Positions 1 through 57,535 of a stretch of DNA of 57,535 bases are shown here, piece by piece (position 1 is the stretch's first letter; every line of letters starts with the position of its first letter). The stretch is taken from contig JANXVI010000187.1 of the NCBI GenBank assembly GCA_025351745.1, positions 1-57,535 on the forward strand, given 5' to 3'. Below the pieces are notes generated by a model. That model saw only the letters and a program-made list of their open reading frames with translations. It had not been told where the DNA came from and ran no database searches. Position numbers and translations under genes: made by a program. The DNA is from Rhodoferax sp. (GTDB lineage Bacteria; Pseudomonadota; Gammaproteobacteria; Burkholderiales; Burkholderiaceae_C).

Positions 1-594
1 CCCGGTGGCCAACCCCTGTCTGCAGCGGAGCAGTTCTACAGCTGGGCATTCCGATTTCCAATGCGCCACACGGCCTTGTTGGGCCGGTCAACGTTATTGC
101 GACACAACCGTCACTAATCATGCTAGTCTGCTGGTGCCAACATCCGAGCGTTATTGGCAAGCGTAAGTTGCAATCTTATTCTTACTTTTTTCGTGAATTC
201 GCTATTGCGAACAACTTGTGCAAAAAATCTTCCAGTCACGGGCCAGCTTTGGACTGACCCACAAGCAAATGCCCTCCACCCGCATCCATCAACGATTCCA
301 AAACATCGCATTAGGACATTAAATATTGGCCGCCAAGGGCCAGTTTGGTGTCAGCACCGGAAGTGTGTCAGCTGCGAGGGTAAAACAACTCCGTTTTCAC
401 CCGCCCGAAGGAACACTCACAGCGTTGTCTGTTGAACACCCTTTGCGAGACATGGGACGAATCAACTTTTCGGCGTGCATTCGTGCACGCATTCCGGTTA
501 GCGGATTCGGCACCCCTGATCAAAGAACCTAGCCAAGCAACTTGTTCGGTACTTGCTGTGAAATAGTCTTGCCAGTACCCATCAGCTCGACCTG
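1..594. other. No recognisable gene; open left edge
   Basis: I see no convincing gene here. One plus-strand frame is open from the left edge to a stop at 255-257 (about 84 codons), so it could be the tail of a truncated gene, but the translation resembles no family I know. The other short frames overlap one another and have no good ribosome site. The segment lies downstream of the minus-strand YVTN gene that ends at 595. A stretch at 99-114 (GCGACACAACCGTCAC) loosely resembles the repeat at 4556-4574 near the TniQ fragment, so it may be transposon debris. Confidence 0.4.
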
Positions 595-1851
595 TCAACG
601 TAGGTTACCTGTGTGCCCCAATGAGTACCTGCCTGGTTGTGGCCACACCGCAAGGCCATGCGGCTCCTGATCTACGCCAATCTTTGTTACCGCCCCAGAG
701 GTTGTATCGAACCGGTAAACAACATCATCGAAGCGACCGGATAGCCATAGCCACTTTCCGTCGTTGCTAACATTGCCCATATCAGGACTTCCGCCTTGTG
801 GAACCGGCCAGTTCACAACTACGCGATTGCTGGCAAAGTCGATAACGGTGACGCTTCCCGGACCTTTGGCCTTGCCGTGAACGTTGTGCGATCCCCGGTT
901 GGCAACGTAGAGCTGTTTTCCATCGCGACTCGGATAGAGACCGTGTGCTGCAACACCAGTTGCAATGAATCCCACTTCCTTGAAACCGTCACCATCGATT
1001 AAATGCACACCATCGGCTTCCATATCAGCCACATAGAAAGTTTTGCCGTTTGGCGAGATTCGAATGTCCTGTGGCATGCCCTTGCTGGAGCTGCAAATTT
1101 CGGTTTCGAACGGGTTGCCAGCAGTAGGGGTGTCTTTAAAACGGGTTTTAGGTAGTGCCAATTTCAGATAACCGACAACGCTTTTGTTCACCAAGTCAAT
1201 TTTGGCAATACTGCCCTCAAACTCACATGTAAAAAGGGCAAATTTTCCGTCAATAGAGAAATCACCATGGTTGATGCCACCGCACTTGGGTACATCAATA
1301 GAATATTGCAGCGCAAGTGTTTTGGTATTTCGAAAATCCAGTCGGTGTCGGGCTTCCGCTACCACAATGGCTGACTGCCCGTCGGGACTGAAATAGAGGT
1401 TATAGGGGTCGTCAACAGGGATTGATTTACCAGGCTTGCCCGAAATCGGATCGATGGGCGTTAGGCTGCCATCCTTGCCGCGCTCTGCGTTGTTTGCGAC
1501 CCATAGAGTTCGTAAATCCCAAGATGGAACTATGTGTTGTGGAGCACGCCCGACTTTGAATCGATCAACGACTTTCATTGAGTTCGGGTTTATGACCGTC
1601 ACAGTATTGGATCGCAGATTCGGGACATAGATACGCTCAAGGTCGTTGATCACAGCGGGACTCAACTTGCCACTCCTTGTTTCGCTGTACAGATCATTCG
1701 AATTGATGACCGCCGGCATTCCTCCAACGGTAGTAACAACGACCTTGTTCTCAGGCGTGGTTTCTGCTGCTCGAGCGTTGCATAACGTCAGGGTAACCGC
1801 CACCAGCAAACTGAGAAATGTATGGGTGTGGGAGTTGGAACCGAATTTCAA
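595..1851 (-). CDS. Exported YVTN-family beta-propeller protein
   Basis: This 418-residue protein has an N-terminal signal peptide (hydrophobic core about residues 12-25, Ala-rich cleavage region near 28) and then repeated blades of the YVTN/NHL type. Short repeats such as IYVPNLRSNTVTVI, LWVANN, FYVADME and LYVANRGSHNV fall about 40-45 residues apart. Such seven-bladed propellers act in the periplasm as binding scaffolds or, in some families, with quinohemoprotein partners. The start codon is TTG: a clear GGAG lies 6 bases upstream and no ATG fits the signal peptide. It begins 15 bases after the creatininase-like gene, so the two are probably one operon. Its substrate cannot be told from sequence. 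A second, different YVTN protein lies at 52973-54019. Confidence 0.85.
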   Translation of the reverse strand: MKFGSNSHTHTFLSLLVAVTLTLCNARAAETTPENKVVVTTVGGMPAVINSNDLYSETRSGKLSPAVINDLERIYVPNLRSNTVTVINPNSMKVVDRFKVGRAPQHIVPSWDLRTLWVANNAERGKDGSLTPIDPISGKPGKSIPVDDPYNLYFSPDGQSAIVVAEARHRLDFRNTKTLALQYSIDVPKCGGINHGDFSIDGKFALFTCEFEGSIAKIDLVNKSVVGYLKLALPKTRFKDTPTAGNPFETEICSSSKGMPQDIRISPNGKTFYVADMEADGVHLIDGDGFKEVGFIATGVAAHGLYPSRDGKQLYVANRGSHNVHGKAKGPGSVTVIDFASNRVVVNWPVPQGGSPDMGNVSNDGKWLWLSGRFDDVVYRFDTTSGAVTKIGVDQEPHGLAVWPQPGRYSLGHTGNLR

Positions 1852-1866
1852 ATAATTCTCCGCAAT

Positions 1867-2715
1867 TTATTGCGTACCGCGCCTGTTAATGGCGTCTTGA
1901 ATAGCATGCACGGAATTATCGATGATAATTTTTAATCCCATTTGGCCTAGCTCAATGCTTGAACGCCTAGGGTCCCCGTACACACCTTCTTCGGGATTAA
2001 TCTTGGATGCTTCAGTTAGCAAAGACATCCTCACTTGACTCGGGTCAACAGCAAGTGCCAAAGAGGTATCGGAGAGCCCAGCGTGTGTACCGATTTCCGC
2101 GTCGGAGTAGCCCTTGGACCGCAAAACCTGAATAAATGGTGCTTGCGACGCGTCGTAGTAGGCCGTCATTCCGTAAGCACGGTAGCTACGACCAGCAGAC
2201 CATTCTTTGTTGATCCTTTGCGCCGCTTTGAGTTCAGATTTCTGGTAACCGCCATGGTCGCCCAGGAAAACAATGTTATGAAATCCATGCTGCTTAAAGC
2301 TGCGTGCGGTGGATTGCAAAATCTCTTCAAAGGATGCCTCTGATATCGATATGGTTCCAGTAAAGCGCATGTGCGCGGTGGGGGGGGAGATGCTGCCTTC
2401 TGGTACGTATGCCAATACGGGCGCAACAACCGCATTTCCAAGTCTCTCAGCAATCTGACCTGACAAATACTTGACGCGTACATTGTGTTTGCCCAGGGCG
2501 ATATGGGGGCCGTTTTGCTCAGTTCCCCCAATCGGAACGAGTATCGTTGTTGCTCCTTTGCGGACCATTTCGCGCAGTTCGAACGATGTGAGGTCTTCGA
2601 TATATACGCTCTTGCTGAGCGAATTCGCTGATGCGAATACGCAGCTGGCTAATACGACACAGTCTACAAAAGATAGCCGCTTTCCAAAACGTTTCGAGAT
2701 TGTCTTCATGTTCAT
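1867..2715 (-). CDS. Exported creatininase-family protein
   Basis: This 282-residue protein matches the creatininase amidohydrolase fold. It has the early GGTEQNGPH block (about residues 61-69), an APVLAYVPEG block, an HMRFTGTIS block and a GDHGGYQ block near residue 152. Creatininases bind two metal ions through E-x-H, a nearby Asp, and His in the NGHGGN block. Here the first block reads E-Q-N and the Asp position reads H (GKHN), so the metal set differs from cytosolic creatininase. The N-terminus (Lys/Arg, then a hydrophobic run to SANS) is a signal peptide, which cytosolic family members lack. I believe this is a known exported subfamily of unclear substrate. It is probably co-transcribed with the YVTN gene downstream. 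Confidence 0.8.
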   Translation of the reverse strand: MNMKTISKRFGKRLSFVDCVVLASCVFASANSLSKSVYIEDLTSFELREMVRKGATTILVPIGGTEQNGPHIALGKHNVRVKYLSGQIAERLGNAVVAPVLAYVPEGSISPPTAHMRFTGTISISEASFEEILQSTARSFKQHGFHNIVFLGDHGGYQKSELKAAQRINKEWSAGRSYRAYGMTAYYDASQAPFIQVLRSKGYSDAEIGTHAGLSDTSLALAVDPSQVRMSLLTEASKINPEEGVYGDPRRSSIELGQMGLKIIIDNSVHAIQDAINRRGTQ

Positions 2716-2746
2716 ACTGCAAATGTCCGTCTAGTAGTGGGATGGG

Positions 2747-2763
2747 GGGTTTGTTGCATTGAC
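2747..2763 (+). repeat. Solo IS6-type terminal repeat
   Basis: GGGTTTGTTGCATTGAC matches the outer end of the IS at 2905-3725 (GGCTCTGTCGCATTGAC, read inward from 3725) at 14 of 17 positions. No transposase follows directly, so this looks like a leftover end from another IS6-family insertion or rearrangement. Confidence 0.4.
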
Positions 2764-2904
2764 TGCGAACGATCAAGCACGGCACGTTGGCAACGCAATT
2801 TCAGAACGCCAGACTGTAAATGATGGCCAATCCATGGTTGGCACGTTGTCATCAAGCGGTGCATGCTCTTCTCCAGCCAGATTTAGAGCCAGATCGCCGT
2901 TGTT

Positions 2905-3725
2905 GGCTCTGTCGCGTAAATTGGATGAAGTCGAATTTAGACCGGCGGACGTTCCGCCACTCCTATTCGGGACGGATTTGTTTTGCCAGTGCGTAAAACT
3001 GGTCAGCAAATGACAGCCCTTCGCAGCCAGGCATTGCCATCTGATCTTTGCGGATCATGTGGATCAACTCGATTCCTGCCAACACATCGGCGGCGGCGCG
3101 AAATGATTTGAAGCCGAGCATGGGTCGGTTTTTCCGTTTGACCGCTCTGTGGTCCTGTTCGACGATATTGTTCAGGTATTTGTTCTGGCGAACATCAACG
3201 GCAATATCCTTGTCTTCAATGATCTGATCGATGGCCGATTTGTTGGCACCGCTTTTGTACATCGTGACTTTCTCGGGGAGGCCATTGGCCTGCATCGCCT
3301 TCGCGAAGAACCGCATTGCGGCCTTCTTGTCCCGCTTGGCAGTCAGCAAGAAGTCTTTCGTCTTGTCCACCTTGTCAACTGCGCGATAGAAGTATTTCCA
3401 AACGCCCTTAACCAGAATATACGTCTCGTCCACGCGCCAACTCGACCCCACCAGCCGCTTGTGTTTTCGGAAAGCCCCTCCAACAGCGGCAGGAAGCGAA
3501 TCGCCCACCGGTTGATAGATGAATGATCAACTTCAACGCCCCGTTTCTCCATCATTTCCTCCGGATGGCGGTAGCTCAACGGATACGCTGCATACCAGCG
3601 GATGCACAACAGGATGACGTCGATTGGGAAACGCATCCCCTTAGTGTTCAGCGTGATAGGGTTAGGGCTTGTTGACAGTCGATTAGCATAAGCTACTGGC
3701 GACAATCGGTCAATGCGACAGAGCC
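2905..3725 (-). mobile_element. IS6-family insertion sequence, decayed
   Basis: The 821-bp element is bounded by inverted repeats GGCTCTGTCGCGT (2905-2917) and GGCTCTGTCGCAT (3725-3713 on the minus strand), 12 of 13 matching. Length, repeat sequence and the single transposase with little spare DNA fit the IS6 family. The flanking octamers (CCGTTGTT left, ATCTCAGA right) do not match, so there is no target duplication. That suggests a recombination event or old age. The transposase carries both a frameshift and a lost catalytic Asp, so the copy should be immobile on its own. Confidence 0.85.
2963..3636 (-). pseudogene. IS6-family DDE transposase, frameshifted
   Basis: The N-terminal part (from Met at 3636, MRFPIDVILLC, then the helix-turn-helix region EEMMEKRGVEVDHSSINRW) reads in one frame until about 3480. 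The DDE domain then continues in another frame (FRKHKRLVGSSWRVDETYI ... NNIVEQDHRAVKR) to the stop at 2963. One base appears to be missing in the GCCCCTCC run at 3474-3481. Of the catalytic triad, the first Asp (WRVDE) and the Glu (IVEQDH) are present, but the second Asp is Tyr: the codon at 3257-3259 gives VTMYKSGAN where relatives have VTMDKSGAN. The gene is therefore inactivated twice. Confidence 0.88.
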
Positions 3726-3898
3726 ATCTCAGACATGTCCACGCAGGCTTTCTCAGCGAGTGCCGCAAGTTGCATATCGGTGCCAGCGAGGGCTCTGTGG
3801 AATTTGGCGGCGCGCAGTTGTGGGTTTGTGCAGGCACGCCAGGCCGTCAGTAGTGAGTTGCTGGCGACCCTGCCGTGAGGGCCTGTTAGAGTCGACAT
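3710..3898 (-). pseudogene. Small ORF cut by the IS end (unknown)
   Basis: A 62-codon frame starts at 3898 (MSTLTGPHGRVAS) and its last codons (ALSH, stop) are formed by the terminal repeat of the IS6 element. If it was a gene, the IS removed its 3' end. I recognise no family. It is divergent from the TniQ fragment and could be a chance frame. Confidence 0.2.
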
Positions 3899-3990
3899 CG
3901 TGCTACCCCATCCTGACGTTTTAGGAAAGCAAACTCAGTACCAGCCTGGGATATCTGTTCAAGCGCCAATGGCTCGATCCGTGTGAGTCC

Positions 3991-4488
3991 ATGGTTTCAA
4001 TTCTTTGGAAATTCGCACGGATGAATCGACTGCCCGGTCATATGGTGGTGGCTCACGTAGCGAAACGTCAAATCGATCCGTATGAAGGGTTTGCGGCTAC
4101 TGCTGCTGAGCTCGACATCCGCTTGACGGCCGGCTCGCTCGGACTGATTCAGAAGACCATTCGGTTTGCAATGCAGCGGCCAGAATTGCGACGCGGGTGG
4201 TGTTCCGACTTGCGCTACTGTGCGCGTTGCATGTCCCGCCGCTATCACAGCGTGATTTACCAGTTTGGCGGCGTTCCTTGTTGCCTGGTGCATGGTTGCT
4301 TCATGCAGACCATGTGTCGTAGTTGCGGCGCCTCCAGTGATTACCTAATCAAGGCAAGCGTTCTGGACGCTCCTTTCAAGTGTCCCCATTGCCGTCGCAG
4401 CTACGGCAATTCTTCGGCAAGCTTTGTTCATTGCATGCCTTTGCAACCGCACGAAAGGGCTGCCATTTTTAGGATCTTCATTGGTTGA
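3991..4488 (+). CDS. TniQ-family transposition protein, probably truncated
   Basis: The 165-residue product has the TniQ/TnsD pattern: an N-terminal segment like ESMVSILWKFARMNRLPGH, then a Cys/His zinc-binding region (YCARC, CLVHG, MCRSCG, FKCPHC). The frame stays open upstream to 3925 (LFKRQWLDPCES fits the family N-terminus) but has no ATG before 3991, so the true start may be lost or non-standard. Full-length TniQ proteins are about twice as long, and the C-terminal region is missing. TniQ works with TniA/TniB-type transposases in target choice. None of these partners is in the window, so this is most likely a remnant. The repeats beginning 33 bases downstream fit a transposon end. Confidence 0.65.
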   Translation: MVSILWKFARMNRLPGHMVVAHVAKRQIDPYEGFAATAAELDIRLTAGSLGLIQKTIRFAMQRPELRRGWCSDLRYCARCMSRRYHSVIYQFGGVPCCLVHGCFMQTMCRSCGASSDYLIKASVLDAPFKCPHCRRSYGNSSASFVHCMPLQPHERAAIFRIFIG

Positions 4489-4521
4489 AAATCAGAGAAA
4501 ACAAGAGTTTGCATGCCTGGA

Positions 4522-4672
4522 GCGGTGACACATTTACCCTTCGAGGCGGATTGCCGTGACACAATTACCGTCACACACTCTAAAAACTAGCATTCATGCG
4601 GGTCGGCGGACGTTTCGCATTCCTCCAAATGGGCGGTGACACATTTACCCTCGCAAAGTGGACAGATTTACC
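4522..4672 (+). repeat. Transposon-end-like repeat array
   Basis: A 19-bp sequence, GCGGTGACACATTTACCCT, occurs exactly twice, at 4522-4540 and 4633-4651. Related copies are GTGACACAATTACCG (4556-4570) and AAGTGGACAGATTTACC (4656-4672). Clusters of short related repeats next to a TniQ gene are typical transposase-binding ends of Tn7/Tn5053-like or IS21-like elements. The last copy resembles repeats at the far right of the window. Confidence 0.55.
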
Positions 4673-4855
4673 TTCTCCTACTACTAGCCAATGATTTGAT
4701 TGCGCAGATAGCCCAGCAGAGCCTGCAGATTGGCGCACACGCACAAGAAATCGCCGCAAAAGACCAAGACATCCTGTACCGTCAGGCCAAGATCGACAAG
4801 GACATTCCCACAGCGGGCTTGCTGGCCCAGGTCTTGATGGCAACACCGGCCAGAT
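4673..4855 (+). pseudogene. IS66 tnpC fragment with internal deletion
   Basis: The plus-strand frame reads AQEIAAKDQDILYRQAKIDK, typical of the coiled-coil start of IS66-family TnpC. It then jumps directly to DIPTAGLLAQVLMA, which matches a block found much further along TnpC, before the catalytic domain. The intervening part (about 100 or more residues) is missing and the rest of the catalytic domain is absent. The fragment ends where the minus-strand periplasmic gene ends (4855). Confidence 0.65.
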
Positions 4856-5319
4856 CAGTGCTTATGACCCGTATGCTCGTCCATTACAGCGGCCAGCGGC
4901 GTAAAACGGGCTTGACCGGCTGGCTTGCCTGCCAGCGTTATGGATACTACTGCTTTCAGCCCAGCAGCAGAAGCATATTTTCCTGCGCCCATCATGCGGT
5001 TGTCGCCATCAGGGGCCAACGTAACTACTGTCTTGTCTTTGCCCACCAACAGCGTAGCCGTGCCAGTGGCTCCTGATGTGGCCATTTTTTTACCAGTACC
5101 GTCGGTCACGTATACCAAAACCGGGTTCTCCCGCGGCTCTTTGCTGTCCTTGGCGACGACCAGCTCAAAGTGATTGGCTCCTGCGACCTGCACCTGACCT
5201 CCATTGGCAGCTTTGTCCGCGTCAGCATGCACTTCATTGCCATGGGCGTAAGCCCAATCGGACCCAATCATCAAACCGGCCACTGAGACCCACATAAACA
5301 AACTGACTTTCTTCATCAT
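4855..5319 (-). CDS. Periplasmic protein of the RND metal-efflux operon
   Basis: This 154-residue protein has a signal peptide (MMKKVSLFMWVSVAGLMIG ... AYAHG), a mature N-terminus rich in His and Asp, and a C-terminus ending HTGHKH. The centre looks like a small beta-sandwich. It is the last gene of the efflux operon, 41 bases after the pump gene. His-rich small periplasmic proteins often accompany Czc, Cnr or Cus systems as metal-binding accessories; that role is inferred from position and composition. The last codons abut the IS66 fragment, so a few C-terminal residues may be altered. I cannot name the family more precisely. Confidence 0.75.
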   Translation of the reverse strand: MMKKVSLFMWVSVAGLMIGSDWAYAHGNEVHADADKAANGGQVQVAGANHFELVVAKDSKEPRENPVLVYVTDGTGKKMATSGATGTATLLVGKDKTVVTLAPDGDNRMMGAGKYASAAGLKAVVSITLAGKPAGQARFTPLAAVMDEHTGHKH

Positions 5320-5360
5320 CGACTCCTGTTAAAAAAACATCTTTGAGCCACTGAGTACCC

Positions 5361-8300
5361 TCAGTAGCTCTCTTGCAAATCTTCACCGGTTTTTGCTGCA
5401 AGCAGCCGCTCCAGTGGTGCCTGGCCCCAACGCCAAAACATCAGCGGCGTAAGAGCGGTGTCCAGCAGAGTGGAGCTGATCAGGCCACCAAAAATCACCA
5501 CTGCCACCGGGTGCAGCACTTCTTTACCAGGCGCATCAGCAGAGAGCAATAGCGGCACCAGTGCAAACGCCGCCACCAGGGCCGTCATCAGCACCGGTGT
5601 CAAACGCTCCAGCGAGCCGCGCACGATCATCTTCTCGCCAAAGATTTCACCCTCAAAGGCGCACAGATTGATGTAGTGGCTGATCTTGAGAATGCCGTTG
5701 CGGGTGGAAATGCCGGTCAAGGTGATAAAGCCTACCAACGCCGCTACCGACAGCGGTTGGCCTGAGACCCACAGCGCAATCACGCTGCCCACCAGGGCCA
5801 GTGGAATATTGCCCATAATAATGAGCGTGAGCGCGGTGGACTTGTAACGGCTGTACAGCACCAGAAAAATCATGGTGAGTGAAATCACCGCTAGCAAGGC
5901 GATCAGCTTGGCAGCCTGCTCCTGAGCCTGAAACTGGCCTTCGAGCGCCGTAAAGTAGCCCTCGGGTAACGCCTTGGCTGCCAGCTCCGTGCGAATGTCG
6001 GCAATCACCCGCGACATGTCGCTGCCATCGGTGTTGGCGGAGATGACGATGCGCCGGCGCGCGTTTTCGCGGCTAATCTGGTTCGGGCCGTCTCCATCCT
6101 CGATGATGGCCAGCTTGGACAGGGGCACCGCACCGGTGGGCGTTTCGATGAGCAGGTTTTGCAGTTCCTGCAAGCCGCGGCTGCTCTCGGGCAGGCGCAC
6201 CACCAGGTCAAAGCGGCGGTTACCTTCCACTATCTGGGTGATGCGTTCGCCCTCAATCATCTGCTGCAGCGAACGCAGCAGCACACCCGGTGCCACACCG
6301 TAGCGCGCAACCTGCTCGTAGTCCACGTGAATTTTTATTTGCGGAATCAAGACCTGCTTTTCGACCGCCAGGTCGGTGATGCCGGGAATCTTGACAAGCC
6401 GCGCACGCAAGTCGGCAGCCAGCCCGCGCAAGGTATCCAGATCATCGCCATACACCTTGAGCGCAATTTGGGCCCGCACACCGGAGAGCAGGTGGTCCAA
6501 CCGGTGTGAGATGGGTTGGCCGACGTTGCTCACCGCAGGGAGCACCGCCAGGCGGGTGCGGATGTCGTTGATGATGTCCTCGCGGCTGCGATCTGAGGCT
6601 TTCAGGTCAACGTCCATTTCGGTGTAGTGCACGCCCTCGGCATGTTCGTCTAATTCCGCGCGACCGGTACGTCGCCCAACCTGGGTGACTTCGGGCACGC
6701 GGGCAACCATTTGTTCGGCCAGGGCGCCAATGCGGTTGGATTCTGCCAGCGAGGTGCCGGGGTTCAGCACGACGTTAACGGTGAGAGTGCCTTCGTTAAA
6801 AGGCGGCAAGAAGGCGCGGGGGAACAGGGGGACGGTGGCTGCTGCCACTAGCACGGCGACCAAAGCTGCGACGAGCAAGGTTTGTGTGTGCGCAAAAGAC
6901 CAGTGCAGTAGCTTGGCATCCCAGCGTTTGAGCCGGACCACCAGCGGGCTGTCGCCATGGCCCATCTGCTTCATTTTTGGCAAGAGGTAGTACGCCATCA
7001 CAGGTGTGATGGTGACCGACACCAACATGCTGGCCAGAATGGAGACGATGTAGGCAATGCCCAGCGGCGTAAACAAGCGCCCCTCAATGCCGGGCAACAC
7101 AAACAGCGGTACAAACACCAGCACGATGATGACCGTGGCATAGACAATGGCCGAGCGCACCTCAAGCGTGGCGCTGGCAATCACCTCCGCCACCGGGCGC
7201 GGAACGGCGAGCGCGCTGTTGAGCTTCAAACGGCGCAACACGTTTTCGACACCGACTACCGCATCGTCCACCAGCTCGCCAATGGCAATCGCCAGGCCGC
7301 CCAGCGTCATGGTGTTGATGGACAGACTAAAGTAGTGAAACACCAGCGCGGTGATCAACAGCGACACGGGAATGGCGGTCAACGAAATGAGCGTGGTGCG
7401 CACGTTGAGCAAAAACATGAACAAAATAACCGCCACCAGAACGGCGCCATCGCGCAAGGCCTCTTGCACATTGGTAACCGAGTGTTCGATAAAGTCGGCT
7501 TGTTTGAAGAGGAACTGCGGCGCTTCGACACCCTGCGGCAGGCTCTTGCCCAACTCCACCATGGCGCGCTCCACCTCGCGGGTCACGGTCACGCTGTCGG
7601 CGCTGGGCTGCTTTTGCACCGACAGAATGACCGCAGGTTTGCCGTTGTAGCCGGCGTCGCCGCGTTTTAGGGCCGAGTCGATCTTCACCTCGGCCAATTG
7701 CTTGAGCAAAATGGGCTGGCCGTTTTTGACTGTCACCACCACGTTTTGCAGGTCTTCAATGCGGCTAGTGCGGCCCATCTGGCGGATCAAATATTCACGC
7801 CCTTGCGACTCCAAAAAGCCGCCACTGGTATTGGCCCCAAAGTCGCGCAATGCGGCCTCCAGCTTTTCGCGCTCCACGCCCAGTGCCTGCAACTGCGCAG
7901 GTTTGATCTCGACCCGGTACTGGCGCACCTCGCCACCAATGGGTGTGACCTGGGCCACGCCGGGAATGGTCAACAGGCGGGGCCGCATGACCCAATCGGC
8001 GTATTCGCGCACTTGCATCGGGCTGACCTTGGCCGGATCGGCCGGCAGCGCCAAAAGCAAAATCTCACCCATGATGGATGAAATAGGCCCGAGTTGCGGC
8101 ACCACGCCTGGCGGCAGTTGCTCGCGCACCAGGTTCAGCCGCTCGCTGATTTGCTGGCGGTTGCGGTAGATGTCGGAGCCCCACTCGAACTCGACATAGA
8201 TGATGGACAGGCCAATGCCCGAGACCGAACGCACCCGGGTCACGCCAGGCATGCCGTTCATGCTGGATTCCACCGGAAAGGTCACCAGTTGTTCCACCTC

Positions 8301-8477
8301 TTCGGGTGCCATGCCACCGGCTTCGGTCATCAACGTGACGGTGGGCTTGTTAAGGTCGGGGAACACGTCGACCGGCATTTTCTGCACGGTGAGAATGCCG
8401 TAGATGACCAGCAACAAGGACACACCCAGCACGATCAGGCGCTGGCGCAGGCTGGTATGGATGATGAAGTGAAACAT
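5361..8477 (-). CDS. Heavy-metal RND efflux pump, CzcA/CusA type
   Basis: The 1038-residue inner-membrane proton antiporter has the usual RND plan: a first membrane helix at the N-terminus, a large periplasmic porter loop, six helices (about 340-530), a second loop, and six more helices (about 870-1020). The fourth-helix motif reads GELVDDAVVGVEN rather than the CzcA form DFGxxxDGAxxxxEN, so it belongs to another heavy-metal subgroup. The substrate (Zn/Co/Cd/Ni or Cu/Ag) is not decided by sequence alone. It should form a tripartite channel with the fusion protein (8479-9633, one base upstream) and the outer-membrane factor (10269-11474). The divergent two-component system probably controls it. 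Confidence 0.92.
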   Translation of the reverse strand: MFHFIIHTSLRQRLIVLGVSLLLVIYGILTVQKMPVDVFPDLNKPTVTLMTEAGGMAPEEVEQLVTFPVESSMNGMPGVTRVRSVSGIGLSIIYVEFEWGSDIYRNRQQISERLNLVREQLPPGVVPQLGPISSIMGEILLLALPADPAKVSPMQVREYADWVMRPRLLTIPGVAQVTPIGGEVRQYRVEIKPAQLQALGVEREKLEAALRDFGANTSGGFLESQGREYLIRQMGRTSRIEDLQNVVVTVKNGQPILLKQLAEVKIDSALKRGDAGYNGKPAVILSVQKQPSADSVTVTREVERAMVELGKSLPQGVEAPQFLFKQADFIEHSVTNVQEALRDGAVLVAVILFMFLLNVRTTLISLTAIPVSLLITALVFHYFSLSINTMTLGGLAIAIGELVDDAVVGVENVLRRLKLNSALAVPRPVAEVIASATLEVRSAIVYATVIIVLVFVPLFVLPGIEGRLFTPLGIAYIVSILASMLVSVTITPVMAYYLLPKMKQMGHGDSPLVVRLKRWDAKLLHWSFAHTQTLLVAALVAVLVAAATVPLFPRAFLPPFNEGTLTVNVVLNPGTSLAESNRIGALAEQMVARVPEVTQVGRRTGRAELDEHAEGVHYTEMDVDLKASDRSREDIINDIRTRLAVLPAVSNVGQPISHRLDHLLSGVRAQIALKVYGDDLDTLRGLAADLRARLVKIPGITDLAVEKQVLIPQIKIHVDYEQVARYGVAPGVLLRSLQQMIEGERITQIVEGNRRFDLVVRLPESSRGLQELQNLLIETPTGAVPLSKLAIIEDGDGPNQISRENARRRIVISANTDGSDMSRVIADIRTELAAKALPEGYFTALEGQFQAQEQAAKLIALLAVISLTMIFLVLYSRYKSTALTLIIMGNIPLALVGSVIALWVSGQPLSVAALVGFITLTGISTRNGILKISHYINLCAFEGEIFGEKMIVRGSLERLTPVLMTALVAAFALVPLLLSADAPGKEVLHPVAVVIFGGLISSTLLDTALTPLMFWRWGQAPLERLLAAKTGEDLQESY

Positions 8478-8478
8478 A

Positions 8479-9633
8479 TCAGCGAACTTGCGACAGCAGA
8501 CCGGCGCCCTCGGTGACTACACGTTCGCCGCCTTCAATACCAACGGTCAGCGCGACGTTGGCAGAGTCAATGGCGTGAGCCGACACCTTGCGCAACATAA
8601 AATGCTCGGGCGCATCATGCACCCAGACCGATGTTTCTCCCGACGCACCCTTCACCAGCGCGGCCTGGGGCACCAATGCACCCTTGGTGGTGCGCGAGGT
8701 TTTGGCAATCACCTTGACTGGCTGGCCTACTGCCACGGCAACGCTGCCCGCCTTGACCCGAAACAGCAGTGGAATAGCTTGTTCGCGAAGTTGCCGTGCG
8801 CCACCGACAAACTGCAAATCCAGTAGGCCGCCGGACACTTGCGCGCTGGCCGACGCCAGTCCGTCCACCAAGGCCGCGTCGTAGGCCAAAGCCTCCACAC
8901 TCAATCGCATGGGGTCAACAACCTCAAACAATACGTCTTTGGCGTCTACCACCTGCCCCAGCACGGCATTGGCCGCGCTGATAACCCCAGTTACCGGAGC
9001 CACCAGGGCTTCCGGCGTATTCAGGCCTGCCCCCACCGCAGCACGGCGTTTTTGTAGGGCGTCGCGTTCCAGGCGCGCGGCCTCCATGGCCGACTGGGGC
9101 ACAGAACCTTCCAATTGTTGGTAACGCTGCACCTTGCGCTCGGCGATGGCCAACTGCGACTCCAATTCAGCCAGTTGCGCCTGGCTGTTGCCACGGTCGA
9201 TGCTGTTGGCACTGGGGCGCAAATAGGCCAACACCTGACCCCTGGACACTTTCTGGCCAATGGTGGGCAATCCCTTGGGGCCCGCCTCAATACGGCCGGA
9301 TTGGCTGGCCTGCACGCGCCCACCGGCATTGGCGTCGGCCATCACCCGGCCATTGAACTCCACCGTGGTGGCAACCTCTTGCACCAGGACCAGCACGGTG
9401 CGCAGGCCTAGCTGGCGTTGCACTGCCTTGGGTACCAAAAGGCTACCGTCAGGCAGGCGTTGGGCCGCCGCGGCCTCCAAAGAGGTGCTTACCTCTGTGT
9501 TTGCCAAGGCGGCTTTTGCAACAATGGGTTTGTCGGGCTTGCTGTGGTCTTCATCGCCGTGGGCGAAGACTGGGCCGTAAAGTCCCAGCGCGCCGAACGC
9601 GACCAGGCTCGCAATGCATCGGTGTTTCATCAT
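8479..9633 (-). CDS. Membrane fusion protein of RND efflux, CzcB/CusB type
   Basis: The 384-residue periplasmic adaptor has a signal peptide (about residues 1-24, ending FAHG), then a His/Asp/Lys-rich stretch (HGDEDHSKPDKP). Next come a lipoyl-like half (VEFNGRVMADANAGGRVQAS), an alpha-hairpin (QAQLAELESQLAIAERKVQRYQQLEG), the second lipoyl half and beta-barrel domains. It joins the pump to the outer-membrane factor. The gene ends one base before the pump gene starts. The acidic and His-rich N-terminus could bind metal, as in CzcB-like proteins. Confidence 0.9.
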   Translation of the reverse strand: MMKHRCIASLVAFGALGLYGPVFAHGDEDHSKPDKPIVAKAALANTEVSTSLEAAAAQRLPDGSLLVPKAVQRQLGLRTVLVLVQEVATTVEFNGRVMADANAGGRVQASQSGRIEAGPKGLPTIGQKVSRGQVLAYLRPSANSIDRGNSQAQLAELESQLAIAERKVQRYQQLEGSVPQSAMEAARLERDALQKRRAAVGAGLNTPEALVAPVTGVISAANAVLGQVVDAKDVLFEVVDPMRLSVEALAYDAALVDGLASASAQVSGGLLDLQFVGGARQLREQAIPLLFRVKAGSVAVAVGQPVKVIAKTSRTTKGALVPQAALVKGASGETSVWVHDAPEHFMLRKVSAHAIDSANVALTVGIEGGERVVTEGAGLLSQVR

Positions 9634-9684
9634 GAAGGTGTTGGGGTAGAAATATAGTGGAGCACAGGCATAAATGGGGCGCGC

Positions 9685-10272
9685 CTAATGGGCCTGTTGA
9701 CGAATCCGATTGCTTCGGCGCAGTAGCACCAAGGTCAGAACAAATACCAGCGCGGCGGCGGATACTGCCCAAGCGGCCCAAGCCGCCCATTTCACGCCGC
9801 CATGGGCATGGCCCGAATCAGGGGTTGGGGCCGCAATTTCAAGTGTTGTGGCCATCAGGTCCGAGGTGTCACCGGACTGAACGAATAAGCTCAAGGGATA
9901 GCTGCCGGGTACCCCAAACGGGGTTGCCTGCACCATATACACCCCAGGCGCAATCTGCTTGGCGGTCTGCTTTAGCACGCTGCCACTCTCAACTTCGATT
10001 TGCGCATCCACCACCGGTTCATTAGTGGCAAAACGGTCTAGCGTCAGTGTCAAAGTTGTGCCTTGCGCTTGGGCCACCAATTCAAAATCTTCGGTTTGTG
10101 CACTTGCGCGGGGGGCCATGCCGGTACTCGCAACCGGTGCTGCGGCGTCACCATGGTCTTCACCTCCGTGCGCCCATGCGCCCCATGACAAGGTGGACAG
10201 CGCCAGGCAAAGAAATATGGTGCGGGCAACGGACCCAGGTCTACCCGATATGATAGGCAAAACAGTAGTCAA
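9685..10272 (-). CDS. His-rich membrane-anchored accessory protein of the efflux operon
   Basis: This 195-residue protein has an N-terminal signal or anchor (about residues 17-34, ending AWAHG), a metal-ligand-rich HGGEDHGD stretch, an Ig-like beta domain (about 60-150) and a single C-terminal membrane helix (about 160-183) followed by Arg residues. Its ATG overlaps the stop of the outer-membrane factor gene by 4 bases (10269-10272), and the fusion protein gene follows after 51 bases. The beta domain resembles extra domains seen at the N-terminus of some CzcB proteins. It may therefore be a detached metal-sensing or delivery domain of the complex; this is inference. Confidence 0.7.
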   Translation of the reverse strand: MTTVLPIISGRPGSVARTIFLCLALSTLSWGAWAHGGEDHGDAAAPVASTGMAPRASAQTEDFELVAQAQGTTLTLTLDRFATNEPVVDAQIEVESGSVLKQTAKQIAPGVYMVQATPFGVPGSYPLSLFVQSGDTSDLMATTLEIAAPTPDSGHAHGGVKWAAWAAWAVSAAALVFVLTLVLLRRSNRIRQQAH

Positions 10273-11474
10273 GGTAAAACTCCCATGGATTGATTGAGGC
10301 GGGACTGGGCGGCAGATACCCCTACTTGGTAACGAGCGCGCAGTGCATGGGCTTCCAGCGCGGCTGCACGCGCACGCAACAATGTGGCAAGGTCTGCCTC
10401 GCCCAGCACAAATGATTTCTCCGCTAGTGCTTGGTTGTCAGCAGTCAATTGCACACGGGTCTCTGCAAATGCCAATTGGCGTTGCGCGTTGCTCTGTTCG
10501 CGCCGGGCACTGTCGATCGCGAACTGACCGCGCTGATACACCTGAGCCCATTCCGCATCAGCCTGGGCCAACTCAGCACGGGCGCCTGCATTTTCTTGGC
10601 GCACGCGCGAACCGGAAAAAAGAGGCACAGTCAATTTGATGCCCAGTGCGTCGGCGTAGTTGTCATTCAGGTCTGAGCGGCTGCGCAACATCCGCACGGC
10701 CAAGGTTGGGGCTTCGCGAGCGCTGCGCTGTACAACCTGTAACCGAGATTGGGCCAGCAGTGTGGCTGCGCTGGCAGAGCGTATGAGTGGATGCGCCTCA
10801 AGAGGCGGTGGTTGTACAGGCCCCGTTTCCGCAGGAAAGGTAACAGGCGGCTTCACACCAGTCAAAGTTTGCAGGTTTTGCTCGGCCAAAGCCACAGCGG
10901 CCTGGGCATCTACCAGCTCGGCCCGTGCTGCCAGCTGCTCGTTCTGCGCCAGATTGGCATCTACCCGTGCTAACTCACCCACTTTGTAGCGTCGTTGCAC
11001 ATCCAAGGCCAACGCATTGGCCGTGTGCAGTCTGTCTTGTGCAGTAGTTTGGGCATTTCGTGCGCCAGCCAGCGCCCACCAGGCCTCGCGCAGCTCGCCC
11101 GCCAGTTGCAGGCGCAACGCCTGTTGGCGTGCCACCATTTCGGTCTCGAGTGCCATGGCTTCATTTTGACGGGCCGCTCTTTGCCCGGGTAACCACAGCG
11201 GAGTAGCCACCTCCAACTCCCATTCCTGCCTGCCACGATTGGTGTTAAGTTGGTCGTTCACATTGCCCAGCGAGACTGAAGCCGGTGCTGGCGTCAGGCG
11301 GTTGGCACTGTCGATGCGAGCCAGCGCTTCGTCGGTTCGAGCAGCGCTGGCAGCGGCCAGCGGATGGCGACTCCACGCCTGATCCAGCGCAATGGCCAGG
11401 CTCTGCGCCTGTGCCGGCAGGTGTATCGCACTACCCAGTGTGATTGCCATGGTCAGGGCAATGGTGTTTTTCAT
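10269..11474 (-). CDS. Outer-membrane efflux factor, TolC/CzcC family
   Basis: The 401-residue protein has a signal peptide (MKNTIALTMAITLGSAIHLPAQAQ) and the repeated alpha-helical OEP pattern. Long Ala/Gln/Arg-rich heptads (LAQNEQLAARAELVDAQAAVA, and again LAEKSFVLGEADLATLLRARAA) form two internal repeats. It is the first gene of the efflux operon and starts 165 bases from the divergent response-regulator gene. It supplies the outer-membrane channel of the tripartite pump. Confidence 0.9.
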   Translation of the reverse strand: MKNTIALTMAITLGSAIHLPAQAQSLAIALDQAWSRHPLAAASAARTDEALARIDSANRLTPAPASVSLGNVNDQLNTNRGRQEWELEVATPLWLPGQRAARQNEAMALETEMVARQQALRLQLAGELREAWWALAGARNAQTTAQDRLHTANALALDVQRRYKVGELARVDANLAQNEQLAARAELVDAQAAVALAEQNLQTLTGVKPPVTFPAETGPVQPPPLEAHPLIRSASAATLLAQSRLQVVQRSAREAPTLAVRMLRSRSDLNDNYADALGIKLTVPLFSGSRVRQENAGARAELAQADAEWAQVYQRGQFAIDSARREQSNAQRQLAFAETRVQLTADNQALAEKSFVLGEADLATLLRARAAALEAHALRARYQVGVSAAQSRLNQSMGVLP

Positions 11475-11513
11475 GCAGGGTTTCCGGGCGAGTTAAAGGT
11501 AGTAGGGCCAATG

Positions 11514-11564
11514 ATGACGTCATTTAACCGACGGCTAGCTGACCGTGACATTACAGTTTTGTCA
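11514..11564. promoter_or_regulatory. Candidate regulator-binding repeats in the divergent czc-type promoter region
   Basis: The 165-base space between the outer-membrane factor gene and the response-regulator gene holds a perfect 10-bp palindrome ATGACGTCAT (11514-11523). It also holds an inverted repeat TGACA-N9-TGTCA (11546-11564). OmpR-type heavy-metal regulators usually bind inverted or direct repeats here, so either could be the operator for the divergent operons. I cannot assign clear -10/-35 boxes. Confidence 0.4.
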
Positions 11565-11639
11565 GCTTGGTGTTAGCACCACTACGCAGGGCACAATGTT
11601 GATGCATTCCGTAGTCACAACGCGCGCCAACCCAGACCC

Positions 11640-12323
11640 ATGAAAATTCTGATCATTGAAGACGAGCAAAAAACCGGCGACTATCTCAAGCAGGGGCTGA
11701 CCGAGTCCGGGTTTGTGACCGAATGGGCAGCCAATGGCATCGACGGTTTGCACTTGGCAGTGACTGGAGATTTTGATTTGCTGGTGGTTGACGTGATGCT
11801 GCCGGGCCTGACCGGCTGGCAGATTCTGGAGCGCTTGCGTCTAGGCGGCAAGCAGATGCCGGTGTTGTTTTTAACCGCCCGTGACCAAGTGGAAGACCGG
11901 GTAAAAGGGTTGGAGTTGGGTGCCGATGATTACTTGGTCAAGCCGTTTGCATTTTCGGAATTGCTGGCCCGAGTGCGTACCCTGCTGCGGCGGGGGAAAA
12001 GCGGCCTGGAGGCCACCGTGCTGCGCGCCGCCGACCTAGAAATGGATTTGATGCGCAGGCGTGTCACTCGGGCAGGTAGCCGTATTGAGCTTACCGCCAA
12101 GGAGTTTGCTTTATTGGAGTTTTTGTTGCGCCGCCAGGGTGAGGTGCTACCACGCTCCATGATTGCTTCGCAGGTGTGGGACATAAATTTCGATTCCGAC
12201 ACCAATGTCATAGAAGTGGCCATCCGCCGCCTGCGTGTCAAGGTGGATGACCCCTTTGAGCCGAAATTGATTCGCACCGCGCGTGGCATGGGGTATGTGC
12301 TGGAAGTGCCCGATCCTCCATGA
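11640..12323 (+). CDS. OmpR-family response regulator of heavy-metal type
   Basis: The 227-residue regulator has a receiver domain (residues 1-115: acidic pair IIEDE, phospho-acceptor Asp in VVDVMLPG near residue 51, switch Thr in FLTARD, Lys in LVKPF) and a C-terminal winged-helix DNA-binding domain (about 125-222: [33 protein letters not shown]). It belongs with the CopR/CzcR/CusR group. It overlaps the kinase gene by 4 bases and is divergent from the efflux operon, which it most likely activates when metal is sensed. Confidence 0.93.
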
Positions 12324-13729
12324 AGGCCAAACTATCGCTCACCGGTCGTCTGACACTGCTCTTCGCTGCTGGGTCATGCGCTGTGCTGTTGGCCCTGGGC
12401 TGGCTAATAGGCGGCTCCATAGCGCGGCATTTCGAAGAGCAAGACCGCGACGCTTTAACCGGCAAGATGCAGTTGGCCCAACACGCCATCGAGCGGGTTG
12501 CTTCGCCCCAAGACATGATGCAACTTGCCGCCCAACTTGAAGACGCTTTGGTTGGGCACCATGACCTCGTCGTGCAAGTGTTGGGCCCCCATGGCGAAGT
12601 ACTTTTGGTGACACCCCAAGTTGACTTTGCGGGAGCAATGCAACCCCAAAACAACCCCGCAGCTTCAAGCACTTTGCGCACCTGGACTCGAGACACACGG
12701 ACCTACCGCGGTATGTCACACACCATATCCACGGCCATCGCGGAAATGCCGCCTTTGACTGTAACCGTGGCAGTCGACATTGAGCACCACCAAGCCTTCA
12801 TGCGCACACTTATGCGCACTCTATGGATGTTTGTGGGGGGTGCGGCCTTGGTAACTGGGTTTTTAGGCTGGTTTGCGGCCAGCCGCGGTCTGGCACCATT
12901 GCGGGCGATGCGTGACCGCGCCGCAGCCGTAACCGCACACAAGCTGGATCAGCGTTTGCCGGTGGACGCGGTACCCCCAGAATTGGCGGAATTGGCGCAC
13001 TCTCTCAATGAAATGCTGGCGCGATTGGAGGAGGCGTTTAAACGTCTGTCTGATTTTTCTTCGGACATTGCGCATGAGCTTCGAACGCCTGTCAGCAACC
13101 TGATGACACAGACACAGGTGTCGCTGTCGCGCACTCGGGACGCCGCGAGTTACAGAGAAATACTTGAGTCGAACGCCGAGGAGTTCGAGCGCTTGACGCG
13201 CATGATCTCCGACATGCTGTTTCTTGCCAAAACAGAATCAGGTCAAACTGGGGCGTTGATGGCCGCCAATAGCGAGCCGGTGGACCTCGCGCAAGAGGTG
13301 CGTGGGCTATTCGACTTTTACGAAGCATTGGCCGAAGAAAAGGCAGTGCGGTTGGAGCTACTGGGTAGTTGCACCATCGTGGGTGACCGTTTCATGCTGC
13401 GCCGCGCTTTAAGTAACCTGTTGTCCAATGCTCTGCGCTACACCCCATTCGGTGGCACAGTAAAGGTGACTTTGGCGTTGATGCAGGAACACGACGTTTT
13501 GACCGTTGAGAACCCCGGCGAGACCATCCCTGCACAACACCTGACACGCCTATTTGAGCGCTTTTACCGTGCTGACCCGTCGCGCCTGCAAGCCACCGGC
13601 GAAGGAACCGGACTGGGGTTGGCCATCACACAAGCCATCGCGCAAGCACATCAAGGCGCCATTGCTGTCGAATCAAGCGGTGGTCACACACGCTTTTCTA
13701 TTCGGTTCCCACGGGCTGATTCGGTGTAA
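12320..13729 (+). CDS. Heavy-metal sensor histidine kinase, CopS/CzcS/CusS type
   Basis: The 469-residue membrane kinase has a first helix (about residues 9-30), a periplasmic sensor domain (about 35-160), a second helix (about 162-184), a HAMP linker ([16 protein letters not shown]), a dimerisation and phosphotransfer box ([15 protein letters not shown]), and an ATPase domain with N box ([10 protein letters not shown]) and G boxes ([10 protein letters not shown]). The layout matches heavy-metal sensor kinases. It should phosphorylate the regulator upstream, to which it is translationally coupled (ATGA overlap at 12320-12323). Confidence 0.93.
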
Positions 13730-14213
13730 GCGCCGAAACGCTCCTCCTTCATGGGAGTTGCAACTGGCCCAGCAGTTCTGCGTTACTGGTAGTGCAGGCG
13801 CAGTAAGAGCCGCTGGCGGAATGTAGAACCCGCTGGGCGATTCCTGTAAAAAGCGCGATGCCCTAAATCGCAGCCGCGGCGGCGCAATCGATGACCCTTG
13901 CCCTTGCACCCATAACGTGACGCGCGCAACAGCACGGTTTGGTGACTCGCGCATCTGCGTCTTCAGGTTCGCCCAAAGAAGTTGAAAGGCCTCCTTTTAC
14001 ACGTCTGCGGCCCCGTATTCGCAGTCTGCCTGGGTACTGTGAACCGCAAACAAATGTTAGCTTTGGCGCTTCCTGTCTGTCTGCAGATGCGTTGTCTTCG
14101 TCCGCAGCGCCGAGACATTAGTTCGCTGTAATGCCTAAAACCGCGATGCCAATTTCACGAGAATGCTTCCGAGCCCTCAGCGACGTTATTGTTTTCCGTA
14201 TGGTCTTTACATA
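13730..14213. other. Gene-free stretch between the sensor kinase and a small Cys/His-rich gene
   Basis: I see no convincing gene in this 484-base convergent intergenic region. Short frames exist on both strands, but they lack ribosome sites and look like chance. A weak stem (GCGAT ... ATCGC near 13854-13870) is not followed by a T run. Confidence 0.4.
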
Positions 14214-14420
14214 CTATTTGGCAGAACATCCACAAGCAGTGGTCGTCTGCTTGCTTGCCGTGTTGCAGCAAGCCATCGCGCTCTTGGAGCTGGCTTTGGC
14301 CTCGTCAATCTTGCGGTCGTCGTGGCACGATGCGGCCTTGGCGTGGTGTTCAGCACAGGCAGTATGCTGGGCGGCGGCTTCCTTGTGTGCTGCACTTGCA
14401 GTGGTATTTGCGTCTAACAT
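14214..14420 (-). CDS. Small Cys/His/Ala-rich protein
   Basis: The 68-residue product begins MLDANTTASAAHKEAAAQH, has an HTACAEHHAKAASCHDD segment and ends with CC and CGC (ACCNTASK ... ACGCSAK). It has no signal peptide or membrane helix. A good ribosome site (GAGGT, about 8 bases before ATG) supports the start. The ligand-rich make-up suggests metal binding in the cytoplasm. It resembles in style the 38-residue product at 44824-44940, which has the same Ala/His/Cys pattern. No named family is recognised. Confidence 0.6.
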   Translation of the reverse strand: MLDANTTASAAHKEAAAQHTACAEHHAKAASCHDDRKIDEAKASSKSAMACCNTASKQTTTACGCSAK

Positions 14421-14944
14421 GATGTGTACCTCAAGTAGTAAAAATGAAAATCGAAATGTTTTGATGATCTCGCCGGAATGTCACTTCCAGTTATTGACAT
14501 CAAGCAGTAGAGTCTGCGGCAATCAAGCAAATCAGACTGTTCGTTTGCGAACGCCCGTGGCCATCATTCTTTCTCACCCAGAATCAATTCATTATTCATC
14601 TATGGAGCCGTGAAGCAGCGTTGAGAACAGCGCACAGGTGGGATTTCGGATCGTATTTGCCGGCGTCTGTACCAGCTTTTCATCTGTCGAGAAGAAGCGC
14701 ACATATTGCCGTTCAAGCAATACGTTCGGCAACGCACTGACATCGCAACTATGGGAGAAAAGAATCACACCTTTCAACCATTGGAGAACTCGAAGGGATC
14801 ACAAACAATTTGTCGCCAGCATTGACGCTTAAAGCGTTTACAAAGCAGCGTGAAACGTTTGCTCGGCATCGAGCTTGCAAGAGCGAAAATTGAGAAAAAG
14901 TAGCTACCCAACACTGACCAAAAACCCACGAAAGCGACAACCAA
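14421..14944. other. Gene-free stretch, presumably promoters
   Basis: This 524-base divergent region lies between the small Cys/His-rich gene (minus) and the DUF305 gene (plus). It is visibly more AT-rich than its neighbours, as expected of promoter DNA. The frames in it show no recognisable protein. Confidence 0.4.
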
Positions 14945-15340
14945 ATGACAAAAATATCAAAACCATGCGCCGCAAGTCGAATTGCCCTGCTTGCCCTGGC
15001 TGGACTGCTTTTGCAGCCACTCGCCTTCGCCCAATCAGCGCCCGCAGCCCCTATGGGTTCAATGCACGCAGTGATGGACATGAAGCCCATGATGGCTGAC
15101 ATGAATGAAAAAATGTCCACGATGAAGATGACTGGTGTGGCGGACGTCGACTTTGCCATGGCAATGCGCGTACACCATCAAGGGGCGATTCAGATGGCCG
15201 AAGCCGAACTACAGGCCGGCAATGAGCCGCAAATGCGCGCGATGGCCAAGGCAATTATCAGCGCGCAGAAGAAGGAAATCGTTCAAATCGACCGTTTTCT
15301 GGCCAAGCATGGGCATGCTGCTGACGAAAAGAGTAAATAG
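14945..15340 (+). CDS. DUF305-family exported protein
   Basis: The 131-residue protein has a signal peptide (about residues 1-29, ending AFAQ), a Met/His-rich stretch (MGSMHAVMDMKPMMADMNEKM) and the DUF305 core (DFAMAMRVHHQGAIQMAEAEL ... ISAQKKEIVQID). DUF305 proteins are small helical, ferritin-like periplasmic proteins often found in copper and silver resistance regions. The Met-rich part could bind Cu(I). It stands alone on the plus strand between the efflux block and the sugar block. Confidence 0.88.
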   Translation: MTKISKPCAASRIALLALAGLLLQPLAFAQSAPAAPMGSMHAVMDMKPMMADMNEKMSTMKMTGVADVDFAMAMRVHHQGAIQMAEAELQAGNEPQMRAMAKAIISAQKKEIVQIDRFLAKHGHAADEKSK

Positions 15341-15473
15341 ATGTCATTGGGGAAGTTGAACAATCTGGGGGGAAATCCCATTCGTCCATTTCTTGACTGT
15401 GCAACATCCATGGCATAGAGATGTGGCCTGCCGAAAACTCGATCGACAGCACGATGTTGAATCACGAAAATAT

Positions 15474-16790
15474 TCACAACCAACCTCTTGTAAATCCAGC
15501 CCGCCGCAATCCCGCTGCGATGTACAGGCAGCTGCGCATTAGCCGCCAAAGCAGGCCGGAGCGGTAGTTCTCGCACATCAACACAACCGGTCCGAGATTG
15601 ATGCCGAAGTGATATGGCGATGTCCATCCGGGATGGACGTCACCTTCCTCGTCGCTCGCAAATGTCAGGTTAAAGCTGCATCGAAAACAATATTCTCCAG
15701 TGACTTGCGGATAGACGTCCCGAAAATGCTGCAGCGACGGCAGCACGATCTCAGGTGCGAACGGCAGCGAAGCGGCCACGGCCCAGGGTGCTACGGTTCC
15801 GTCGTCGGGGCCATATGGTGCCCCGCGGCCCACATAGTCGAAGAACGAACGCTCGATGCCCTTGATGCGGCGCGTCGTCTGGCCGGGCCCATCGCTAGCC
15901 GTCAGGCCCCAGAAGTTTTCTCCGTAGCCCGCAAAGCCTAGCGGGTTGCGGATGGCGTACTCACGCTGCACGTAGGTCGCACGGCGACTGTTCTCGCAGT
16001 AGTCGATGCCCTTCTCAAGCGCGAACGCATCCTGGATGCCACGCATGTCCAGCCAGATGTGCGAATACTGGTGGATGAAAAGCGGTCCGCCATATAGCAA
16101 CTCGTAGCCGTAGATCGTTTTCCATTCGTAGGTCGAGGTCCAAGCCGCGTAGCTCTCGGTCGGTAGCGGGTACGTCGGCGAACCCAGCCCGAGTACATAC
16201 AGCAAAGTGGCTTCGTCGTAGCCGCTCCAGCGGTAGGGCAGAAAGCCGGTCTCTGGCGTCCACCCGTGCGTTACCGTCGCGGCACCGTTGCACGCCCATG
16301 CCCAATTGACCCGTCGGTACAGCGCGTCTGCCAGCGTACGCAAAGCCTGCTCATCTTCATCCTCATGGTCAAAGTACGCCGCAGCGGCCAGCATGCCAGC
16401 GATCAGGAATGTGCTGTCGATGGTGGACAGCTCGCACAACCCTGCCCGGCGGCCGGTATTCATGTCGAGAAAGTGGTAATAGAAGCCTTTGTATCCGGTC
16501 TCGTCGGGCGCCGTTCCCTGCGGGCTGTCCCAGAAGAACCGCAGTAGCTTTAGCGTGCGATCCACCGCGTCTGCGCGCGTCATCCAGCCGCGTTCGACAC
16601 CCACCGGATAGGCGGCCAGTGCAAAGCCGACGGCCGCGATGCTGGCCGGCGAGCCTGGTTGCGATTTGTCGGCGACGAGACCGTTTATGGAGTTAGTCTC
16701 GTGTAGGAAATATTCGAAGGAGTGACGTTGCAATGCGTCGAGCCGTTCTTCACCGAAGTTCGACGACACTGCGTTTTGCTCTCCAGGCAT
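15474..16790 (-). CDS. Stand-alone PF10091 glycoside hydrolase (GH144-like, beta-1,2-glucanase type)
   Basis: The 438-residue protein matches the glucoamylase-like family PF10091/COG5368 over its length: SRPGSPASIAAVGF near the N-terminus, GYKGFYYHFLDMNTGRRA, ELSTIDS, the GWTPETGFLPYRWSGYDEA block and the LFIHQYSH block. Characterised relatives of this fold include GH144 endo-beta-1,2-glucanases, and the same domain occurs inside cyclic beta-1,2-glucan synthases. There is no signal peptide, so it probably acts in the cytoplasm or on imported glucan. Its ATG overlaps the stop of the upstream DUF2090 gene by one base (TAATG), so the two are coupled. Specificity for beta-1,2-glucan is inferred from family and from the GH94 gene nearby. 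Confidence 0.8.
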   Translation of the reverse strand: MPGEQNAVSSNFGEERLDALQRHSFEYFLHETNSINGLVADKSQPGSPASIAAVGFALAAYPVGVERGWMTRADAVDRTLKLLRFFWDSPQGTAPDETGYKGFYYHFLDMNTGRRAGLCELSTIDSTFLIAGMLAAAAYFDHEDEDEQALRTLADALYRRVNWAWACNGAATVTHGWTPETGFLPYRWSGYDEATLLYVLGLGSPTYPLPTESYAAWTSTYEWKTIYGYELLYGGPLFIHQYSHIWLDMRGIQDAFALEKGIDYCENSRRATYVQREYAIRNPLGFAGYGENFWGLTASDGPGQTTRRIKGIERSFFDYVGRGAPYGPDDGTVAPWAVAASLPFAPEIVLPSLQHFRDVYPQVTGEYCFRCSFNLTFASDEEGDVHPGWTSPYHFGINLGPVVLMCENYRSGLLWRLMRSCLYIAAGLRRAGFTRGWL

Positions 16791-17707
16791 TAGGTCGCAG
16801 CCTTGGCTTGCTCAAAAACATCCACCCACTGCCGGTAGCGCCGGGAAATTTCGGCCACGGCAGCCTCACGGGTGATCTTCTTATCGCGCAAGGCGACCAG
16901 CGGCTCCCAGAAGGTCGTGCGCCCCACCGCAAAACCAATGAAGCCAGGTACGCCCGCTGCGGTAGCCAGCCAGGCACGAACATGCTGCTCGTTCTCACCG
17001 CGCCCAAGCACGATGCAGCCCACGTTCGCGCGCCCTCCGCGCCTCGCCATCGCCACGATGCGCTCGCAGTCGCCCAGGGTGTCCAGACCCTCAACCTTCC
17101 AGACATCGGCCTCGACCCCCGCATCCTGCAACTCGCTGATGGCGCGCAGCATCAGTACCGGGCGGACCTCGCCGTCGAACGTTTTGATGTCCCCGCCGAG
17201 TACTTCAAGTTGCATAGGCGTAGCGGGCACCAGCAGCTCGAACATGAATCTTGATGGCCCAGAACTGAGGTATTCGGACAGTCTGCGAAGACGCGACGCC
17301 TGACGACGGTTCACCCCCGCATCGCCTTCGGGGTTGTAGCGCACCAGCACCTTGCAAAAGGTCGGCGCGAATTCCTGGATGTGCCGCGCGAATTCGTCAC
17401 CGAACTCGAAGTCGAACTCGTCCTGCCCGCTCTTCTCGGCAGGGACGCAAGTAATGATTTCGCAGTGCCTTGCATCACGCAGGATCTCCGCGCCAAAGTG
17501 CGCATCAACCAGGATGCCTGCCTCTTCCTTGCCAATACCGCCCGCCACTGCGGCCGCGAAACCGTCATAAATGACGCGCTTGGCGGCGGTGATTTGCGCG
17601 GTCTGCGTAGGATTGAGCGCACCGCTCCAGCCAAACATGCCGCTCACGAACGATGCGCGGTGGTCAAAAGGCAGGATGTACAACGGTTGGGTATAGCCCA
17701 TGGGCAT
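16790..17707 (-). CDS. DUF2090 / IolC C-terminal-like aldolase family protein
   Basis: The start at 17707 (MPMGYTQPLYILPFDHR) has AGAGGTG 8 bases upstream and gives 305 residues. A longer frame exists but lacks support. The protein fits DUF2090, the TIM-barrel domain also found fused to IolC sugar kinases and linked to 2-deoxy-5-keto-gluconate-6-phosphate aldolase (class I, Schiff-base type). Visible blocks are YILPFDHRASF, GILVDAHFG, FCKVLVRYNPEGD, FELLVPATP, WKVEGLD and GFAVGRTTFW. Its role here may be cleavage of a phosphorylated keto-sugar or a fructose-bisphosphate-aldolase-like reaction. It begins a two-gene operon with the PF10091 hydrolase and is divergent from gnd. Confidence 0.75.
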   Translation of the reverse strand: MPMGYTQPLYILPFDHRASFVSGMFGWSGALNPTQTAQITAAKRVIYDGFAAAVAGGIGKEEAGILVDAHFGAEILRDARHCEIITCVPAEKSGQDEFDFEFGDEFARHIQEFAPTFCKVLVRYNPEGDAGVNRRQASRLRRLSEYLSSGPSRFMFELLVPATPMQLEVLGGDIKTFDGEVRPVLMLRAISELQDAGVEADVWKVEGLDTLGDCERIVAMARRGGRANVGCIVLGRGENEQHVRAWLATAAGVPGFIGFAVGRTTFWEPLVALRDKKITREAAVAEISRRYRQWVDVFEQAKAAT

Positions 17708-17891
17708 AGTGTGCGCACCTCTTCTGTGGCGGTTTGATTGGATGTTGCTGCATTGCGAATTCGGAATCCAAACCGTATATCGGCAAGTTACGGTGTCATG
17801 ACTGCTACGTCTGTTCGGTGGCTCGCCCTCGGCAATGGGTGGCACCGTACAGACGGACGAGGGCTGGGCCGCGAAAGTGAGAATAACGACA
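17708..17891. promoter_or_regulatory. Divergent intergenic region of the sugar block
   Basis: This 184-base space separates the DUF2090/PF10091 operon (minus) from the gnd/HAD/tal operon (plus) and must hold both promoters. No repeat strong enough to name as an operator is visible. Confidence 0.35.
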
Positions 17892-18929
17892 ATGGAGAAT
17901 CAAATGCAGCTCGGGATGATCGGTTTGGGTCGAATGGGCGCGAGCATGGTTCGGCGCTTGATGAAAAAGGGCCATGGGTGTGTCGTGCATGACCGGCAGC
18001 CTGGGGTGGTGGCCAGCCTCCAAAGTGAAGGCGCTGAGGGCGCAGCTTCCGTTGCCGAACTGGTCTCGAAGATGACCCGACCGCGGGCCATATGGCTGAT
18101 GGTGCCAGCAGGCGCCGTGGACCAGGCACTCGCTGATTTGGTCGTGCATCTGGAGGCGGGCGACATTGTGATCGACGGCGGAAATTCGTATTATCGCGAC
18201 GATATTCGGCGCGCAAAAGACCTTGCCGCAGCGGGCCTTCACCATGTCGATGTCGGCACCAGTGGCGGCATTGCCGGACAGGACCGTGGTTACTGCCTAA
18301 TGATCGGCGGCGAAGCCGAAGTCGTAAAGCGACTGGACCCTGTGTTCATGGCGCTGGCGCCGGGTGTAGGTACCGCATCGCGTACGCCCGGACGCAGCGG
18401 CGACCACGCAAGTGCCGAACAAGGATTCTTGCATTGCGGGCCGCACGGCGCTGGGCACTTCGTCAAGATGGTTCATAACGGTATCGAATATGGCTTGATG
18501 GCGGCCTATGCCGAGGGGCTCAACATCCTGCGCAACGCCAATGTTGGTAAGGGCACACAGGCCGCCGATGCCGAGACCACACCGCTGCGCGACCCCGAGT
18601 TCTACCAATATGAAATGAACTTGGCTGATATCACCGAAGTTTGGCGCCGCGGCAGCGTCATTGGGTCGTGGTTGCTTGATTTGACCGCAGGTGCACTGTT
18701 ACATGACCCCCAGTTGGATGCCTATGGCGGTCGTGTCTCTGATTCGGGTGAAGGCCGCTGGACGCTGCAGGCTGCCATCGACGAAGCGGTTCCCACCCCT
18801 GTGCTCAGTGCCGCCGTTTACCAACGTTTCGCGTCGCGCGGTGAAGCCAACTTTGCCAACCAGGTGCTGTCGGCCATGCGCCACGAATTTGGCGGCCATG
18901 CCGAGAAGGCTGTAAAGGGCTCAACATGA
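17892..18929 (+). CDS. gnd: 6-phosphogluconate dehydrogenase, decarboxylating (short YqeC-type)
   Basis: The start at 17892 ([16 protein letters not shown]) gives 345 residues; the ATG at 17904 is an alternative. The N-terminal Rossmann motif GLGRMGASM, the substrate loop [11 protein letters not shown] and the catalytic-Lys block [14 protein letters not shown] are intact. At about 345 residues it belongs to the shorter class rather than the 470-residue enterobacterial form. It converts 6-phosphogluconate to ribulose-5-phosphate, CO2 and NAD(P)H. It leads a coupled operon with the HAD gene (4-base overlap) and transaldolase. No glucose-6-phosphate dehydrogenase or lactonase gene is in the window, so its substrate must come from genes elsewhere. 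Confidence 0.9.
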
Positions 18930-19654
18930 TCCAAAACACAACTGCGGATGTAGTGTTCCTGTTGGACGTTGACAACACTCTGCTGGATAACGATAGGATC
19001 ATCCTCGATCTGCGTCGCCACCTTGAGACCACGTTCGGCGTTGCCAGTTCGGACTGCTACTGGGCCATCTTTGAAGAACTGCGCGAAGAACTGGGCTACG
19101 CCGATTACCTGGGTGCACTGCAGCGGTACCGATCTAACGCCGAACACGGCGTGACCGCCGATGAGCGGCTGCTGCTGATGGCGAGTTTTTTAATCGACTA
19201 TCCGTTTGCCGAGCGACTGTATCCGCGTGCCCTTGAGGTCATTGCACACCTCGGTCAGTTTGGCCCGACGGTGATCCTCTCCGACGGTGACGTCGTATTC
19301 CAGCCGCGCAAGGTTCAGCGGTCGGGGTTGTGGGATGCGGTCGGTGGCCGAGTACTGATCTATGTTCACAAGGAGCAAATGCTCAATGAGGTTCAGCGCC
19401 AACATCCGGCGCGACACTACGTCATGGTCGACGACAAGCTTCGGCTGCTGTCGGCTGTAAAGGCGGTTCTGGGGGATCGCCTGACGACGGTGTTCCCGCG
19501 CCAGGGCCATTACGCCCTCGACCCGGTCAACGTCAGCCGACAGCCAGCGCCCGATGTCACGGTCGAGCACATCAGTGAACTCGCGGACCTCGATCTCTCT
19601 CAGTTATTGAAGCAGCCTATCGATCAGTCGCGCGCCGCCAAGGAGACACGATGA
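18926..19654 (+). CDS. HAD-superfamily hydrolase
   Basis: The 242-residue protein shows HAD motif I ([12 protein letters not shown], near residue 12), motif II (VILSDGD) and an acidic motif IV (YVMVDDK). The cap lies between motifs I and II. It is a cytosolic Mg-dependent phosphatase or related enzyme with unknown substrate. Position between gnd and transaldolase, with 4-base overlaps on both sides, suggests a sugar phosphate or a phosphorylated by-product of the pathway. Confidence 0.82.
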
Positions 19655-20742
19655 ACGCCAATACCAAAAAACTGCACGATCTGGGACAAAGCCTTTGGGT
19701 GGACGCCATCAGTCGCGACATGCTGGTCGATGGGCAACTTGCGCGTTACATCGCCGACTGGTCAGTAACTGGGCTGACCTCGAACCCGACGATTTATGAA
19801 CACGCAATAGGCCACGGCAACGCCTACGACGAAGCAATTGCGCGACTGACGCGCAGCGGCGAGTCTGCTGAGGAAATATTCTTTTCCCTCGCGCTCGATG
19901 ATCTAAAGGCGGCTGCAGATTTGTTTCGGCCAGTCTTTGACGTTTCTCAGGCTATCGACGGATGGGTTTCGCTTGAAGTGTCCCCGATGCTAGCCGATAA
20001 CGTGGAGACGACGATCGATGCAGCGGCATGGTTGCATGAGGCTGCGGATCGGCCAAATCTTTTTATCAAGATTCCGGGTACACCGGCCGGCATCCAAGCC
20101 ATTGAGGAATCGGTCTTCGCTGGCGTGCATGTCAACGTGACCTTGTTGTTTTCACGCGAACAGTATCTCGCGGCAGCCGAAGCCTACTTTAAAGGAATCG
20201 AACGCCGCCTCGCCGCCGGTCTTGACCTAAATGTGTCCTCGGTCGCGTCACTTTTTGTTAGCCGCTGGGACGTGGCAGTGCGGGACGACGTTGCACCTGC
20301 CTTTTACAACCGACTGGGCATCGCGATTGCCATGCGCACCTACAAGGCCTATCGCGATCTGCTGGCCTCACCGCGGTGGCAGAGGCTTGCACTAGCTGGT
20401 GCCCGGCCGCAGCGGTTGCTGTGGGCCAGCACCGGCTCCAAAGACCCGGCCGCACCCGACACGCTGTATGTCAATTCGTTAGCGGCACCTGACACTATCA
20501 ACACGATTCCCGAGAACACGCTGAAGGCCTTTGCCGACCACGGAAAGGTTGGCGCTATTTTGCCGGTTGACGGGGGCTACGCCGAGGCGGTGCTGGAAGA
20601 GTTCAGGCGCGAAGGCGTCGATGACGAAGCTCTAGCCGCTCGCTTGCAGCGCGAAGGCATCGATTCCTTTGCCGCATCGTGGCAGGTGTTGCTGTCGCGC
20701 ATTCACGAGAAATGCGCCACGCTGGTCGTTGCCGACAATTGA
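19651..20742 (+). CDS. tal: Transaldolase, first copy
   Basis: The 363-residue enzyme has the transaldolase signature near the N-terminus (DWSVTGLTSNPTIYEHAI) and the Schiff-base Lys block NLFIKIPGTPAG. It moves dihydroxyacetone units between sedoheptulose-7-phosphate and glyceraldehyde-3-phosphate. Its length and the extended C-terminus fit the larger actinobacterial/proteobacterial class. It closes the plus-strand gnd operon. A close paralogue lies at 31882-33030 in the opposite operon. Confidence 0.93.
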   Translation: MNANTKKLHDLGQSLWVDAISRDMLVDGQLARYIADWSVTGLTSNPTIYEHAIGHGNAYDEAIARLTRSGESAEEIFFSLALDDLKAAADLFRPVFDVSQAIDGWVSLEVSPMLADNVETTIDAAAWLHEAADRPNLFIKIPGTPAGIQAIEESVFAGVHVNVTLLFSREQYLAAAEAYFKGIERRLAAGLDLNVSSVASLFVSRWDVAVRDDVAPAFYNRLGIAIAMRTYKAYRDLLASPRWQRLALAGARPQRLLWASTGSKDPAAPDTLYVNSLAAPDTINTIPENTLKAFADHGKVGAILPVDGGYAEAVLEEFRREGVDDEALAARLQREGIDSFAASWQVLLSRIHEKCATLVVADN

Positions 20743-20775
20743 CGACGATTTTGCTATCACATATATAGCGTCATA

Positions 20776-20794
20776 AGCCCATTCTATGAGGGCT
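20776..20794. terminator. Weak stem-loop between convergent tal and tkt
   Basis: AGCCC (20776-20780) and GGGCT (20790-20794) can pair around a 9-base loop between the two convergent operons. There is no T run, so termination by this element is uncertain. Confidence 0.22.
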
Positions 20795-20819
20795 AGCGGC
20801 CGAAATTACAATGATGCGG

Positions 20820-22886
20820 CTACTCAACGCGTCGCATGCCGACCAGTAGCGTGCGTGCGCGTGATACGACGTTGTCGACGGTGAAGCCGTATTCACGCTG
20901 CAGGATGTCGGCGGGGGCGGACGCACCAAAACGTTCAACACCGAGCACGTCACCGCGGTCACCGACGTAGCGATGCCAGCCCTGCGTCACGCCCAGTTCC
21001 ACCGACAGTCTTGCTGGCACGGTTGGCGGCAATACCCCGTCGCGATAGCTCTGCGGCTGTGCGTCAAACAGATCCCAACTCGGCATCGACACGCAGCGCA
21101 CACTGATGCCTTCGCCTTGGAGTCGCTCGGCGGCGGCCAGGATCAGGGCGACCTCCGATCCACTGGCGATGAGGATTAGCGCGGGCGGCTGGCCCTCCGT
21201 ATCATTGAGCACATAGGCACCACGGCGCAGCCCTTCAGCGCTGGCATGACGGCTGCGGTCCAGCGTGGGCACCTCTTGCCGGGTCAGTGCCAGCAATACC
21301 GGGCGCTGGCGGCTCTCCACGGCCAACTTCCAAGCCACCGCAGCTTCATTGGCGTCAGCCGGGCGGATCACGGTCAGCCCCGGAATCGCGCGCAAACTGG
21401 CAAGTTGCTCCACCGGTTGGTGCGTGGGGCCATCCTCGCCGACGGCCAGGCTATCGTGGGTGAACACGTAAACAACATGCAGTTTCATCAGCGCCGCCAA
21501 GCGGATCGCTGGTCGCATGTAATCGCTGAAGATCAGGAAGGTGGCGCCAAACGGGATGAACCCGCCGTGCGCAGCCAGGCCGTTGACGATGGCGCCCATC
21601 GCGTGTTCGCGCACGCCGAAGTGCAGATTGCGGCCGGCGGTACTCCAGCCGCCGCCGTTCGAACCCTGGGTGTCGTCGGTGTAGGTTGAAGGTGGATTGA
21701 AATCGCCCAGGCTTTTCAACGCGGTTTTAGTCGACGTGTCCAGGTCTGCCGAACCACCGGTCAAGGCGGGCAGGCGCTGGGCCATCGCGTTCATCACCTT
21801 ACCCGACGCGGCCCGCGTGGCAATGCCCCTGGCATCGGCAGGGAATGTCGGAATGTCGACGTCCCAGCCGGTGGGCAGTTCACCGCGCAAGCTGCATTGC
21901 AGTTCTGTAGCTAGATCAGGGAAGTCCAGCGTATACGCACGCATGCGTGCGTCCCACGCGGCCTCGTCGCGTGCCCCCCGCGAGAGCGCCTGCCGCATGT
22001 GCGCGAGAGCCGTGTCGGGAATCAGGAAGGGCGGCTCGTTGGGCCAGCCGAGGTGCTGCTTCGTAAGCCGAACCTCATCCAGACCGAGCGGCGAACCATG
22101 GGCTTCAAAACTGTCGTGCTTGTTCGGCGAGCCATAGCCGATGTGCGTGCGCACCAGAATTAGCGATGGCCTTGAAGTTTCTGACCGCGCCGCTTGCAGC
22201 GCTAAGGCTATCGCGTCGACATCGTTGCCATCCGCAACGGCCACGGTGTGCCAGCCACAAGCTTCAAATCGTGCGGCCCGATCTTCCGTGAATGCCATGT
22301 CGGTCCCAGAGGAGAGCGTCACGCGGTTGTCGTCGTACAGGCAGACCAGCTTTCCGAGTCTCAGGTGCCCAGCCAGCGAAGTGGCTTCGGCCGCCACACC
22401 TTCCATCAGGTCACCATCGCCAACGATCACATAAGTGTGATGGTCGATGACCGTGTGCCCCGGCCTGTTGTAGCGGGCTGCGAGTTGCGCTTCACCGATC
22501 GCCATGCCAAGGGCATTGGCGAAGCCCTGCCCGAGTGGTCCGGTGGTGACTTCTACGCCTGGGGTGTGCCCGCGTTCCGGGTGGCCAGGCGCCTTACTGC
22601 CCCATTGGCGAAAGGCCTTGATGTCGTCGAGCGAAAGGTCGTAGCCGCTGAGATGCAGAAGGCTGTAGAGCAGCGCCGATCCGTGACCTACGGAGAGCAC
22701 GAATCGGTCGCGGTCGGCCCAATCCGGGTTGGCAGGATTGCATTTGAGAAACTTCGTCCATAACGCATAGGCCATGGGTGCGGCACCCAAGGGCATACCG
22801 GGGTGCCCGCTGTTGGCCCTTTGCACGGCATCCACCGAGAGGAAACGCAGGGTGTCGACGCAAAGTTGATCAAGTGTGTCTGTCAT
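20820..22886 (-). CDS. tkt: Transketolase
   Basis: The start at 22886 ([21 protein letters not shown]) gives 688 residues, and its ATG overlaps the ackA stop by 4 bases. Thiamine-diphosphate features are clear: [16 protein letters not shown], the [13 protein letters not shown] motif with YDDNRVT, and the C-terminal pyrimidine-domain block with VREHAMGAI. It exchanges two-carbon ketol units between pentose and hexose phosphates. It is the last gene of a long coupled operon with ackA, xfp and pgm. Confidence 0.95.
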
Positions 22887-23971
22887 AGGGCCTCCGGTAT
22901 GGTCAGGGGTTGTTGCGTGAGCTGCCAAGTGCGCCACGCGATATGTTCTTCTTCTTGCGCCGGCATCACACGAATGGCTTCTGCGCGCATGCCCAGTCCG
23001 TCCAGCCCTTTGCAAATAGATGCACGCGTTGACGCATCCTTCTCGCCGATACCCCCCGTGAAGACCAGAAGGTCCACGCCACCCAGCACGGTTGCCATCG
23101 CGGCAATTTGCTTTCGTACAGAAGCACAGAACATCGCGATGGCCAGCCGCGCGTCAGCGCCCGAGGGGGTGGTCGAAGCTGCGGCGATATGCAACTCGCG
23201 CATGTCGCCGCTGAAGCCGGAAATACCCAGCATGCCCGAGCGCTGATCAATCAGCGCTTCGAGCTGAGCCGCGTCATAACCGTGCTCTCGAACCACGTAG
23301 GCTAGAACGCCGGGGTCGATGTCGCCACAGCGTGTACTCATAATCACGCCGCCCGTCGGCGTTAGCCCCATGCTTGTGTCAACCGATGCCCCTTGGGCGA
23401 CCGCGGTGACACTCGCGCCGTGGCCCAGATGGGCAATCACCATGCGGGACGGCAAATCACCACCCAGTTGGCGCACGATCGACTCGCCCGACAGGCCGTG
23501 AAAACCGTAGCGCTTTATGCCCAGCGCGCGAAGCTCGCGCGGGATAGGCAGTGTGCTGGCCAATTCCGGCATGGCGGCATGGAAGCCAGTGTCGAGGCAC
23601 GCCGCCTGCGCGATGCCCGGGAAAAGCGTCTGCGCCGCGCGCACCAGCGCTAGCGCTGGCGGCACGTGTAAAGGCGCGAACGCGGTCGCGGCTTCCAGTT
23701 GATGCATCACCGCAGCATCAATCAACGTGTGGCGGCGGCACTGCGGCCCACCATGGACGATGCGGTGGCCGACCGCAATGGGCGCAGACAGACCCTTCGC
23801 CCGCAGCCGCTGCGCGATTCGGGCCATCGCCGCCTGAGGCTCGCCCACCGTTTCTTCTGTACCGCTGAGCAGCACGCGGCTACCACTCGCGTCAACCATG
23901 AAGAAACCAAACTTGAGCGACGAAGATCCGACGTTCAACGCCAGCACAGGTTGGCCCGTGTCTGCGCTCAT
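22883..23971 (-). CDS. ackA: Acetate kinase
   Basis: The start at 23971 ([20 protein letters not shown]) gives 362 residues and a 4-base overlap with xfp upstream. Acetate kinase motifs are present: [53 protein letters not shown] and TGGIGEKD. It is somewhat shorter than the usual 400 residues. It converts acetyl-phosphate and ADP to acetate and ATP, directly using the product of the adjacent phosphoketolase. Confidence 0.95.
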
Positions 23972-26340
23972 GCAGGCCACCGCCAGTCACGCACTTCTGG
24001 CAAGTCCTCACCGTGCTCGCTGATGTAGGCCTTGTGCCGCGCGATGCTGGCATCGTAACGACGGATGGCGTCGTCAACGAGATGCGCCAGGCGCGGGACG
24101 CGGCGTATCGCGTCGAGCGCCAGTTGATAGCGGTCGATGTTGTTCAGCACCACCATATCAAATGCCGTGGTGGTCGTTCCCTCTTCCTTGTAGCCTCGCA
24201 CATGCAGGTTCGCGTGGTTGTGGCGTCGGTAGGCGAGACGATGAATGAGTCCCGGATAGCCGTGGAAGGCGAACACGATGGGCCGATCCAGCGTGAACAT
24301 GGCGTCGAACGCGTCATCGTCCAGGCCGTGCGGATGCTCGGACTGCGGCTGCAGCGCCATCAGATCGACCACATTCACGACGCGGATGCGGATGCCCGGA
24401 ACATACCCGCGCAGCAGCGCGACGGCGGCCAGTGTTTCGAGGGTCGGCACGTCGCCAGCGCAGGCCATCACCACATCAGGCTCACCTTGCGCATCATCGG
24501 AATCGTTGCTGGCCCAGGCCCAGATGCCCGCGCCAACGGTGCAGTGGCGCGCCGCCGATTCGATGTCGAGCCACTGCAATGCCGGCGCCTTGCCGGCGAT
24601 GATCAGGTTCACATAGTTGCGGCTGCGCAGGCAGTGGTCGGTTATCGACAGCAGGCAGTTTGCATCGGGGGCTAAGTAGATGCGCACCACGTCGGACTTC
24701 TTGTTCGCCACCACGTCGATGAAGCCAGGGTCCTGGTGCGAAAAACCATTGTGGTCCTGCTGCCAGACATGCGATGTAAGCAGGTAGTTGAGCGACGCAA
24801 CGGGCAAGCGCCACGGAATCTGGCTGCACACCTTCAGCCACTTGGCATGCTGGTTGAACATCGAATCAATGATGTGGACGAACGCCTCGTAGCACGAGAA
24901 CAAGCCGTGGCGTCCGGTGAGCAGATAGCCTTCAAGCCAGCCCTCGCACAGATGCTCGCTCAGCACTTCCATCACCCGGCCGTCGGCTGACAGATTCATA
25001 TCGACCGCGTCGATATCGGCCATCCACGCCTTGCCGCTAACCTCCACCACTGCACCGAGACGATTGGACGCGGTCTCGTCCGGGCCGAAGAGGCGGAAGT
25101 TGGCACTTCCGGTGTTCCTGCGCATCACCTCCGCAAGGAAGCCACCGAGCACGCGCGTGGACTCGCCCAGCGTGTCGCCAGGCGTGGAAACCGGCACCGC
25201 AAATTCGCGGAAATTTGGCATGAGTAGCGGTGCTAGCAATGCGCCGCCATTGGCATGCGGATTAGCGCCCATGCGCCGCTTTCCGGTGGGTGCAAGCTCC
25301 GCAAATTCCTCGCGAAAGCGACCATTGGCGTCGAAAAGTTCCTGCGGCGCATAGCTGCGCATCCAGGCTTCGAGTTGGCGAATGTGCTCTGCGTTGGTGA
25401 ATTGCGTGATTGGCACCTGGTGTGCCCGCCACGTGCCTTCCACCGGCAGGCCATCGACCTCCTTGGGGCCTGTCCAACCTTTGGGCGTCTGTAGCACGAT
25501 CATCGGCCAGCGGGGAAGCGGCGGCGGTATGGGTGCACCAGGCGCGCGAGCCGCAGCCTGAATAGCTTGGATTTGCCCAAGCACCGCATCCAGTGTTTGC
25601 GCTAGTTGCTGGTGCACCGTCATCGGGTGGTCGCCGACCACAAAGTGCGGCTCGTGGCCGTAGCCACGCAGTAAGGACGTCAGATCTTCCCGCCCGATGC
25701 GCGCCAGCACGGTAGGGTTGGCGATCTTGAATCCATTGAGGTGCAGGATCGGCAGCACCGCGCCATCCCGCGCCGGGTTGAGAAACTTGTTTGAATGCCA
25801 GCTCGTCGCCAGCGCGCCGGTCTCTGCTTCGCCGTCACCGATGACACAGGCCACGATCAGGCCGGGGTTGTCGAATGCAGCGCCGTAGGCATGTGCCAGC
25901 GAGTAACCCAACTCACCACCCTCGTGGATCGAGCCCGGCGTTTCCGGCGCCACATGGCTCGGGATTCCGCCGGGCCATGAGAATTGACGAAACAACTTTC
26001 GCATGCCATCGCGGTCGCGCGAGATGTCGGGATAGGTTTCAGTGTAAGTGCCTTCCAGGTATGTGCTCGCCACCAGCCCGGGTCCGCCGTGACCGGGGCC
26101 GATCACGTTGATCATGTCCAGATCGTGCTCCTTGATCAGGCGGTTCAGGTGCACGTACAGCAAGTTCAGGCCAGGTGTGGTACCCCAATGCCCGAGCAAG
26201 CGCGGCTTGACGTGGGCAAGGGTCAGCGGCTCTTCAAGCAGCGGGTTCGCGTGCAGGTAGATTTGCCCTACCGAGAGATAGTTGGCAGCCCGCCACCAGG
26301 CATGCATCTTGCGAAGGAGATCGGGGGTCAGGGTTGTCAT
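23968..26340 (-). CDS. xfp: Xylulose-5-phosphate/fructose-6-phosphate phosphoketolase
   Basis: The start at 26340 ([20 protein letters not shown]) gives 790 residues, the normal length, and overlaps the pgm stop by 4 bases. Family blocks include [30 protein letters not shown], the thiamine-diphosphate motif GDGEAETG and SHQDPGFID. It splits xylulose-5-phosphate (and usually fructose-6-phosphate) with phosphate to give acetyl-phosphate plus glyceraldehyde-3-phosphate (or erythrose-4-phosphate). This is the committed step of the bifid-type shunt encoded here. Confidence 0.96.
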
Positions 26341-28001
26341 GTTGATTCCTTGGGGTCGATTGCGGTGTCCACGATGCGTTGTGCCTCTGCGAGCAGAAGG
26401 CGCAGGTGCGCGTTGCCTTGGAAGCTCTCTGCGTAGATCTTGTAGATGTCTTCGGTGCCTGAGGGCCGCGCGGCGAACCATCCGCTTTTTGCGCTAACTT
26501 TAATACCACCAATCGGCGCTTGGTTGCCGGGCGCTTTGTCGATCACGCTGGTGATGGGCTCGCCCGCCAGTTCAGTCTGCGAGATCTGGTTGGGCGTCAG
26601 TTTTGCGAGTGCTTGCTTTTGCGTCGTATTTGCCGGGGCATCAATACGATCCCCAAAAAACTCTCCGAACTCAGTGCAGAGCTCGCTATAACGGACACCT
26701 GGGTCGCGACCGGTTCTGGCTGTAATTTCTGCCGACAGCAGAGCCGCCGCGATGCCGTCCTTGTCTGTAGTCCACACGCTACCGTCGCGGCGCAAGAAAG
26801 ATGCCCCGGCGCTCTCTTCGCCGCCAAAGCCCAGGCTGCCGTCGAACAGACTTGGTGCGAACCATTTGAAGCCGACAGGCGCCTCGAACAAACAGCGACC
26901 GAGGCGGGCAGCGACCCGGTCGATCATCGCGCTGCTGACAACCGTCTTGCCGACCGCCGCCGACGCGCCCCACTGGGGTCGGTGCTGGAACAAATAGTCG
27001 ATGGCGACACTGAGGTAGTGGTTTGACGGTAGCAGGCCGGCGCTGCTTGTCACGATTCCGTGGCGGTCATGATCGGTATCGCACGCGAATGCGACGTCAT
27101 AGCGGTCTTTCAACGCGATCAGCCGCTGCATTGCATAGCGCGACGACGGGTCCAGGCGAATCTTGCCGTCCCAATCTGCCGTCATGAATGCAAACTGCGG
27201 GTCAACTTCTGCACTGACCACTGTCAGATCGATCTGGTAGCGCTCGGAAATCTGCGCCCAGTAATGCACCCCGGCGCCACCGAGCGGATCAACGCCCAAG
27301 CGCAATCCTGCGCTACGGATCACATCGAAGTCGATCACGTTGCCAAGGTCGGCGACATACGTTCCAAGATAGTCGTGTTCATGCGTGGTGGCGGCTTTGC
27401 GCGCCTGGGCCAACTCCATTCGCCTAACCCCCTTGAGGCCGTTTTCGAGCAAAGTGTTGGCGCGCTCTTGCACCCAGCCGGTGATGTCAGCATCGGCTGG
27501 GCCTCCGTGCGATGGGTTGTATTTGAAGCCGCCACTGTCTGGTGGGTTGTGCGACGGTGTGATAACGATGCCGTCGGCCAATCCGCTGGTCCGGCCGCGG
27601 TTGTGGACCAAGATCGCATGCGAGACCGCTGGCGTGGGCGTGAATTCGCCGTTGCACGCAATCATGGTCTCCACGCCATTGGCGGCTAGTACTTCCAGCG
27701 CGTTATCAAATGCCGGCTTTGAGAGTGCGTGCGTATCCACACCGATGAACAAGGGTCCATCGATGCCTTTACCCTTGCGGTACTCGCAGAGGGCCTGTGT
27801 GATCGCCAGCACATGCCAGGCGTTGAAACTGCGCTCGAACGGCGTTCCCCGATGGCCCGATGTGCCGAACACAACCCGCTGCGCCAGCACGCCGGGGTCA
27901 GGCTGCACATCGGCGTATGCAGCCAACAGCTTGCCAATGTCGACAAGTAATTCCTTCGGTAGCGCCTGTCCGGCGAATGGGCTGATGCCGTGTATCATCA
28001 T
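26337..28001 (-). CDS. pgm: Phosphoglucomutase (alpha-D-glucose phosphate specific)
   Basis: The 554-residue enzyme has the catalytic phospho-Ser loop ([13 protein letters not shown]), the metal loop ([11 protein letters not shown]), the sugar-binding loop ([11 protein letters not shown]) and the phosphate-binding loop ([10 protein letters not shown]) of the hexomutase superfamily, in the bacterial Pgm arrangement. It interconverts glucose-1-phosphate and glucose-6-phosphate. It overlaps both neighbours by 4 bases (27998-28001 with the GH94 gene, 26337-26340 with xfp). It is therefore placed to feed phosphorolysis product into the shunt. Confidence 0.95.
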
Positions 28002-31000
28002 TGGTCCTGTGGTTGGCCGATGGTGATGCGCAGCAGGTGAGTCTTTCCATCATCCACGAGTGCGACACCATCGGTGGCACAGAGTTCCGCGCCGTCGAGT
28101 TCGACCCGCGTCACACCCCGGCCGAGGCGAGAAGCGTTGTCGACCGTGATCTCGTACCGGGTGATGGCGTGCATGCGCCCCTGCCGCCGGTAGCTGAGCT
28201 GGAAACCGGGCCAGATCTTTGGTATGCACGGGTCGATTAGCAGCCGATCTCCGCGCAACTGAAACCCGAGCATGGCTTCGAGGCCCGCGCGGTACAGCCA
28301 TCCCGCGGTTCCCGTGTACCACGTCCACCCTCCGCGGCCCACGTGCGGCGCGACGGAGTAGACGTCCGCGTTGGCAACGTAGGGCTCCACCTTGTAGCGC
28401 GCGGCGGCTTCGGGACTGTCGCTGTGATGGATCGGATTGATGAGATCGAACATCGCGCCGGCACGATCGCCGTCACCGAGCCGTGCCCAGGCGAAGATCG
28501 ACCAGGTCGCCCCGTGGGTATATTGCCCGCCGTTTTCTCGCACGCCCGGCGGGTAGCCTTTGATGTAACCTGGGTAGACTGGACTGAAATCGAATGGTGG
28601 GGTGAATAGTAGCGCGACCTGGTGCTCATGATCGACGAGCATGCGGTCGACCGATTCCATGGCTTGCGATGCATGCTCGCGGCTCGTTGCGCCGGCAATT
28701 ACGCTCCACGACTGGGCGATGCTGTCGATCCGGCATTCCTCGCTCTCATGCGAGCCCAGTGGCGTGCCGTCGTCGTAGTAGCCGCGCCGGTACCACTCCC
28801 CATCCCACGCTCTCTCCAAAGCACCGCGCAGCTCGGCAGCGTAGGCGCGCCAGCGCTTGACTCGCTCCGTATCTCCACGCCGCTCTGCATAAGGCAAGAA
28901 CGCCGTGATAGTGGCCACCATAAACCAGCCGAGCCAGCCGCTTTCCCCGTGGCCTTGTTCTCCGACGCTGTTCATCCCGTCGTTCCAGTCGCCGGAACCC
29001 ATCAGCGGAAGGCCGTGCGCGCCGCGCGTGAGTCCCGATTCAAGCGCACGGACGCAGTGTCCGTAGAGACTGGCGGTCTGGGGCGACGCGCCCGGCAGCG
29101 CGAATGAATCAGTAGCGTCGGCTGGAATGGGCTCGCCCATGAGAAACGGGATAATCTCGTCCATCACCGCTGCGTCGCCCGTGACATCGACGTAGTGCGC
29201 GGCGACGTAGACGAGCCAAATGCGGTCATCGCTGATCCTGGTTCGAATGCCCTGCCCACCGGGCGGCAACCACCAGTGTTGAACGTCACCCTCATTGAAC
29301 TGGCGGCCGGCCGCGCGCAAAACGTGTTCGCGGGCGAGATCAGGTCGACTCACGCACAACGCCATCACGTCCTGCAACTGGTCGCGGAATCCGTACGCGC
29401 CGCTGGCTTGGTAGTAGCCACTACGCGCCCACACGCGGCAACCCAGAACCTGGTAGGGGAGCCAGTCGTTGAGCATGATGTCCATAGCCCGGTTCGGCGT
29501 CCGCACTTGGACGGTGTCGAGCAGGCCATTCCAGTGTGCTGCGACGTCGGCGAGAACCTGCTCGAAGCAGTCAGCGCGGTACTTCAAGATCAGTGCCTGC
29601 GCGTTTTTGTAGGAATCCGCGTCACCCAGGAGAAAGACGACGTCAATCTGCGTGTTGGGGGGCATCTCGATACGTGTCTGCAGCGCGCCGCACGGATCCA
29701 GTCCCGCGCCGACCCGACCCGACAACGCTGACCCATCCTGCAGCGCAGCGGGCCGACTCACATTCCCCAAAGATCCGAGAAACGCCTTGCGATCCCCACT
29801 CATCGACTGCTGCAAGCCGCACAGGTCAATGAACGCCACCCGGTCGGCGAACTCGCTGCGCCACCGGTTGCGCGCCAACAGTGCGCCGGTCTGCTCATCC
29901 CTCGCCGTGACCACGAACGGCGCCGAAGCACTGCCGTTTGCCCCAAGCGCCCATTCGACATATGCCGTGACCGACAAGCGCCTGACCGATGCGCCACGGT
30001 TGTGTAGGCGCAGCCGCGACAGCTTCACGGAATCGGTCGGCGCTACGCACTGGATCAGCTCCAGCCCAATGCCGTGCGCATCGCTCGAGAAACGGCTGTA
30101 GCCTTTGCCGTGCGTGGCATGGTAGGCGGCGCCGGCGACCCGAATCGGCAACGCGGTTGCGCTGTACAAGGAGCCGCTGTCTTCGTCACGCAAGTAAAGA
30201 ATTTCGTGCGGGCTGTCGCTGACGGGATCGTTCGGCCATGGCGTGAGCGGGTTCTGTTGGCTGTTGACCGACCATGTGTACCCGCCGCCCTCCGCGGACA
30301 CCAGAAAGCCGAAGACGGAGTTAGAAATCACATTGATCCACGGTGCTGGCGTGCAGCGCCCGTCTTCGAGATCGACGCGGTATGCCCGACCAGCGCAGCT
30401 GAAGCCACCTTGGCCATTGGGAAACTCCAGAGCGTCTGCGGAAGCGGTCACGGTTTGTGTTGGCGTGCTGGCGACATGGGGCCCGACCGCCGCGGCATCC
30501 TTCGGGGCGCCCCCGAGGACATCGCCAGAAGGATCCCTGGGGCCCAGCAGCACGCGTGCCACCGTGAGCAGGCCATCCAAAACATCGTCGCTGATCGCGG
30601 GGGCACGGAACAAGAACACCTCGGCCTTGACTGCTGCGCTGTCGGCTTTGAGGCGAACCTGTTGCGCGCTGACCAGCGGAACGATCGCGTCGTGGAGTGT
30701 ATCGGCCGCAACCGAGCTTGCCGTGTTGAGAATGACCACGTCAACGGCCAGGCGCTTGCTGCGCCAATATGTCTGGGCCAGCAGAACCGTTTCCAAGAGC
30801 GACAGTTCCGCGAGGCTGTTCGCGCGTAGTAGCATGATCGGCCGATCGCCGCTGATACCGGCGGCCCACAACGTTGGCGACCCCCCGTGTCCACGCACCA
30901 AAAAGTCGGCAGCGGCGCGTTGGGACGGATCACTGAACAGCAGCGCACTAAGCCAACTGTCAAAGCAGTTGCTTTGCGACTGGTCGACGCCCAGACTTGA

Positions 31001-31894
31001 CCGTTCAGCAGAAGCGTGGCGGGTTGCGTTCACGAAGATCTGTTCTGCAGCGTTCGGGTCGTCGAGTTGTGCGGTTAGTGCCAACGCCCCTTCGCGCGTA
31101 TCGGCCAGCCGCGTCCACAGCAGCAGCGAAACGGTTCCGCCAGGCGCAAGGGTGATGCGCTGGCGAAGGCTGAAGATTGGATCGAGCACCGTACCGGTAA
31201 AGTTCGACAAGGGCGCGCCCGGCTGCATGGCCTGAGCATCGGGCAACGCGCGACAACGGCCCAGGAAGCGCGCACGGTCAGTCTCGTGCTCAAGCGCACG
31301 CTCGCCTGGCCGGCCTTCGATCTGCAGCGCGTGGGCCGCCCAGATCCCGGTTTCTTCCCTCGCACGCTTGCGCCGGGTGGCCAGCAGCACGCCGCACCGC
31401 GCGTCCCACGCGGTCTGCACGAACATCTTGGAAAAGGCCGGGTGCGTGTTGTCGGCTGCGATCGGGCCGACGACCAGCTCGGCATACGACGTTAGCGATA
31501 ACCTGCGTGAAAAGGCGCCATGGTTGGTCAGAGTGAGCCGACGCAACTCGATATCGGCGTCGGGAGCGACGGCGACTTGCAAAGTGCTGGTCAGCGTACC
31601 TTGGCGGCTGACGTACTCGACGCGGCCTTCGTCGAAGCTCACGGTCATGTCCTGCGTGGTGGCGCCCCAAGGCTGCCGCGTGGCTGCCCACGCCGTACCG
31701 GTCTGTTCGTCACGCAGCAGCAAATAGCTACCCCAGGCGTCGCGCGTCACATCCTCGCGCCAACGGGTGACGGCCAGGTCTCTCCAGCGACTGAATCCGG
31801 CCCCGCTGTCGCTCAGCATCACGCTGTAGGTGCCGTTCGAAAGCAGGCAAAGTTGGTGCGCGGATACGAGCGGGGGCGCTGTCAGATCTGGCAT
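27998..31894 (-). CDS. GH94 glycoside phosphorylase, NdvB C-terminal-like
   Basis: The 1298-residue protein resembles the C-terminal half of cyclic beta-1,2-glucan synthase (NdvB/ChvB) but has no glycosyltransferase-84 or membrane region. Residues 1-500 carry the first beta-sandwich set (GAGFSRWRDLAVTRWRED, TSYAELVVGP, HPAFSKMF, GISGDRPIMLLR). From about 510 comes the GH94 core: GGYTWSVNSQQNPLTPWPND, the general-acid Asp in YGFRDQLQD, GIRTRISDD, GSGDWNDGMN and QYTHGATW. GH94 enzymes cleave beta-glucosides with phosphate to release glucose-1-phosphate. By likeness to NdvB and 1,2-beta-oligoglucan phosphorylases, beta-1,2-glucan is the likely substrate. Its start overlaps the upstream transaldolase by 13 bases. 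Confidence 0.9.
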   Translation of the reverse strand: MPDLTAPPLVSAHQLCLLSNGTYSVMLSDSGAGFSRWRDLAVTRWREDVTRDAWGSYLLLRDEQTGTAWAATRQPWGATTQDMTVSFDEGRVEYVSRQGTLTSTLQVAVAPDADIELRRLTLTNHGAFSRRLSLTSYAELVVGPIAADNTHPAFSKMFVQTAWDARCGVLLATRRKRAREETGIWAAHALQIEGRPGERALEHETDRARFLGRCRALPDAQAMQPGAPLSNFTGTVLDPIFSLRQRITLAPGGTVSLLLWTRLADTREGALALTAQLDDPNAAEQIFVNATRHASAERSSLGVDQSQSNCFDSWLSALLFSDPSQRAAADFLVRGHGGSPTLWAAGISGDRPIMLLRANSLAELSLLETVLLAQTYWRSKRLAVDVVILNTASSVAADTLHDAIVPLVSAQQVRLKADSAAVKAEVFLFRAPAISDDVLDGLLTVARVLLGPRDPSGDVLGGAPKDAAAVGPHVASTPTQTVTASADALEFPNGQGGFSCAGRAYRVDLEDGRCTPAPWINVISNSVFGFLVSAEGGGYTWSVNSQQNPLTPWPNDPVSDSPHEILYLRDEDSGSLYSATALPIRVAGAAYHATHGKGYSRFSSDAHGIGLELIQCVAPTDSVKLSRLRLHNRGASVRRLSVTAYVEWALGANGSASAPFVVTARDEQTGALLARNRWRSEFADRVAFIDLCGLQQSMSGDRKAFLGSLGNVSRPAALQDGSALSGRVGAGLDPCGALQTRIEMPPNTQIDVVFLLGDADSYKNAQALILKYRADCFEQVLADVAAHWNGLLDTVQVRTPNRAMDIMLNDWLPYQVLGCRVWARSGYYQASGAYGFRDQLQDVMALCVSRPDLAREHVLRAAGRQFNEGDVQHWWLPPGGQGIRTRISDDRIWLVYVAAHYVDVTGDAAVMDEIIPFLMGEPIPADATDSFALPGASPQTASLYGHCVRALESGLTRGAHGLPLMGSGDWNDGMNSVGEQGHGESGWLGWFMVATITAFLPYAERRGDTERVKRWRAYAAELRGALERAWDGEWYRRGYYDDGTPLGSHESEECRIDSIAQSWSVIAGATSREHASQAMESVDRMLVDHEHQVALLFTPPFDFSPVYPGYIKGYPPGVRENGGQYTHGATWSIFAWARLGDGDRAGAMFDLINPIHHSDSPEAAARYKVEPYVANADVYSVAPHVGRGGWTWYTGTAGWLYRAGLEAMLGFQLRGDRLLIDPCIPKIWPGFQLSYRRQGRMHAITRYEITVDNASRLGRGVTRVELDGAELCATDGVALVDDGKTHLLRITIGQPQDQ

Positions 31895-33030
31895 GGAGCG
31901 TTCCCAGCTGGAAGGTCGATTGGGTGCTGCCGGGCAGTCGATGGTGCCCGGTCAGGCGCCAACGCACCCGACTTTTCGGCGATCCGCTGCAGCAGCTGCT
32001 GCCAGGACTTTACGAAAGAGAGGGCGCCGTCTTGCTGGAGTTTTGCGGCCAGCGCCTGGACATCGACGCCCGCACTGGCGATCTGCGACAACACCGCTTC
32101 GGCGTCACCCCCGTCGGCTGGCATCACGCCTTGCAGCCGACCGTGGTCGGCGAATGCATGCAGGGTCTTCTCGGGAATGGTGTCGATCGTGTCGGGGGCG
32201 GCCAGCGCGCTGACGTACAGCGTGTCGGGTGCTGATGGGTCTTTGGTGCCGGTGCTGGCCCACAGAAGGCGCTGAGGCCTGGCACCGGCAGAGGCGAGTT
32301 TCTGCCAGCGCGACGAAGCCAGCAGCTCGCGGTAGGCACGGTAGGTCTGCCGGGCCACCGCAATACCGAGTTTGTGCTGTAGTTCGGTAAGCAGCTGCGG
32401 GTTGCCAGCCACGTCCCAGCGGCTGATGAACAACGAGGCGACCGAGCCCACGCGCAGATCGAGCCCCGCCGCGAGGCGCCTTTCGATGCCTCGCAGATAG
32501 GCTTCGGCAGCGGCTTGGTAATGGGCGCATGAAAACAACAACGTCACATTGATGGGGATACCAAGAAAGATTGCCTCCTCAATCGCTGGCAGCCCTTGCG
32601 GCGTTCCGGGAATCTTCACGAACAGGTTGGCGCGCTGGGCTTGGTCATGGATCCGTCGGGCTGCTGCGATGGAGCCTGCGGTGTCAGCTGCCAGTAGCGG
32701 CGAAATCTCCATCGATACCCAGCCATCAGTTTGGTCGGTAGCGTCAAATACTGGCCTAAATAAGTCGGCTGCACGGCGCAGGTCTTCCAACGCCAGCTCG
32801 GAGAACAGCGCTTCACCGGCCAGCCCGGCCTGCGTCTTGGCGTGGATGGCCGCGTCGTACGCATCGCCGCCACCGATTGCTGCATCGAAAATGCTGGGGT
32901 TAGAGGTCAGCCCGGTGACCGAATAGTCGACGATATAGCGCGCCAACGTGCCGTCGTCGAGCAGTGTGCGGGTGATGTTGTCCAGCCATAGGCTTTGGCC
33001 GAGATCGTGCAATTGGCGGGTCGATTTCAT
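31882..33030 (-). CDS. tal: Transaldolase, second copy
   Basis: The start at 33030 (MKSTRQLHDLGQSLWLDNI) gives 382 residues. The N-terminal signature (YSVTGLTSNPSIFDAAIGGG) and the Schiff-base Lys block (FVKIPGTPQG) are intact. It is clearly related to the copy at 19651-20742 along its whole length, including the internal block ERRLAAGLDL and RPQRLLWASTG. Its placement in the GH94-pgm-xfp operon means both divergent sugar operons carry their own transaldolase. Confidence 0.93.
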   Translation of the reverse strand: MKSTRQLHDLGQSLWLDNITRTLLDDGTLARYIVDYSVTGLTSNPSIFDAAIGGGDAYDAAIHAKTQAGLAGEALFSELALEDLRRAADLFRPVFDATDQTDGWVSMEISPLLAADTAGSIAAARRIHDQAQRANLFVKIPGTPQGLPAIEEAIFLGIPINVTLLFSCAHYQAAAEAYLRGIERRLAAGLDLRVGSVASLFISRWDVAGNPQLLTELQHKLGIAVARQTYRAYRELLASSRWQKLASAGARPQRLLWASTGTKDPSAPDTLYVSALAAPDTIDTIPEKTLHAFADHGRLQGVMPADGGDAEAVLSQIASAGVDVQALAAKLQQDGALSFVKSWQQLLQRIAEKSGALAPDRAPSTARQHPIDLPAGNAPCQI

Positions 33031-33050
33031 AGGGGCTCCAATTCGGTCGT

Positions 33051-34304
33051 TCAATACAGAATGCGACAGCGGATCGTTGCGGGCACGGTACACAACTCGG
33101 CTAGTCCCGACTGCGTCGCCGCGTGATCAACGTCGATCACCACATAGCCAACATCCGCGTTGGTGCTAAGGTACTGTGCGGCGATGTTGATACCCGCCGC
33201 CGACAACTTCTCGTTGACGTGTGCCAGCACGCCCGGCACGTTCTTGTGAATATGCAACAGCCGACTACGTCCAGCGTGCTCGGGCAGCGCGACTTCGGGG
33301 AAGTTCACTGCCGATGTGGTCGATCCGTTGTTGCCATATCGGATCAGCTTGGCTGCAACTTCCCTGCCAATGTTCACCTGCGCCTCGGAGGTTGAACCAC
33401 CGATGTGCGGCGTCAGGATGACGTTGTCGAAACGCGTGAGTGGCGAGACGAAGACCGAATCGTTGCCTTGCGGTTCGAGCGGGAAGACATCGATCGCAGC
33501 GCCGTGTAGGTGGCGGCTCTCCAGCGCTGCAGCGAGTGCATCGATATCAACCACAGTGCCGCGCGATGCATTGATCAGGTGGCTTCCAGGCTTCATTAAC
33601 GCAAGTTGCACCACCCCAACCATATTGGCTGTCCTCGGGGTTTCCGGTACATGCAGGCTGACCACATCAGAGGCTTTCAGGAGCTCGTTGAGTCCGGCCA
33701 TCTCAAGCGCATTACCGAGAGGTAACTTCGTCTCAATGTCGTGAAACACTACGCGCATGCCAAGCTGCTCCGCGAGCACGCCTATCTGCATGCCAATGTG
33801 GCCGTAGCCCACGATGCCCAACGTTTTGCCGCGTACTTCGTACGAGTTCTCGGCGCTCTTGACCCAGCCGCTACGGTGCAGGACCGCGTTCTTCTCCGGT
33901 ATGCCGCGCATCAGCATGATGATCTGTGCTAGTACCAACTCGGCCACGCTGCGCGTGTTGGAAAACGGTGCATTGAACACCGGAATGCCCATGTGCATGG
34001 CAGCACCCAGATCGACTTGGTTGGTGCCAATGCAGAAGCAGCCGATGGCAGCCAACTGACTAGCCTGTTGCAGGACTTCTTTGGTAAGCTGAGTGCGGGA
34101 GCGTATGCCCAAAAAGCTCGCCTCGGCCAATGCTGCCCGCAACTCAATGCCGACCAGCGCCTTGGCATGGGTGACGACGCGCGTGTAGCCGCCGTGGCGC
34201 AGCGCCTCAACCGCCGACGGGTGAATGCCTTCAAGCAGTACCACAAGTTGGTCGCTTCTGCCTAGTGCGGGATCGATCGATTTGGAATTCAACGCCTGGT
34301 TCAT
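33051..34304 (-). CDS. serA: D-3-phosphoglycerate dehydrogenase-like protein (SerA type)
   Basis: The 417-residue protein has the 2-hydroxyacid dehydrogenase plan: substrate-binding halves (IGCFCIGTNQVDL, GIPVFNAPFSNTRSVAEL), NAD fold (GIVGYGHIGMQIG), catalytic Arg in INASRGTVVD, Glu in DVFPLEPQ, and His in LTPHIGGST. A C-terminal ACT domain (about 345-417: HKNVPGVLAHVNEKL ... DVGYVVIDV) is present, as in E. coli-type SerA. It makes 3-phosphohydroxypyruvate for serine synthesis. It overlaps the ATP-grasp-like gene by 4 bases. Its presence in a sugar-energy operon is unusual and may point to another 2-hydroxyacid substrate. Confidence 0.88.
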   Translation of the reverse strand: MNQALNSKSIDPALGRSDQLVVLLEGIHPSAVEALRHGGYTRVVTHAKALVGIELRAALAEASFLGIRSRTQLTKEVLQQASQLAAIGCFCIGTNQVDLGAAMHMGIPVFNAPFSNTRSVAELVLAQIIMLMRGIPEKNAVLHRSGWVKSAENSYEVRGKTLGIVGYGHIGMQIGVLAEQLGMRVVFHDIETKLPLGNALEMAGLNELLKASDVVSLHVPETPRTANMVGVVQLALMKPGSHLINASRGTVVDIDALAAALESRHLHGAAIDVFPLEPQGNDSVFVSPLTRFDNVILTPHIGGSTSEAQVNIGREVAAKLIRYGNNGSTTSAVNFPEVALPEHAGRSRLLHIHKNVPGVLAHVNEKLSAAGINIAAQYLSTNADVGYVVIDVDHAATQSGLAELCTVPATIRCRILY

Positions 34305-36001
34305 AGAGTGTTCTCTGTGTTAATGGTTGCGCGACTGTTGCCGAATACCAGTGCGCGGACCAAGGTCCACTGCGCTTCTGTCGGTACCGCCGGTGCATCA
34401 ATCGCATGGGCAGCGCGCGGATCGATGGCTCCTTGCGCGTCGAACACCAGCCAGCTGCAGGTTTCGTTCATCACGGCGTCGGGATGACCACACGCCAGAC
34501 GCAAGTACCAGTCGACTAGGATGAATCGATGATTGGCAAACTCGGCCGCAACGACTTCGCAACGGGCGAGAGCCACGTAGCGTTCATGGGCCAGTGGCCG
34601 TATATCGTTTTGATCCAACAAGAACAAGCGGCTTTCATGCGGAGCAGGTGTGCATGCTTTTGAAGGCCACCCGGCAAGCCCTTCAGCCGGTCCTTCGTAC
34701 ACCGGCGAAAAACCTCCACTGGGCGTGCGGAAGTTGGTCGTCTGGCCCTGGTACAAACGGGCCGCCACCCATTGCACCTGGCCGTCATAGGTGTAGTCGC
34801 GCAGGTCAAACTTGAGCACCTGCACCGGTTCCTCGTTAGAGATGACTCGCCCGCCGGGCGCAACCAGCTCTTGTGCCACATAACCACCGGCGAGTATCTC
34901 TTGCCAGACTCGCTGTGTGAGCTTGTCGCCACGGTAGGCCGCGCGTCCGCCGAACCCAGCGAAAGGCTTGAAGAACAGGTGCCGTCGCTCGCGCCACAGA
35001 CGCGAGGCATGCTGTGCCTCTACCACTTCGGTGTGGGGAATGCCAGTCAGAAGGACCTCTTGAGTGGCTTGTGGCACGCCCAACGCCTGCAGCCGCGTTG
35101 CATCGCTGAGCAAGGCCAGGTTGCGCTTGTCCGCGTACAGCGCGTGAGCTTGCGGATGTGGCGTGAGCACGATGGCATGGGCCAGGTACGCCTCGCGCAG
35201 CGTCGCGCTGGCAGGCTCGGCCAGCGAAAAATCTGTCAGGCGGTTGTAGACCAGGTCGATGGCCACTTCACCATGCCAAAGCACGCCACCACGCAAACTG
35301 AACTCGGTCGGCCCAGCGATCACTGCCTGCAATCCGTGCCGCCGGAACAGCCTTTGGAACAGCAAGAATTCTGGGTACAGGTACTGCTGCTCCGGGTTCT
35401 CGTCCACAATCGCAATGCTGCGCAACGGTCGGACGTGGCCAGAGAGCGACCATTCATTGCGAAACATCGCCACGATCCCCGCCTCGAACGCATCGGCAGC
35501 GGCCGCGGCCCGTAAGACGCCTTCGACGGCCGCGCAACATGCACGCTGTGCCCGTGCCAGCACTGCATTAAGCATGGCACCGCCCGCATTGGTGTTGATC
35601 TCGATGAGTCCGAAGCCACCCTCGGTGACATGAAAGTCGTAGCCGAAGAAAACTCCTTTAGCACCGCCAGGATCGTGACGTGCGATGGCGGGAGCTGCGG
35701 CCAGAACCAGATCGCGATAGGCCGGCAGTGCAACCACGAACTCGATGGCCTGCACCACTTGGGCCATGCGATGCATGTGCTCGTGCGACAGGAAAACCGG
35801 GCGCGTTGCAAATAGGTTGGGGCAACGCCGCTGGATCAGTTCGAACAGGCCAGGGTCACCGATCTCCGATTCCAGGGCTTGCCGCAGCGCCGAAGTATCG
35901 AGGCTAATGCAGAAGCATTCGCTGTTCAGCACCTCCATCGTAGTGGGGGCTAGCGATTTGGCAGCACCTGCCGACGTCAATGGAAATTGTGAAATGTTCA
36001 T
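34301..36001 (-). CDS. ATP-grasp-like protein of unknown function
   Basis: I do not recognise a named family for this 566-residue protein. Features suggest an ATP-grasp fold: a Gly/Asn-rich acidic block GLIEINTNAGGAMLNAV (about 132-147), VYNRLTDFSL (about 251), a Lys and Gly-rich loop LFFKPFAGFGGRAAYRG (about 342-358), and QVLKFDLRDYTYDG plus ARLYQGQTTNFRTPSGGF near 420-460. The order (metal-binding-like Asn/Glu block before the ATP loop) hints at a permuted form. It has no signal or membrane segments. It is flanked by 4-base overlaps with serA and the alpha/beta hydrolase. A peptide-bond- or ester-forming ligase would fit, but this is speculation. Confidence 0.6.
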   Translation of the reverse strand: MNISQFPLTSAGAAKSLAPTTMEVLNSECFCISLDTSALRQALESEIGDPGLFELIQRRCPNLFATRPVFLSHEHMHRMAQVVQAIEFVVALPAYRDLVLAAAPAIARHDPGGAKGVFFGYDFHVTEGGFGLIEINTNAGGAMLNAVLARAQRACCAAVEGVLRAAAAADAFEAGIVAMFRNEWSLSGHVRPLRSIAIVDENPEQQYLYPEFLLFQRLFRRHGLQAVIAGPTEFSLRGGVLWHGEVAIDLVYNRLTDFSLAEPASATLREAYLAHAIVLTPHPQAHALYADKRNLALLSDATRLQALGVPQATQEVLLTGIPHTEVVEAQHASRLWRERRHLFFKPFAGFGGRAAYRGDKLTQRVWQEILAGGYVAQELVAPGGRVISNEEPVQVLKFDLRDYTYDGQVQWVAARLYQGQTTNFRTPSGGFSPVYEGPAEGLAGWPSKACTPAPHESRLFLLDQNDIRPLAHERYVALARCEVVAAEFANHRFILVDWYLRLACGHPDAVMNETCSWLVFDAQGAIDPRAAHAIDAPAVPTEAQWTLVRALVFGNSRATINTENTL

Positions 36002-37419
36002 GACAAGGTATCGCCTTCGGCCCAGTTTTGAAAGTGTTGGGCTCGATCAAGAAGATGGCCCATTTGTGCAGCAGCGTCGACCGTTCTAGGATGGTGTGTG
36101 AAACCGGGCCTCGGGGAAATGAATGCGGCCATCTCTCGGCCCAGATGGCGCTGCTGATCAGGGGCTTGTGCGAGCATCGTGATCAGCAAGCTCTCTAGGG
36201 CGATGACGCGAATGTGCAAGTGTTCGAGTTCTGTGCTCATCGATTGAGGCACCTCCGTTTGTAGAGCAGGCTGCGCCCGCCCTGTCCCATCAAGCCATCG
36301 ACATATCACGTCAATCGCGAGGGGTATGTTGCCTACTTGGCAATGCGCCTGGCCCTGCTCTTGCCGGGTGAACACGCGTGTCGTCAGCGAGCGGGCGTTA
36401 ATCAGAGTGCGCGCCTGTGTCCAAAGCTGATCCAGGGGCACGTAGTGGTCTTGCGCCCCCGCGAGCAGGAGCACGTCCTGCGTAACGCGGCTCGATACGT
36501 CATCTGTACAGTAGCGCCGCGCTGCCTGAATGGCTTCGTGGGGCGTCTTAGCTCCGAAGACGCGCATAGCCTGCTGGAGACCCCACTCAATGACGGCGCG
36601 TTTGGTGCTCGCAATGTTCAACAAGGCATCCATCAGTGCGCCCGTGTGCTCAAGTGCTCCAACAAGGGGCCGGACCGCCTGTGGCAATTGGTGCGTCAGG
36701 CATTCATGGAAGTCGGTCATGACGTCGTAGGCGACGACACGTTGCACACGACTCTCGAGTGCGGCTGCGCGGATCACGAGGCATCCTCCAAGCGACCCAC
36801 CTATGAGAGTGACGTCGTCAAGTTCGAGTTCGTCCAAAACCGCAGCGACCGGGCGATGCCAGTGCGCAGTCATTGGAACGTGCTGGTCCTCGAGCATGCC
36901 GCCCTGCCCTGGCCCATCGAACGTGACAATGTCGTAGCCACGCCGCGCAAATTCGGAGACCATGGGGAAGAGTTCCTCGACATAACTGTCAAAGCCTCCA
37001 AACAGCACGATGGTGCCACGGGAATGAGGCCTGCCGAACCGGTAGGCAGTGAGCGTGAGATTCCCGAATGGGACGGCGTGCGTCGTGTAAGTCCCCTCAA
37101 ACGGCTTGCGAAGATGGGCCAAGAGGCGAAGGCGAGTGGGCTGCTTGCGCGCATCGCTCTCAAGCATGAAGAACTCTGCCGAGCGAAAGTGGAGGCCTGC
37201 GATGTAGCGACGGCCTTCCCGTTCGGCCACCTCCCCTAACCTGACGAATTCGTCTCGCCACACGTCGTAATCCACCAGGTGCGGAACGATAGGCTCGACA
37301 TCGCGCAACCATTCTTCGCCGCCATACGTAAGCCAGCGATTGAGCTGGAAATTCATGCTGGTGTCGGGGTGTAGGTCGAGCCAGCCCACGTGCAGCGGCG
37401 GCGGCGCGGCGGACCTCAT
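35998..37419 (-). CDS. Alpha/beta hydrolase with C-terminal extension
   Basis: The 473-residue protein has an alpha/beta-hydrolase fold of the FrsA/esterase kind: oxyanion region VLFGGFDSYVEE, FDGPGQGGM, and nucleophile elbow GGSLGG (about residue 209-214). A late Asp follows (LLLAGAQDHYVPL), and a His near the end of the fold is the likely base. An extra 85 or so residues follow, with a helical segment and no known domain. No signal peptide is seen. Its ATG overlaps the stop of the upstream membrane gene and its stop overlaps the ATP-grasp-like gene, so all three are coupled. Substrate unknown. Confidence 0.8.
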   Translation of the reverse strand: MRSAAPPPLHVGWLDLHPDTSMNFQLNRWLTYGGEEWLRDVEPIVPHLVDYDVWRDEFVRLGEVAEREGRRYIAGLHFRSAEFFMLESDARKQPTRLRLLAHLRKPFEGTYTTHAVPFGNLTLTAYRFGRPHSRGTIVLFGGFDSYVEELFPMVSEFARRGYDIVTFDGPGQGGMLEDQHVPMTAHWHRPVAAVLDELELDDVTLIGGSLGGCLVIRAAALESRVQRVVAYDVMTDFHECLTHQLPQAVRPLVGALEHTGALMDALLNIASTKRAVIEWGLQQAMRVFGAKTPHEAIQAARRYCTDDVSSRVTQDVLLLAGAQDHYVPLDQLWTQARTLINARSLTTRVFTRQEQGQAHCQVGNIPLAIDVICRWLDGTGRAQPALQTEVPQSMSTELEHLHIRVIALESLLITMLAQAPDQQRHLGREMAAFISPRPGFTHHPRTVDAAAQMGHLLDRAQHFQNWAEGDTLS

Positions 37420-37844
37420 GGGACGCTCCGCTCACTACGGTATAGCACCAGCGCCAGCACCCAGGGAACGACGAAGGACAGAATCAACCATTTGAAGTCC
37501 GACGCGATCATCATATTCACGGTTGCCATCAACCCGATCGAGGTCAAGCCGGAAATCGCAACGACGCCCGCTGCGCCGCGGACCCGTTCGCGAAAGGATG
37601 TAAAAGCCACGTAGAACGTCAGCAGGCCGGTGGCGAACATGTAGCCTCCCATGACCCAAAAAACACGGCGCAGCCAGATCAGCAGACCGGGAATGCTTAG
37701 CTGGATCTGCGCCATTGACGTCCCCATGAAACGCGGATCCTCTGGCAGCAAAGGCGGCCGCAACAATCCGAAGTAAAGCCCGAGGACCATGAGGATCGCA
37801 CCGCCGAGCGCCAGCACTGTCGCTGAGTAAGGTCGAACTGTCAT
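37416..37844 (-). CDS. Small integral membrane protein
   Basis: The 142-residue protein has four hydrophobic segments (about residues 8-27, 60-82, 90-112, 118-136) with Arg-rich loops. No family is recognised. It is co-directional with and 4-base coupled to the alpha/beta hydrolase gene. Confidence 0.65.
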   Translation of the reverse strand: MTVRPYSATVLALGGAILMVLGLYFGLLRPPLLPEDPRFMGTSMAQIQLSIPGLLIWLRRVFWVMGGYMFATGLLTFYVAFTSFRERVRGAAGVVAISGLTSIGLMATVNMMIASDFKWLILSFVVPWVLALVLYRSERSVP

Positions 37845-37872
37845 TTGAACCTTGAAGGTTACCGATTCATGA

Positions 37873-38130
37873 TCAACGATCGAAGCGGCGCGCGAAGAAG
37901 TTGTAAACCGGCACGTAAACTAGTCCGGCGTAGGCGCCGTAGAGAAAGCTTTCGACCAACCCGATCAAGAACCCCGGCAGCGTGAGCCACTTGAAGCCTG
38001 GAAGCAGTTGCTCCAGGAGCGCGCGCGAATGCAGTGATTCCGGCGTGAAGAACCCGAAGACCACGCAGACGACAAACGAGATCAATGTCGTGGTGGCGAG
38101 CGCCCAGGAAACTACCTTGATGTTGAGCAT
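37873..38130 (-). CDS. DUF5676-like small membrane protein
   Basis: The 85-residue protein has two hydrophobic segments (about 10-28 and 47-75) and ends YVPVYNFFARRF, a pattern I associate with DUF5676 proteins, which occur in metal and stress islands. It begins 9 bases after the DUF2933-like gene, and 28 bases separate it from the next gene. Function unknown. Confidence 0.7.
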   Translation of the reverse strand: MLNIKVVSWALATTTLISFVVCVVFGFFTPESLHSRALLEQLLPGFKWLTLPGFLIGLVESFLYGAYAGLVYVPVYNFFARRFDR

Positions 38131-38139
38131 GATCTTCTC

Positions 38140-38349
38140 CTAATGACGATGTGGGCCGCCGGTGGCCGGGGGAGCCGTGGCTCGTACTGGTCCAGCTTTT
38201 GCTGGCTTTGCCTTGTTCCCGTCGCCGCTACCGCTACTGTGCGAGCGGTGGCCTCCATGTCCGCCGTGACCGCCATGACCGAACAAATGCATTGCCACGA
38301 AGGCGATGCCGAAAATTATCCAGATCCAGTTTTGTGCCAGCCAGTCCAT
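38140..38349 (-). CDS. Small His/Gly-rich membrane protein (DUF2933-like)
   Basis: The 69-residue protein has one N-terminal membrane helix (WIWIIFGIAFVAMHLFG) followed by HGGHGGHGGHRSH and a Lys/Ala/Pro-rich tail ending PHRH. The layout resembles DUF2933 proteins. The His run suggests metal binding at the membrane. It sits between the MFS and DUF5676-like genes. Confidence 0.65.
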   Translation of the reverse strand: MDWLAQNWIWIIFGIAFVAMHLFGHGGHGGHGGHRSHSSGSGDGNKAKPAKAGPVRATAPPATGGPHRH

Positions 38350-38376
38350 GTCTCGCTCCTTAAGTTGCAGATGAGA

Positions 38377-39651
38377 TTAGTAAGAGGGTGAAAATGCGGC
38401 CTTCGGCGCAATGGCCGCGGCGCTCCACCATGAAGGGCGAAGAACCAGCAGGACCAGAATCGCGAACAGTGGCGTTGCAAGCCAACCGAAACTGAGCCGT
38501 GCGACTGCACCGAACAGCCAGCCTCCTGTCGCCGAGCCGAGCGTTTGCCCCAGAGCGCCCGCCGCTGCTAGGCCACCCATCGTAGCGCCCAGTGCGCGAT
38601 GAGAGGCCCCTGCTGCAAGGAAGGAGATAACAGGCAGGACCAAACCCGTCCCTGCCGAGGTGAGGCTGACCCCTATATACATCCACTCGTCATTCTGGTG
38701 CAGTGCCAGTACCAACAGGCCGGCCAAGCCAAGCAGAGAACCTGCCGCAACCACCAGGCGAGGGGACACCTTGTCCAGCAACGCCGTGAAGAAAAGCAGA
38801 GCATTGATGGCGAGCATCACCAGGCTGCATTCGGCGAACATCAGCGCTACCTGCTGCGTTGATAGGTTTGCATGCTGCCGTCCCTGCAAAACGATGCCGA
38901 GCTCGAAACCGGATAGGACTAGGTTCACGGCGACGCTCAACCACCACAGCGCGGCGAAGCCTGCGGGCGCGCTTGCGCCGGGGTCTGCATCAGATTCGGT
39001 TGCACCCTCGTGCTTGGGCAAGGTCAGCGCCAAGCCCAGCATCATTGACGCACCAAGCAGGGCCGAGAGCACGATGACGATGCGCGTTGAAAGGGCGATC
39101 AACGCATCGCCGTTACTGAATACGGCGGCCAGGGCATCGGCCACCACATTTAATCCGGGCCCGAACAGGAATCCTAGAAGCGAGGCCGAGCCCAGCCATG
39201 CGAAGCGGCGCGCCCGAATCGCTTTGGCGGTGTGGGCGGCCACCAGCGCCGGCACCACCGGCACCACGGCGGCGACGAACAATCCTGCCGCCGCGCGCAA
39301 CACGTAGATGGCCCACAGGCTGCCCATCGAAGGCAGCAACAACAGCAACAGGCTGGTAACGTAGCCGACCAGCCCGAAGATCAGGATACGCGGGCGGCCT
39401 TGACGGTCGGAAATCAAGCCCCAGATCGGCGCACCTACCAGCACGCCTGCCGTGTAAGCGCCGCTCAGAAACCCTACATGTCGAGCGACGTCGCCGGGCG
39501 TCGATCCGGGCATTATTTGAGCCAGCCAGGCCGGTAGCAGGGGTAAAAGAGCACCATAGCCAGCCGATACGACGAAAACGGCCCCCGCAAGAAAGAACAG
39601 CTGCAGCGGCCGCAGATCGGGAGCCTCTGGTTGGTTGATAGTCTGGTTCAT
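38377..39651 (-). CDS. Major facilitator superfamily transporter
   Basis: The start at 39651 ([20 protein letters not shown]) overlaps the cfa stop by 4 bases and gives 424 residues. Twelve hydrophobic segments are visible, and the loop after the second helix carries the MFS motif GLISDRQGRPRIL. It is a drug- or metabolite-type exporter or importer of the inner membrane; the substrate cannot be read. Placement after the P-type ATPase and cfa suggests stress efflux. Confidence 0.88.
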   Translation of the reverse strand: MNQTINQPEAPDLRPLQLFFLAGAVFVVSAGYGALLPLLPAWLAQIMPGSTPGDVARHVGFLSGAYTAGVLVGAPIWGLISDRQGRPRILIFGLVGYVTSLLLLLLPSMGSLWAIYVLRAAAGLFVAAVVPVVPALVAAHTAKAIRARRFAWLGSASLLGFLFGPGLNVVADALAAVFSNGDALIALSTRIVIVLSALLGASMMLGLALTLPKHEGATESDADPGASAPAGFAALWWLSVAVNLVLSGFELGIVLQGRQHANLSTQQVALMFAECSLVMLAINALLFFTALLDKVSPRLVVAAGSLLGLAGLLVLALHQNDEWMYIGVSLTSAGTGLVLPVISFLAAGASHRALGATMGGLAAAGALGQTLGSATGGWLFGAVARLSFGWLATPLFAILVLLVLRPSWWSAAAIAPKAAFSPSY

Positions 39652-41063
39652 ACGTACAGGTGCCGACGCGTCAAGGGCAGCGATGTTGTGCCTGTGGCTC
39701 GTTTGCTGGCGAGGATCTGGTACACGCCGATCTCGCCCGATTCGAACTCCAGTGCACATGCAGCCATGTAAAGTCGCCAGACACGCCAGGTCGATTCACT
39801 TACATATTGCAGTGCTTGCGTGTGGTGGCGTTCGAGCCTCGCGACCCAATGCCTGAGCGTCAGCGCGTAGTGCGCCCGTAACCCTTCGACATCGGCAATC
39901 TCGAACTTCGCGGTCTCCATGACGCGCTGAATATTGCTAACTGTGTCTAGTTGACCATCGGGGAATACGTAGCGGTTGATAAACTCAGTGGACGAGGTTT
40001 TCTGCCAGCCCTCCACGTCGTGTGTGATTCCGTGGTTCAGGAACAAACCCTCGGGCTTCAACAGGCGACTCACTGTCGCGAAATACAGCGGTAGGTTCTT
40101 CAATCCGACGTGCTCGAACATGCCGACACTTGACACCTTGTCGTACACAGATTCGCCTGCAAGCTCGCGGTAATCGCGCAGTTCGACGGACACGCGATCG
40201 TCAAGGCCGACTTGCGCAATGCGCGCACGTGCCAGAGTTAGTTGGCGTTCGCTGAGCGTGATGCCGTGGGCGCGCACCCCGTAATGCCTGGCCGCATGAA
40301 TGACCAGCGCACCCCAGCCGCAACCGATGTCGAGCAGATGATCGCCCGGCCGCAATTGCAGCTTGCGGCAGATGTGGTCGAGCTTGGCGCACTGGGCTTC
40401 TTCAAGAGAAGCGCCAGAATGCTCGAAATAAGCACAGGAATACACCATCGCCTCGTCCAGCCACAAGGCATAGAACTCGTTTGAGACGTCATAGTGAAAC
40501 GCGATGGCGCCTTGGTTCTCCGTCTTGGAATGCGCTCTGACGCTACGCCTCTGCAGTGGCGAATTGGCGGCGGCAACTCCGGTCTTTGCCGCGCGCGGGC
40601 TTGGTAATCTCAACGCGGAGACCAAAGCCGTGATGCGGTCCAGCGCTGACATGCGGATCGAATGCAGATGATCCTTCAGGCTGAGCGCGGCGAAGAAATC
40701 GCCCTCGATATCCATCTCTCCGCGGAAATAGGCTTCGACCAAACGCAACGGGTCGCGCCCAAGGACCATCGATCGGACCACACTCTGGTGCTGACACACC
40801 AACGTAAAAGCCGGACTTGGGCTTTCGTGCCCCGCGCTGCCCAACCTTAAGGTGGTGCCGTTCCACAAGCGCAGCGCGAGACTTCCCTCGAAGCCGCGAA
40901 ACAGTCGCTTCAGCAGCTCCGAAGCATCCTTAACGCCGTGATGGGAAAGCACCGGCAAGGCGGGAAGCAGGCCCTGCACATGCGCTATCGCGGCGTCGGT
41001 ATAGGTTCCAGGGTGATCCGCAGCAAGCGAGGAGCGGCCTATGGTATGACTTTGCTCATTCAT
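39648..41063 (-). CDS. cfa: Cyclopropane-fatty-acyl-phospholipid synthase family protein
   Basis: The 471-residue protein has the SAM-binding motif [15 protein letters not shown], the [11 protein letters not shown] block and GLFLNHGIT of the cyclopropane synthase family. An N-terminal domain of about 170 residues precedes the methyltransferase core. The enzyme uses S-adenosylmethionine to add a methylene bridge to unsaturated lipid chains, which hardens membranes against acid and metal stress. It overlaps both neighbours by 4 bases (41060-41063 with the P-type ATPase, 39648-39651 with the MFS gene). Confidence 0.9.
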
Positions 41064-43741
41064 GCTGTGGCTCCCGCGGAATCTGGCATTTTGGCCTGTG
41101 ATGGACCTTTAGGCTTGGCACTCTTGATGCCGGCCAGCTTGGTGCGTTTCAGCAACAGCGCGTTGATGGCCACCACCGCCGAACTGCCCGACATCGACAA
41201 TGCGGCGATCTCGGGCGACAGCGTGAAGGGATAGAGCACCCCAGCCGCCAGCGGGAAAGCGATCAAGTTGTAGCCCACGGCCCACCCCAAGTTCTGGTGC
41301 ATCTTGCGCAAGGTAGCGCGCGAAAGCTCTATCGCGCCGACGATGTCGTAGGGGTCACTCTTCATCAGCACCACATCCGCACTGTCCATTGCCACGTCGG
41401 TGCCGGCACCGATGGCAAAGCCCACATTGGCCTGGGTCAGCGCGGGCGCATCGTTGACGCCATCGCCGACCATTCCAACCCTTTTGCCCGTGGCTTGCAA
41501 TTCCTTGATTTTGGCGGCCTTCTGGCCGGGCAATACATCAGACAGCACGCTGCTGATGCCCAAATCTGCCGCAATGCGTTTGGCAGTACCGGCGTTATCA
41601 CCAGTGAGCATCACCACCTCAATGCCGCGCTCTCGCAATTTGGCGACTGCGGCCTTGGCGGTGGGCCGAATGGCGTCGGCGATCGCGATCAGGCCGATCA
41701 CCTTGCCGTTCTGCGCCACATGCACCACTGTCCGGCCTTCACCCTGCAGTCGCGCAGCGTCTGCTTCCAGTGCCCCAAGTGTCAGCTTTTGGGTATCCAT
41801 TAGCAGGCGGTTGCCCAGGAAGACCGTACCAGCGTCGGTTTGTGCCTGAGCGCCCTGGCCGTCGATACTCTTGAAACCGGTCGGGGCGACGACTTTGAGC
41901 TTTGACGCGCGGCGCAAGACGGCTTGAGCCAACGGGTGGGCCGATCCTTGTTCAACCGCCGCAGCCGCAACCAGCAGAACGTCTTCTGTGATGCCATCGG
42001 CCATCACCATGTCGACCACTTCTGGCTTGCCTACGGTAAGCGTGCCGGTCTTATCGAAGACGATGACGTTGAGCTTAGTCGCGTCTTCCAGCGCTGACGC
42101 GTTTTTGAATAGGATGCCGTTGGCGGCGCCCATGGCGGTGCCTACCATCACCGCCATGGGCGTGGCCAAACCCAATGCATCAGGGCAAGCAATGACAAAG
42201 ACGGTGATAGTCAACGTAACCGCAAATAGCAGCGGCTGGCCCACCCACCAGAACCACACCGCAAAGGTAAGCAGGCCAACACCGATTGCGGCGATCACCA
42301 GCCACTGCGCCGCCCTGTCGGCCAATAGTTGCGCCGGTGCCTTGGAGTTCTGTGCCTCTTGCACCAACTTGACGATCTGGGCCAATGCAGTGTCGGAGCC
42401 GACCTTGGTAGCTTTATAGCGGAACGTTCCGCTAGTATTTATGGTGGCACCAGCCACCTTGGCGCCAGGTCCCTTTTGCACCGGCATCGACTCGCCTGTG
42501 AGCATAGATTCATCGACCAGTGAATCACCAGACTCGACCGTGCCATCCACCGGGATCTTGTTGCCGGGCCGGATCACAACAATGTCGCCCACCACCACGT
42601 CAGCGGTTGCCACTTCGACCTCGGCGCCCTTGCGAAGCACGAACGCTTTGGCGGGTGCGAGGTTCATCAGCGCCTTGATGGCCGACGACGCACCGGCACG
42701 GGCGCGCATCTCCAGCCAGTGTCCGAGCAGGATGAATACCAGCAGCACCGAGACGGCTTCGAAGAACTGCTCGCTCTCAAAGAAGAACGTGGCGCCGATG
42801 CTGAACAGGTAGCCAGTGCCAACGCTTAAAACAATTAAAGCCGCCATACCAAGCGTGCCCTTAAGGAGTCCGCGCCAGGCAGAGACGAAGAACGGCCAGC
42901 TTGGGTAGAGTACTGCGGCGCTGGCTAGGCCAAATAGCCATTGATTGAGAGGCAAGCCGAAGGGCGGTGCAGGCGCCGGGAACATGTTGCCCATTGGCGA
43001 ATAGATGAAGATGGGCGCGGCAAACAAGAGGCAAATCCAAAAGCGGTTGCGCATGTCGCGCACCATAGACGGTAGGTCCATGTTGCCGCCGTGGCCCATC
43101 TCGTGCGCCATATCTGAGGACATCGGCGACGATGACCCGCCGTTTGAGACGTGGCCCTTGTGGTCGGACGCAGCCGGTGGTGGCGAGGCGGTCTTGTCTT
43201 TAGCAGCTGCCGCTGAAAACCATGACTTCAGCTTCTCAAGCAGGGATGGTGCCGCCACTTGCGCGGTTGAAGCGGCTGTCTCGGTCGACGTCGCAGACTT
43301 GGGTTCGTTAGCAGTATCGACAGTTTGGGCAGACATGCCCGGCATCTCCATGCCCGCAGGCATGGGATGCGCGCCAGACTTCGACGCAGCAGGTGAGGCG
43401 GCCGCCGGGGCAACAGGCGACGGCGGTGTTGCAGCTGCCGGTGTGTCCAACTGGGTAGATTTCGTCGCGGTAGGCGTAAGTGGTGTAGCCTCAACTGCAT
43501 GGCCCAACGACTCGGCATCGGCCGCCCTTAGAGCGGGCGTGGCCTCGTGCGCCCGCAAGCGCAATGCTGACTTTATATCCGCGACATCCAGCCGGGTTTC
43601 GTCGTAGCGCACGGTGGCGTTCTCAGCGGCGAAATTCACCGTCACGCTTTCGACACCCGGCACCTCGCCAATCCGTTTTTCCACTTCGTCCACGCTCAGC
43701 ACTGACAGCAGGGCGTGAACTTCGATAACGCTGGTTTTCAT
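41060..43741 (-). CDS. P1B-type heavy-metal ATPase with CPD motif and Cys-less HMA-like N-terminus
   Basis: The start at 43741 ([19 protein letters not shown]) gives 893 residues. Residues 1-67 align with an HMA fold but lack the metal-binding CxxC. A Pro/Ala/Met-rich linker follows ([14 protein letters not shown]), then a His/Met segment ([11 protein letters not shown]) and eight membrane helices. Motifs: TGES, phosphorylation site [20 protein letters not shown] and HPLAQAV. The sixth-helix ion motif is CPD (codons at 42179-42187) where copper pumps have CPC and CopB types CPH. Late-helix residues ([25 protein letters not shown]) fit a copper-class pump. It heads the coupled operon with cfa and the MFS gene. 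Confidence 0.92.
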
Positions 43742-43816
43742 CGTATTTCTTTCGTTGGCGACAAGGCCAGGAGTCATTGCCGGTGCTTGCGAAGCGGACC
43801 AAACTTTTGTAGAGGA

Positions 43817-44209
43817 TCAGTTGGGCGGGGGCATCTTGTGTTTTACGACGCGCTCGTCATCGTCCGATGCATCCTCGTCCTGCACCATCTCGCAGACGGC
43901 TGACGGCATCGAGGTGCCATCGCGCCAAACCCAGGCCACCGGCAGAAAGCGACCTGCCTGCTTGACGACTTCTGCAGTGCGTTGAAAGCTCACCTCCAGG
44001 TCGGCCTCCACTTGCACAAGCTCATCGGGAAGCAGCTGAAAACCTCCGGTCATCTCGTCGTGCATGTGCGGCATGCAGATGCCCAGTCCGTGCTTGGATA
44101 GTCTGCGCAGCATGTCTTGCACCTCGGCCGATTGCATGGCTGCCTGTGCAGTTCTTAACGCCGGCGGTAGACCCGTTGTGTTGCGTTGTGTAGCGAATGT
44201 TGTCGTCAT
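43817..44209 (-). CDS. Conserved hypothetical protein next to metal ATPase
   Basis: The 130-residue soluble protein starts MTTTFATQ behind a good ribosome site (AGGAGAT, 5 bases from ATG). It contains LGICMPHMHDEMTGGFQ, with clustered Cys, His and Met that could bind metal, and VAWVWRDGT near the middle. I know no named family. Its position between the HMA-like protein and the ATPase suggests a role in metal handling. Confidence 0.6.
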   Translation of the reverse strand: MTTTFATQRNTTGLPPALRTAQAAMQSAEVQDMLRRLSKHGLGICMPHMHDEMTGGFQLLPDELVQVEADLEVSFQRTAEVVKQAGRFLPVAWVWRDGTSMPSAVCEMVQDEDASDDDERVVKHKMPPPN

Positions 44210-44297
44210 GGTTATCTCCTGTAGAGCAGTTGCTGGCCCATTGAAGTGGCTGGGTCAAATGCCACATACTTTTTGATTCGAGGAGCCCACAAGCGCT

Positions 44298-44747
44298 CTA
44301 GCTCTTCTCGGCTATGGCTTTGTCGGGTTGGGCATCGCCTGCAGGCTCAGCAGGCGACGTGGCTGGAGGTGCATCTGGCGTGGCCGATGGGCCCGTCTTG
44401 TCTTGAGGTGCTGAAACCGCGGCGCCCTCGGTCACAGGTGAGACCGGAGCACTTGTCTGCGCTGCCGACTTGGGAGGGTCGGGTGGTGCGGTGGGCGGGG
44501 GATGCCCAGCGTGTCCTTCCTCGGTTGGGGCACCAGCGGGCATAGCTGCGTCGTGGCCGCGTTGGCGCACGGCCGACTTGATGTCGGTCGCTTCGAGCTG
44601 TGTCTCGTCATAGCGTACGGTTGCGGTGCCCGCTGCAAAGTTCACAGTGACACTTTGGACGCCCGGCACCTCCCCAATTCGCTTTTCTACTTCGTCCACG
44701 CTCAAAACGCTCAGCATGTCGTGCACTTCAATAGCGCTGGTTTTCAT
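44298..44747 (-). CDS. HMA-like protein lacking the CxxC motif
   Basis: The first 67 residues ([20 protein letters not shown] ...) match the N-terminus of the P-type ATPase at nearly every position, so one was duplicated from the other. Both have Leu-Ser-Val-Leu-Ser where HMA domains carry CxxC, so neither can bind Cu(I) in the usual way. Residues 70-149 are a Pro/Ala/Ser-rich, probably unfolded tail. A strong ribosome site (AAAGGAG) precedes the ATG. A regulatory or docking role is more likely than metal carriage. Confidence 0.75.
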   Translation of the reverse strand: MKTSAIEVHDMLSVLSVDEVEKRIGEVPGVQSVTVNFAAGTATVRYDETQLEATDIKSAVRQRGHDAAMPAGAPTEEGHAGHPPPTAPPDPPKSAAQTSAPVSPVTEGAAVSAPQDKTGPSATPDAPPATSPAEPAGDAQPDKAIAEKS

Positions 44748-44823
44748 GTTTTCTCCTTTGAGAATGTGCTAGTACTTCCGGTAGCTGAAGCGGGCGATTG
44801 CCGCTCCGAACTGACCGGATGGG

Positions 44824-44940
44824 CTATTTCTTGGACATCGCACATGCGGTCGCAGTGTGTTCGTGCACAGCAGCGGCCACATGTCGAGCTGCCGCCAGAT
44901 GGTGGTGTTCGCAAGCCGGGTGGGCAGTTGTTTCAGTCAC
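44824..44940 (-). CDS. Very small Ala/His/Cys-rich protein, GTG start
   Basis: A GTG at 44938-44940, with AAGGA about 8 bases upstream, opens a 38-codon frame: (M)TETTAHPACEHHHLAAARH, then VAAAVHEHTATACAMSKK and a TAG stop. His and Cys spacing resembles the 68-residue protein at 14214-14420. It is short, but its composition, ribosome site and place next to the HMA-like gene support coding. It overlaps the end of the broken Rieske frame by 8 bases. Confidence 0.5.
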   Translation of the reverse strand: MTETTAHPACEHHHLAAARHVAAAVHEHTATACAMSKK

Positions 44941-45666
44941 GATGAAGTTCCTTGGTAGTAGTTGAAAGTGTGTAGGCGAAATTTGCCAACCCCATAAGCG
45001 AAAGTTGCACGCCCATGCTGCTTTGGCACTCCCGAGAATGTTCGGAATGCAGTGCGATATCTGTGCGGTGGGGCGCTTTGCATAGTGTTTTCAATGGGCA
45101 GGCACCGCGATCAACTGCGATGAACAGGGCTGCATCGGATGCAAAACGGTACGGTGGAATTTCGAGGTTGGTCGGTGCGGGCGCGTTCTTGAACACCCGT
45201 CCGGCGAGGTCGAACTTGGAGCCATGGCAGGGGCAGTAAAAGCCTCCTGGCCACGGCACGCCGAGGTTTAACGACCCTGGCTCGGGACGAAACATTGGTA
45301 TGCGGCCTAAGTGCGTGCACACCGCCACCAGAACCGTCAACCCCGGTCTTATCGAACGCGAATCATTTTTCGCGTATTCCGGCTCATTCGTCCGCTGCGA
45401 GTGTGGATCTGCCAGAGGATCGTCGTGCTGGGGCAAGGCATCCATCACGTCTTGCGTGCGCTTGAGAACGAACACCAGCTTGCCACGCCATTCCACGGTC
45501 CGTCACCCGGCTGTATAGCTCGCAACGTAACTTCTTCTGTGCCACCCAGCGCACGTGCCCTCTCGCTGGGTCCAAGCGATGATACAAACGGTACCGCGAT
45601 GGCCGCCAAGCCTACGCCTTCAGCCCCAGAGGTTACGGTCAGCTCCAAGCGGCGCTCTGGATCCAT
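44933..45666 (-). pseudogene. Broken Rieske iron-sulfur protein (PetA-like)
   Basis: The N-terminal part (from Met at 45666: MDPERR, then LAAIAVPFVSSLGPSERARA, the PetA membrane anchor) is in one frame. The rest (VEWRGKLVFVLKRTQDV onward) is in another, with one base apparently lost around 45500-45507. The cluster-binding motifs CTHLG and CPCHGS remain, but the second Cys of the disulfide pair is Arg (CTHLGR). The homology ends near VDRG, after which the frame runs on about 50 unrelated residues. It is a decayed ubiquinol-cytochrome c reductase-type subunit with no cytochrome b or c1 partner nearby. Confidence 0.7.
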
Positions 45667-45670
45667 TGGG

Positions 45671-45931
45671 TCAGGCGTTGCCACGGTGGGGGCCAGCATC
45701 ACGGTCCAGAAGCGCCTTGCGCTCTTCATATTCGGCGGGAGTGATGTCGCCACCGGCCAAGCGCCTGTGGAGCAGCTTATGTGGGGTATCGCGCGACTTC
45801 TCGCGCCAACGATTCCTACCACCTTCTGATCGCCCCCAACCACCGAACATGAACACGCCAAGGAGAACTAACCAAAACAACCACCACAGCCCGTGCATGC
45901 CACCCATCATGTAACCACCGTCGTATCCCAT
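45671..45931 (-). CDS. SHOCT-domain small membrane protein
   Basis: The start at 45931 (MGYDGGYMMGGMHGLWWLFW) gives 86 residues: a Met/Gly-rich head, one membrane helix (about 15-33) and a C-terminal SHOCT motif (HRRLAGGDITPAEYEERKALL). SHOCT proteins are small envelope proteins often found in metal-resistance regions. It lies between the DUF302 and Rieske genes. Confidence 0.8.
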   Translation of the reverse strand: MGYDGGYMMGGMHGLWWLFWLVLLGVFMFGGWGRSEGGRNRWREKSRDTPHKLLHRRLAGGDITPAEYEERKALLDRDAGPHRGNA

Positions 45932-45941
45932 ATGTTTCTCC

Positions 45942-46406
45942 TCAGTTTTTCGCGGTATTGCCTGACGTTGGTGCCAACGCAGCGCGGACTCGTTCCAATC
46001 GGCTGCGAACTTCGCTGGCGACCTTGGCAACGTCTGGGTCGTCGGTGAGCTGCATTACCGCCACCGGGTCCATGAAGCCGACCGTGATGTTTGCACCCGC
46101 GTCTTCACGCAAGATCACGTTGCAAGGCAGCAGCAAGCCAATATCGGGCTGGGCCGTCAAGACGCGGTGCGCCAGCGGCGGGTTGCAGGCGCCAAGGATG
46201 CGGTAAGGTGGCACCTCGATGCCGAGCTTGGCCTTCATCGTCGCCTGCACGTCGATGTCAGTCAGCACGCCAAAGCCTTCAGTTTTGAGCGCTTCGATCA
46301 CACGGGCCACGGCATCGGCGAAAGCCATCTTGCCCAACGTGCAGTAGAAGCCATATGCCGCGCCAGACGGGGGAATTGTGGAGATTTCAGTACGGGTGTT
46401 CATCAT
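45942..46406 (-). CDS. DUF302-domain protein
   Basis: The 154-residue protein carries a DUF302 domain: [25 protein letters not shown], then [21 protein letters not shown] and [16 protein letters not shown]302 proteins are common in metal and stress islands and their function is unknown. No signal peptide is evident. The start may be either of the first two Met codons; the ribosome site is weak. Confidence 0.85.
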
Positions 46407-46416
46407 GTTCCCGTGC

Positions 46417-46935
46417 CTACTGTTTGGACGACGCTTGTGGCATCCGGTCCATCATCATCTGCATCATCGATTGCATCATCTCCATTCGCTTTTCCATCAT
46501 TTGCTGACGCGCGGCCATGTCTCTAGTCATGGGACTCTTGCCCTGCATACCAGCCATGCCGCCAGAGCCCATGCCGCCCATCATGGTCATACCATCCCGC
46601 ATCTGTTTCATGTGTGTGGCCATCAGGGCGTTGCGCTCCTCCGGTGACTTGGCTTGCATCATCTTGTCGTGCATCTCGCGCATTGTCTTCATGTGCGTAT
46701 CCATTTGGGCCATGGTGCCGTCCGGGTCAGCCATCGGCATACCAGGCGCCGGGCTCGACGGCGCGGCGTTGGTTGTCGGCCCCACTGGCGTCTGGGCGCA
46801 ACCCAGCAAGCCCAAGGCGGAAACTGATGCGAGAAGTGTCAGCGTGCGCAATGAAAGCCGGTTGGTCGGGTTTGTCAACGGCTCCTCGTATTGCTTCACT
46901 TGGTCCTTGCCATGCACTTGGAAAACGGTCGTCAT
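46417..46935 (-). CDS. Met-rich putative lipoprotein
   Basis: The ATG at 46935 has AGGAG about 8 bases upstream and is preferred over the ATG at 46941. The product (172 residues) has a long polar head, a hydrophobic run ([15 protein letters not shown]) ending in a lipobox Cys, then a Pro/Ala spacer. The remainder is extremely rich in Met ([35 protein letters not shown]). Met clusters of this type bind Cu(I) or Ag(I), so a periplasmic copper sponge anchored to a membrane is likely. No named family is recognised. Confidence 0.7.
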
Positions 46936-46941
46936 AGTCAT

Positions 46942-47282
46942 TGCTCCTTAATTGGCAGGAATTGAATGAATCCTGGTCTGGGCGCCTGCGCCCACGCAAA
47001 TCAGGAGGAATCTTCGATGGAAGGTTGCCGACTTCAGCTTCCCATTCATGCTATTAAGGCTTGACCTTGTAGTCAGTTCGCCAGCAGACCTACCGGGCCC
47101 TAACGCCAGCGAAGGTCGCGCACGTGTCGCAGCCCAGCTCACGGTGTTCATAGGCATCCCCCACGCTGACTGTGACTGAAGTTGTAGTTCATCATGATTG
47201 GCCGCGTATGGCACTGAAGTGCAGCGTGGCGCGCCGACTTTAACTAGCGTCTTCAAGTGGTGCGCAGGCAATGTTTGAGTGC
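46942..47282. other. Intergenic region without a convincing gene
   Basis: This gap of about 340 bases upstream of the Met-rich lipoprotein holds one open minus-strand frame of 112 codons that starts by ATGA overlap with the gene upstream. Its product looks unstructured and matches nothing I know. The stretch more likely carries the promoter of the downstream metal genes. Confidence 0.4.
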
Positions 47283-48029
47283 TCATGGGGTCGAGGCTCG
47301 TGGAGATGGATTTGTAACGTCGAAAGCCGCGTGTCGCCCGTGCCGCCAGCCAACATGCTCATAAACACAACTCCAGTACAAGCCGAAGCCGAACCCAAAC
47401 AGCAACTCTTCGAGCGGCAAGCCAAACGGGCGCCACGGAAGCAAGTCCGCGAGGTTCCACACGGCTTCTATGTAACCCGGCCAGGTCCAGTGCAGCCCAA
47501 GCAGAAAGACGAGATAAAGTCCAAAAAATATGACGCCCCCCAGCAAGCTGTTGCGCACCAAGTCCGGGCGACATACCGCAGCGGCTAGTGCACCGCAAAA
47601 CAGTGCCAACAACGAGGGGTAGATCGGATTCCATGGAAACTTCAAAAGCAACAGGAAGATCGGGAACGGGGAAATCAGCGCCAGCAAGTGCCAACGGTGC
47701 CTGCCGGAGTGCCGCTCGCTGTTGCTCACGAACGATTCAGGCGCCGCGCTGAAAGCGCGATACGCAGCGGCGCCAATGCCACCAATGGCAAAGCAGAAAA
47801 TAAGGCTCTCGATGTCGAAGCCTGTGCGTTGTGCCAAGTCAAACAGCGAGGGGGGATTCCAATACGCAGGAACGAATACCGGTTCCGTCAAGCCAAAGGC
47901 CGCTGTTGGCAGACTGGCCCGAATCATGATGCGCCGAACGCCCGGCGTCAGTATGTAAAGCATCAACCACAGCAACATGAACGCGCTGGACCAGATAAGC
48001 CAGACGTAGTGGAACCCAGTCGGCGTCAT
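47283..48029 (-). CDS. Polytopic membrane protein, lycopene-cyclase-domain-like
   Basis: The 248-residue protein has about seven hydrophobic segments. The block PWRPFGLPLEELLFGFGFGLYW resembles the LPxEE motif of bacterial and archaeal lycopene cyclase domains, although no carotenoid genes are near. It overlaps the DUF6629 gene by 4 bases, so the two are coupled. Function is uncertain and cyclase activity is not implied. Confidence 0.6.
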   Translation of the reverse strand: MTPTGFHYVWLIWSSAFMLLWLMLYILTPGVRRIMIRASLPTAAFGLTEPVFVPAYWNPPSLFDLAQRTGFDIESLIFCFAIGGIGAAAYRAFSAAPESFVSNSERHSGRHRWHLLALISPFPIFLLLLKFPWNPIYPSLLALFCGALAAAVCRPDLVRNSLLGGVIFFGLYLVFLLGLHWTWPGYIEAVWNLADLLPWRPFGLPLEELLFGFGFGLYWSCVYEHVGWRHGRHAAFDVTNPSPRASTP

Positions 48030-48682
48030 TCAGCGCTACCAAGCAAACGCATGGAGATGTGCTGGCCAAACTTAAAATGTATGAAGATGATGACGCTCAG
48101 CAGCGCGGCAAAGAAGCACCAGACAGAGAACAGCGCCAAAGCGAAAAACCCATAGGCAACCGCGAACAACAGCAGCGCCAATACCCCGAAAAATCGTATC
48201 GTTGCGCTGCTTGAAAAGAAGCAGCTGACGCAAGTTGCAGCCAGGTAAAGCAGCATCACCGGTATCTTGTAGAAGTGCGGCGAGGCATAGACAATGTTCT
48301 CAGCCACCACCGCAGTAACCGGGAATTCGACGATCAGAAAGAGCAGGTACAGGCCCACGAGAAGTCCGACACCCTGGAAGCCCCAAATCACCTTTCGGCG
48401 CCACGGCACCGTTTCCATTAACCCGATCGCGAAGGGCACGAATATCGGCCACAGAACATGCGAAAACATCGAAAACAAGTACGCCATCGCCAGATTGAGC
48501 TGCGGCGCGTCGAAGCGGAATGACAACCACAATGCTCCCTCAACTATCTGCTGCAGCCCAAACATCAGCGGGATCGCCGCGAACGGGATCTCTGAGCGCC
48601 GCTGCGCCGCGCGCAAGGTCGCCACGCCTAACACGCACAAGGCCGTACCGGCTACGAAACTTGCGGTTGCGGAGAAACACAT
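48026..48682 (-). CDS. DUF6629-type membrane protein
   Basis: The 218-residue protein starts MCFSATASFVAGTAL, a pattern typical of DUF6629, and has seven hydrophobic segments. The family has no known function. It is the first gene of a coupled pair with the lycopene-cyclase-like protein and follows the multicopper oxidase after 18 bases. Confidence 0.75.
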   Translation of the reverse strand: MCFSATASFVAGTALCVLGVATLRAAQRRSEIPFAAIPLMFGLQQIVEGALWLSFRFDAPQLNLAMAYLFSMFSHVLWPIFVPFAIGLMETVPWRRKVIWGFQGVGLLVGLYLLFLIVEFPVTAVVAENIVYASPHFYKIPVMLLYLAATCVSCFFSSSATIRFFGVLALLLFAVAYGFFALALFSVWCFFAALLSVIIFIHFKFGQHISMRLLGSAE

Positions 48683-48700
48683 TGGGTGAGACGCACGGCC

Positions 48701-50269
48701 TTACGCATTCACGCGGAAATTCACCATCATTCCCCCGTCTTCGTGTTCGAGGTTGTGGCAATGGAGCAAGTAGGTCTGACTGTCAATGAAATCATGGCTG
48801 AAATCAACAGCGATCTTGACTGTTTCGCCCGGCCACACCAGTACGGTGTCCTTCCAGCCAAGGTCACTCACCGTGCGCCCGCGGCCCCAGCGCGCACCTG
48901 CGGATACCTGGCCGGGGCTGTTCAGCCGTTCCACCACCTGGAACGAAAAGCCGTGAATGTGCATCGGGTGTGGCATGCCAATTGCCGGGTTGCTGATGCT
49001 CCATATTTCTACAGCACCGCGCTTCACTTCAAAGGAAATTTCGTCCAACACAAAACTTCGGCCGTTGATTAAGAAGCGCATGTCCGCCATGGACAGCTCT
49101 ATCTTGCGTTCGGGCACGCCAGCAGTGGGAATAGCGCGAATTTCGGATAGTTTTTCAGGTAGCGGTGTGGCACCGCGCGCGCCTTGCGCCACCTGCAACT
49201 TCAGGATGTTGAACTCCACACCCAGCGCAAGGCGCGAGGAGATTACACCCATGTGTCCCGCGGGACCTTCATTCTCCATCGGGTCGAATGCCAGACTCTT
49301 GAGAAAAACATCATCGCCAGGCTTTGCCTGCCCCACGTCGAACAACACGTCCAACCGCTCGCCCGGCGCAAGGTAAGCCTCAGCCACGGTTTGCGGCTGG
49401 TCGAGCAGACCGCCGTCGGTACCAATGACTGCAAATTTCAGCGGCGTCTTGCCCTTAACGAAGGCGAGGCGGTAAATACGCGCGTTGGAACCATTGAGCA
49501 ACCGGAAGCGGTATACGCGCGGCGTGACCGAAAAATAGGCATTGGGAGTCAGATTGACGAGGATGACATCCCCCAGCCAGCCCATCATGGACTCCTGCAT
49601 GTTGGGCTGATACCGCAATCTTCCTGATGCGTCGAACTGTTTGTCCTGTATGACGAGCGGCACATCGGTTTCTCCGAGCCGCAGGTCAAGGGCCTTACTC
49701 AACCTGCGCTGATCTTCGTCCTCGACCAGGAAGAAGCTTGCGAGACCGTTGTAGGCCTGTTTGGCAGTTAACCCATGCGCATGGGTGTGGTACCAGTAGG
49801 TGCCGCCACGATTGCGCACGATGAAGTCGTACTCGTAGCGTGCACCAGGGCCGATGGTGCTCGCGGGGTGGCCGTCCATGGCGGCGGGTGTGTGCAGGCC
49901 ATGCCAGTGGATTATGGTCGGCTCTGGTAGCGCATTGTGCAGCGTCGCCTGAAAGCGGGCGCCGCTTTCCATTCTGAGAATGGGGTTCTGATAGGCCTTG
50001 CCCGCTTGCTCGGTCTGGTACAGCAGGAACGGCGATGCCTGACCTTTGAGAATCGGGAAACTAGCCGTTGTGGCATGCATTTGTAGCGGGCCATTTACAT
50101 CCAGTACCCCAAACGGCCCACTGCCTCCCGGAATGAACAGCTTTTGTTGGAAGCTTTTTGCCCTGAACGGATCGAACGGGTAACGGTTGATCGGTGCAGC
50201 TCCTGCTGTACCGACCAGAGTGGCCGCGCCCGAATATTTAATTAGTGTTCTTCTGCTTATCATGGACAT
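48701..50269 (-). CDS. Multicopper oxidase with Tat signal
   Basis: The 522-residue protein has a twin-Arg signal (SRRTLIKYSGAATLVG) and the four copper-ligand blocks: HWHGLH (about residue 119), HTHAHG (about 160), HPMHIHGF (about 440) and HCHNLEHEDGGMM (about 500). The Met in the last block is the expected axial ligand of the type 1 copper. Such enzymes oxidise Cu(I) to Cu(II) or other substrates in the periplasm with O2. The ATG 6 bases inside (50263) is an alternative start that fits the GGGG ribosome site better. Confidence 0.93.
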   Translation of the reverse strand: MSMISRRTLIKYSGAATLVGTAGAAPINRYPFDPFRAKSFQQKLFIPGGSGPFGVLDVNGPLQMHATTASFPILKGQASPFLLYQTEQAGKAYQNPILRMESGARFQATLHNALPEPTIIHWHGLHTPAAMDGHPASTIGPGARYEYDFIVRNRGGTYWYHTHAHGLTAKQAYNGLASFFLVEDEDQRRLSKALDLRLGETDVPLVIQDKQFDASGRLRYQPNMQESMMGWLGDVILVNLTPNAYFSVTPRVYRFRLLNGSNARIYRLAFVKGKTPLKFAVIGTDGGLLDQPQTVAEAYLAPGERLDVLFDVGQAKPGDDVFLKSLAFDPMENEGPAGHMGVISSRLALGVEFNILKLQVAQGARGATPLPEKLSEIRAIPTAGVPERKIELSMADMRFLINGRSFVLDEISFEVKRGAVEIWSISNPAIGMPHPMHIHGFSFQVVERLNSPGQVSAGARWGRGRTVSDLGWKDTVLVWPGETVKIAVDFSHDFIDSQTYLLHCHNLEHEDGGMMVNFRVNA

Positions 50270-50307
50270 ACCCCTTGAATGCTTTCGATTTCCGCGCCGC
50301 TATGCCT

Positions 50308-50886
50308 TCAGCTCGCCGCTTCTGTCGGATGGGAGTGGGCACTCGGGGCCGGTGCGGTCAGACCCGAGTGCAGGTCGACGTGCGTCGGATTGTTGGCCTC
50401 AAAAATGGCCTTGGCGCGCGCCATCTCGGTTGCGGGCCCATGCGCCACGACAAGAAAGCCATCGGACTTAATGGCTTCTTCGTAGAGTAAGACGCTGTCC
50501 TTGGGTATGCCAATGCCGTAGAGCGCCGCTCCAATAGCACTGAGACCCCCAACCAACACCGCCCCTTCGATGGCCGCGATGACCATGGCGGCCAGATGTC
50601 CCAGAACCATGATGTGCCCGATGACCGGAATGGTCAAAAACACACCGCCGAAGAACAGGCTCCACAGCCCGCCCCAAAAAGCGCCATTCTTGCCCCACAG
50701 CTTGATGCGATCGCCTGCGTTGTAGAAACCGACGACCTTCTCTTCGGTGTGGTAGCCCTTGCCCACAATGCTGAAATGCGCCATATCAAAACCATCACTA
50801 GCGAGTTTTCGGACTGCCGCCTCGGCATTGTGATGGTGGGTAAAGACGGCGACCACAGCGTCGTCTGGGATTGTGGGTTGTGTCAT
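50308..50886 (-). CDS. Membrane-hinged general-stress-like protein
   Basis: The start at 50886 (MTQPTIPDDAVVAVFTHHHN) has AAAGGA about 7 bases upstream and gives 192 residues; a much longer frame is not supported. The N-terminal alpha/beta segment (EAAVRKLASDGFDMAHFSIVGKGY) and the central Gly-rich helices (WGGLWSLFFGGVFL ... GGLSAIGAALYGIG) resemble the YflT/general stress 17M style, followed by a second soluble part. Role unknown. It belongs with the TPM and LemA genes. Confidence 0.7.
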   Translation of the reverse strand: MTQPTIPDDAVVAVFTHHHNAEAAVRKLASDGFDMAHFSIVGKGYHTEEKVVGFYNAGDRIKLWGKNGAFWGGLWSLFFGGVFLTIPVIGHIMVLGHLAAMVIAAIEGAVLVGGLSAIGAALYGIGIPKDSVLLYEEAIKSDGFLVVAHGPATEMARAKAIFEANNPTHVDLHSGLTAPAPSAHSHPTEAAS

Positions 50887-50932
50887 TTGGTTGTCCTTTA
50901 GAAAGCGATTGATTGATTGAGGAACGCTCGCG

Positions 50933-51430
50933 TCAGAGCACGAGCGGTTTGTCAGGCAGTTCGTTGCGGTTGCCGACGCCCGCGGGAAAATGCTCGGTAA
51001 GCTGGTCCGTGACTGCCCGGATACCATCGACCACGCCCTCCTCGAAATTCGATTTCTTGAATGCTGATTCCATGGCGGCGCAAATCGTTGACCACGCGCG
51101 GGTGCCGGCCCTAGCGTGAATGCCACGGTCAGCGACGATTTCCACCTGACGGTCGGCCAGCAGCAGATAGATAAGCACGCCGCTGTTGTGCTCGGTGTCC
51201 CATATCCGCAGGCGCGAGAACAATTCAATGGCACGCGCTCTTGCCGACAAGCCGCCAAAGAGCGGAGCGGTGTCGAGCGCACCCTCAACAACAAAGCGGA
51301 TGTCCCCCATATGGTCGTTTTCGCTCGCCTTGATGGCTTGTTCGATCCTTGTCAGGGTGGCGCTTGGGAAGGCTCGGTTGACCCGACCCTGAGTCATGGC
51401 CAAGTGGCGCCGGATTCTTTGGGAATTCAT
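50933..51430 (-). CDS. TPM-domain protein (short)
   Basis: The start at 51430 (MNSQRIRRHLAMTQGRVNRA) gives 165 residues and lies 2 bases after the longer TPM gene. A TPM domain is visible: IKASENDHMGDIRFVVEG, the RARAIELFSRLRIWDTE block and NSGVLIYLLLADRQVEIVADRGIH. TPM domains act as phosphatase-like or assembly factors. This soluble partner commonly follows the membrane TPM protein and LemA. Confidence 0.85.
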   Translation of the reverse strand: MNSQRIRRHLAMTQGRVNRAFPSATLTRIEQAIKASENDHMGDIRFVVEGALDTAPLFGGLSARARAIELFSRLRIWDTEHNSGVLIYLLLADRQVEIVADRGIHARAGTRAWSTICAAMESAFKKSNFEEGVVDGIRAVTDQLTEHFPAGVGNRNELPDKPLVL

Positions 51431-51432
51431 GC

Positions 51433-52338
51433 CTAGAACCTCCCGGAGGCACCGCCTCCGCCAAATCCACCGCCGCCTCCGCCGAAACCGCCACCACCCG
51501 AGCGACCTCCACCCATTCCTCCGTATAAACCGCCGACGAACATTCCGCCATGTCCGCCCATGCCCACGCCCAGCAAAGTGATCACGAACGCAATGCCACC
51601 GGCAAGCGCCGCACCAACCACTGCACCAGCAAACAGCCATCCAGCCAATCCGAGCAATCCCCCAGCCACCAGCGCACCGGGAACGCGGCCGAGTGCCTTC
51701 CGCAACACGCCGCCAAGGAACAACGTCAACACTAACAGCAGCGGCCACAGTTGACCGAGTTGACCGATGCTCTGATCTGCAGCGCCCGCAGCACGATGCT
51801 TGGATTCAGGTAGTGGCTCACCGTCGATGACCCGAATCATCTGCTCTACACCGGCACTGACACCACCAAAGTAGTCGCCTTGCTTGAGCGGTGGGGTAAT
51901 TACTTCGCTAACAATGCGTTTGGCGGTGGCATCGTTCAATACCCCTTCAAGCCCATAGCCAACTTCGATTCGCAACGCTCGGTCGTCCTTGGCGATCAAC
52001 AACAAGGCACCATCGTCTACCTTCTTGCGCCCCAGTTTCCATGACTCAACAACGCGCAAGGCGTACTGCTCAATCTCCTCGGGCTTGGTGCTCGGGACGA
52101 TCAATACGGCAATCTGCGTGCCCTTCTTTGTCTCAAAAGCGCGCAGACTTTGTTCAAGGCCGGCCTGCTGTTCGCTTGTCAGCGTGCCGGTCAGGTCCGT
52201 CAGACGCGCCTGTAGCGGCGGCACCGGCACCAAGCTTGGAGCGGCTTGACTGGTCATAAAGGTCGTCAGCGCCAGTAGCCACAGCATGCACAGCCATTTG
52301 GCGGACCCTGCACCGATGAAACGGACTATGGTGATCAT
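51433..52338 (-). CDS. TPM-domain membrane protein (YgcG-like)
   Basis: The 301-residue protein has a signal peptide (about 1-32), a TPM domain (about 40-170: LTDLTGTLTSEQQAGLEQSL, IAVLIVPSTKPEEIEQYA, LRIEVGYGLEGVLND), two or more membrane helices (about 190-250) and a Gly-rich tail (GGGGFGGGGGGFGGGG). It overlaps LemA by 4 bases. LemA-TPM pairs are conserved in many bacteria and linked to envelope stress. Confidence 0.9.
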   Translation of the reverse strand: MITIVRFIGAGSAKWLCMLWLLALTTFMTSQAAPSLVPVPPLQARLTDLTGTLTSEQQAGLEQSLRAFETKKGTQIAVLIVPSTKPEEIEQYALRVVESWKLGRKKVDDGALLLIAKDDRALRIEVGYGLEGVLNDATAKRIVSEVITPPLKQGDYFGGVSAGVEQMIRVIDGEPLPESKHRAAGAADQSIGQLGQLWPLLLVLTLFLGGVLRKALGRVPGALVAGGLLGLAGWLFAGAVVGAALAGGIAFVITLLGVGMGGHGGMFVGGLYGGMGGGRSGGGGFGGGGGGFGGGGASGRF

Positions 52339-52961
52339 GGCGAACTCGCAGGCTTCGCAGCACCGCCGCCAAAGTTCACTACAGGCGGTGCGGCGAGAGC
52401 CTTCTCATCTGCCACCGTGAAATTGGCCTTGACGGAATAGCCAAATACCATGGCCGTCAGGTTGCTCGGGAACGAACGTACGGTGACGTTGTAGGCCTGT
52501 ACGGCGCTGATGTATTGGTTGCGCGCGACTGCGATACGGTTTTCAGTGCCCTCCAACTGGGCTTGGAGGTCGCGGTAGCCGACATTGGCCTTGAGGTCGG
52601 GATACTTTTCTACGACCACGAGCAACCTGGACAAAGCTCCCGACAGCTCTTTCTGCGCGGCTTCGAACTTGGCAAAGGCTACGGGGTCGTTGACCAGTTC
52701 AGGCGTCGCGTTAATCGCTGTTGCCTTAGACCTGGCGTTAGTCACCGCAATCAGGGTGTCCTGTTCGTACTGTGCATAGCCCTTAACGGTATTGACCAGA
52801 TTGGGTACCAGATCCGCGCGCCGCTGGTACTGGTTCAGCACTTCGGACCAACTGGCTTTGATCGCTTCATCACCGGATTGGAAGTTGTTGTAGCCGCAAC
52901 CGGACAAGCCGACAGCGAGAACAGTCGCGATGACCAAGAGAAACTTGCGCATGGTTTTCAT
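52335..52961 (-). CDS. lemA: LemA-family lipoprotein
   Basis: The 208-residue protein has a lipoprotein signal ending LSGC (Cys near 22) and the LemA core (SWSEVLNQYQRRADLVPNLVNTVKGYA, YPDLKANVGYRDLQAQLEGTENRIAVARNQY, SFPSNLTA). LemA proteins form helical bundles facing the periplasm. It is in tight order with the second YVTN protein upstream and the TPM gene downstream. The ATG 9 bases inside is an alternative start. Confidence 0.9.
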   Translation of the reverse strand: MKTMRKFLLVIATVLAVGLSGCGYNNFQSGDEAIKASWSEVLNQYQRRADLVPNLVNTVKGYAQYEQDTLIAVTNARSKATAINATPELVNDPVAFAKFEAAQKELSGALSRLLVVVEKYPDLKANVGYRDLQAQLEGTENRIAVARNQYISAVQAYNVTVRSFPSNLTAMVFGYSVKANFTVADEKALAAPPVVNFGGGAAKPASSP

Positions 52962-52972
52962 TCCTATTGAGT

Positions 52973-54019
52973 TCAGTTGTGTCGGTACGTGATGCCATTC
53001 GGCCCGGCACCGACCTTGAAAGTCGTCGTAACCCGCTGGGTGGAGGTATCAATCGCGGAAACGGTTCCGGCCTCGATGTTGCTGACAAAAGCGGTCTGCC
53101 CACTGTCGTCGACCACCACCCCATGGGCGCCGGCGCCTGTGGTCACGGTGGCCCTCACCTTGCGAGTAGCCAGTTCGATAGCCGACACTTTGTTGTCCGG
53201 GGACTTTTCTGTTCCTTGATTGGCGACATACATCGTCTTGCCGTCTGAAGTAGCGTAGACCTGTATCGGATTGCGCGAAACACCGACCTTGGCAATCACG
53301 CTACGCGTGGCGACATCGATGACAGCCACCTTGTTTTCATCGCGCAGCGACACATAAACTTGTTTCCCATCCGGCGTAAACCCCACCTGCACCGGTGATC
53401 TTCCAACCGGGATACTCGCGACTGTCTTCATGGTGGTGGTGTCTACTACCGACACGGTCCCATCCCCCACATTGGCCACATACAGTTCAAGTCCGTCTGG
53501 GCTAGGACGCAGGCCATGCGGAGAGGCTCCGGTTACGATCTTCCCAATAACGGTCCGTCGTATCAGGTCGATCACAGTAATGGCGTTTTCTTCGGAGCTC
53601 GTCACAAAGGCGCGTTGGCCGGCCTGGTCGGTGACCACGTGAGCAGGATGTTTGCCGGCAGGCAGGGTGGCAACCGCTTTCTCAAGATTACCCACGGCGT
53701 ATACCAACAGTTGTCCCTCTTCGTTGTCGGGTGGCATCGCTTTCATGCCTTGCATGCCGGCCTTTCCGTGTTCACCGGCGGCCATGCCGACCGCCAGCAG
53801 ATACGCGCCATCCGGCGTGATCTGAATGTTGTGCGGCACCACTGAAGCCTTAAAGGTGCGCACTTGCCCGCTCGCCAACGCGATTTCGCTGATTGACGCA
53901 TCCCGCTCGTTGGCGGTATAAATGAAGCCACTCAGGGCCGCGGCGTTGACCCCGCCGGTGGTAATTGCAAACATCAGCGCGCTCGCGCAAATAAGGGTGT
54001 TCTTCATCAGTCTGTTCAT
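52973..54019 (-). CDS. Exported YVTN-family beta-propeller protein, second
   Basis: The 348-residue protein has a signal peptide (about residues 1-28) and regular blades with TVSVVD, AVIDVATRSV, LYVANVGDG and MYVANQGTE. The spacing fits a seven-bladed YVTN propeller. It resembles the surface or periplasmic propellers of metal islands and is distinct from the one at 595-1851. It starts 68 bases after the polyphosphate kinase stop. Confidence 0.88.
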   Translation of the reverse strand: MNRLMKNTLICASALMFAITTGGVNAAALSGFIYTANERDASISEIALASGQVRTFKASVVPHNIQITPDGAYLLAVGMAAGEHGKAGMQGMKAMPPDNEEGQLLVYAVGNLEKAVATLPAGKHPAHVVTDQAGQRAFVTSSEENAITVIDLIRRTVIGKIVTGASPHGLRPSPDGLELYVANVGDGTVSVVDTTTMKTVASIPVGRSPVQVGFTPDGKQVYVSLRDENKVAVIDVATRSVIAKVGVSRNPIQVYATSDGKTMYVANQGTEKSPDNKVSAIELATRKVRATVTTGAGAHGVVVDDSGQTAFVSNIEAGTVSAIDTSTQRVTTTFKVGAGPNGITYRHN

Positions 54020-54087
54020 GTTTGGTCCTTTGCGTTAAATAGGCAGTCACGTTTCACTTTCATGCTCATCCTTGAAACCGGCGCGTT

Positions 54088-54939
54088 TCAACGTGCTAGC
54101 CGCTTTGCAGCGATGCAGTCCGGCGTGAATTCGAATGCAATATCGGGGTCGGGCTGAACGAGTTTGTTCTTCTTGCCGGCGTAGTGCAGCCGTGACAGGA
54201 TGTCGCGGATCATGTTCAGACGCGCCAGTCGTTTGTCGTTTGCCTTCACGATATGCCATGGTGCGATGAGCGTGTGCGTTCTCAGTAGCATCGCATCGCG
54301 GGCCTCGGAATACGCCTTCCAGTATTTGATCGCGACAGCGTCGACCGGACTGGACTTCCACTGTTTGAGCGGATTGCTTTCACGATCAGCGAGGCGCCGT
54401 ATCTGCTCAGGCTTGTCGATGTCCAGGTAATACTTCAGCAGTTTGATGCCCGAATTGACCAGCATCTCCTCGAAATTTGGTACCGAAAGCATGAACTCCT
54501 CATGCTCCTTCTTTGAGCAAAAACCCATCACATGTTCGACACCGGCGCGGTTGTACCAGCTACGGTTGAATAGGACGAGCTCCTCAGCCACCGGAAGGTA
54601 TGGGACATAGCGTTGAAAGTACCAGCCACGCAGGTCCCGATCGGAAGGCTTGCCCAGCGCCACGACGCGCGTCTCGCGCGGGCTCAGGTATTCGACGATG
54701 CGCTTGATGCTTCCGTCCTTACCGGCGGCATCGCGACCCTCGACAATCACCAGTATCTTGTCGCCGCAACCGATGAAATGCCGTTGCAACTTGACGAGCT
54801 CGATTTGGAGGACATGCAGCTCAGTGTGGTAGTCCTCCAGAGAAATCGCCGTCTTCTTCTCTTTAGGAACCGTTGAAATCCATCCGGTTTCACTTTCGCC
54901 TTCACTTGACGCGCGGTGGCGCTTGTCCTTCTTGCTCAT
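54088..54939 (-). CDS. ppk2: Polyphosphate kinase 2
   Basis: The 283-residue enzyme has the PPK2 P-loop (VIVEGRDAAGKDGSIKRI, about 84-101), the Walker-B-like LFNRSWYNRAGVEHV, and the lid and Arg regions (LRGWYFQRYVPYLP). It phosphorylates nucleoside mono- or diphosphates with polyphosphate, or the reverse. Its stop follows an ATGA overlap with the CopZ-like gene. In this island it could regenerate ATP or make polyphosphate that chelates metal. Confidence 0.93.
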   Translation of the reverse strand: MSKKDKRHRASSEGESETGWISTVPKEKKTAISLEDYHTELHVLQIELVKLQRHFIGCGDKILVIVEGRDAAGKDGSIKRIVEYLSPRETRVVALGKPSDRDLRGWYFQRYVPYLPVAEELVLFNRSWYNRAGVEHVMGFCSKKEHEEFMLSVPNFEEMLVNSGIKLLKYYLDIDKPEQIRRLADRESNPLKQWKSSPVDAVAIKYWKAYSEARDAMLLRTHTLIAPWHIVKANDKRLARLNMIRDILSRLHYAGKKNKLVQPDPDIAFEFTPDCIAAKRLAR

Positions 54940-55178
54940 GACTTTGCCCCCTGCATAGCGTCGGACGGACGGAGCTTGGCTTGATAGCCGAGGTTGGAGA
55001 TCACAGCTTCGATGAGGTTAGGCGTCACTGGTCCAGGATCGGCCTCCATGCTGGCCATACCCGGGTGCAGCGAAACGTTAACCTGGCTGACGCCATCGAT
55101 TTTGGCGAGGGCGCGTCGCACGCTGCCAGTGCACCCTCCGCAGGTAATGCCGTTGACATCAAATTTGAGCGTTTGCAT
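54936..55178 (-). CDS. Heavy-metal-associated (CopZ-like) protein
   Basis: The start at 55178 (MQTLKFDVNGITCGGCTGSV) gives 80 residues with an intact metal motif (GITCGGC, TCxxC) and the HMA fold (VRRALAKIDGVSQVNVSLHPG). It should bind Cu(I) or a similar soft metal in the cytoplasm. Unlike the Cys-less HMA-like proteins at 43.5-44.7 kb, it keeps both Cys. It is coupled to ppk2. Confidence 0.88.
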   Translation of the reverse strand: MQTLKFDVNGITCGGCTGSVRRALAKIDGVSQVNVSLHPGMASMEADPGPVTPNLIEAVISNLGYQAKLRPSDAMQGAKS

Positions 55179-55323
55179 AGTACGATTTCCCTTTGTTAAA
55201 GTTTTGGGGTCTTGATATCGATGCCGATGAGCAGGGTCGAATTCGAGTAAATTTGGTATTGCTAATCCAGGAGGGTTTTGTGCGTTGCTACGGTCTGGAT
55301 TGCAGACATGGGCGGACGTCGCT

Positions 55324-55974
55324 TCATGCCGATGAAGCTCGCTTTCCAAGCGACGGTATGAAGCGTGGTGTCCGCGCGGCGTAAGTTTCGTAAGTCGAAC
55401 CGAACTGTTTGCGCATCTCTGCTTCTTCGGTGGTGGCTAACTTTAAATACATCACCAGCAAGACGGGAAACATCAGCAAAGTGAGCAAAGTCGGCCACTG
55501 CAACAGAAAGCCCAACAGGATGAGCACGAAGGCAACATACTGCGGATGGCGAATACGTGCATAGGGTCCGGCAACCGCCAGCGTATTGCGTTGTTGAGCG
55601 TGGTATAGAACATTCCAGGCACTAGACAGCAGGAAGAAACCAAAGCCTAGAAAGACGTAGCTGGCGATGTGCAGAAACCCAAAGTGGGGGTCACCTTTTT
55701 CACCTAGTAAAGTCGACCACAGGTGGCCAGCATCGTGCGAGAGCAGGTCAAGTGACGGGAATTTCGTTTGTAGCCAGCCAGACATTAGGTAGATGGTCAA
55801 CGGGAAGCCGTACATTTCGACAAATAGCGCGACGATGAAGGCAGCGAACGCTCCAAACGTTTTCCAATCCCGGGCCGTCTGCGGCTTGAAAAAGCTGAAT
55901 GCAAACATGATGAAGATCGCAGAATTGAATATAACCAGCATCCATAGTCCATACGCGGGTACGTCGTGGTTCAT
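55324..55974 (-). CDS. Isoprenylcysteine-methyltransferase-like membrane protein
   Basis: The start at 55974 (MNHDVPAYGLWMLVIFNSAI) overlaps the DUF2933 stop by 4 bases and gives 216 residues. About five hydrophobic segments precede the signature GPYARIRHPQYVAFVLILLGF and EEAEMRKQFGSTYETYAARTPRFIP of the ICMT/NnrU-like (PEMT) superfamily. These enzymes methylate lipids or small molecules with S-adenosylmethionine. The substrate is unknown here; such genes are common in copper islands. Confidence 0.85.
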   Translation of the reverse strand: MNHDVPAYGLWMLVIFNSAIFIMFAFSFFKPQTARDWKTFGAFAAFIVALFVEMYGFPLTIYLMSGWLQTKFPSLDLLSHDAGHLWSTLLGEKGDPHFGFLHIASYVFLGFGFFLLSSAWNVLYHAQQRNTLAVAGPYARIRHPQYVAFVLILLGFLLQWPTLLTLLMFPVLLVMYLKLATTEEAEMRKQFGSTYETYAARTPRFIPSLGKRASSA

Positions 55975-56285
55975 GGCTGATTCCTCAATACATTGGGCGG
56001 GCTTACCGGGGATGGCGAAGGTTGCGGTTTGCTGTCTGGCTGGTTGTTTTCTCCACCACTGTCCCCGCCAAGTCCTTCGTGTCCCCCATGTCCGTGGTGC
56101 ATGAAGACATGCATCAGTGGACAGGCTAATAGGACCAGTAGCGGCAACGCACCCAGGAAATGGGCGCGGTGTTCGGTAAGCACAAAATACCCGCCTATTG
56201 CCCCCAAGACTATCAAGCCAATGGCATAGCGCGTGCTCCAAAAACCTTTGGGCTTGGCATCATGGGCGGCGTGATCGTGATTCAT
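55971..56285 (-). CDS. DUF2933-domain membrane protein
   Basis: The start at 56285 (MNHDHAAHDAKPKGFWSTRY) gives 104 residues: a His-rich head, two membrane segments (about 22-40 and 49-66) and the DUF2933 ending LMHVFMHHGHGGHEG, followed by a Pro/Ser-rich tail. The His clusters suggest metal binding at the membrane. It is coupled to the methyltransferase-like gene. Confidence 0.85.
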   Translation of the reverse strand: MNHDHAAHDAKPKGFWSTRYAIGLIVLGAIGGYFVLTEHRAHFLGALPLLVLLACPLMHVFMHHGHGGHEGLGGDSGGENNQPDSKPQPSPSPVSPPNVLRNQP

Positions 56286-56477
56286 ACGGGTTTCCTTAGC
56301 TATAAGGTTTGCCAACGCGTGGACCGTTTTTGCAGCTACGCAAATGGTGTCAGCGTGGAAGCGTCACGTAACTACACATCCGACCTTGGCTTTTTGTGCC
56401 TTGGCTCGGTGCAAAATCGCACTATGAAGAGACCCACACCTCTGAACGAGAGGCTCTGGATCTAACGTTGCCGGTGA

Positions 56478-56927
56478 CTACAAAGCCAGTCGGGAAAAGC
56501 GGACCCTAATCGACGGCCCAGCGGCGAGGAGGGATAAGTCTCCAACCCAGACAGAGGTTGAAGTGAGTTGAGCTGGCGCACATAAAGCTGCAACTACGAA
56601 AGATGCATGGCCATAATCGGTCAGATCGATACCGGATGGGTGTTTGAGCAGAGTTTGAACTCCATCGTCGCAAACCCTCTGGCAGGGCGCCTTCAATGGA
56701 TCCGAATCACTGTGATGAGAGATAGCATTTGCTTCTGAGTGTTCGCTGGTAATTTCCGGCGCTTTAAGTGCCCCAGAAGCATGTTCATCTTCAGAACTAT
56801 GAATGTGGTGTCCAGCAGTCTCAAGTACGCAAGCATTCGCAACACCTGAAGCCACTGCAAACAGCCATACCAGCAGCATCAGGAAAGTGATACCGCGCTT
56901 GGTGCGGGTGTTGGTGAACAGATGCAT
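56478..56927 (-). CDS. Exported Cys/His-containing protein
   Basis: The preferred start (MHLFTNTRTKRGITFLMLL, 149 residues) opens a signal peptide with core FLMLLVWLFAVASGVA. The mature part holds ACVLETAGHHIHSSEDEH and CQRVCDDG, features I have seen in small proteins of copper regions, but I know no family name. An ATG at 56948 is an alternative start. It is the first minus-strand gene of the island and is 192 bases from the DUF2933 gene. Confidence 0.6.
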   Translation of the reverse strand: MHLFTNTRTKRGITFLMLLVWLFAVASGVANACVLETAGHHIHSSEDEHASGALKAPEITSEHSEANAISHHSDSDPLKAPCQRVCDDGVQTLLKHPSGIDLTDYGHASFVVAALCAPAQLTSTSVWVGDLSLLAAGPSIRVRFSRLAL

Positions 56928-57283
56928 GATGATTGGGATTGCTGTCAACTCAGTTTACTTCGTCCCATTGCGAGACGGATTGATCTATGTCAACGGACAG
57001 CTGGAATTTGCAACGAGTTTGTATTCAACCCTTTGGTCACTTTCCGAATTTAAAACCATGCGATCGGTATTCGCCCAACGTAACTGTCTACCTATGATTG
57101 GCGGCTTTGCATTCCCGTTACAGGAAAAGTAAACGGTCTGTTCGCCGGTGAACATATCGGCTACGCGGGAGTCGCAAAGACTGAAATAGCTAACTGGTTA
57201 ATATTCCGACGTATTGACGCACCTTGCGCGAACAGGCCGTTCTGCATCAACATATTCATTGCAATAGCGGAAGAACTCGCGGG

Positions 57284-57299
57284 GGTTCTGTCGCATTAA
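57284..57299 (+). repeat. IS6-type terminal repeat at right edge
   Basis: GGTTCTGTCGCATTAA closely matches the IS6 end at 2905-3725 (GGCTCTGTCGCATTGA as read inward from 3725), 14 of 16 bases. No transposase is visible within the window to its right, so it is either the outer end of a copy cut by the window or a relic. Confidence 0.45.
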
Positions 57300-57370
57300 G
57301 CCATGCCCGAGAATGACGGCATGACCCCGACAACCCCAATGGCAATGATAAGTGAGCTGCCGTAGAAAAC

Positions 57371-57497
57371 AATAAATCTGCCACTGGTTCAGCGAGCCCG
57401 CTTCACTCTTGACCCGCCATTCCGAGTGGCAAATTCATCGACGCAAAAAACACAATGATTTTGACACTTCGCATCAGCGGCAAATAAATCTGCCACT
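57371..57497 (-). repeat. Right-edge repeats similar to the 4.6-kb array
   Basis: On the minus strand these read AGTGGCAGATTTATT (twice, from 57497 and 57385), close to AAGTGGACAGATTTACC at 4656-4672 on the plus strand. A related but inverted copy lies at 57424-57440. The orientation (pointing inward at both edges) is what transposon ends would show. Confidence 0.35.
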
Positions 57498-57535
57498 TCG
57501 CAGCTTTCCTCATTGTGGTTAGGTCTAACGTACTG

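Follow-up and report, generated by a model that had tools for sequence, protein, structure and literature searches.

We propose that a block of genes from a Rhodoferax sp. is a mobile stress-energy module within a copper and stress island, and that it would convert an intracellular beta-1,2-glucan to acetyl-phosphate and ATP. On balance, we consider this reading somewhat probable. The proposal is based on the gene families, their intact active sites, the gene order, the recurrence of the parts, a gene similar to cyclic glucan synthase (CGS) elsewhere in the genome, and relatives on plasmids. ("The window" below is the whole stretch of DNA that we analyzed, 57,535 nucleotides.) From these we infer the substrate, the direction, the intracellular location, and the use as fuel under stress. 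The glucan would be made by the cell's own CGS at the cytoplasmic face, and a cytoplasmic GH144 enzyme would cut it to oligosaccharides. A stand-alone GH94 enzyme, which would descend from the chain-length-control half of CGS, would release glucose-1-phosphate by phosphorolysis with no ATP spent. Phosphoglucomutase (pgm), together with Pgi and Zwf that are encoded elsewhere in the genome, would then give fructose-6-phosphate and 6-phosphogluconate; Gnd, transketolase (tkt) and two transaldolases (tal) would interconvert the sugar phosphates; and phosphoketolase (xfp) would form acetyl-phosphate, from which acetate kinase (ackA) would make ATP.

Profile searches with Pfam and NCBIfam place all of these families, along with a DUF2090 protein and a HAD hydrolase, in a single block, and every family named by the original prediction is present where it was placed. 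On the forward strand are gnd (17835..18929), of the NAD-dependent decarboxylating type (TIGR00872, 410.8 bits, cut-off 297), and transaldolase 1 (19651..20742; NF002881, 444 bits). On the reverse strand are transketolase (20820..23015; TIGR00232, 890 bits), a short form of acetate kinase with 365 amino acids (22883..23980; PF00871, E = 1e-82; TIGR00016, 273 bits, below the cut-off of 293), phosphoketolase (23968..26481; NF003619, 1421 bits), phosphoglucomutase (26337..28001; TIGR01132, 851 bits), and transaldolase 2 (31882..33093; NF002881, 459 bits). The PDB relatives of the phosphoketolase include 8io8 (1100 bits) and 3ahc (878 bits), which is a Xu5P/F6P phosphoketolase. Phosphoketolase is widespread and has many roles; with acetate kinase, its use is catabolic. 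The same run of genes continues with a SerA-like phosphoglycerate dehydrogenase with an ACT domain (33051..34304, reverse strand; NF008759, 632 bits) and a protein of 566 amino acids (34301..36001, reverse strand) that matches nothing in Pfam or NCBIfam and is conserved in related islands (79% identity on plasmid pPNAP02, and 48% in another locus, L129, where it is beside pgm, ackA and xfp). From transketolase through serA, neighboring reading frames in their longest forms share 4 to 145 bases with each other, as would be expected in a single transcription unit.

The block resembles the bifid shunt, or phosphoketolase pathway, in having xfp, tkt, tal, ackA and pgm together; it differs in that enzymes for beta-1,2-glucan accompany it and that it lies in a copper and stress island. 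Also, pgi and zwf are not in the block, although they are inside the corresponding sets of three relatives (L126, L200 and L091). The window holds 155 reading frames of at least 100 amino acids, and among the 49 that were scanned with Pfam, there was no match for zwf, pgi, rpe or rpi. The assembly has a single copy each of zwf and pgi, both on contig C426, and has rpe on contig C15; because its estimated contamination is 6.9%, other contigs may belong to another organism. Two beta-propeller frames (595-1851 and 52973-54019) exceed the cut-off for PF10282, a family to which one type of 6-phosphogluconolactonase belongs, but YncE is the better match for both. So, the window alone is not a complete pathway, and we found no transporter or regulator in it that links the parts. 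The original prediction of a full set in one block therefore holds for the genes that it named; as a pathway it is weakened, as zwf and pgi are elsewhere.

The predicted endo-beta-1,2-glucanase of GH144 type (15474..16790, reverse strand, 438 amino acids) matches PF10091 with E = 1.3e-88 (296.7 bits, cut-off 27). This family also takes in the cyclase domain of CGS. The best PDB relative is a characterized beta-1,2-glucanase, 8xul or XCC2207 (416 bits), which we take to be the enzyme known as XcSGL. For XcSGL, E239 is given as a conserved acid, plus F286 and Y367 (PMC12102758). When we carried these residues over by alignments to the PDB relatives, they matched E193, F238 and Y319 of our protein, and D125 provides an acidic residue at the position of the proposed general base of CpSGL (E142). 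All four residues are identical in 58 of 58 rows of an alignment of relatives. The catalytic residues are intact, and we predict that the protein hydrolyzes beta-1,2-glucans.

XcSGL and CpSGL share this protein's family, domain length and conserved residues, among them the general acid. In contrast to most of its more distant relatives, however, the window's protein lacks a hydrophobic stretch at its N-terminus by hydropathy and is probably cytoplasmic. By this crude measure, with one locus (L065) left out and with a hydropathy cut (about 1.3) and an identity cut that were both chosen post hoc from the data, the stretch is absent from 23 of the 25 GH144s at 54% identity or above and from 5 of the 33 below 54% (the other 28 have one). 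That the form of GH144 found with these genes mostly lacks an export-like N-terminus favors an intracellular glucan. It also weakens the suggestion, in the original prediction, of a periplasmic glucan as the fuel.

The predicted GH94 phosphorylase (27998..31894, reverse strand, 1298 amino acids) has both the supersandwich domain and the catalytic domain (PF06165 and PF17167). Its residues 6-1243 align to residues 1551-2800 of 8rf0, which are the phosphorylase half of CGS (1048 bits). The alignment begins near the GP boundary, spans the region of the Rossmann-like insert, and includes equivalents of the CGS residues D2393 and D2528 (PMC10901819). The two are homologous over nearly the entire length of the window's protein, which differs in being a separate gene in a metabolic run without the glycosyltransferase, cyclase or membrane part of CGS. 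As the reading frame has GH94 domains only, it is not a full-length CGS. The key residues are R837, D838, W970, D972, E1120, Y1125, H1127, T1194 and G1195. Nine positions of LpSOGP, which comprise the catalytic Asp and residues for the sugar or phosphate, are named in PMC5309861, and 7 of these 9 positions (subsite -1 and phosphate), as located by motif spacing, are identical. The others have T instead of S1005 and G instead of S1006, and CGS sequences have T or S, and G, at these positions. The active site is thus intact, and we predict phosphorylase activity, with the same reaction expected as for LpSOGP. We do not assign the protein to the SOGPs, as no chain with that name was among its 20 PDB sequences at E = 1e-3.

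In trees, stand-alone GH94 proteins have three separate placements among the CGS domains. (The short GH94 frames at L036 and L037, in genomes G389 and G142, look like CGS genes that a frame change has split, and the 1446-amino-acid frame at L101 has a match to the N-terminal part of CGS upstream, so none of these was counted as stand-alone.) The genome also encodes a CGS-like protein of 2817 amino acids, with PF10091 and GH94 domains, on contig C49, and has no match to the glycogen synthase family PF08323. The original prediction's choice of substrate is supported by the closest relatives of the two enzymes, XCC2207 for GH144 and the phosphorylase half of CGS for GH94, and by the presence of a putative CGS.

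Parts of the block recur together in other genomes, as the original prediction expected. In 7 of the 16 genomes that have both, xfp and GH144 are within 20 kb of each other, versus 0.18 expected (from uniform placement, ignoring shared ancestry), and these 7 genomes represent just two families (4 from f51 and 3 from the window's own). Gene orders are pgm-tal-HAD-zwf-gnd-GH144-xfp-ackA in L124, xfp-pgm-DUF2090-tal-HAD-gnd-GH144 in L125, and GH144-pgm-tkt-DUF2090-pgi-tal-HAD-zwf-gnd-GH94 in L126. Genome G338 has gnd-zwf-HAD-tal-pgi-DUF2090-pgm-tkt and, about 7 kb on, GH144, GH94 and a gene of the size of CGS. L091 has gnd-GH94-zwf-HAD-tal-pgi-pgm, with no phosphoketolase in the stretch that we examined. 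Five loci on rhizobial plasmids have xfp-GH94-GH144, and a short version of the set is on a plasmid of Sinorhizobium meliloti Rm41. (Several plasmid loci were picked after xfp was seen near GH144, so the fraction on plasmids is biased.) We also examined 20 hand-picked control stretches from other positions on contigs of GH144-bearing genomes. None of the 20 matched any of our eleven carbon-gene queries; they contained one match to CGS, one to copA and two to serA. As the parts recur elsewhere and the controls lack the carbon genes, we reject, for parts of the set, a chance arrangement confined to this genome. The complete combination of GH94, GH144, phosphoketolase and pentose-phosphate genes in a single block, though, was seen only in the window among these relatives. 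Of the sets that include GH94, the two richest have their phosphoketolase far off, about 78 kb from gnd in G338 and about 780 kb away in G428, which is why our confidence is no higher. At 8 of the 18 places with a GH144 at 55% identity or above (also a post hoc cut), none of the carbon genes are nearby.

GH144 and GH94 might instead trim or recycle the products of CGS, for length control or osmotic adjustment, with no use as fuel, and the sugar-phosphate genes might meet separate stress needs. CGS already uses its GH94 domain for length control, according to the parts of PMC10901819 and PMC11842490 that we drew on. Also, among 80 loci that hold relatives of GH94, mostly CGS, 66 have no carbon genes in the stretch examined, and four Rhodanobacter loci have only gnd beside GH94 and GH144. 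However, the stand-alone GH94 adjoins or is near xfp in the five rhizobial plasmid loci. In the window, L126, G338 and L091, it has pgm, zwf or pgi in its vicinity. Together, these loci cover three separate placements in the tree. We consider remodeling without fuel use to be unlikely.

The block's surroundings are related to a plasmid. The window also contains an RND efflux set (reverse strand) with a CusR/CusS-like two-component system (forward strand) at 5361..13729 (PF00873, HlyD, OEP, PF00072, PF21085); a copper-type P-type ATPase (41060..43777, reverse strand; TIGR01511, 586 bits; 86% identical on pPNAP02); and, at 48701..54939 on the reverse strand, a multicopper oxidase, TPM, LemA, a YncE/cytochrome D1-like protein and polyphosphate kinase 2, with relatives on pPNAP02. 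On this plasmid of Polaromonas naphthalenivorans CJ2, eleven core proteins are 79-93% identical to those of the island (91% for transaldolase 2), and others are lower. The two islands share the carbon set, GH144, the copper genes and polyphosphate kinase 2; pPNAP02 differs in having no match to serA, one annotated transaldolase instead of two, and no match to GH94 or CGS anywhere on it. Thus, the carbon set needs no GH94 in cis, and GH94 seems less of a fixed part than originally predicted. The shared gene content supports a mobile island, although pPNAP02 itself is typed as non-mobilizable, and we found no integrase, transposase or relaxase among the 49 Pfam-scanned frames (of 155 listed) in the window.

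Such surroundings would also suit a bypass for copper or oxidative stress that is fed by ordinary glucose-6-phosphate and needs no Fe-S enzymes to make NAD(P)H and ATP, with GH144 and GH94 as passengers on the island. Copper genes flank the set both in the window and on pPNAP02, which lacks GH94; L123 and L125 have copA matches close to GH144 or xfp; and on a Criblamydia plasmid, heavy-metal transporter genes are near GH144 and xfp. (The phosphoketolase there is paired with glgP, so its fuel may be another glucan.) But GH144 persists where there is no GH94, and none of the five rhizobial loci with xfp-GH94-GH144 has a copA match in the stretch examined, so we think that passenger status for the glucan enzymes is improbable. 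For a low-oxygen locus of Burkholderia, a literature search gave no paper for a link, and we left this link unused.

It is very unlikely that the block runs from sugar phosphates to glucose-1-phosphate, with GH94 lengthening beta-1,2-oligosaccharides as a store, as the adjacent GH144 should act by hydrolysis, phosphoketolase and acetate kinase serve in catabolism, and a CGS-like gene is present in the genome. That idea draws on the reversibility of glycoside phosphorylases (as described in a portion of PMC5309861).

Two genes of the block were absent from the original prediction and recur in related sets. The DUF2090 protein (16790..17845, reverse strand; PF09863, E = 5e-28; 83% identical on pPNAP02) is similar to the C-terminal part of IolC and is a predicted aldolase; it matches NF047869 weakly (40 bits, far under the cut-off) and has no PDB relative at E = 1e-3. 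The HAD hydrolase (18926..19654, forward strand; PF00702, 26.7 bits, cut-off 26.4) is perhaps a sugar-phosphate phosphatase. Its sole PDB relative, 2p11, is labeled as a hypothetical protein, and in relatives the gene recurs between tal and zwf or gnd.

A broader and more speculative reading, which we hold only tentatively and judge to be rather unlikely as a whole, is that in some proteobacteria beta-1,2-glucan serves as the intracellular reserve instead of glycogen and is burned by a mobile module that avoids Fe-S enzymes. This ATP-sparing route, via phosphorolysis, pentose phosphates, phosphoketolase and acetate kinase, would keep the cell energized when copper, salt or oxygen puts it under stress. 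At least 3 times, the length-control half of CGS would have become detached to give the phosphorylase. From triose phosphate, the DUF2090 protein (as an aldolase) and the HAD protein (as a phosphatase) would regenerate fructose-6-phosphate, and the outcome would be a natural and nearly complete non-oxidative glycolysis to acetyl-phosphate.

In the parts of the literature that we drew on, beta-1,2-glucans are mainly osmoregulatory or are symbiosis or virulence factors, and we met no route there that returns the carbon to the bacteria that make them. Phosphoketolase or pentose-phosphate genes recur with a detached phosphorylase of CGS and a beta-1,2-glucanase of cytoplasmic type, and this association suggests a concrete route for such recovery. 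If this is correct, then some metal-stress islands would bring their own energy supply.

The original prediction, that one block of genes would lead from beta-1,2-glucan via glucose-1-phosphate to acetyl-phosphate and ATP, is real and is better supported than its author could have known, with four corrections. All of the genes that it named are present in the window (by matches to Pfam or NCBIfam families). On the reverse strand, between about 33.1 and 20.8 kb, overlapping open reading frames encode transaldolase, the stand-alone GH94 phosphorylase (27998..31894; 1298 amino acids), phosphoglucomutase (pgm), phosphoketolase (xfp), acetate kinase (ackA), and transketolase (tkt), in that order. 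Upstream of this run, and in the same direction, are serA and the gene for a 566-amino-acid protein (34301-36001). On the forward strand, gnd is followed directly by the genes for a HAD protein and another transaldolase, and beyond them, on the reverse strand, are the genes for a DUF2090 protein and for the GH144 (PF10091) glucanase (15474..16790). The DUF2090 and HAD proteins had been overlooked, and both recur in relatives. The 566-amino-acid protein has no match in Pfam or NCBIfam; it is conserved on plasmid pPNAP02 (79% identity) and beside pgm-ackA-xfp at locus L129 (48%), and by eye it resembles an ATP-grasp enzyme.

However, the window alone does not contain the full path. Among the 49 window ORFs that were scanned with Pfam, none matched zwf, pgi, rpe, or rpi. 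As candidates for pgl, two beta-propeller ORFs are above the cut-off for PF10282, yet YncE is the better match. The genome's single zwf and single pgi are on another contig (C426), as is a third transaldolase, and an rpe is on contig C15. The assembly (5.1 Mb in 498 contigs) is 92% complete and 6.9% contaminated, so claims about other contigs assume that they are from the same organism as the window.

The closest structure to the GH144 protein in the PDB is XCC2207 (8xul, 416 bits), followed by other members of the family, including 5gzh. 5gzh is labelled as an endo-beta-1,2-glucanase and is presumably CpSGL. According to excerpts of PMC12102758, XcSGL, a GH144 protein from Xanthomonas campestris, is a beta-1,2-glucanase with E239 as its conserved acid, alongside conserved F286 and Y367; the most plausible base lies at the position of CpSGL's E142. 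We equate XcSGL with XCC2207 because a search by name led to this paper. The equivalent residues in the window's protein (E193, F238, Y319, and D125) are the same in all 58 aligned GH144 sequences. A second GH144 gene (56% identical; G000 contig C491, L039:771-6020) adjoins genes for a GMC oxidoreductase and an SDR protein, and an IS66 transposase is nearby. Plasmids of Mesorhizobium B2-1-8 and Acidiphilium carry a similar SDR-GMC-glycosyl hydrolase-GH144 run; in Acidiphilium the glycosyl hydrolase is GH39.

Residues 6-1243 of the GH94 protein align with the C-terminal half of the cyclic glucan synthase (CGS) of Agrobacterium at 1048 bits; cellobiose phosphorylases score far lower (at most 275 bits in the PDB search). 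In excerpts of PMC10901819, the phosphorylase part of CGS begins at residue 1536, residues 1847-2012 form a Rossmann-like insert, and the predicted active-site residues are D2393 and D2528. If the chain numbering of 8rf0 is native, then our match begins at 1551, and D838 and D972 lie at these two sites. Using motif spacing, we located nine positions of LpSOGP that are named in excerpts of PMC5309861. The window's protein has the same residue at seven of them, with T for S1005 and G for S1006. Those seven are invariant in 91 of 91 aligned GH94 sequences, in which the remaining two positions are T/S and G (except for one gap each). No chain named as an oligoglucan phosphorylase was among the 20 PDB sequences found with GH94.

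In a tree of the 91 sequences, the window's GH94 groups with six other stand-alone proteins (from G338, four Rhodanobacter, and a Gammaproteobacterium; 99% SH-aLRT) among CGS domains. In a 53-sequence tree, with fewer CGS sequences and with plasmid loci, five rhizobial stand-alone proteins form another clade (100%) and the GH94 from genome G428 has a third placement. Both trees were quick, without bootstrap, and rooted for drawing only. The host's own CGS-like protein (2817 amino acids), which has GH94 and PF10091 domains and no glycosyltransferase domain reported by Pfam, is on a distant branch (35-36% identity in the GH94 part).

We searched 398 genomes from the phylum and 200 from the family, drawn evenly from the larger groups. 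GH94 was found in 52 of the 398 (E 1e-200 or better, mostly in CGS-sized frames) and 55 of the 200 (E 1e-150 or better), phosphoketolase in 51 and 15 (E 1e-150), and GH144 in 32 and 16 (E 1e-60). Sixteen genomes contain both phosphoketolase and GH144, and in seven the two are under 20 kb apart, versus 0.18 expected with uniform placement (6/15 versus 0.165 without the window). These seven are from two families (four from f51 and three from the window's own), so they are not independent. We also retrieved the surroundings of all 51 GH144 places that these searches found outside the window's genome and screened them with eleven carbon-gene queries (up to 10 kb away, where the stretch permitted). 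At least one query was present for 10 of 18 places with 55% identity or more and for 1 of 33 below that, a cut that was chosen after seeing the data; control stretches had none (0/20).

The richest relatives are loci L126, L124, and L125 and genome G338. The order in L126 is GH144-pgm-tkt-DUF2090-pgi-tal-HAD-zwf-gnd-GH94. In G338 it is gnd-zwf-HAD-tal-pgi-DUF2090-pgm-tkt, and GH144, GH94, and a gene of the size of CGS come about 7 kb later. Against our reading, phosphoketolase lies outside the set on the same contig, about 780 kb away in G428 (the genome of L126) and about 78 kb away in G338. The stretch at L091 has no phosphoketolase, and L124, L125, and pPNAP02 have phosphoketolase without GH94. 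Parts of the predicted gene set do recur across genomes, but among the sets we saw, only the window combines GH94, phosphoketolase, and the rest. Among 80 listed matches to GH94 in named genomes, 14 loci had at least one carbon gene and 66 had none; in several of the 14, pgm directly follows CGS. This arrangement is seen at L043, L046, L051, L052, L065, L082, and L236, whose labels are Verrucomicrobiota, Gemmatimonadota, and Alphaproteobacteria.

Of 72,556 plasmid records, 53 carry relatives of GH144 (E 1e-60), and the nearest relative comes from pPNAP02, a plasmid of Polaromonas naphthalenivorans CJ2. This plasmid has copA, the 566-amino-acid protein, tal, pgm, xfp, ackA, tkt, HAD, gnd, DUF2090, and GH144 in near-identical order to the window, and these eleven core proteins are 79-93% identical. 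It also has less similar relatives of the window's efflux, LemA, TPM, cytochrome D1-like, and polyphosphate kinase 2 genes. A named relative therefore carries the island on a plasmid, in support of the proposed mobile island, although pPNAP02 is typed as non-mobilizable. The entire record has no match to GH94, CGS, or serA at E 1e-5, so GH94, although present in the window as predicted, is an accessory part of the set. Where the window has serA, pPNAP02 has a gene (6582-8414 of L224) for N-acetylglutaminylglutamine amidotransferase, an enzyme of osmolyte synthesis.

We fetched 16 GH144-bearing plasmid loci from the 53 records, three of them picked for a nearby xfp. Phosphoketolase is within 10 kb in nine of the 16. 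In five (S. meliloti ml28 and Rm41, Ensifer adhaerens, E. canadensis, and Rhizobium sullae), a stand-alone GH94 lies between xfp and GH144; the 53 records include no plasmid of S. meliloti 1021 or 2011. On Sphingobium pTK2, CGS-pgl occurs together with gnd, transaldolase/pgi, tkt, and rpiA, and a plasmid of Phenylobacterium zucineum combines CGS-pgm with genes for universal stress proteins. The plasmid of the chlamydial Criblamydia sequanensis (L226) has GH144, ackA, glgP (alpha-glucan phosphorylase), xfp, thymidine phosphorylase, and heavy-metal transporters; with glgP in this set, the fuel there may be an alpha-glucan. The mobile island pKLC102 of Pseudomonas aeruginosa (L235) carries a gene of the size of CGS that matches both GH94 and the N-terminal part of CGS.

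A stored or periplasmic glucan had been suggested as the fuel, and we favor an intracellular glucan over a periplasmic one. A crude measure of hydropathy at possible N-termini splits GH144 into two forms. Of the 25 proteins with at least 54% identity (including the window's, and L065, which could not be measured), 23 have no stretch above about 1.2 and L040 does; below 54%, 28 of 33 exceed about 1.3, and by eye many of these N-termini look like lipoprotein or Tat signals. From this split, the GH144 form found alongside carbon genes is probably cytoplasmic. The soluble domains of CGS are all on the cytoplasmic side (excerpts of PMC10901819), and the two together make an intracellular glucan likelier. 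The glycogen-synthase family PF08323 has no match in the window's genome, whose assembly is incomplete; of 14 control genomes, 12 had a match in the same search.

In the open-access literature, we found no paper among the matches listed that couples phosphoketolase with glucan or GH94/GH144; joining phosphoketolase with copper resistance and genomic islands gave two papers, both unrelated by title. The only paper found with both "phosphoketolase" and "cyclic glucan" was PMC12855168, excerpts of which associate salt tolerance in S. meliloti BO21CC with phosphoketolase (COG3957), a phosphatase (COG0406), and a protein named as NdvB (COG3459). In strain ml28, pSymA has neighboring genes for a phosphoketolase, a histidine phosphatase, and a stand-alone GH94. 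We take these to be COG3957, COG0406, and COG3459, and they may be the locus behind the BO21CC functions.

We propose that GH144 would cleave beta-1,2-glucan internally and that GH94 would release glucose-1-phosphate by phosphorolysis; phosphoglucomutase, pentose-phosphate rearrangement, phosphoketolase, and then acetate kinase would follow. The enzyme families and the gene order are as observed. Against this mechanism, the carbon set and GH144 are kept on pPNAP02 with no GH94 in cis, and two GH94-bearing sets are without phosphoketolase in cis. We strongly infer that the substrate is beta-1,2-glucan, and we infer that the route would run in this direction, carry flux, and have a role in stress.
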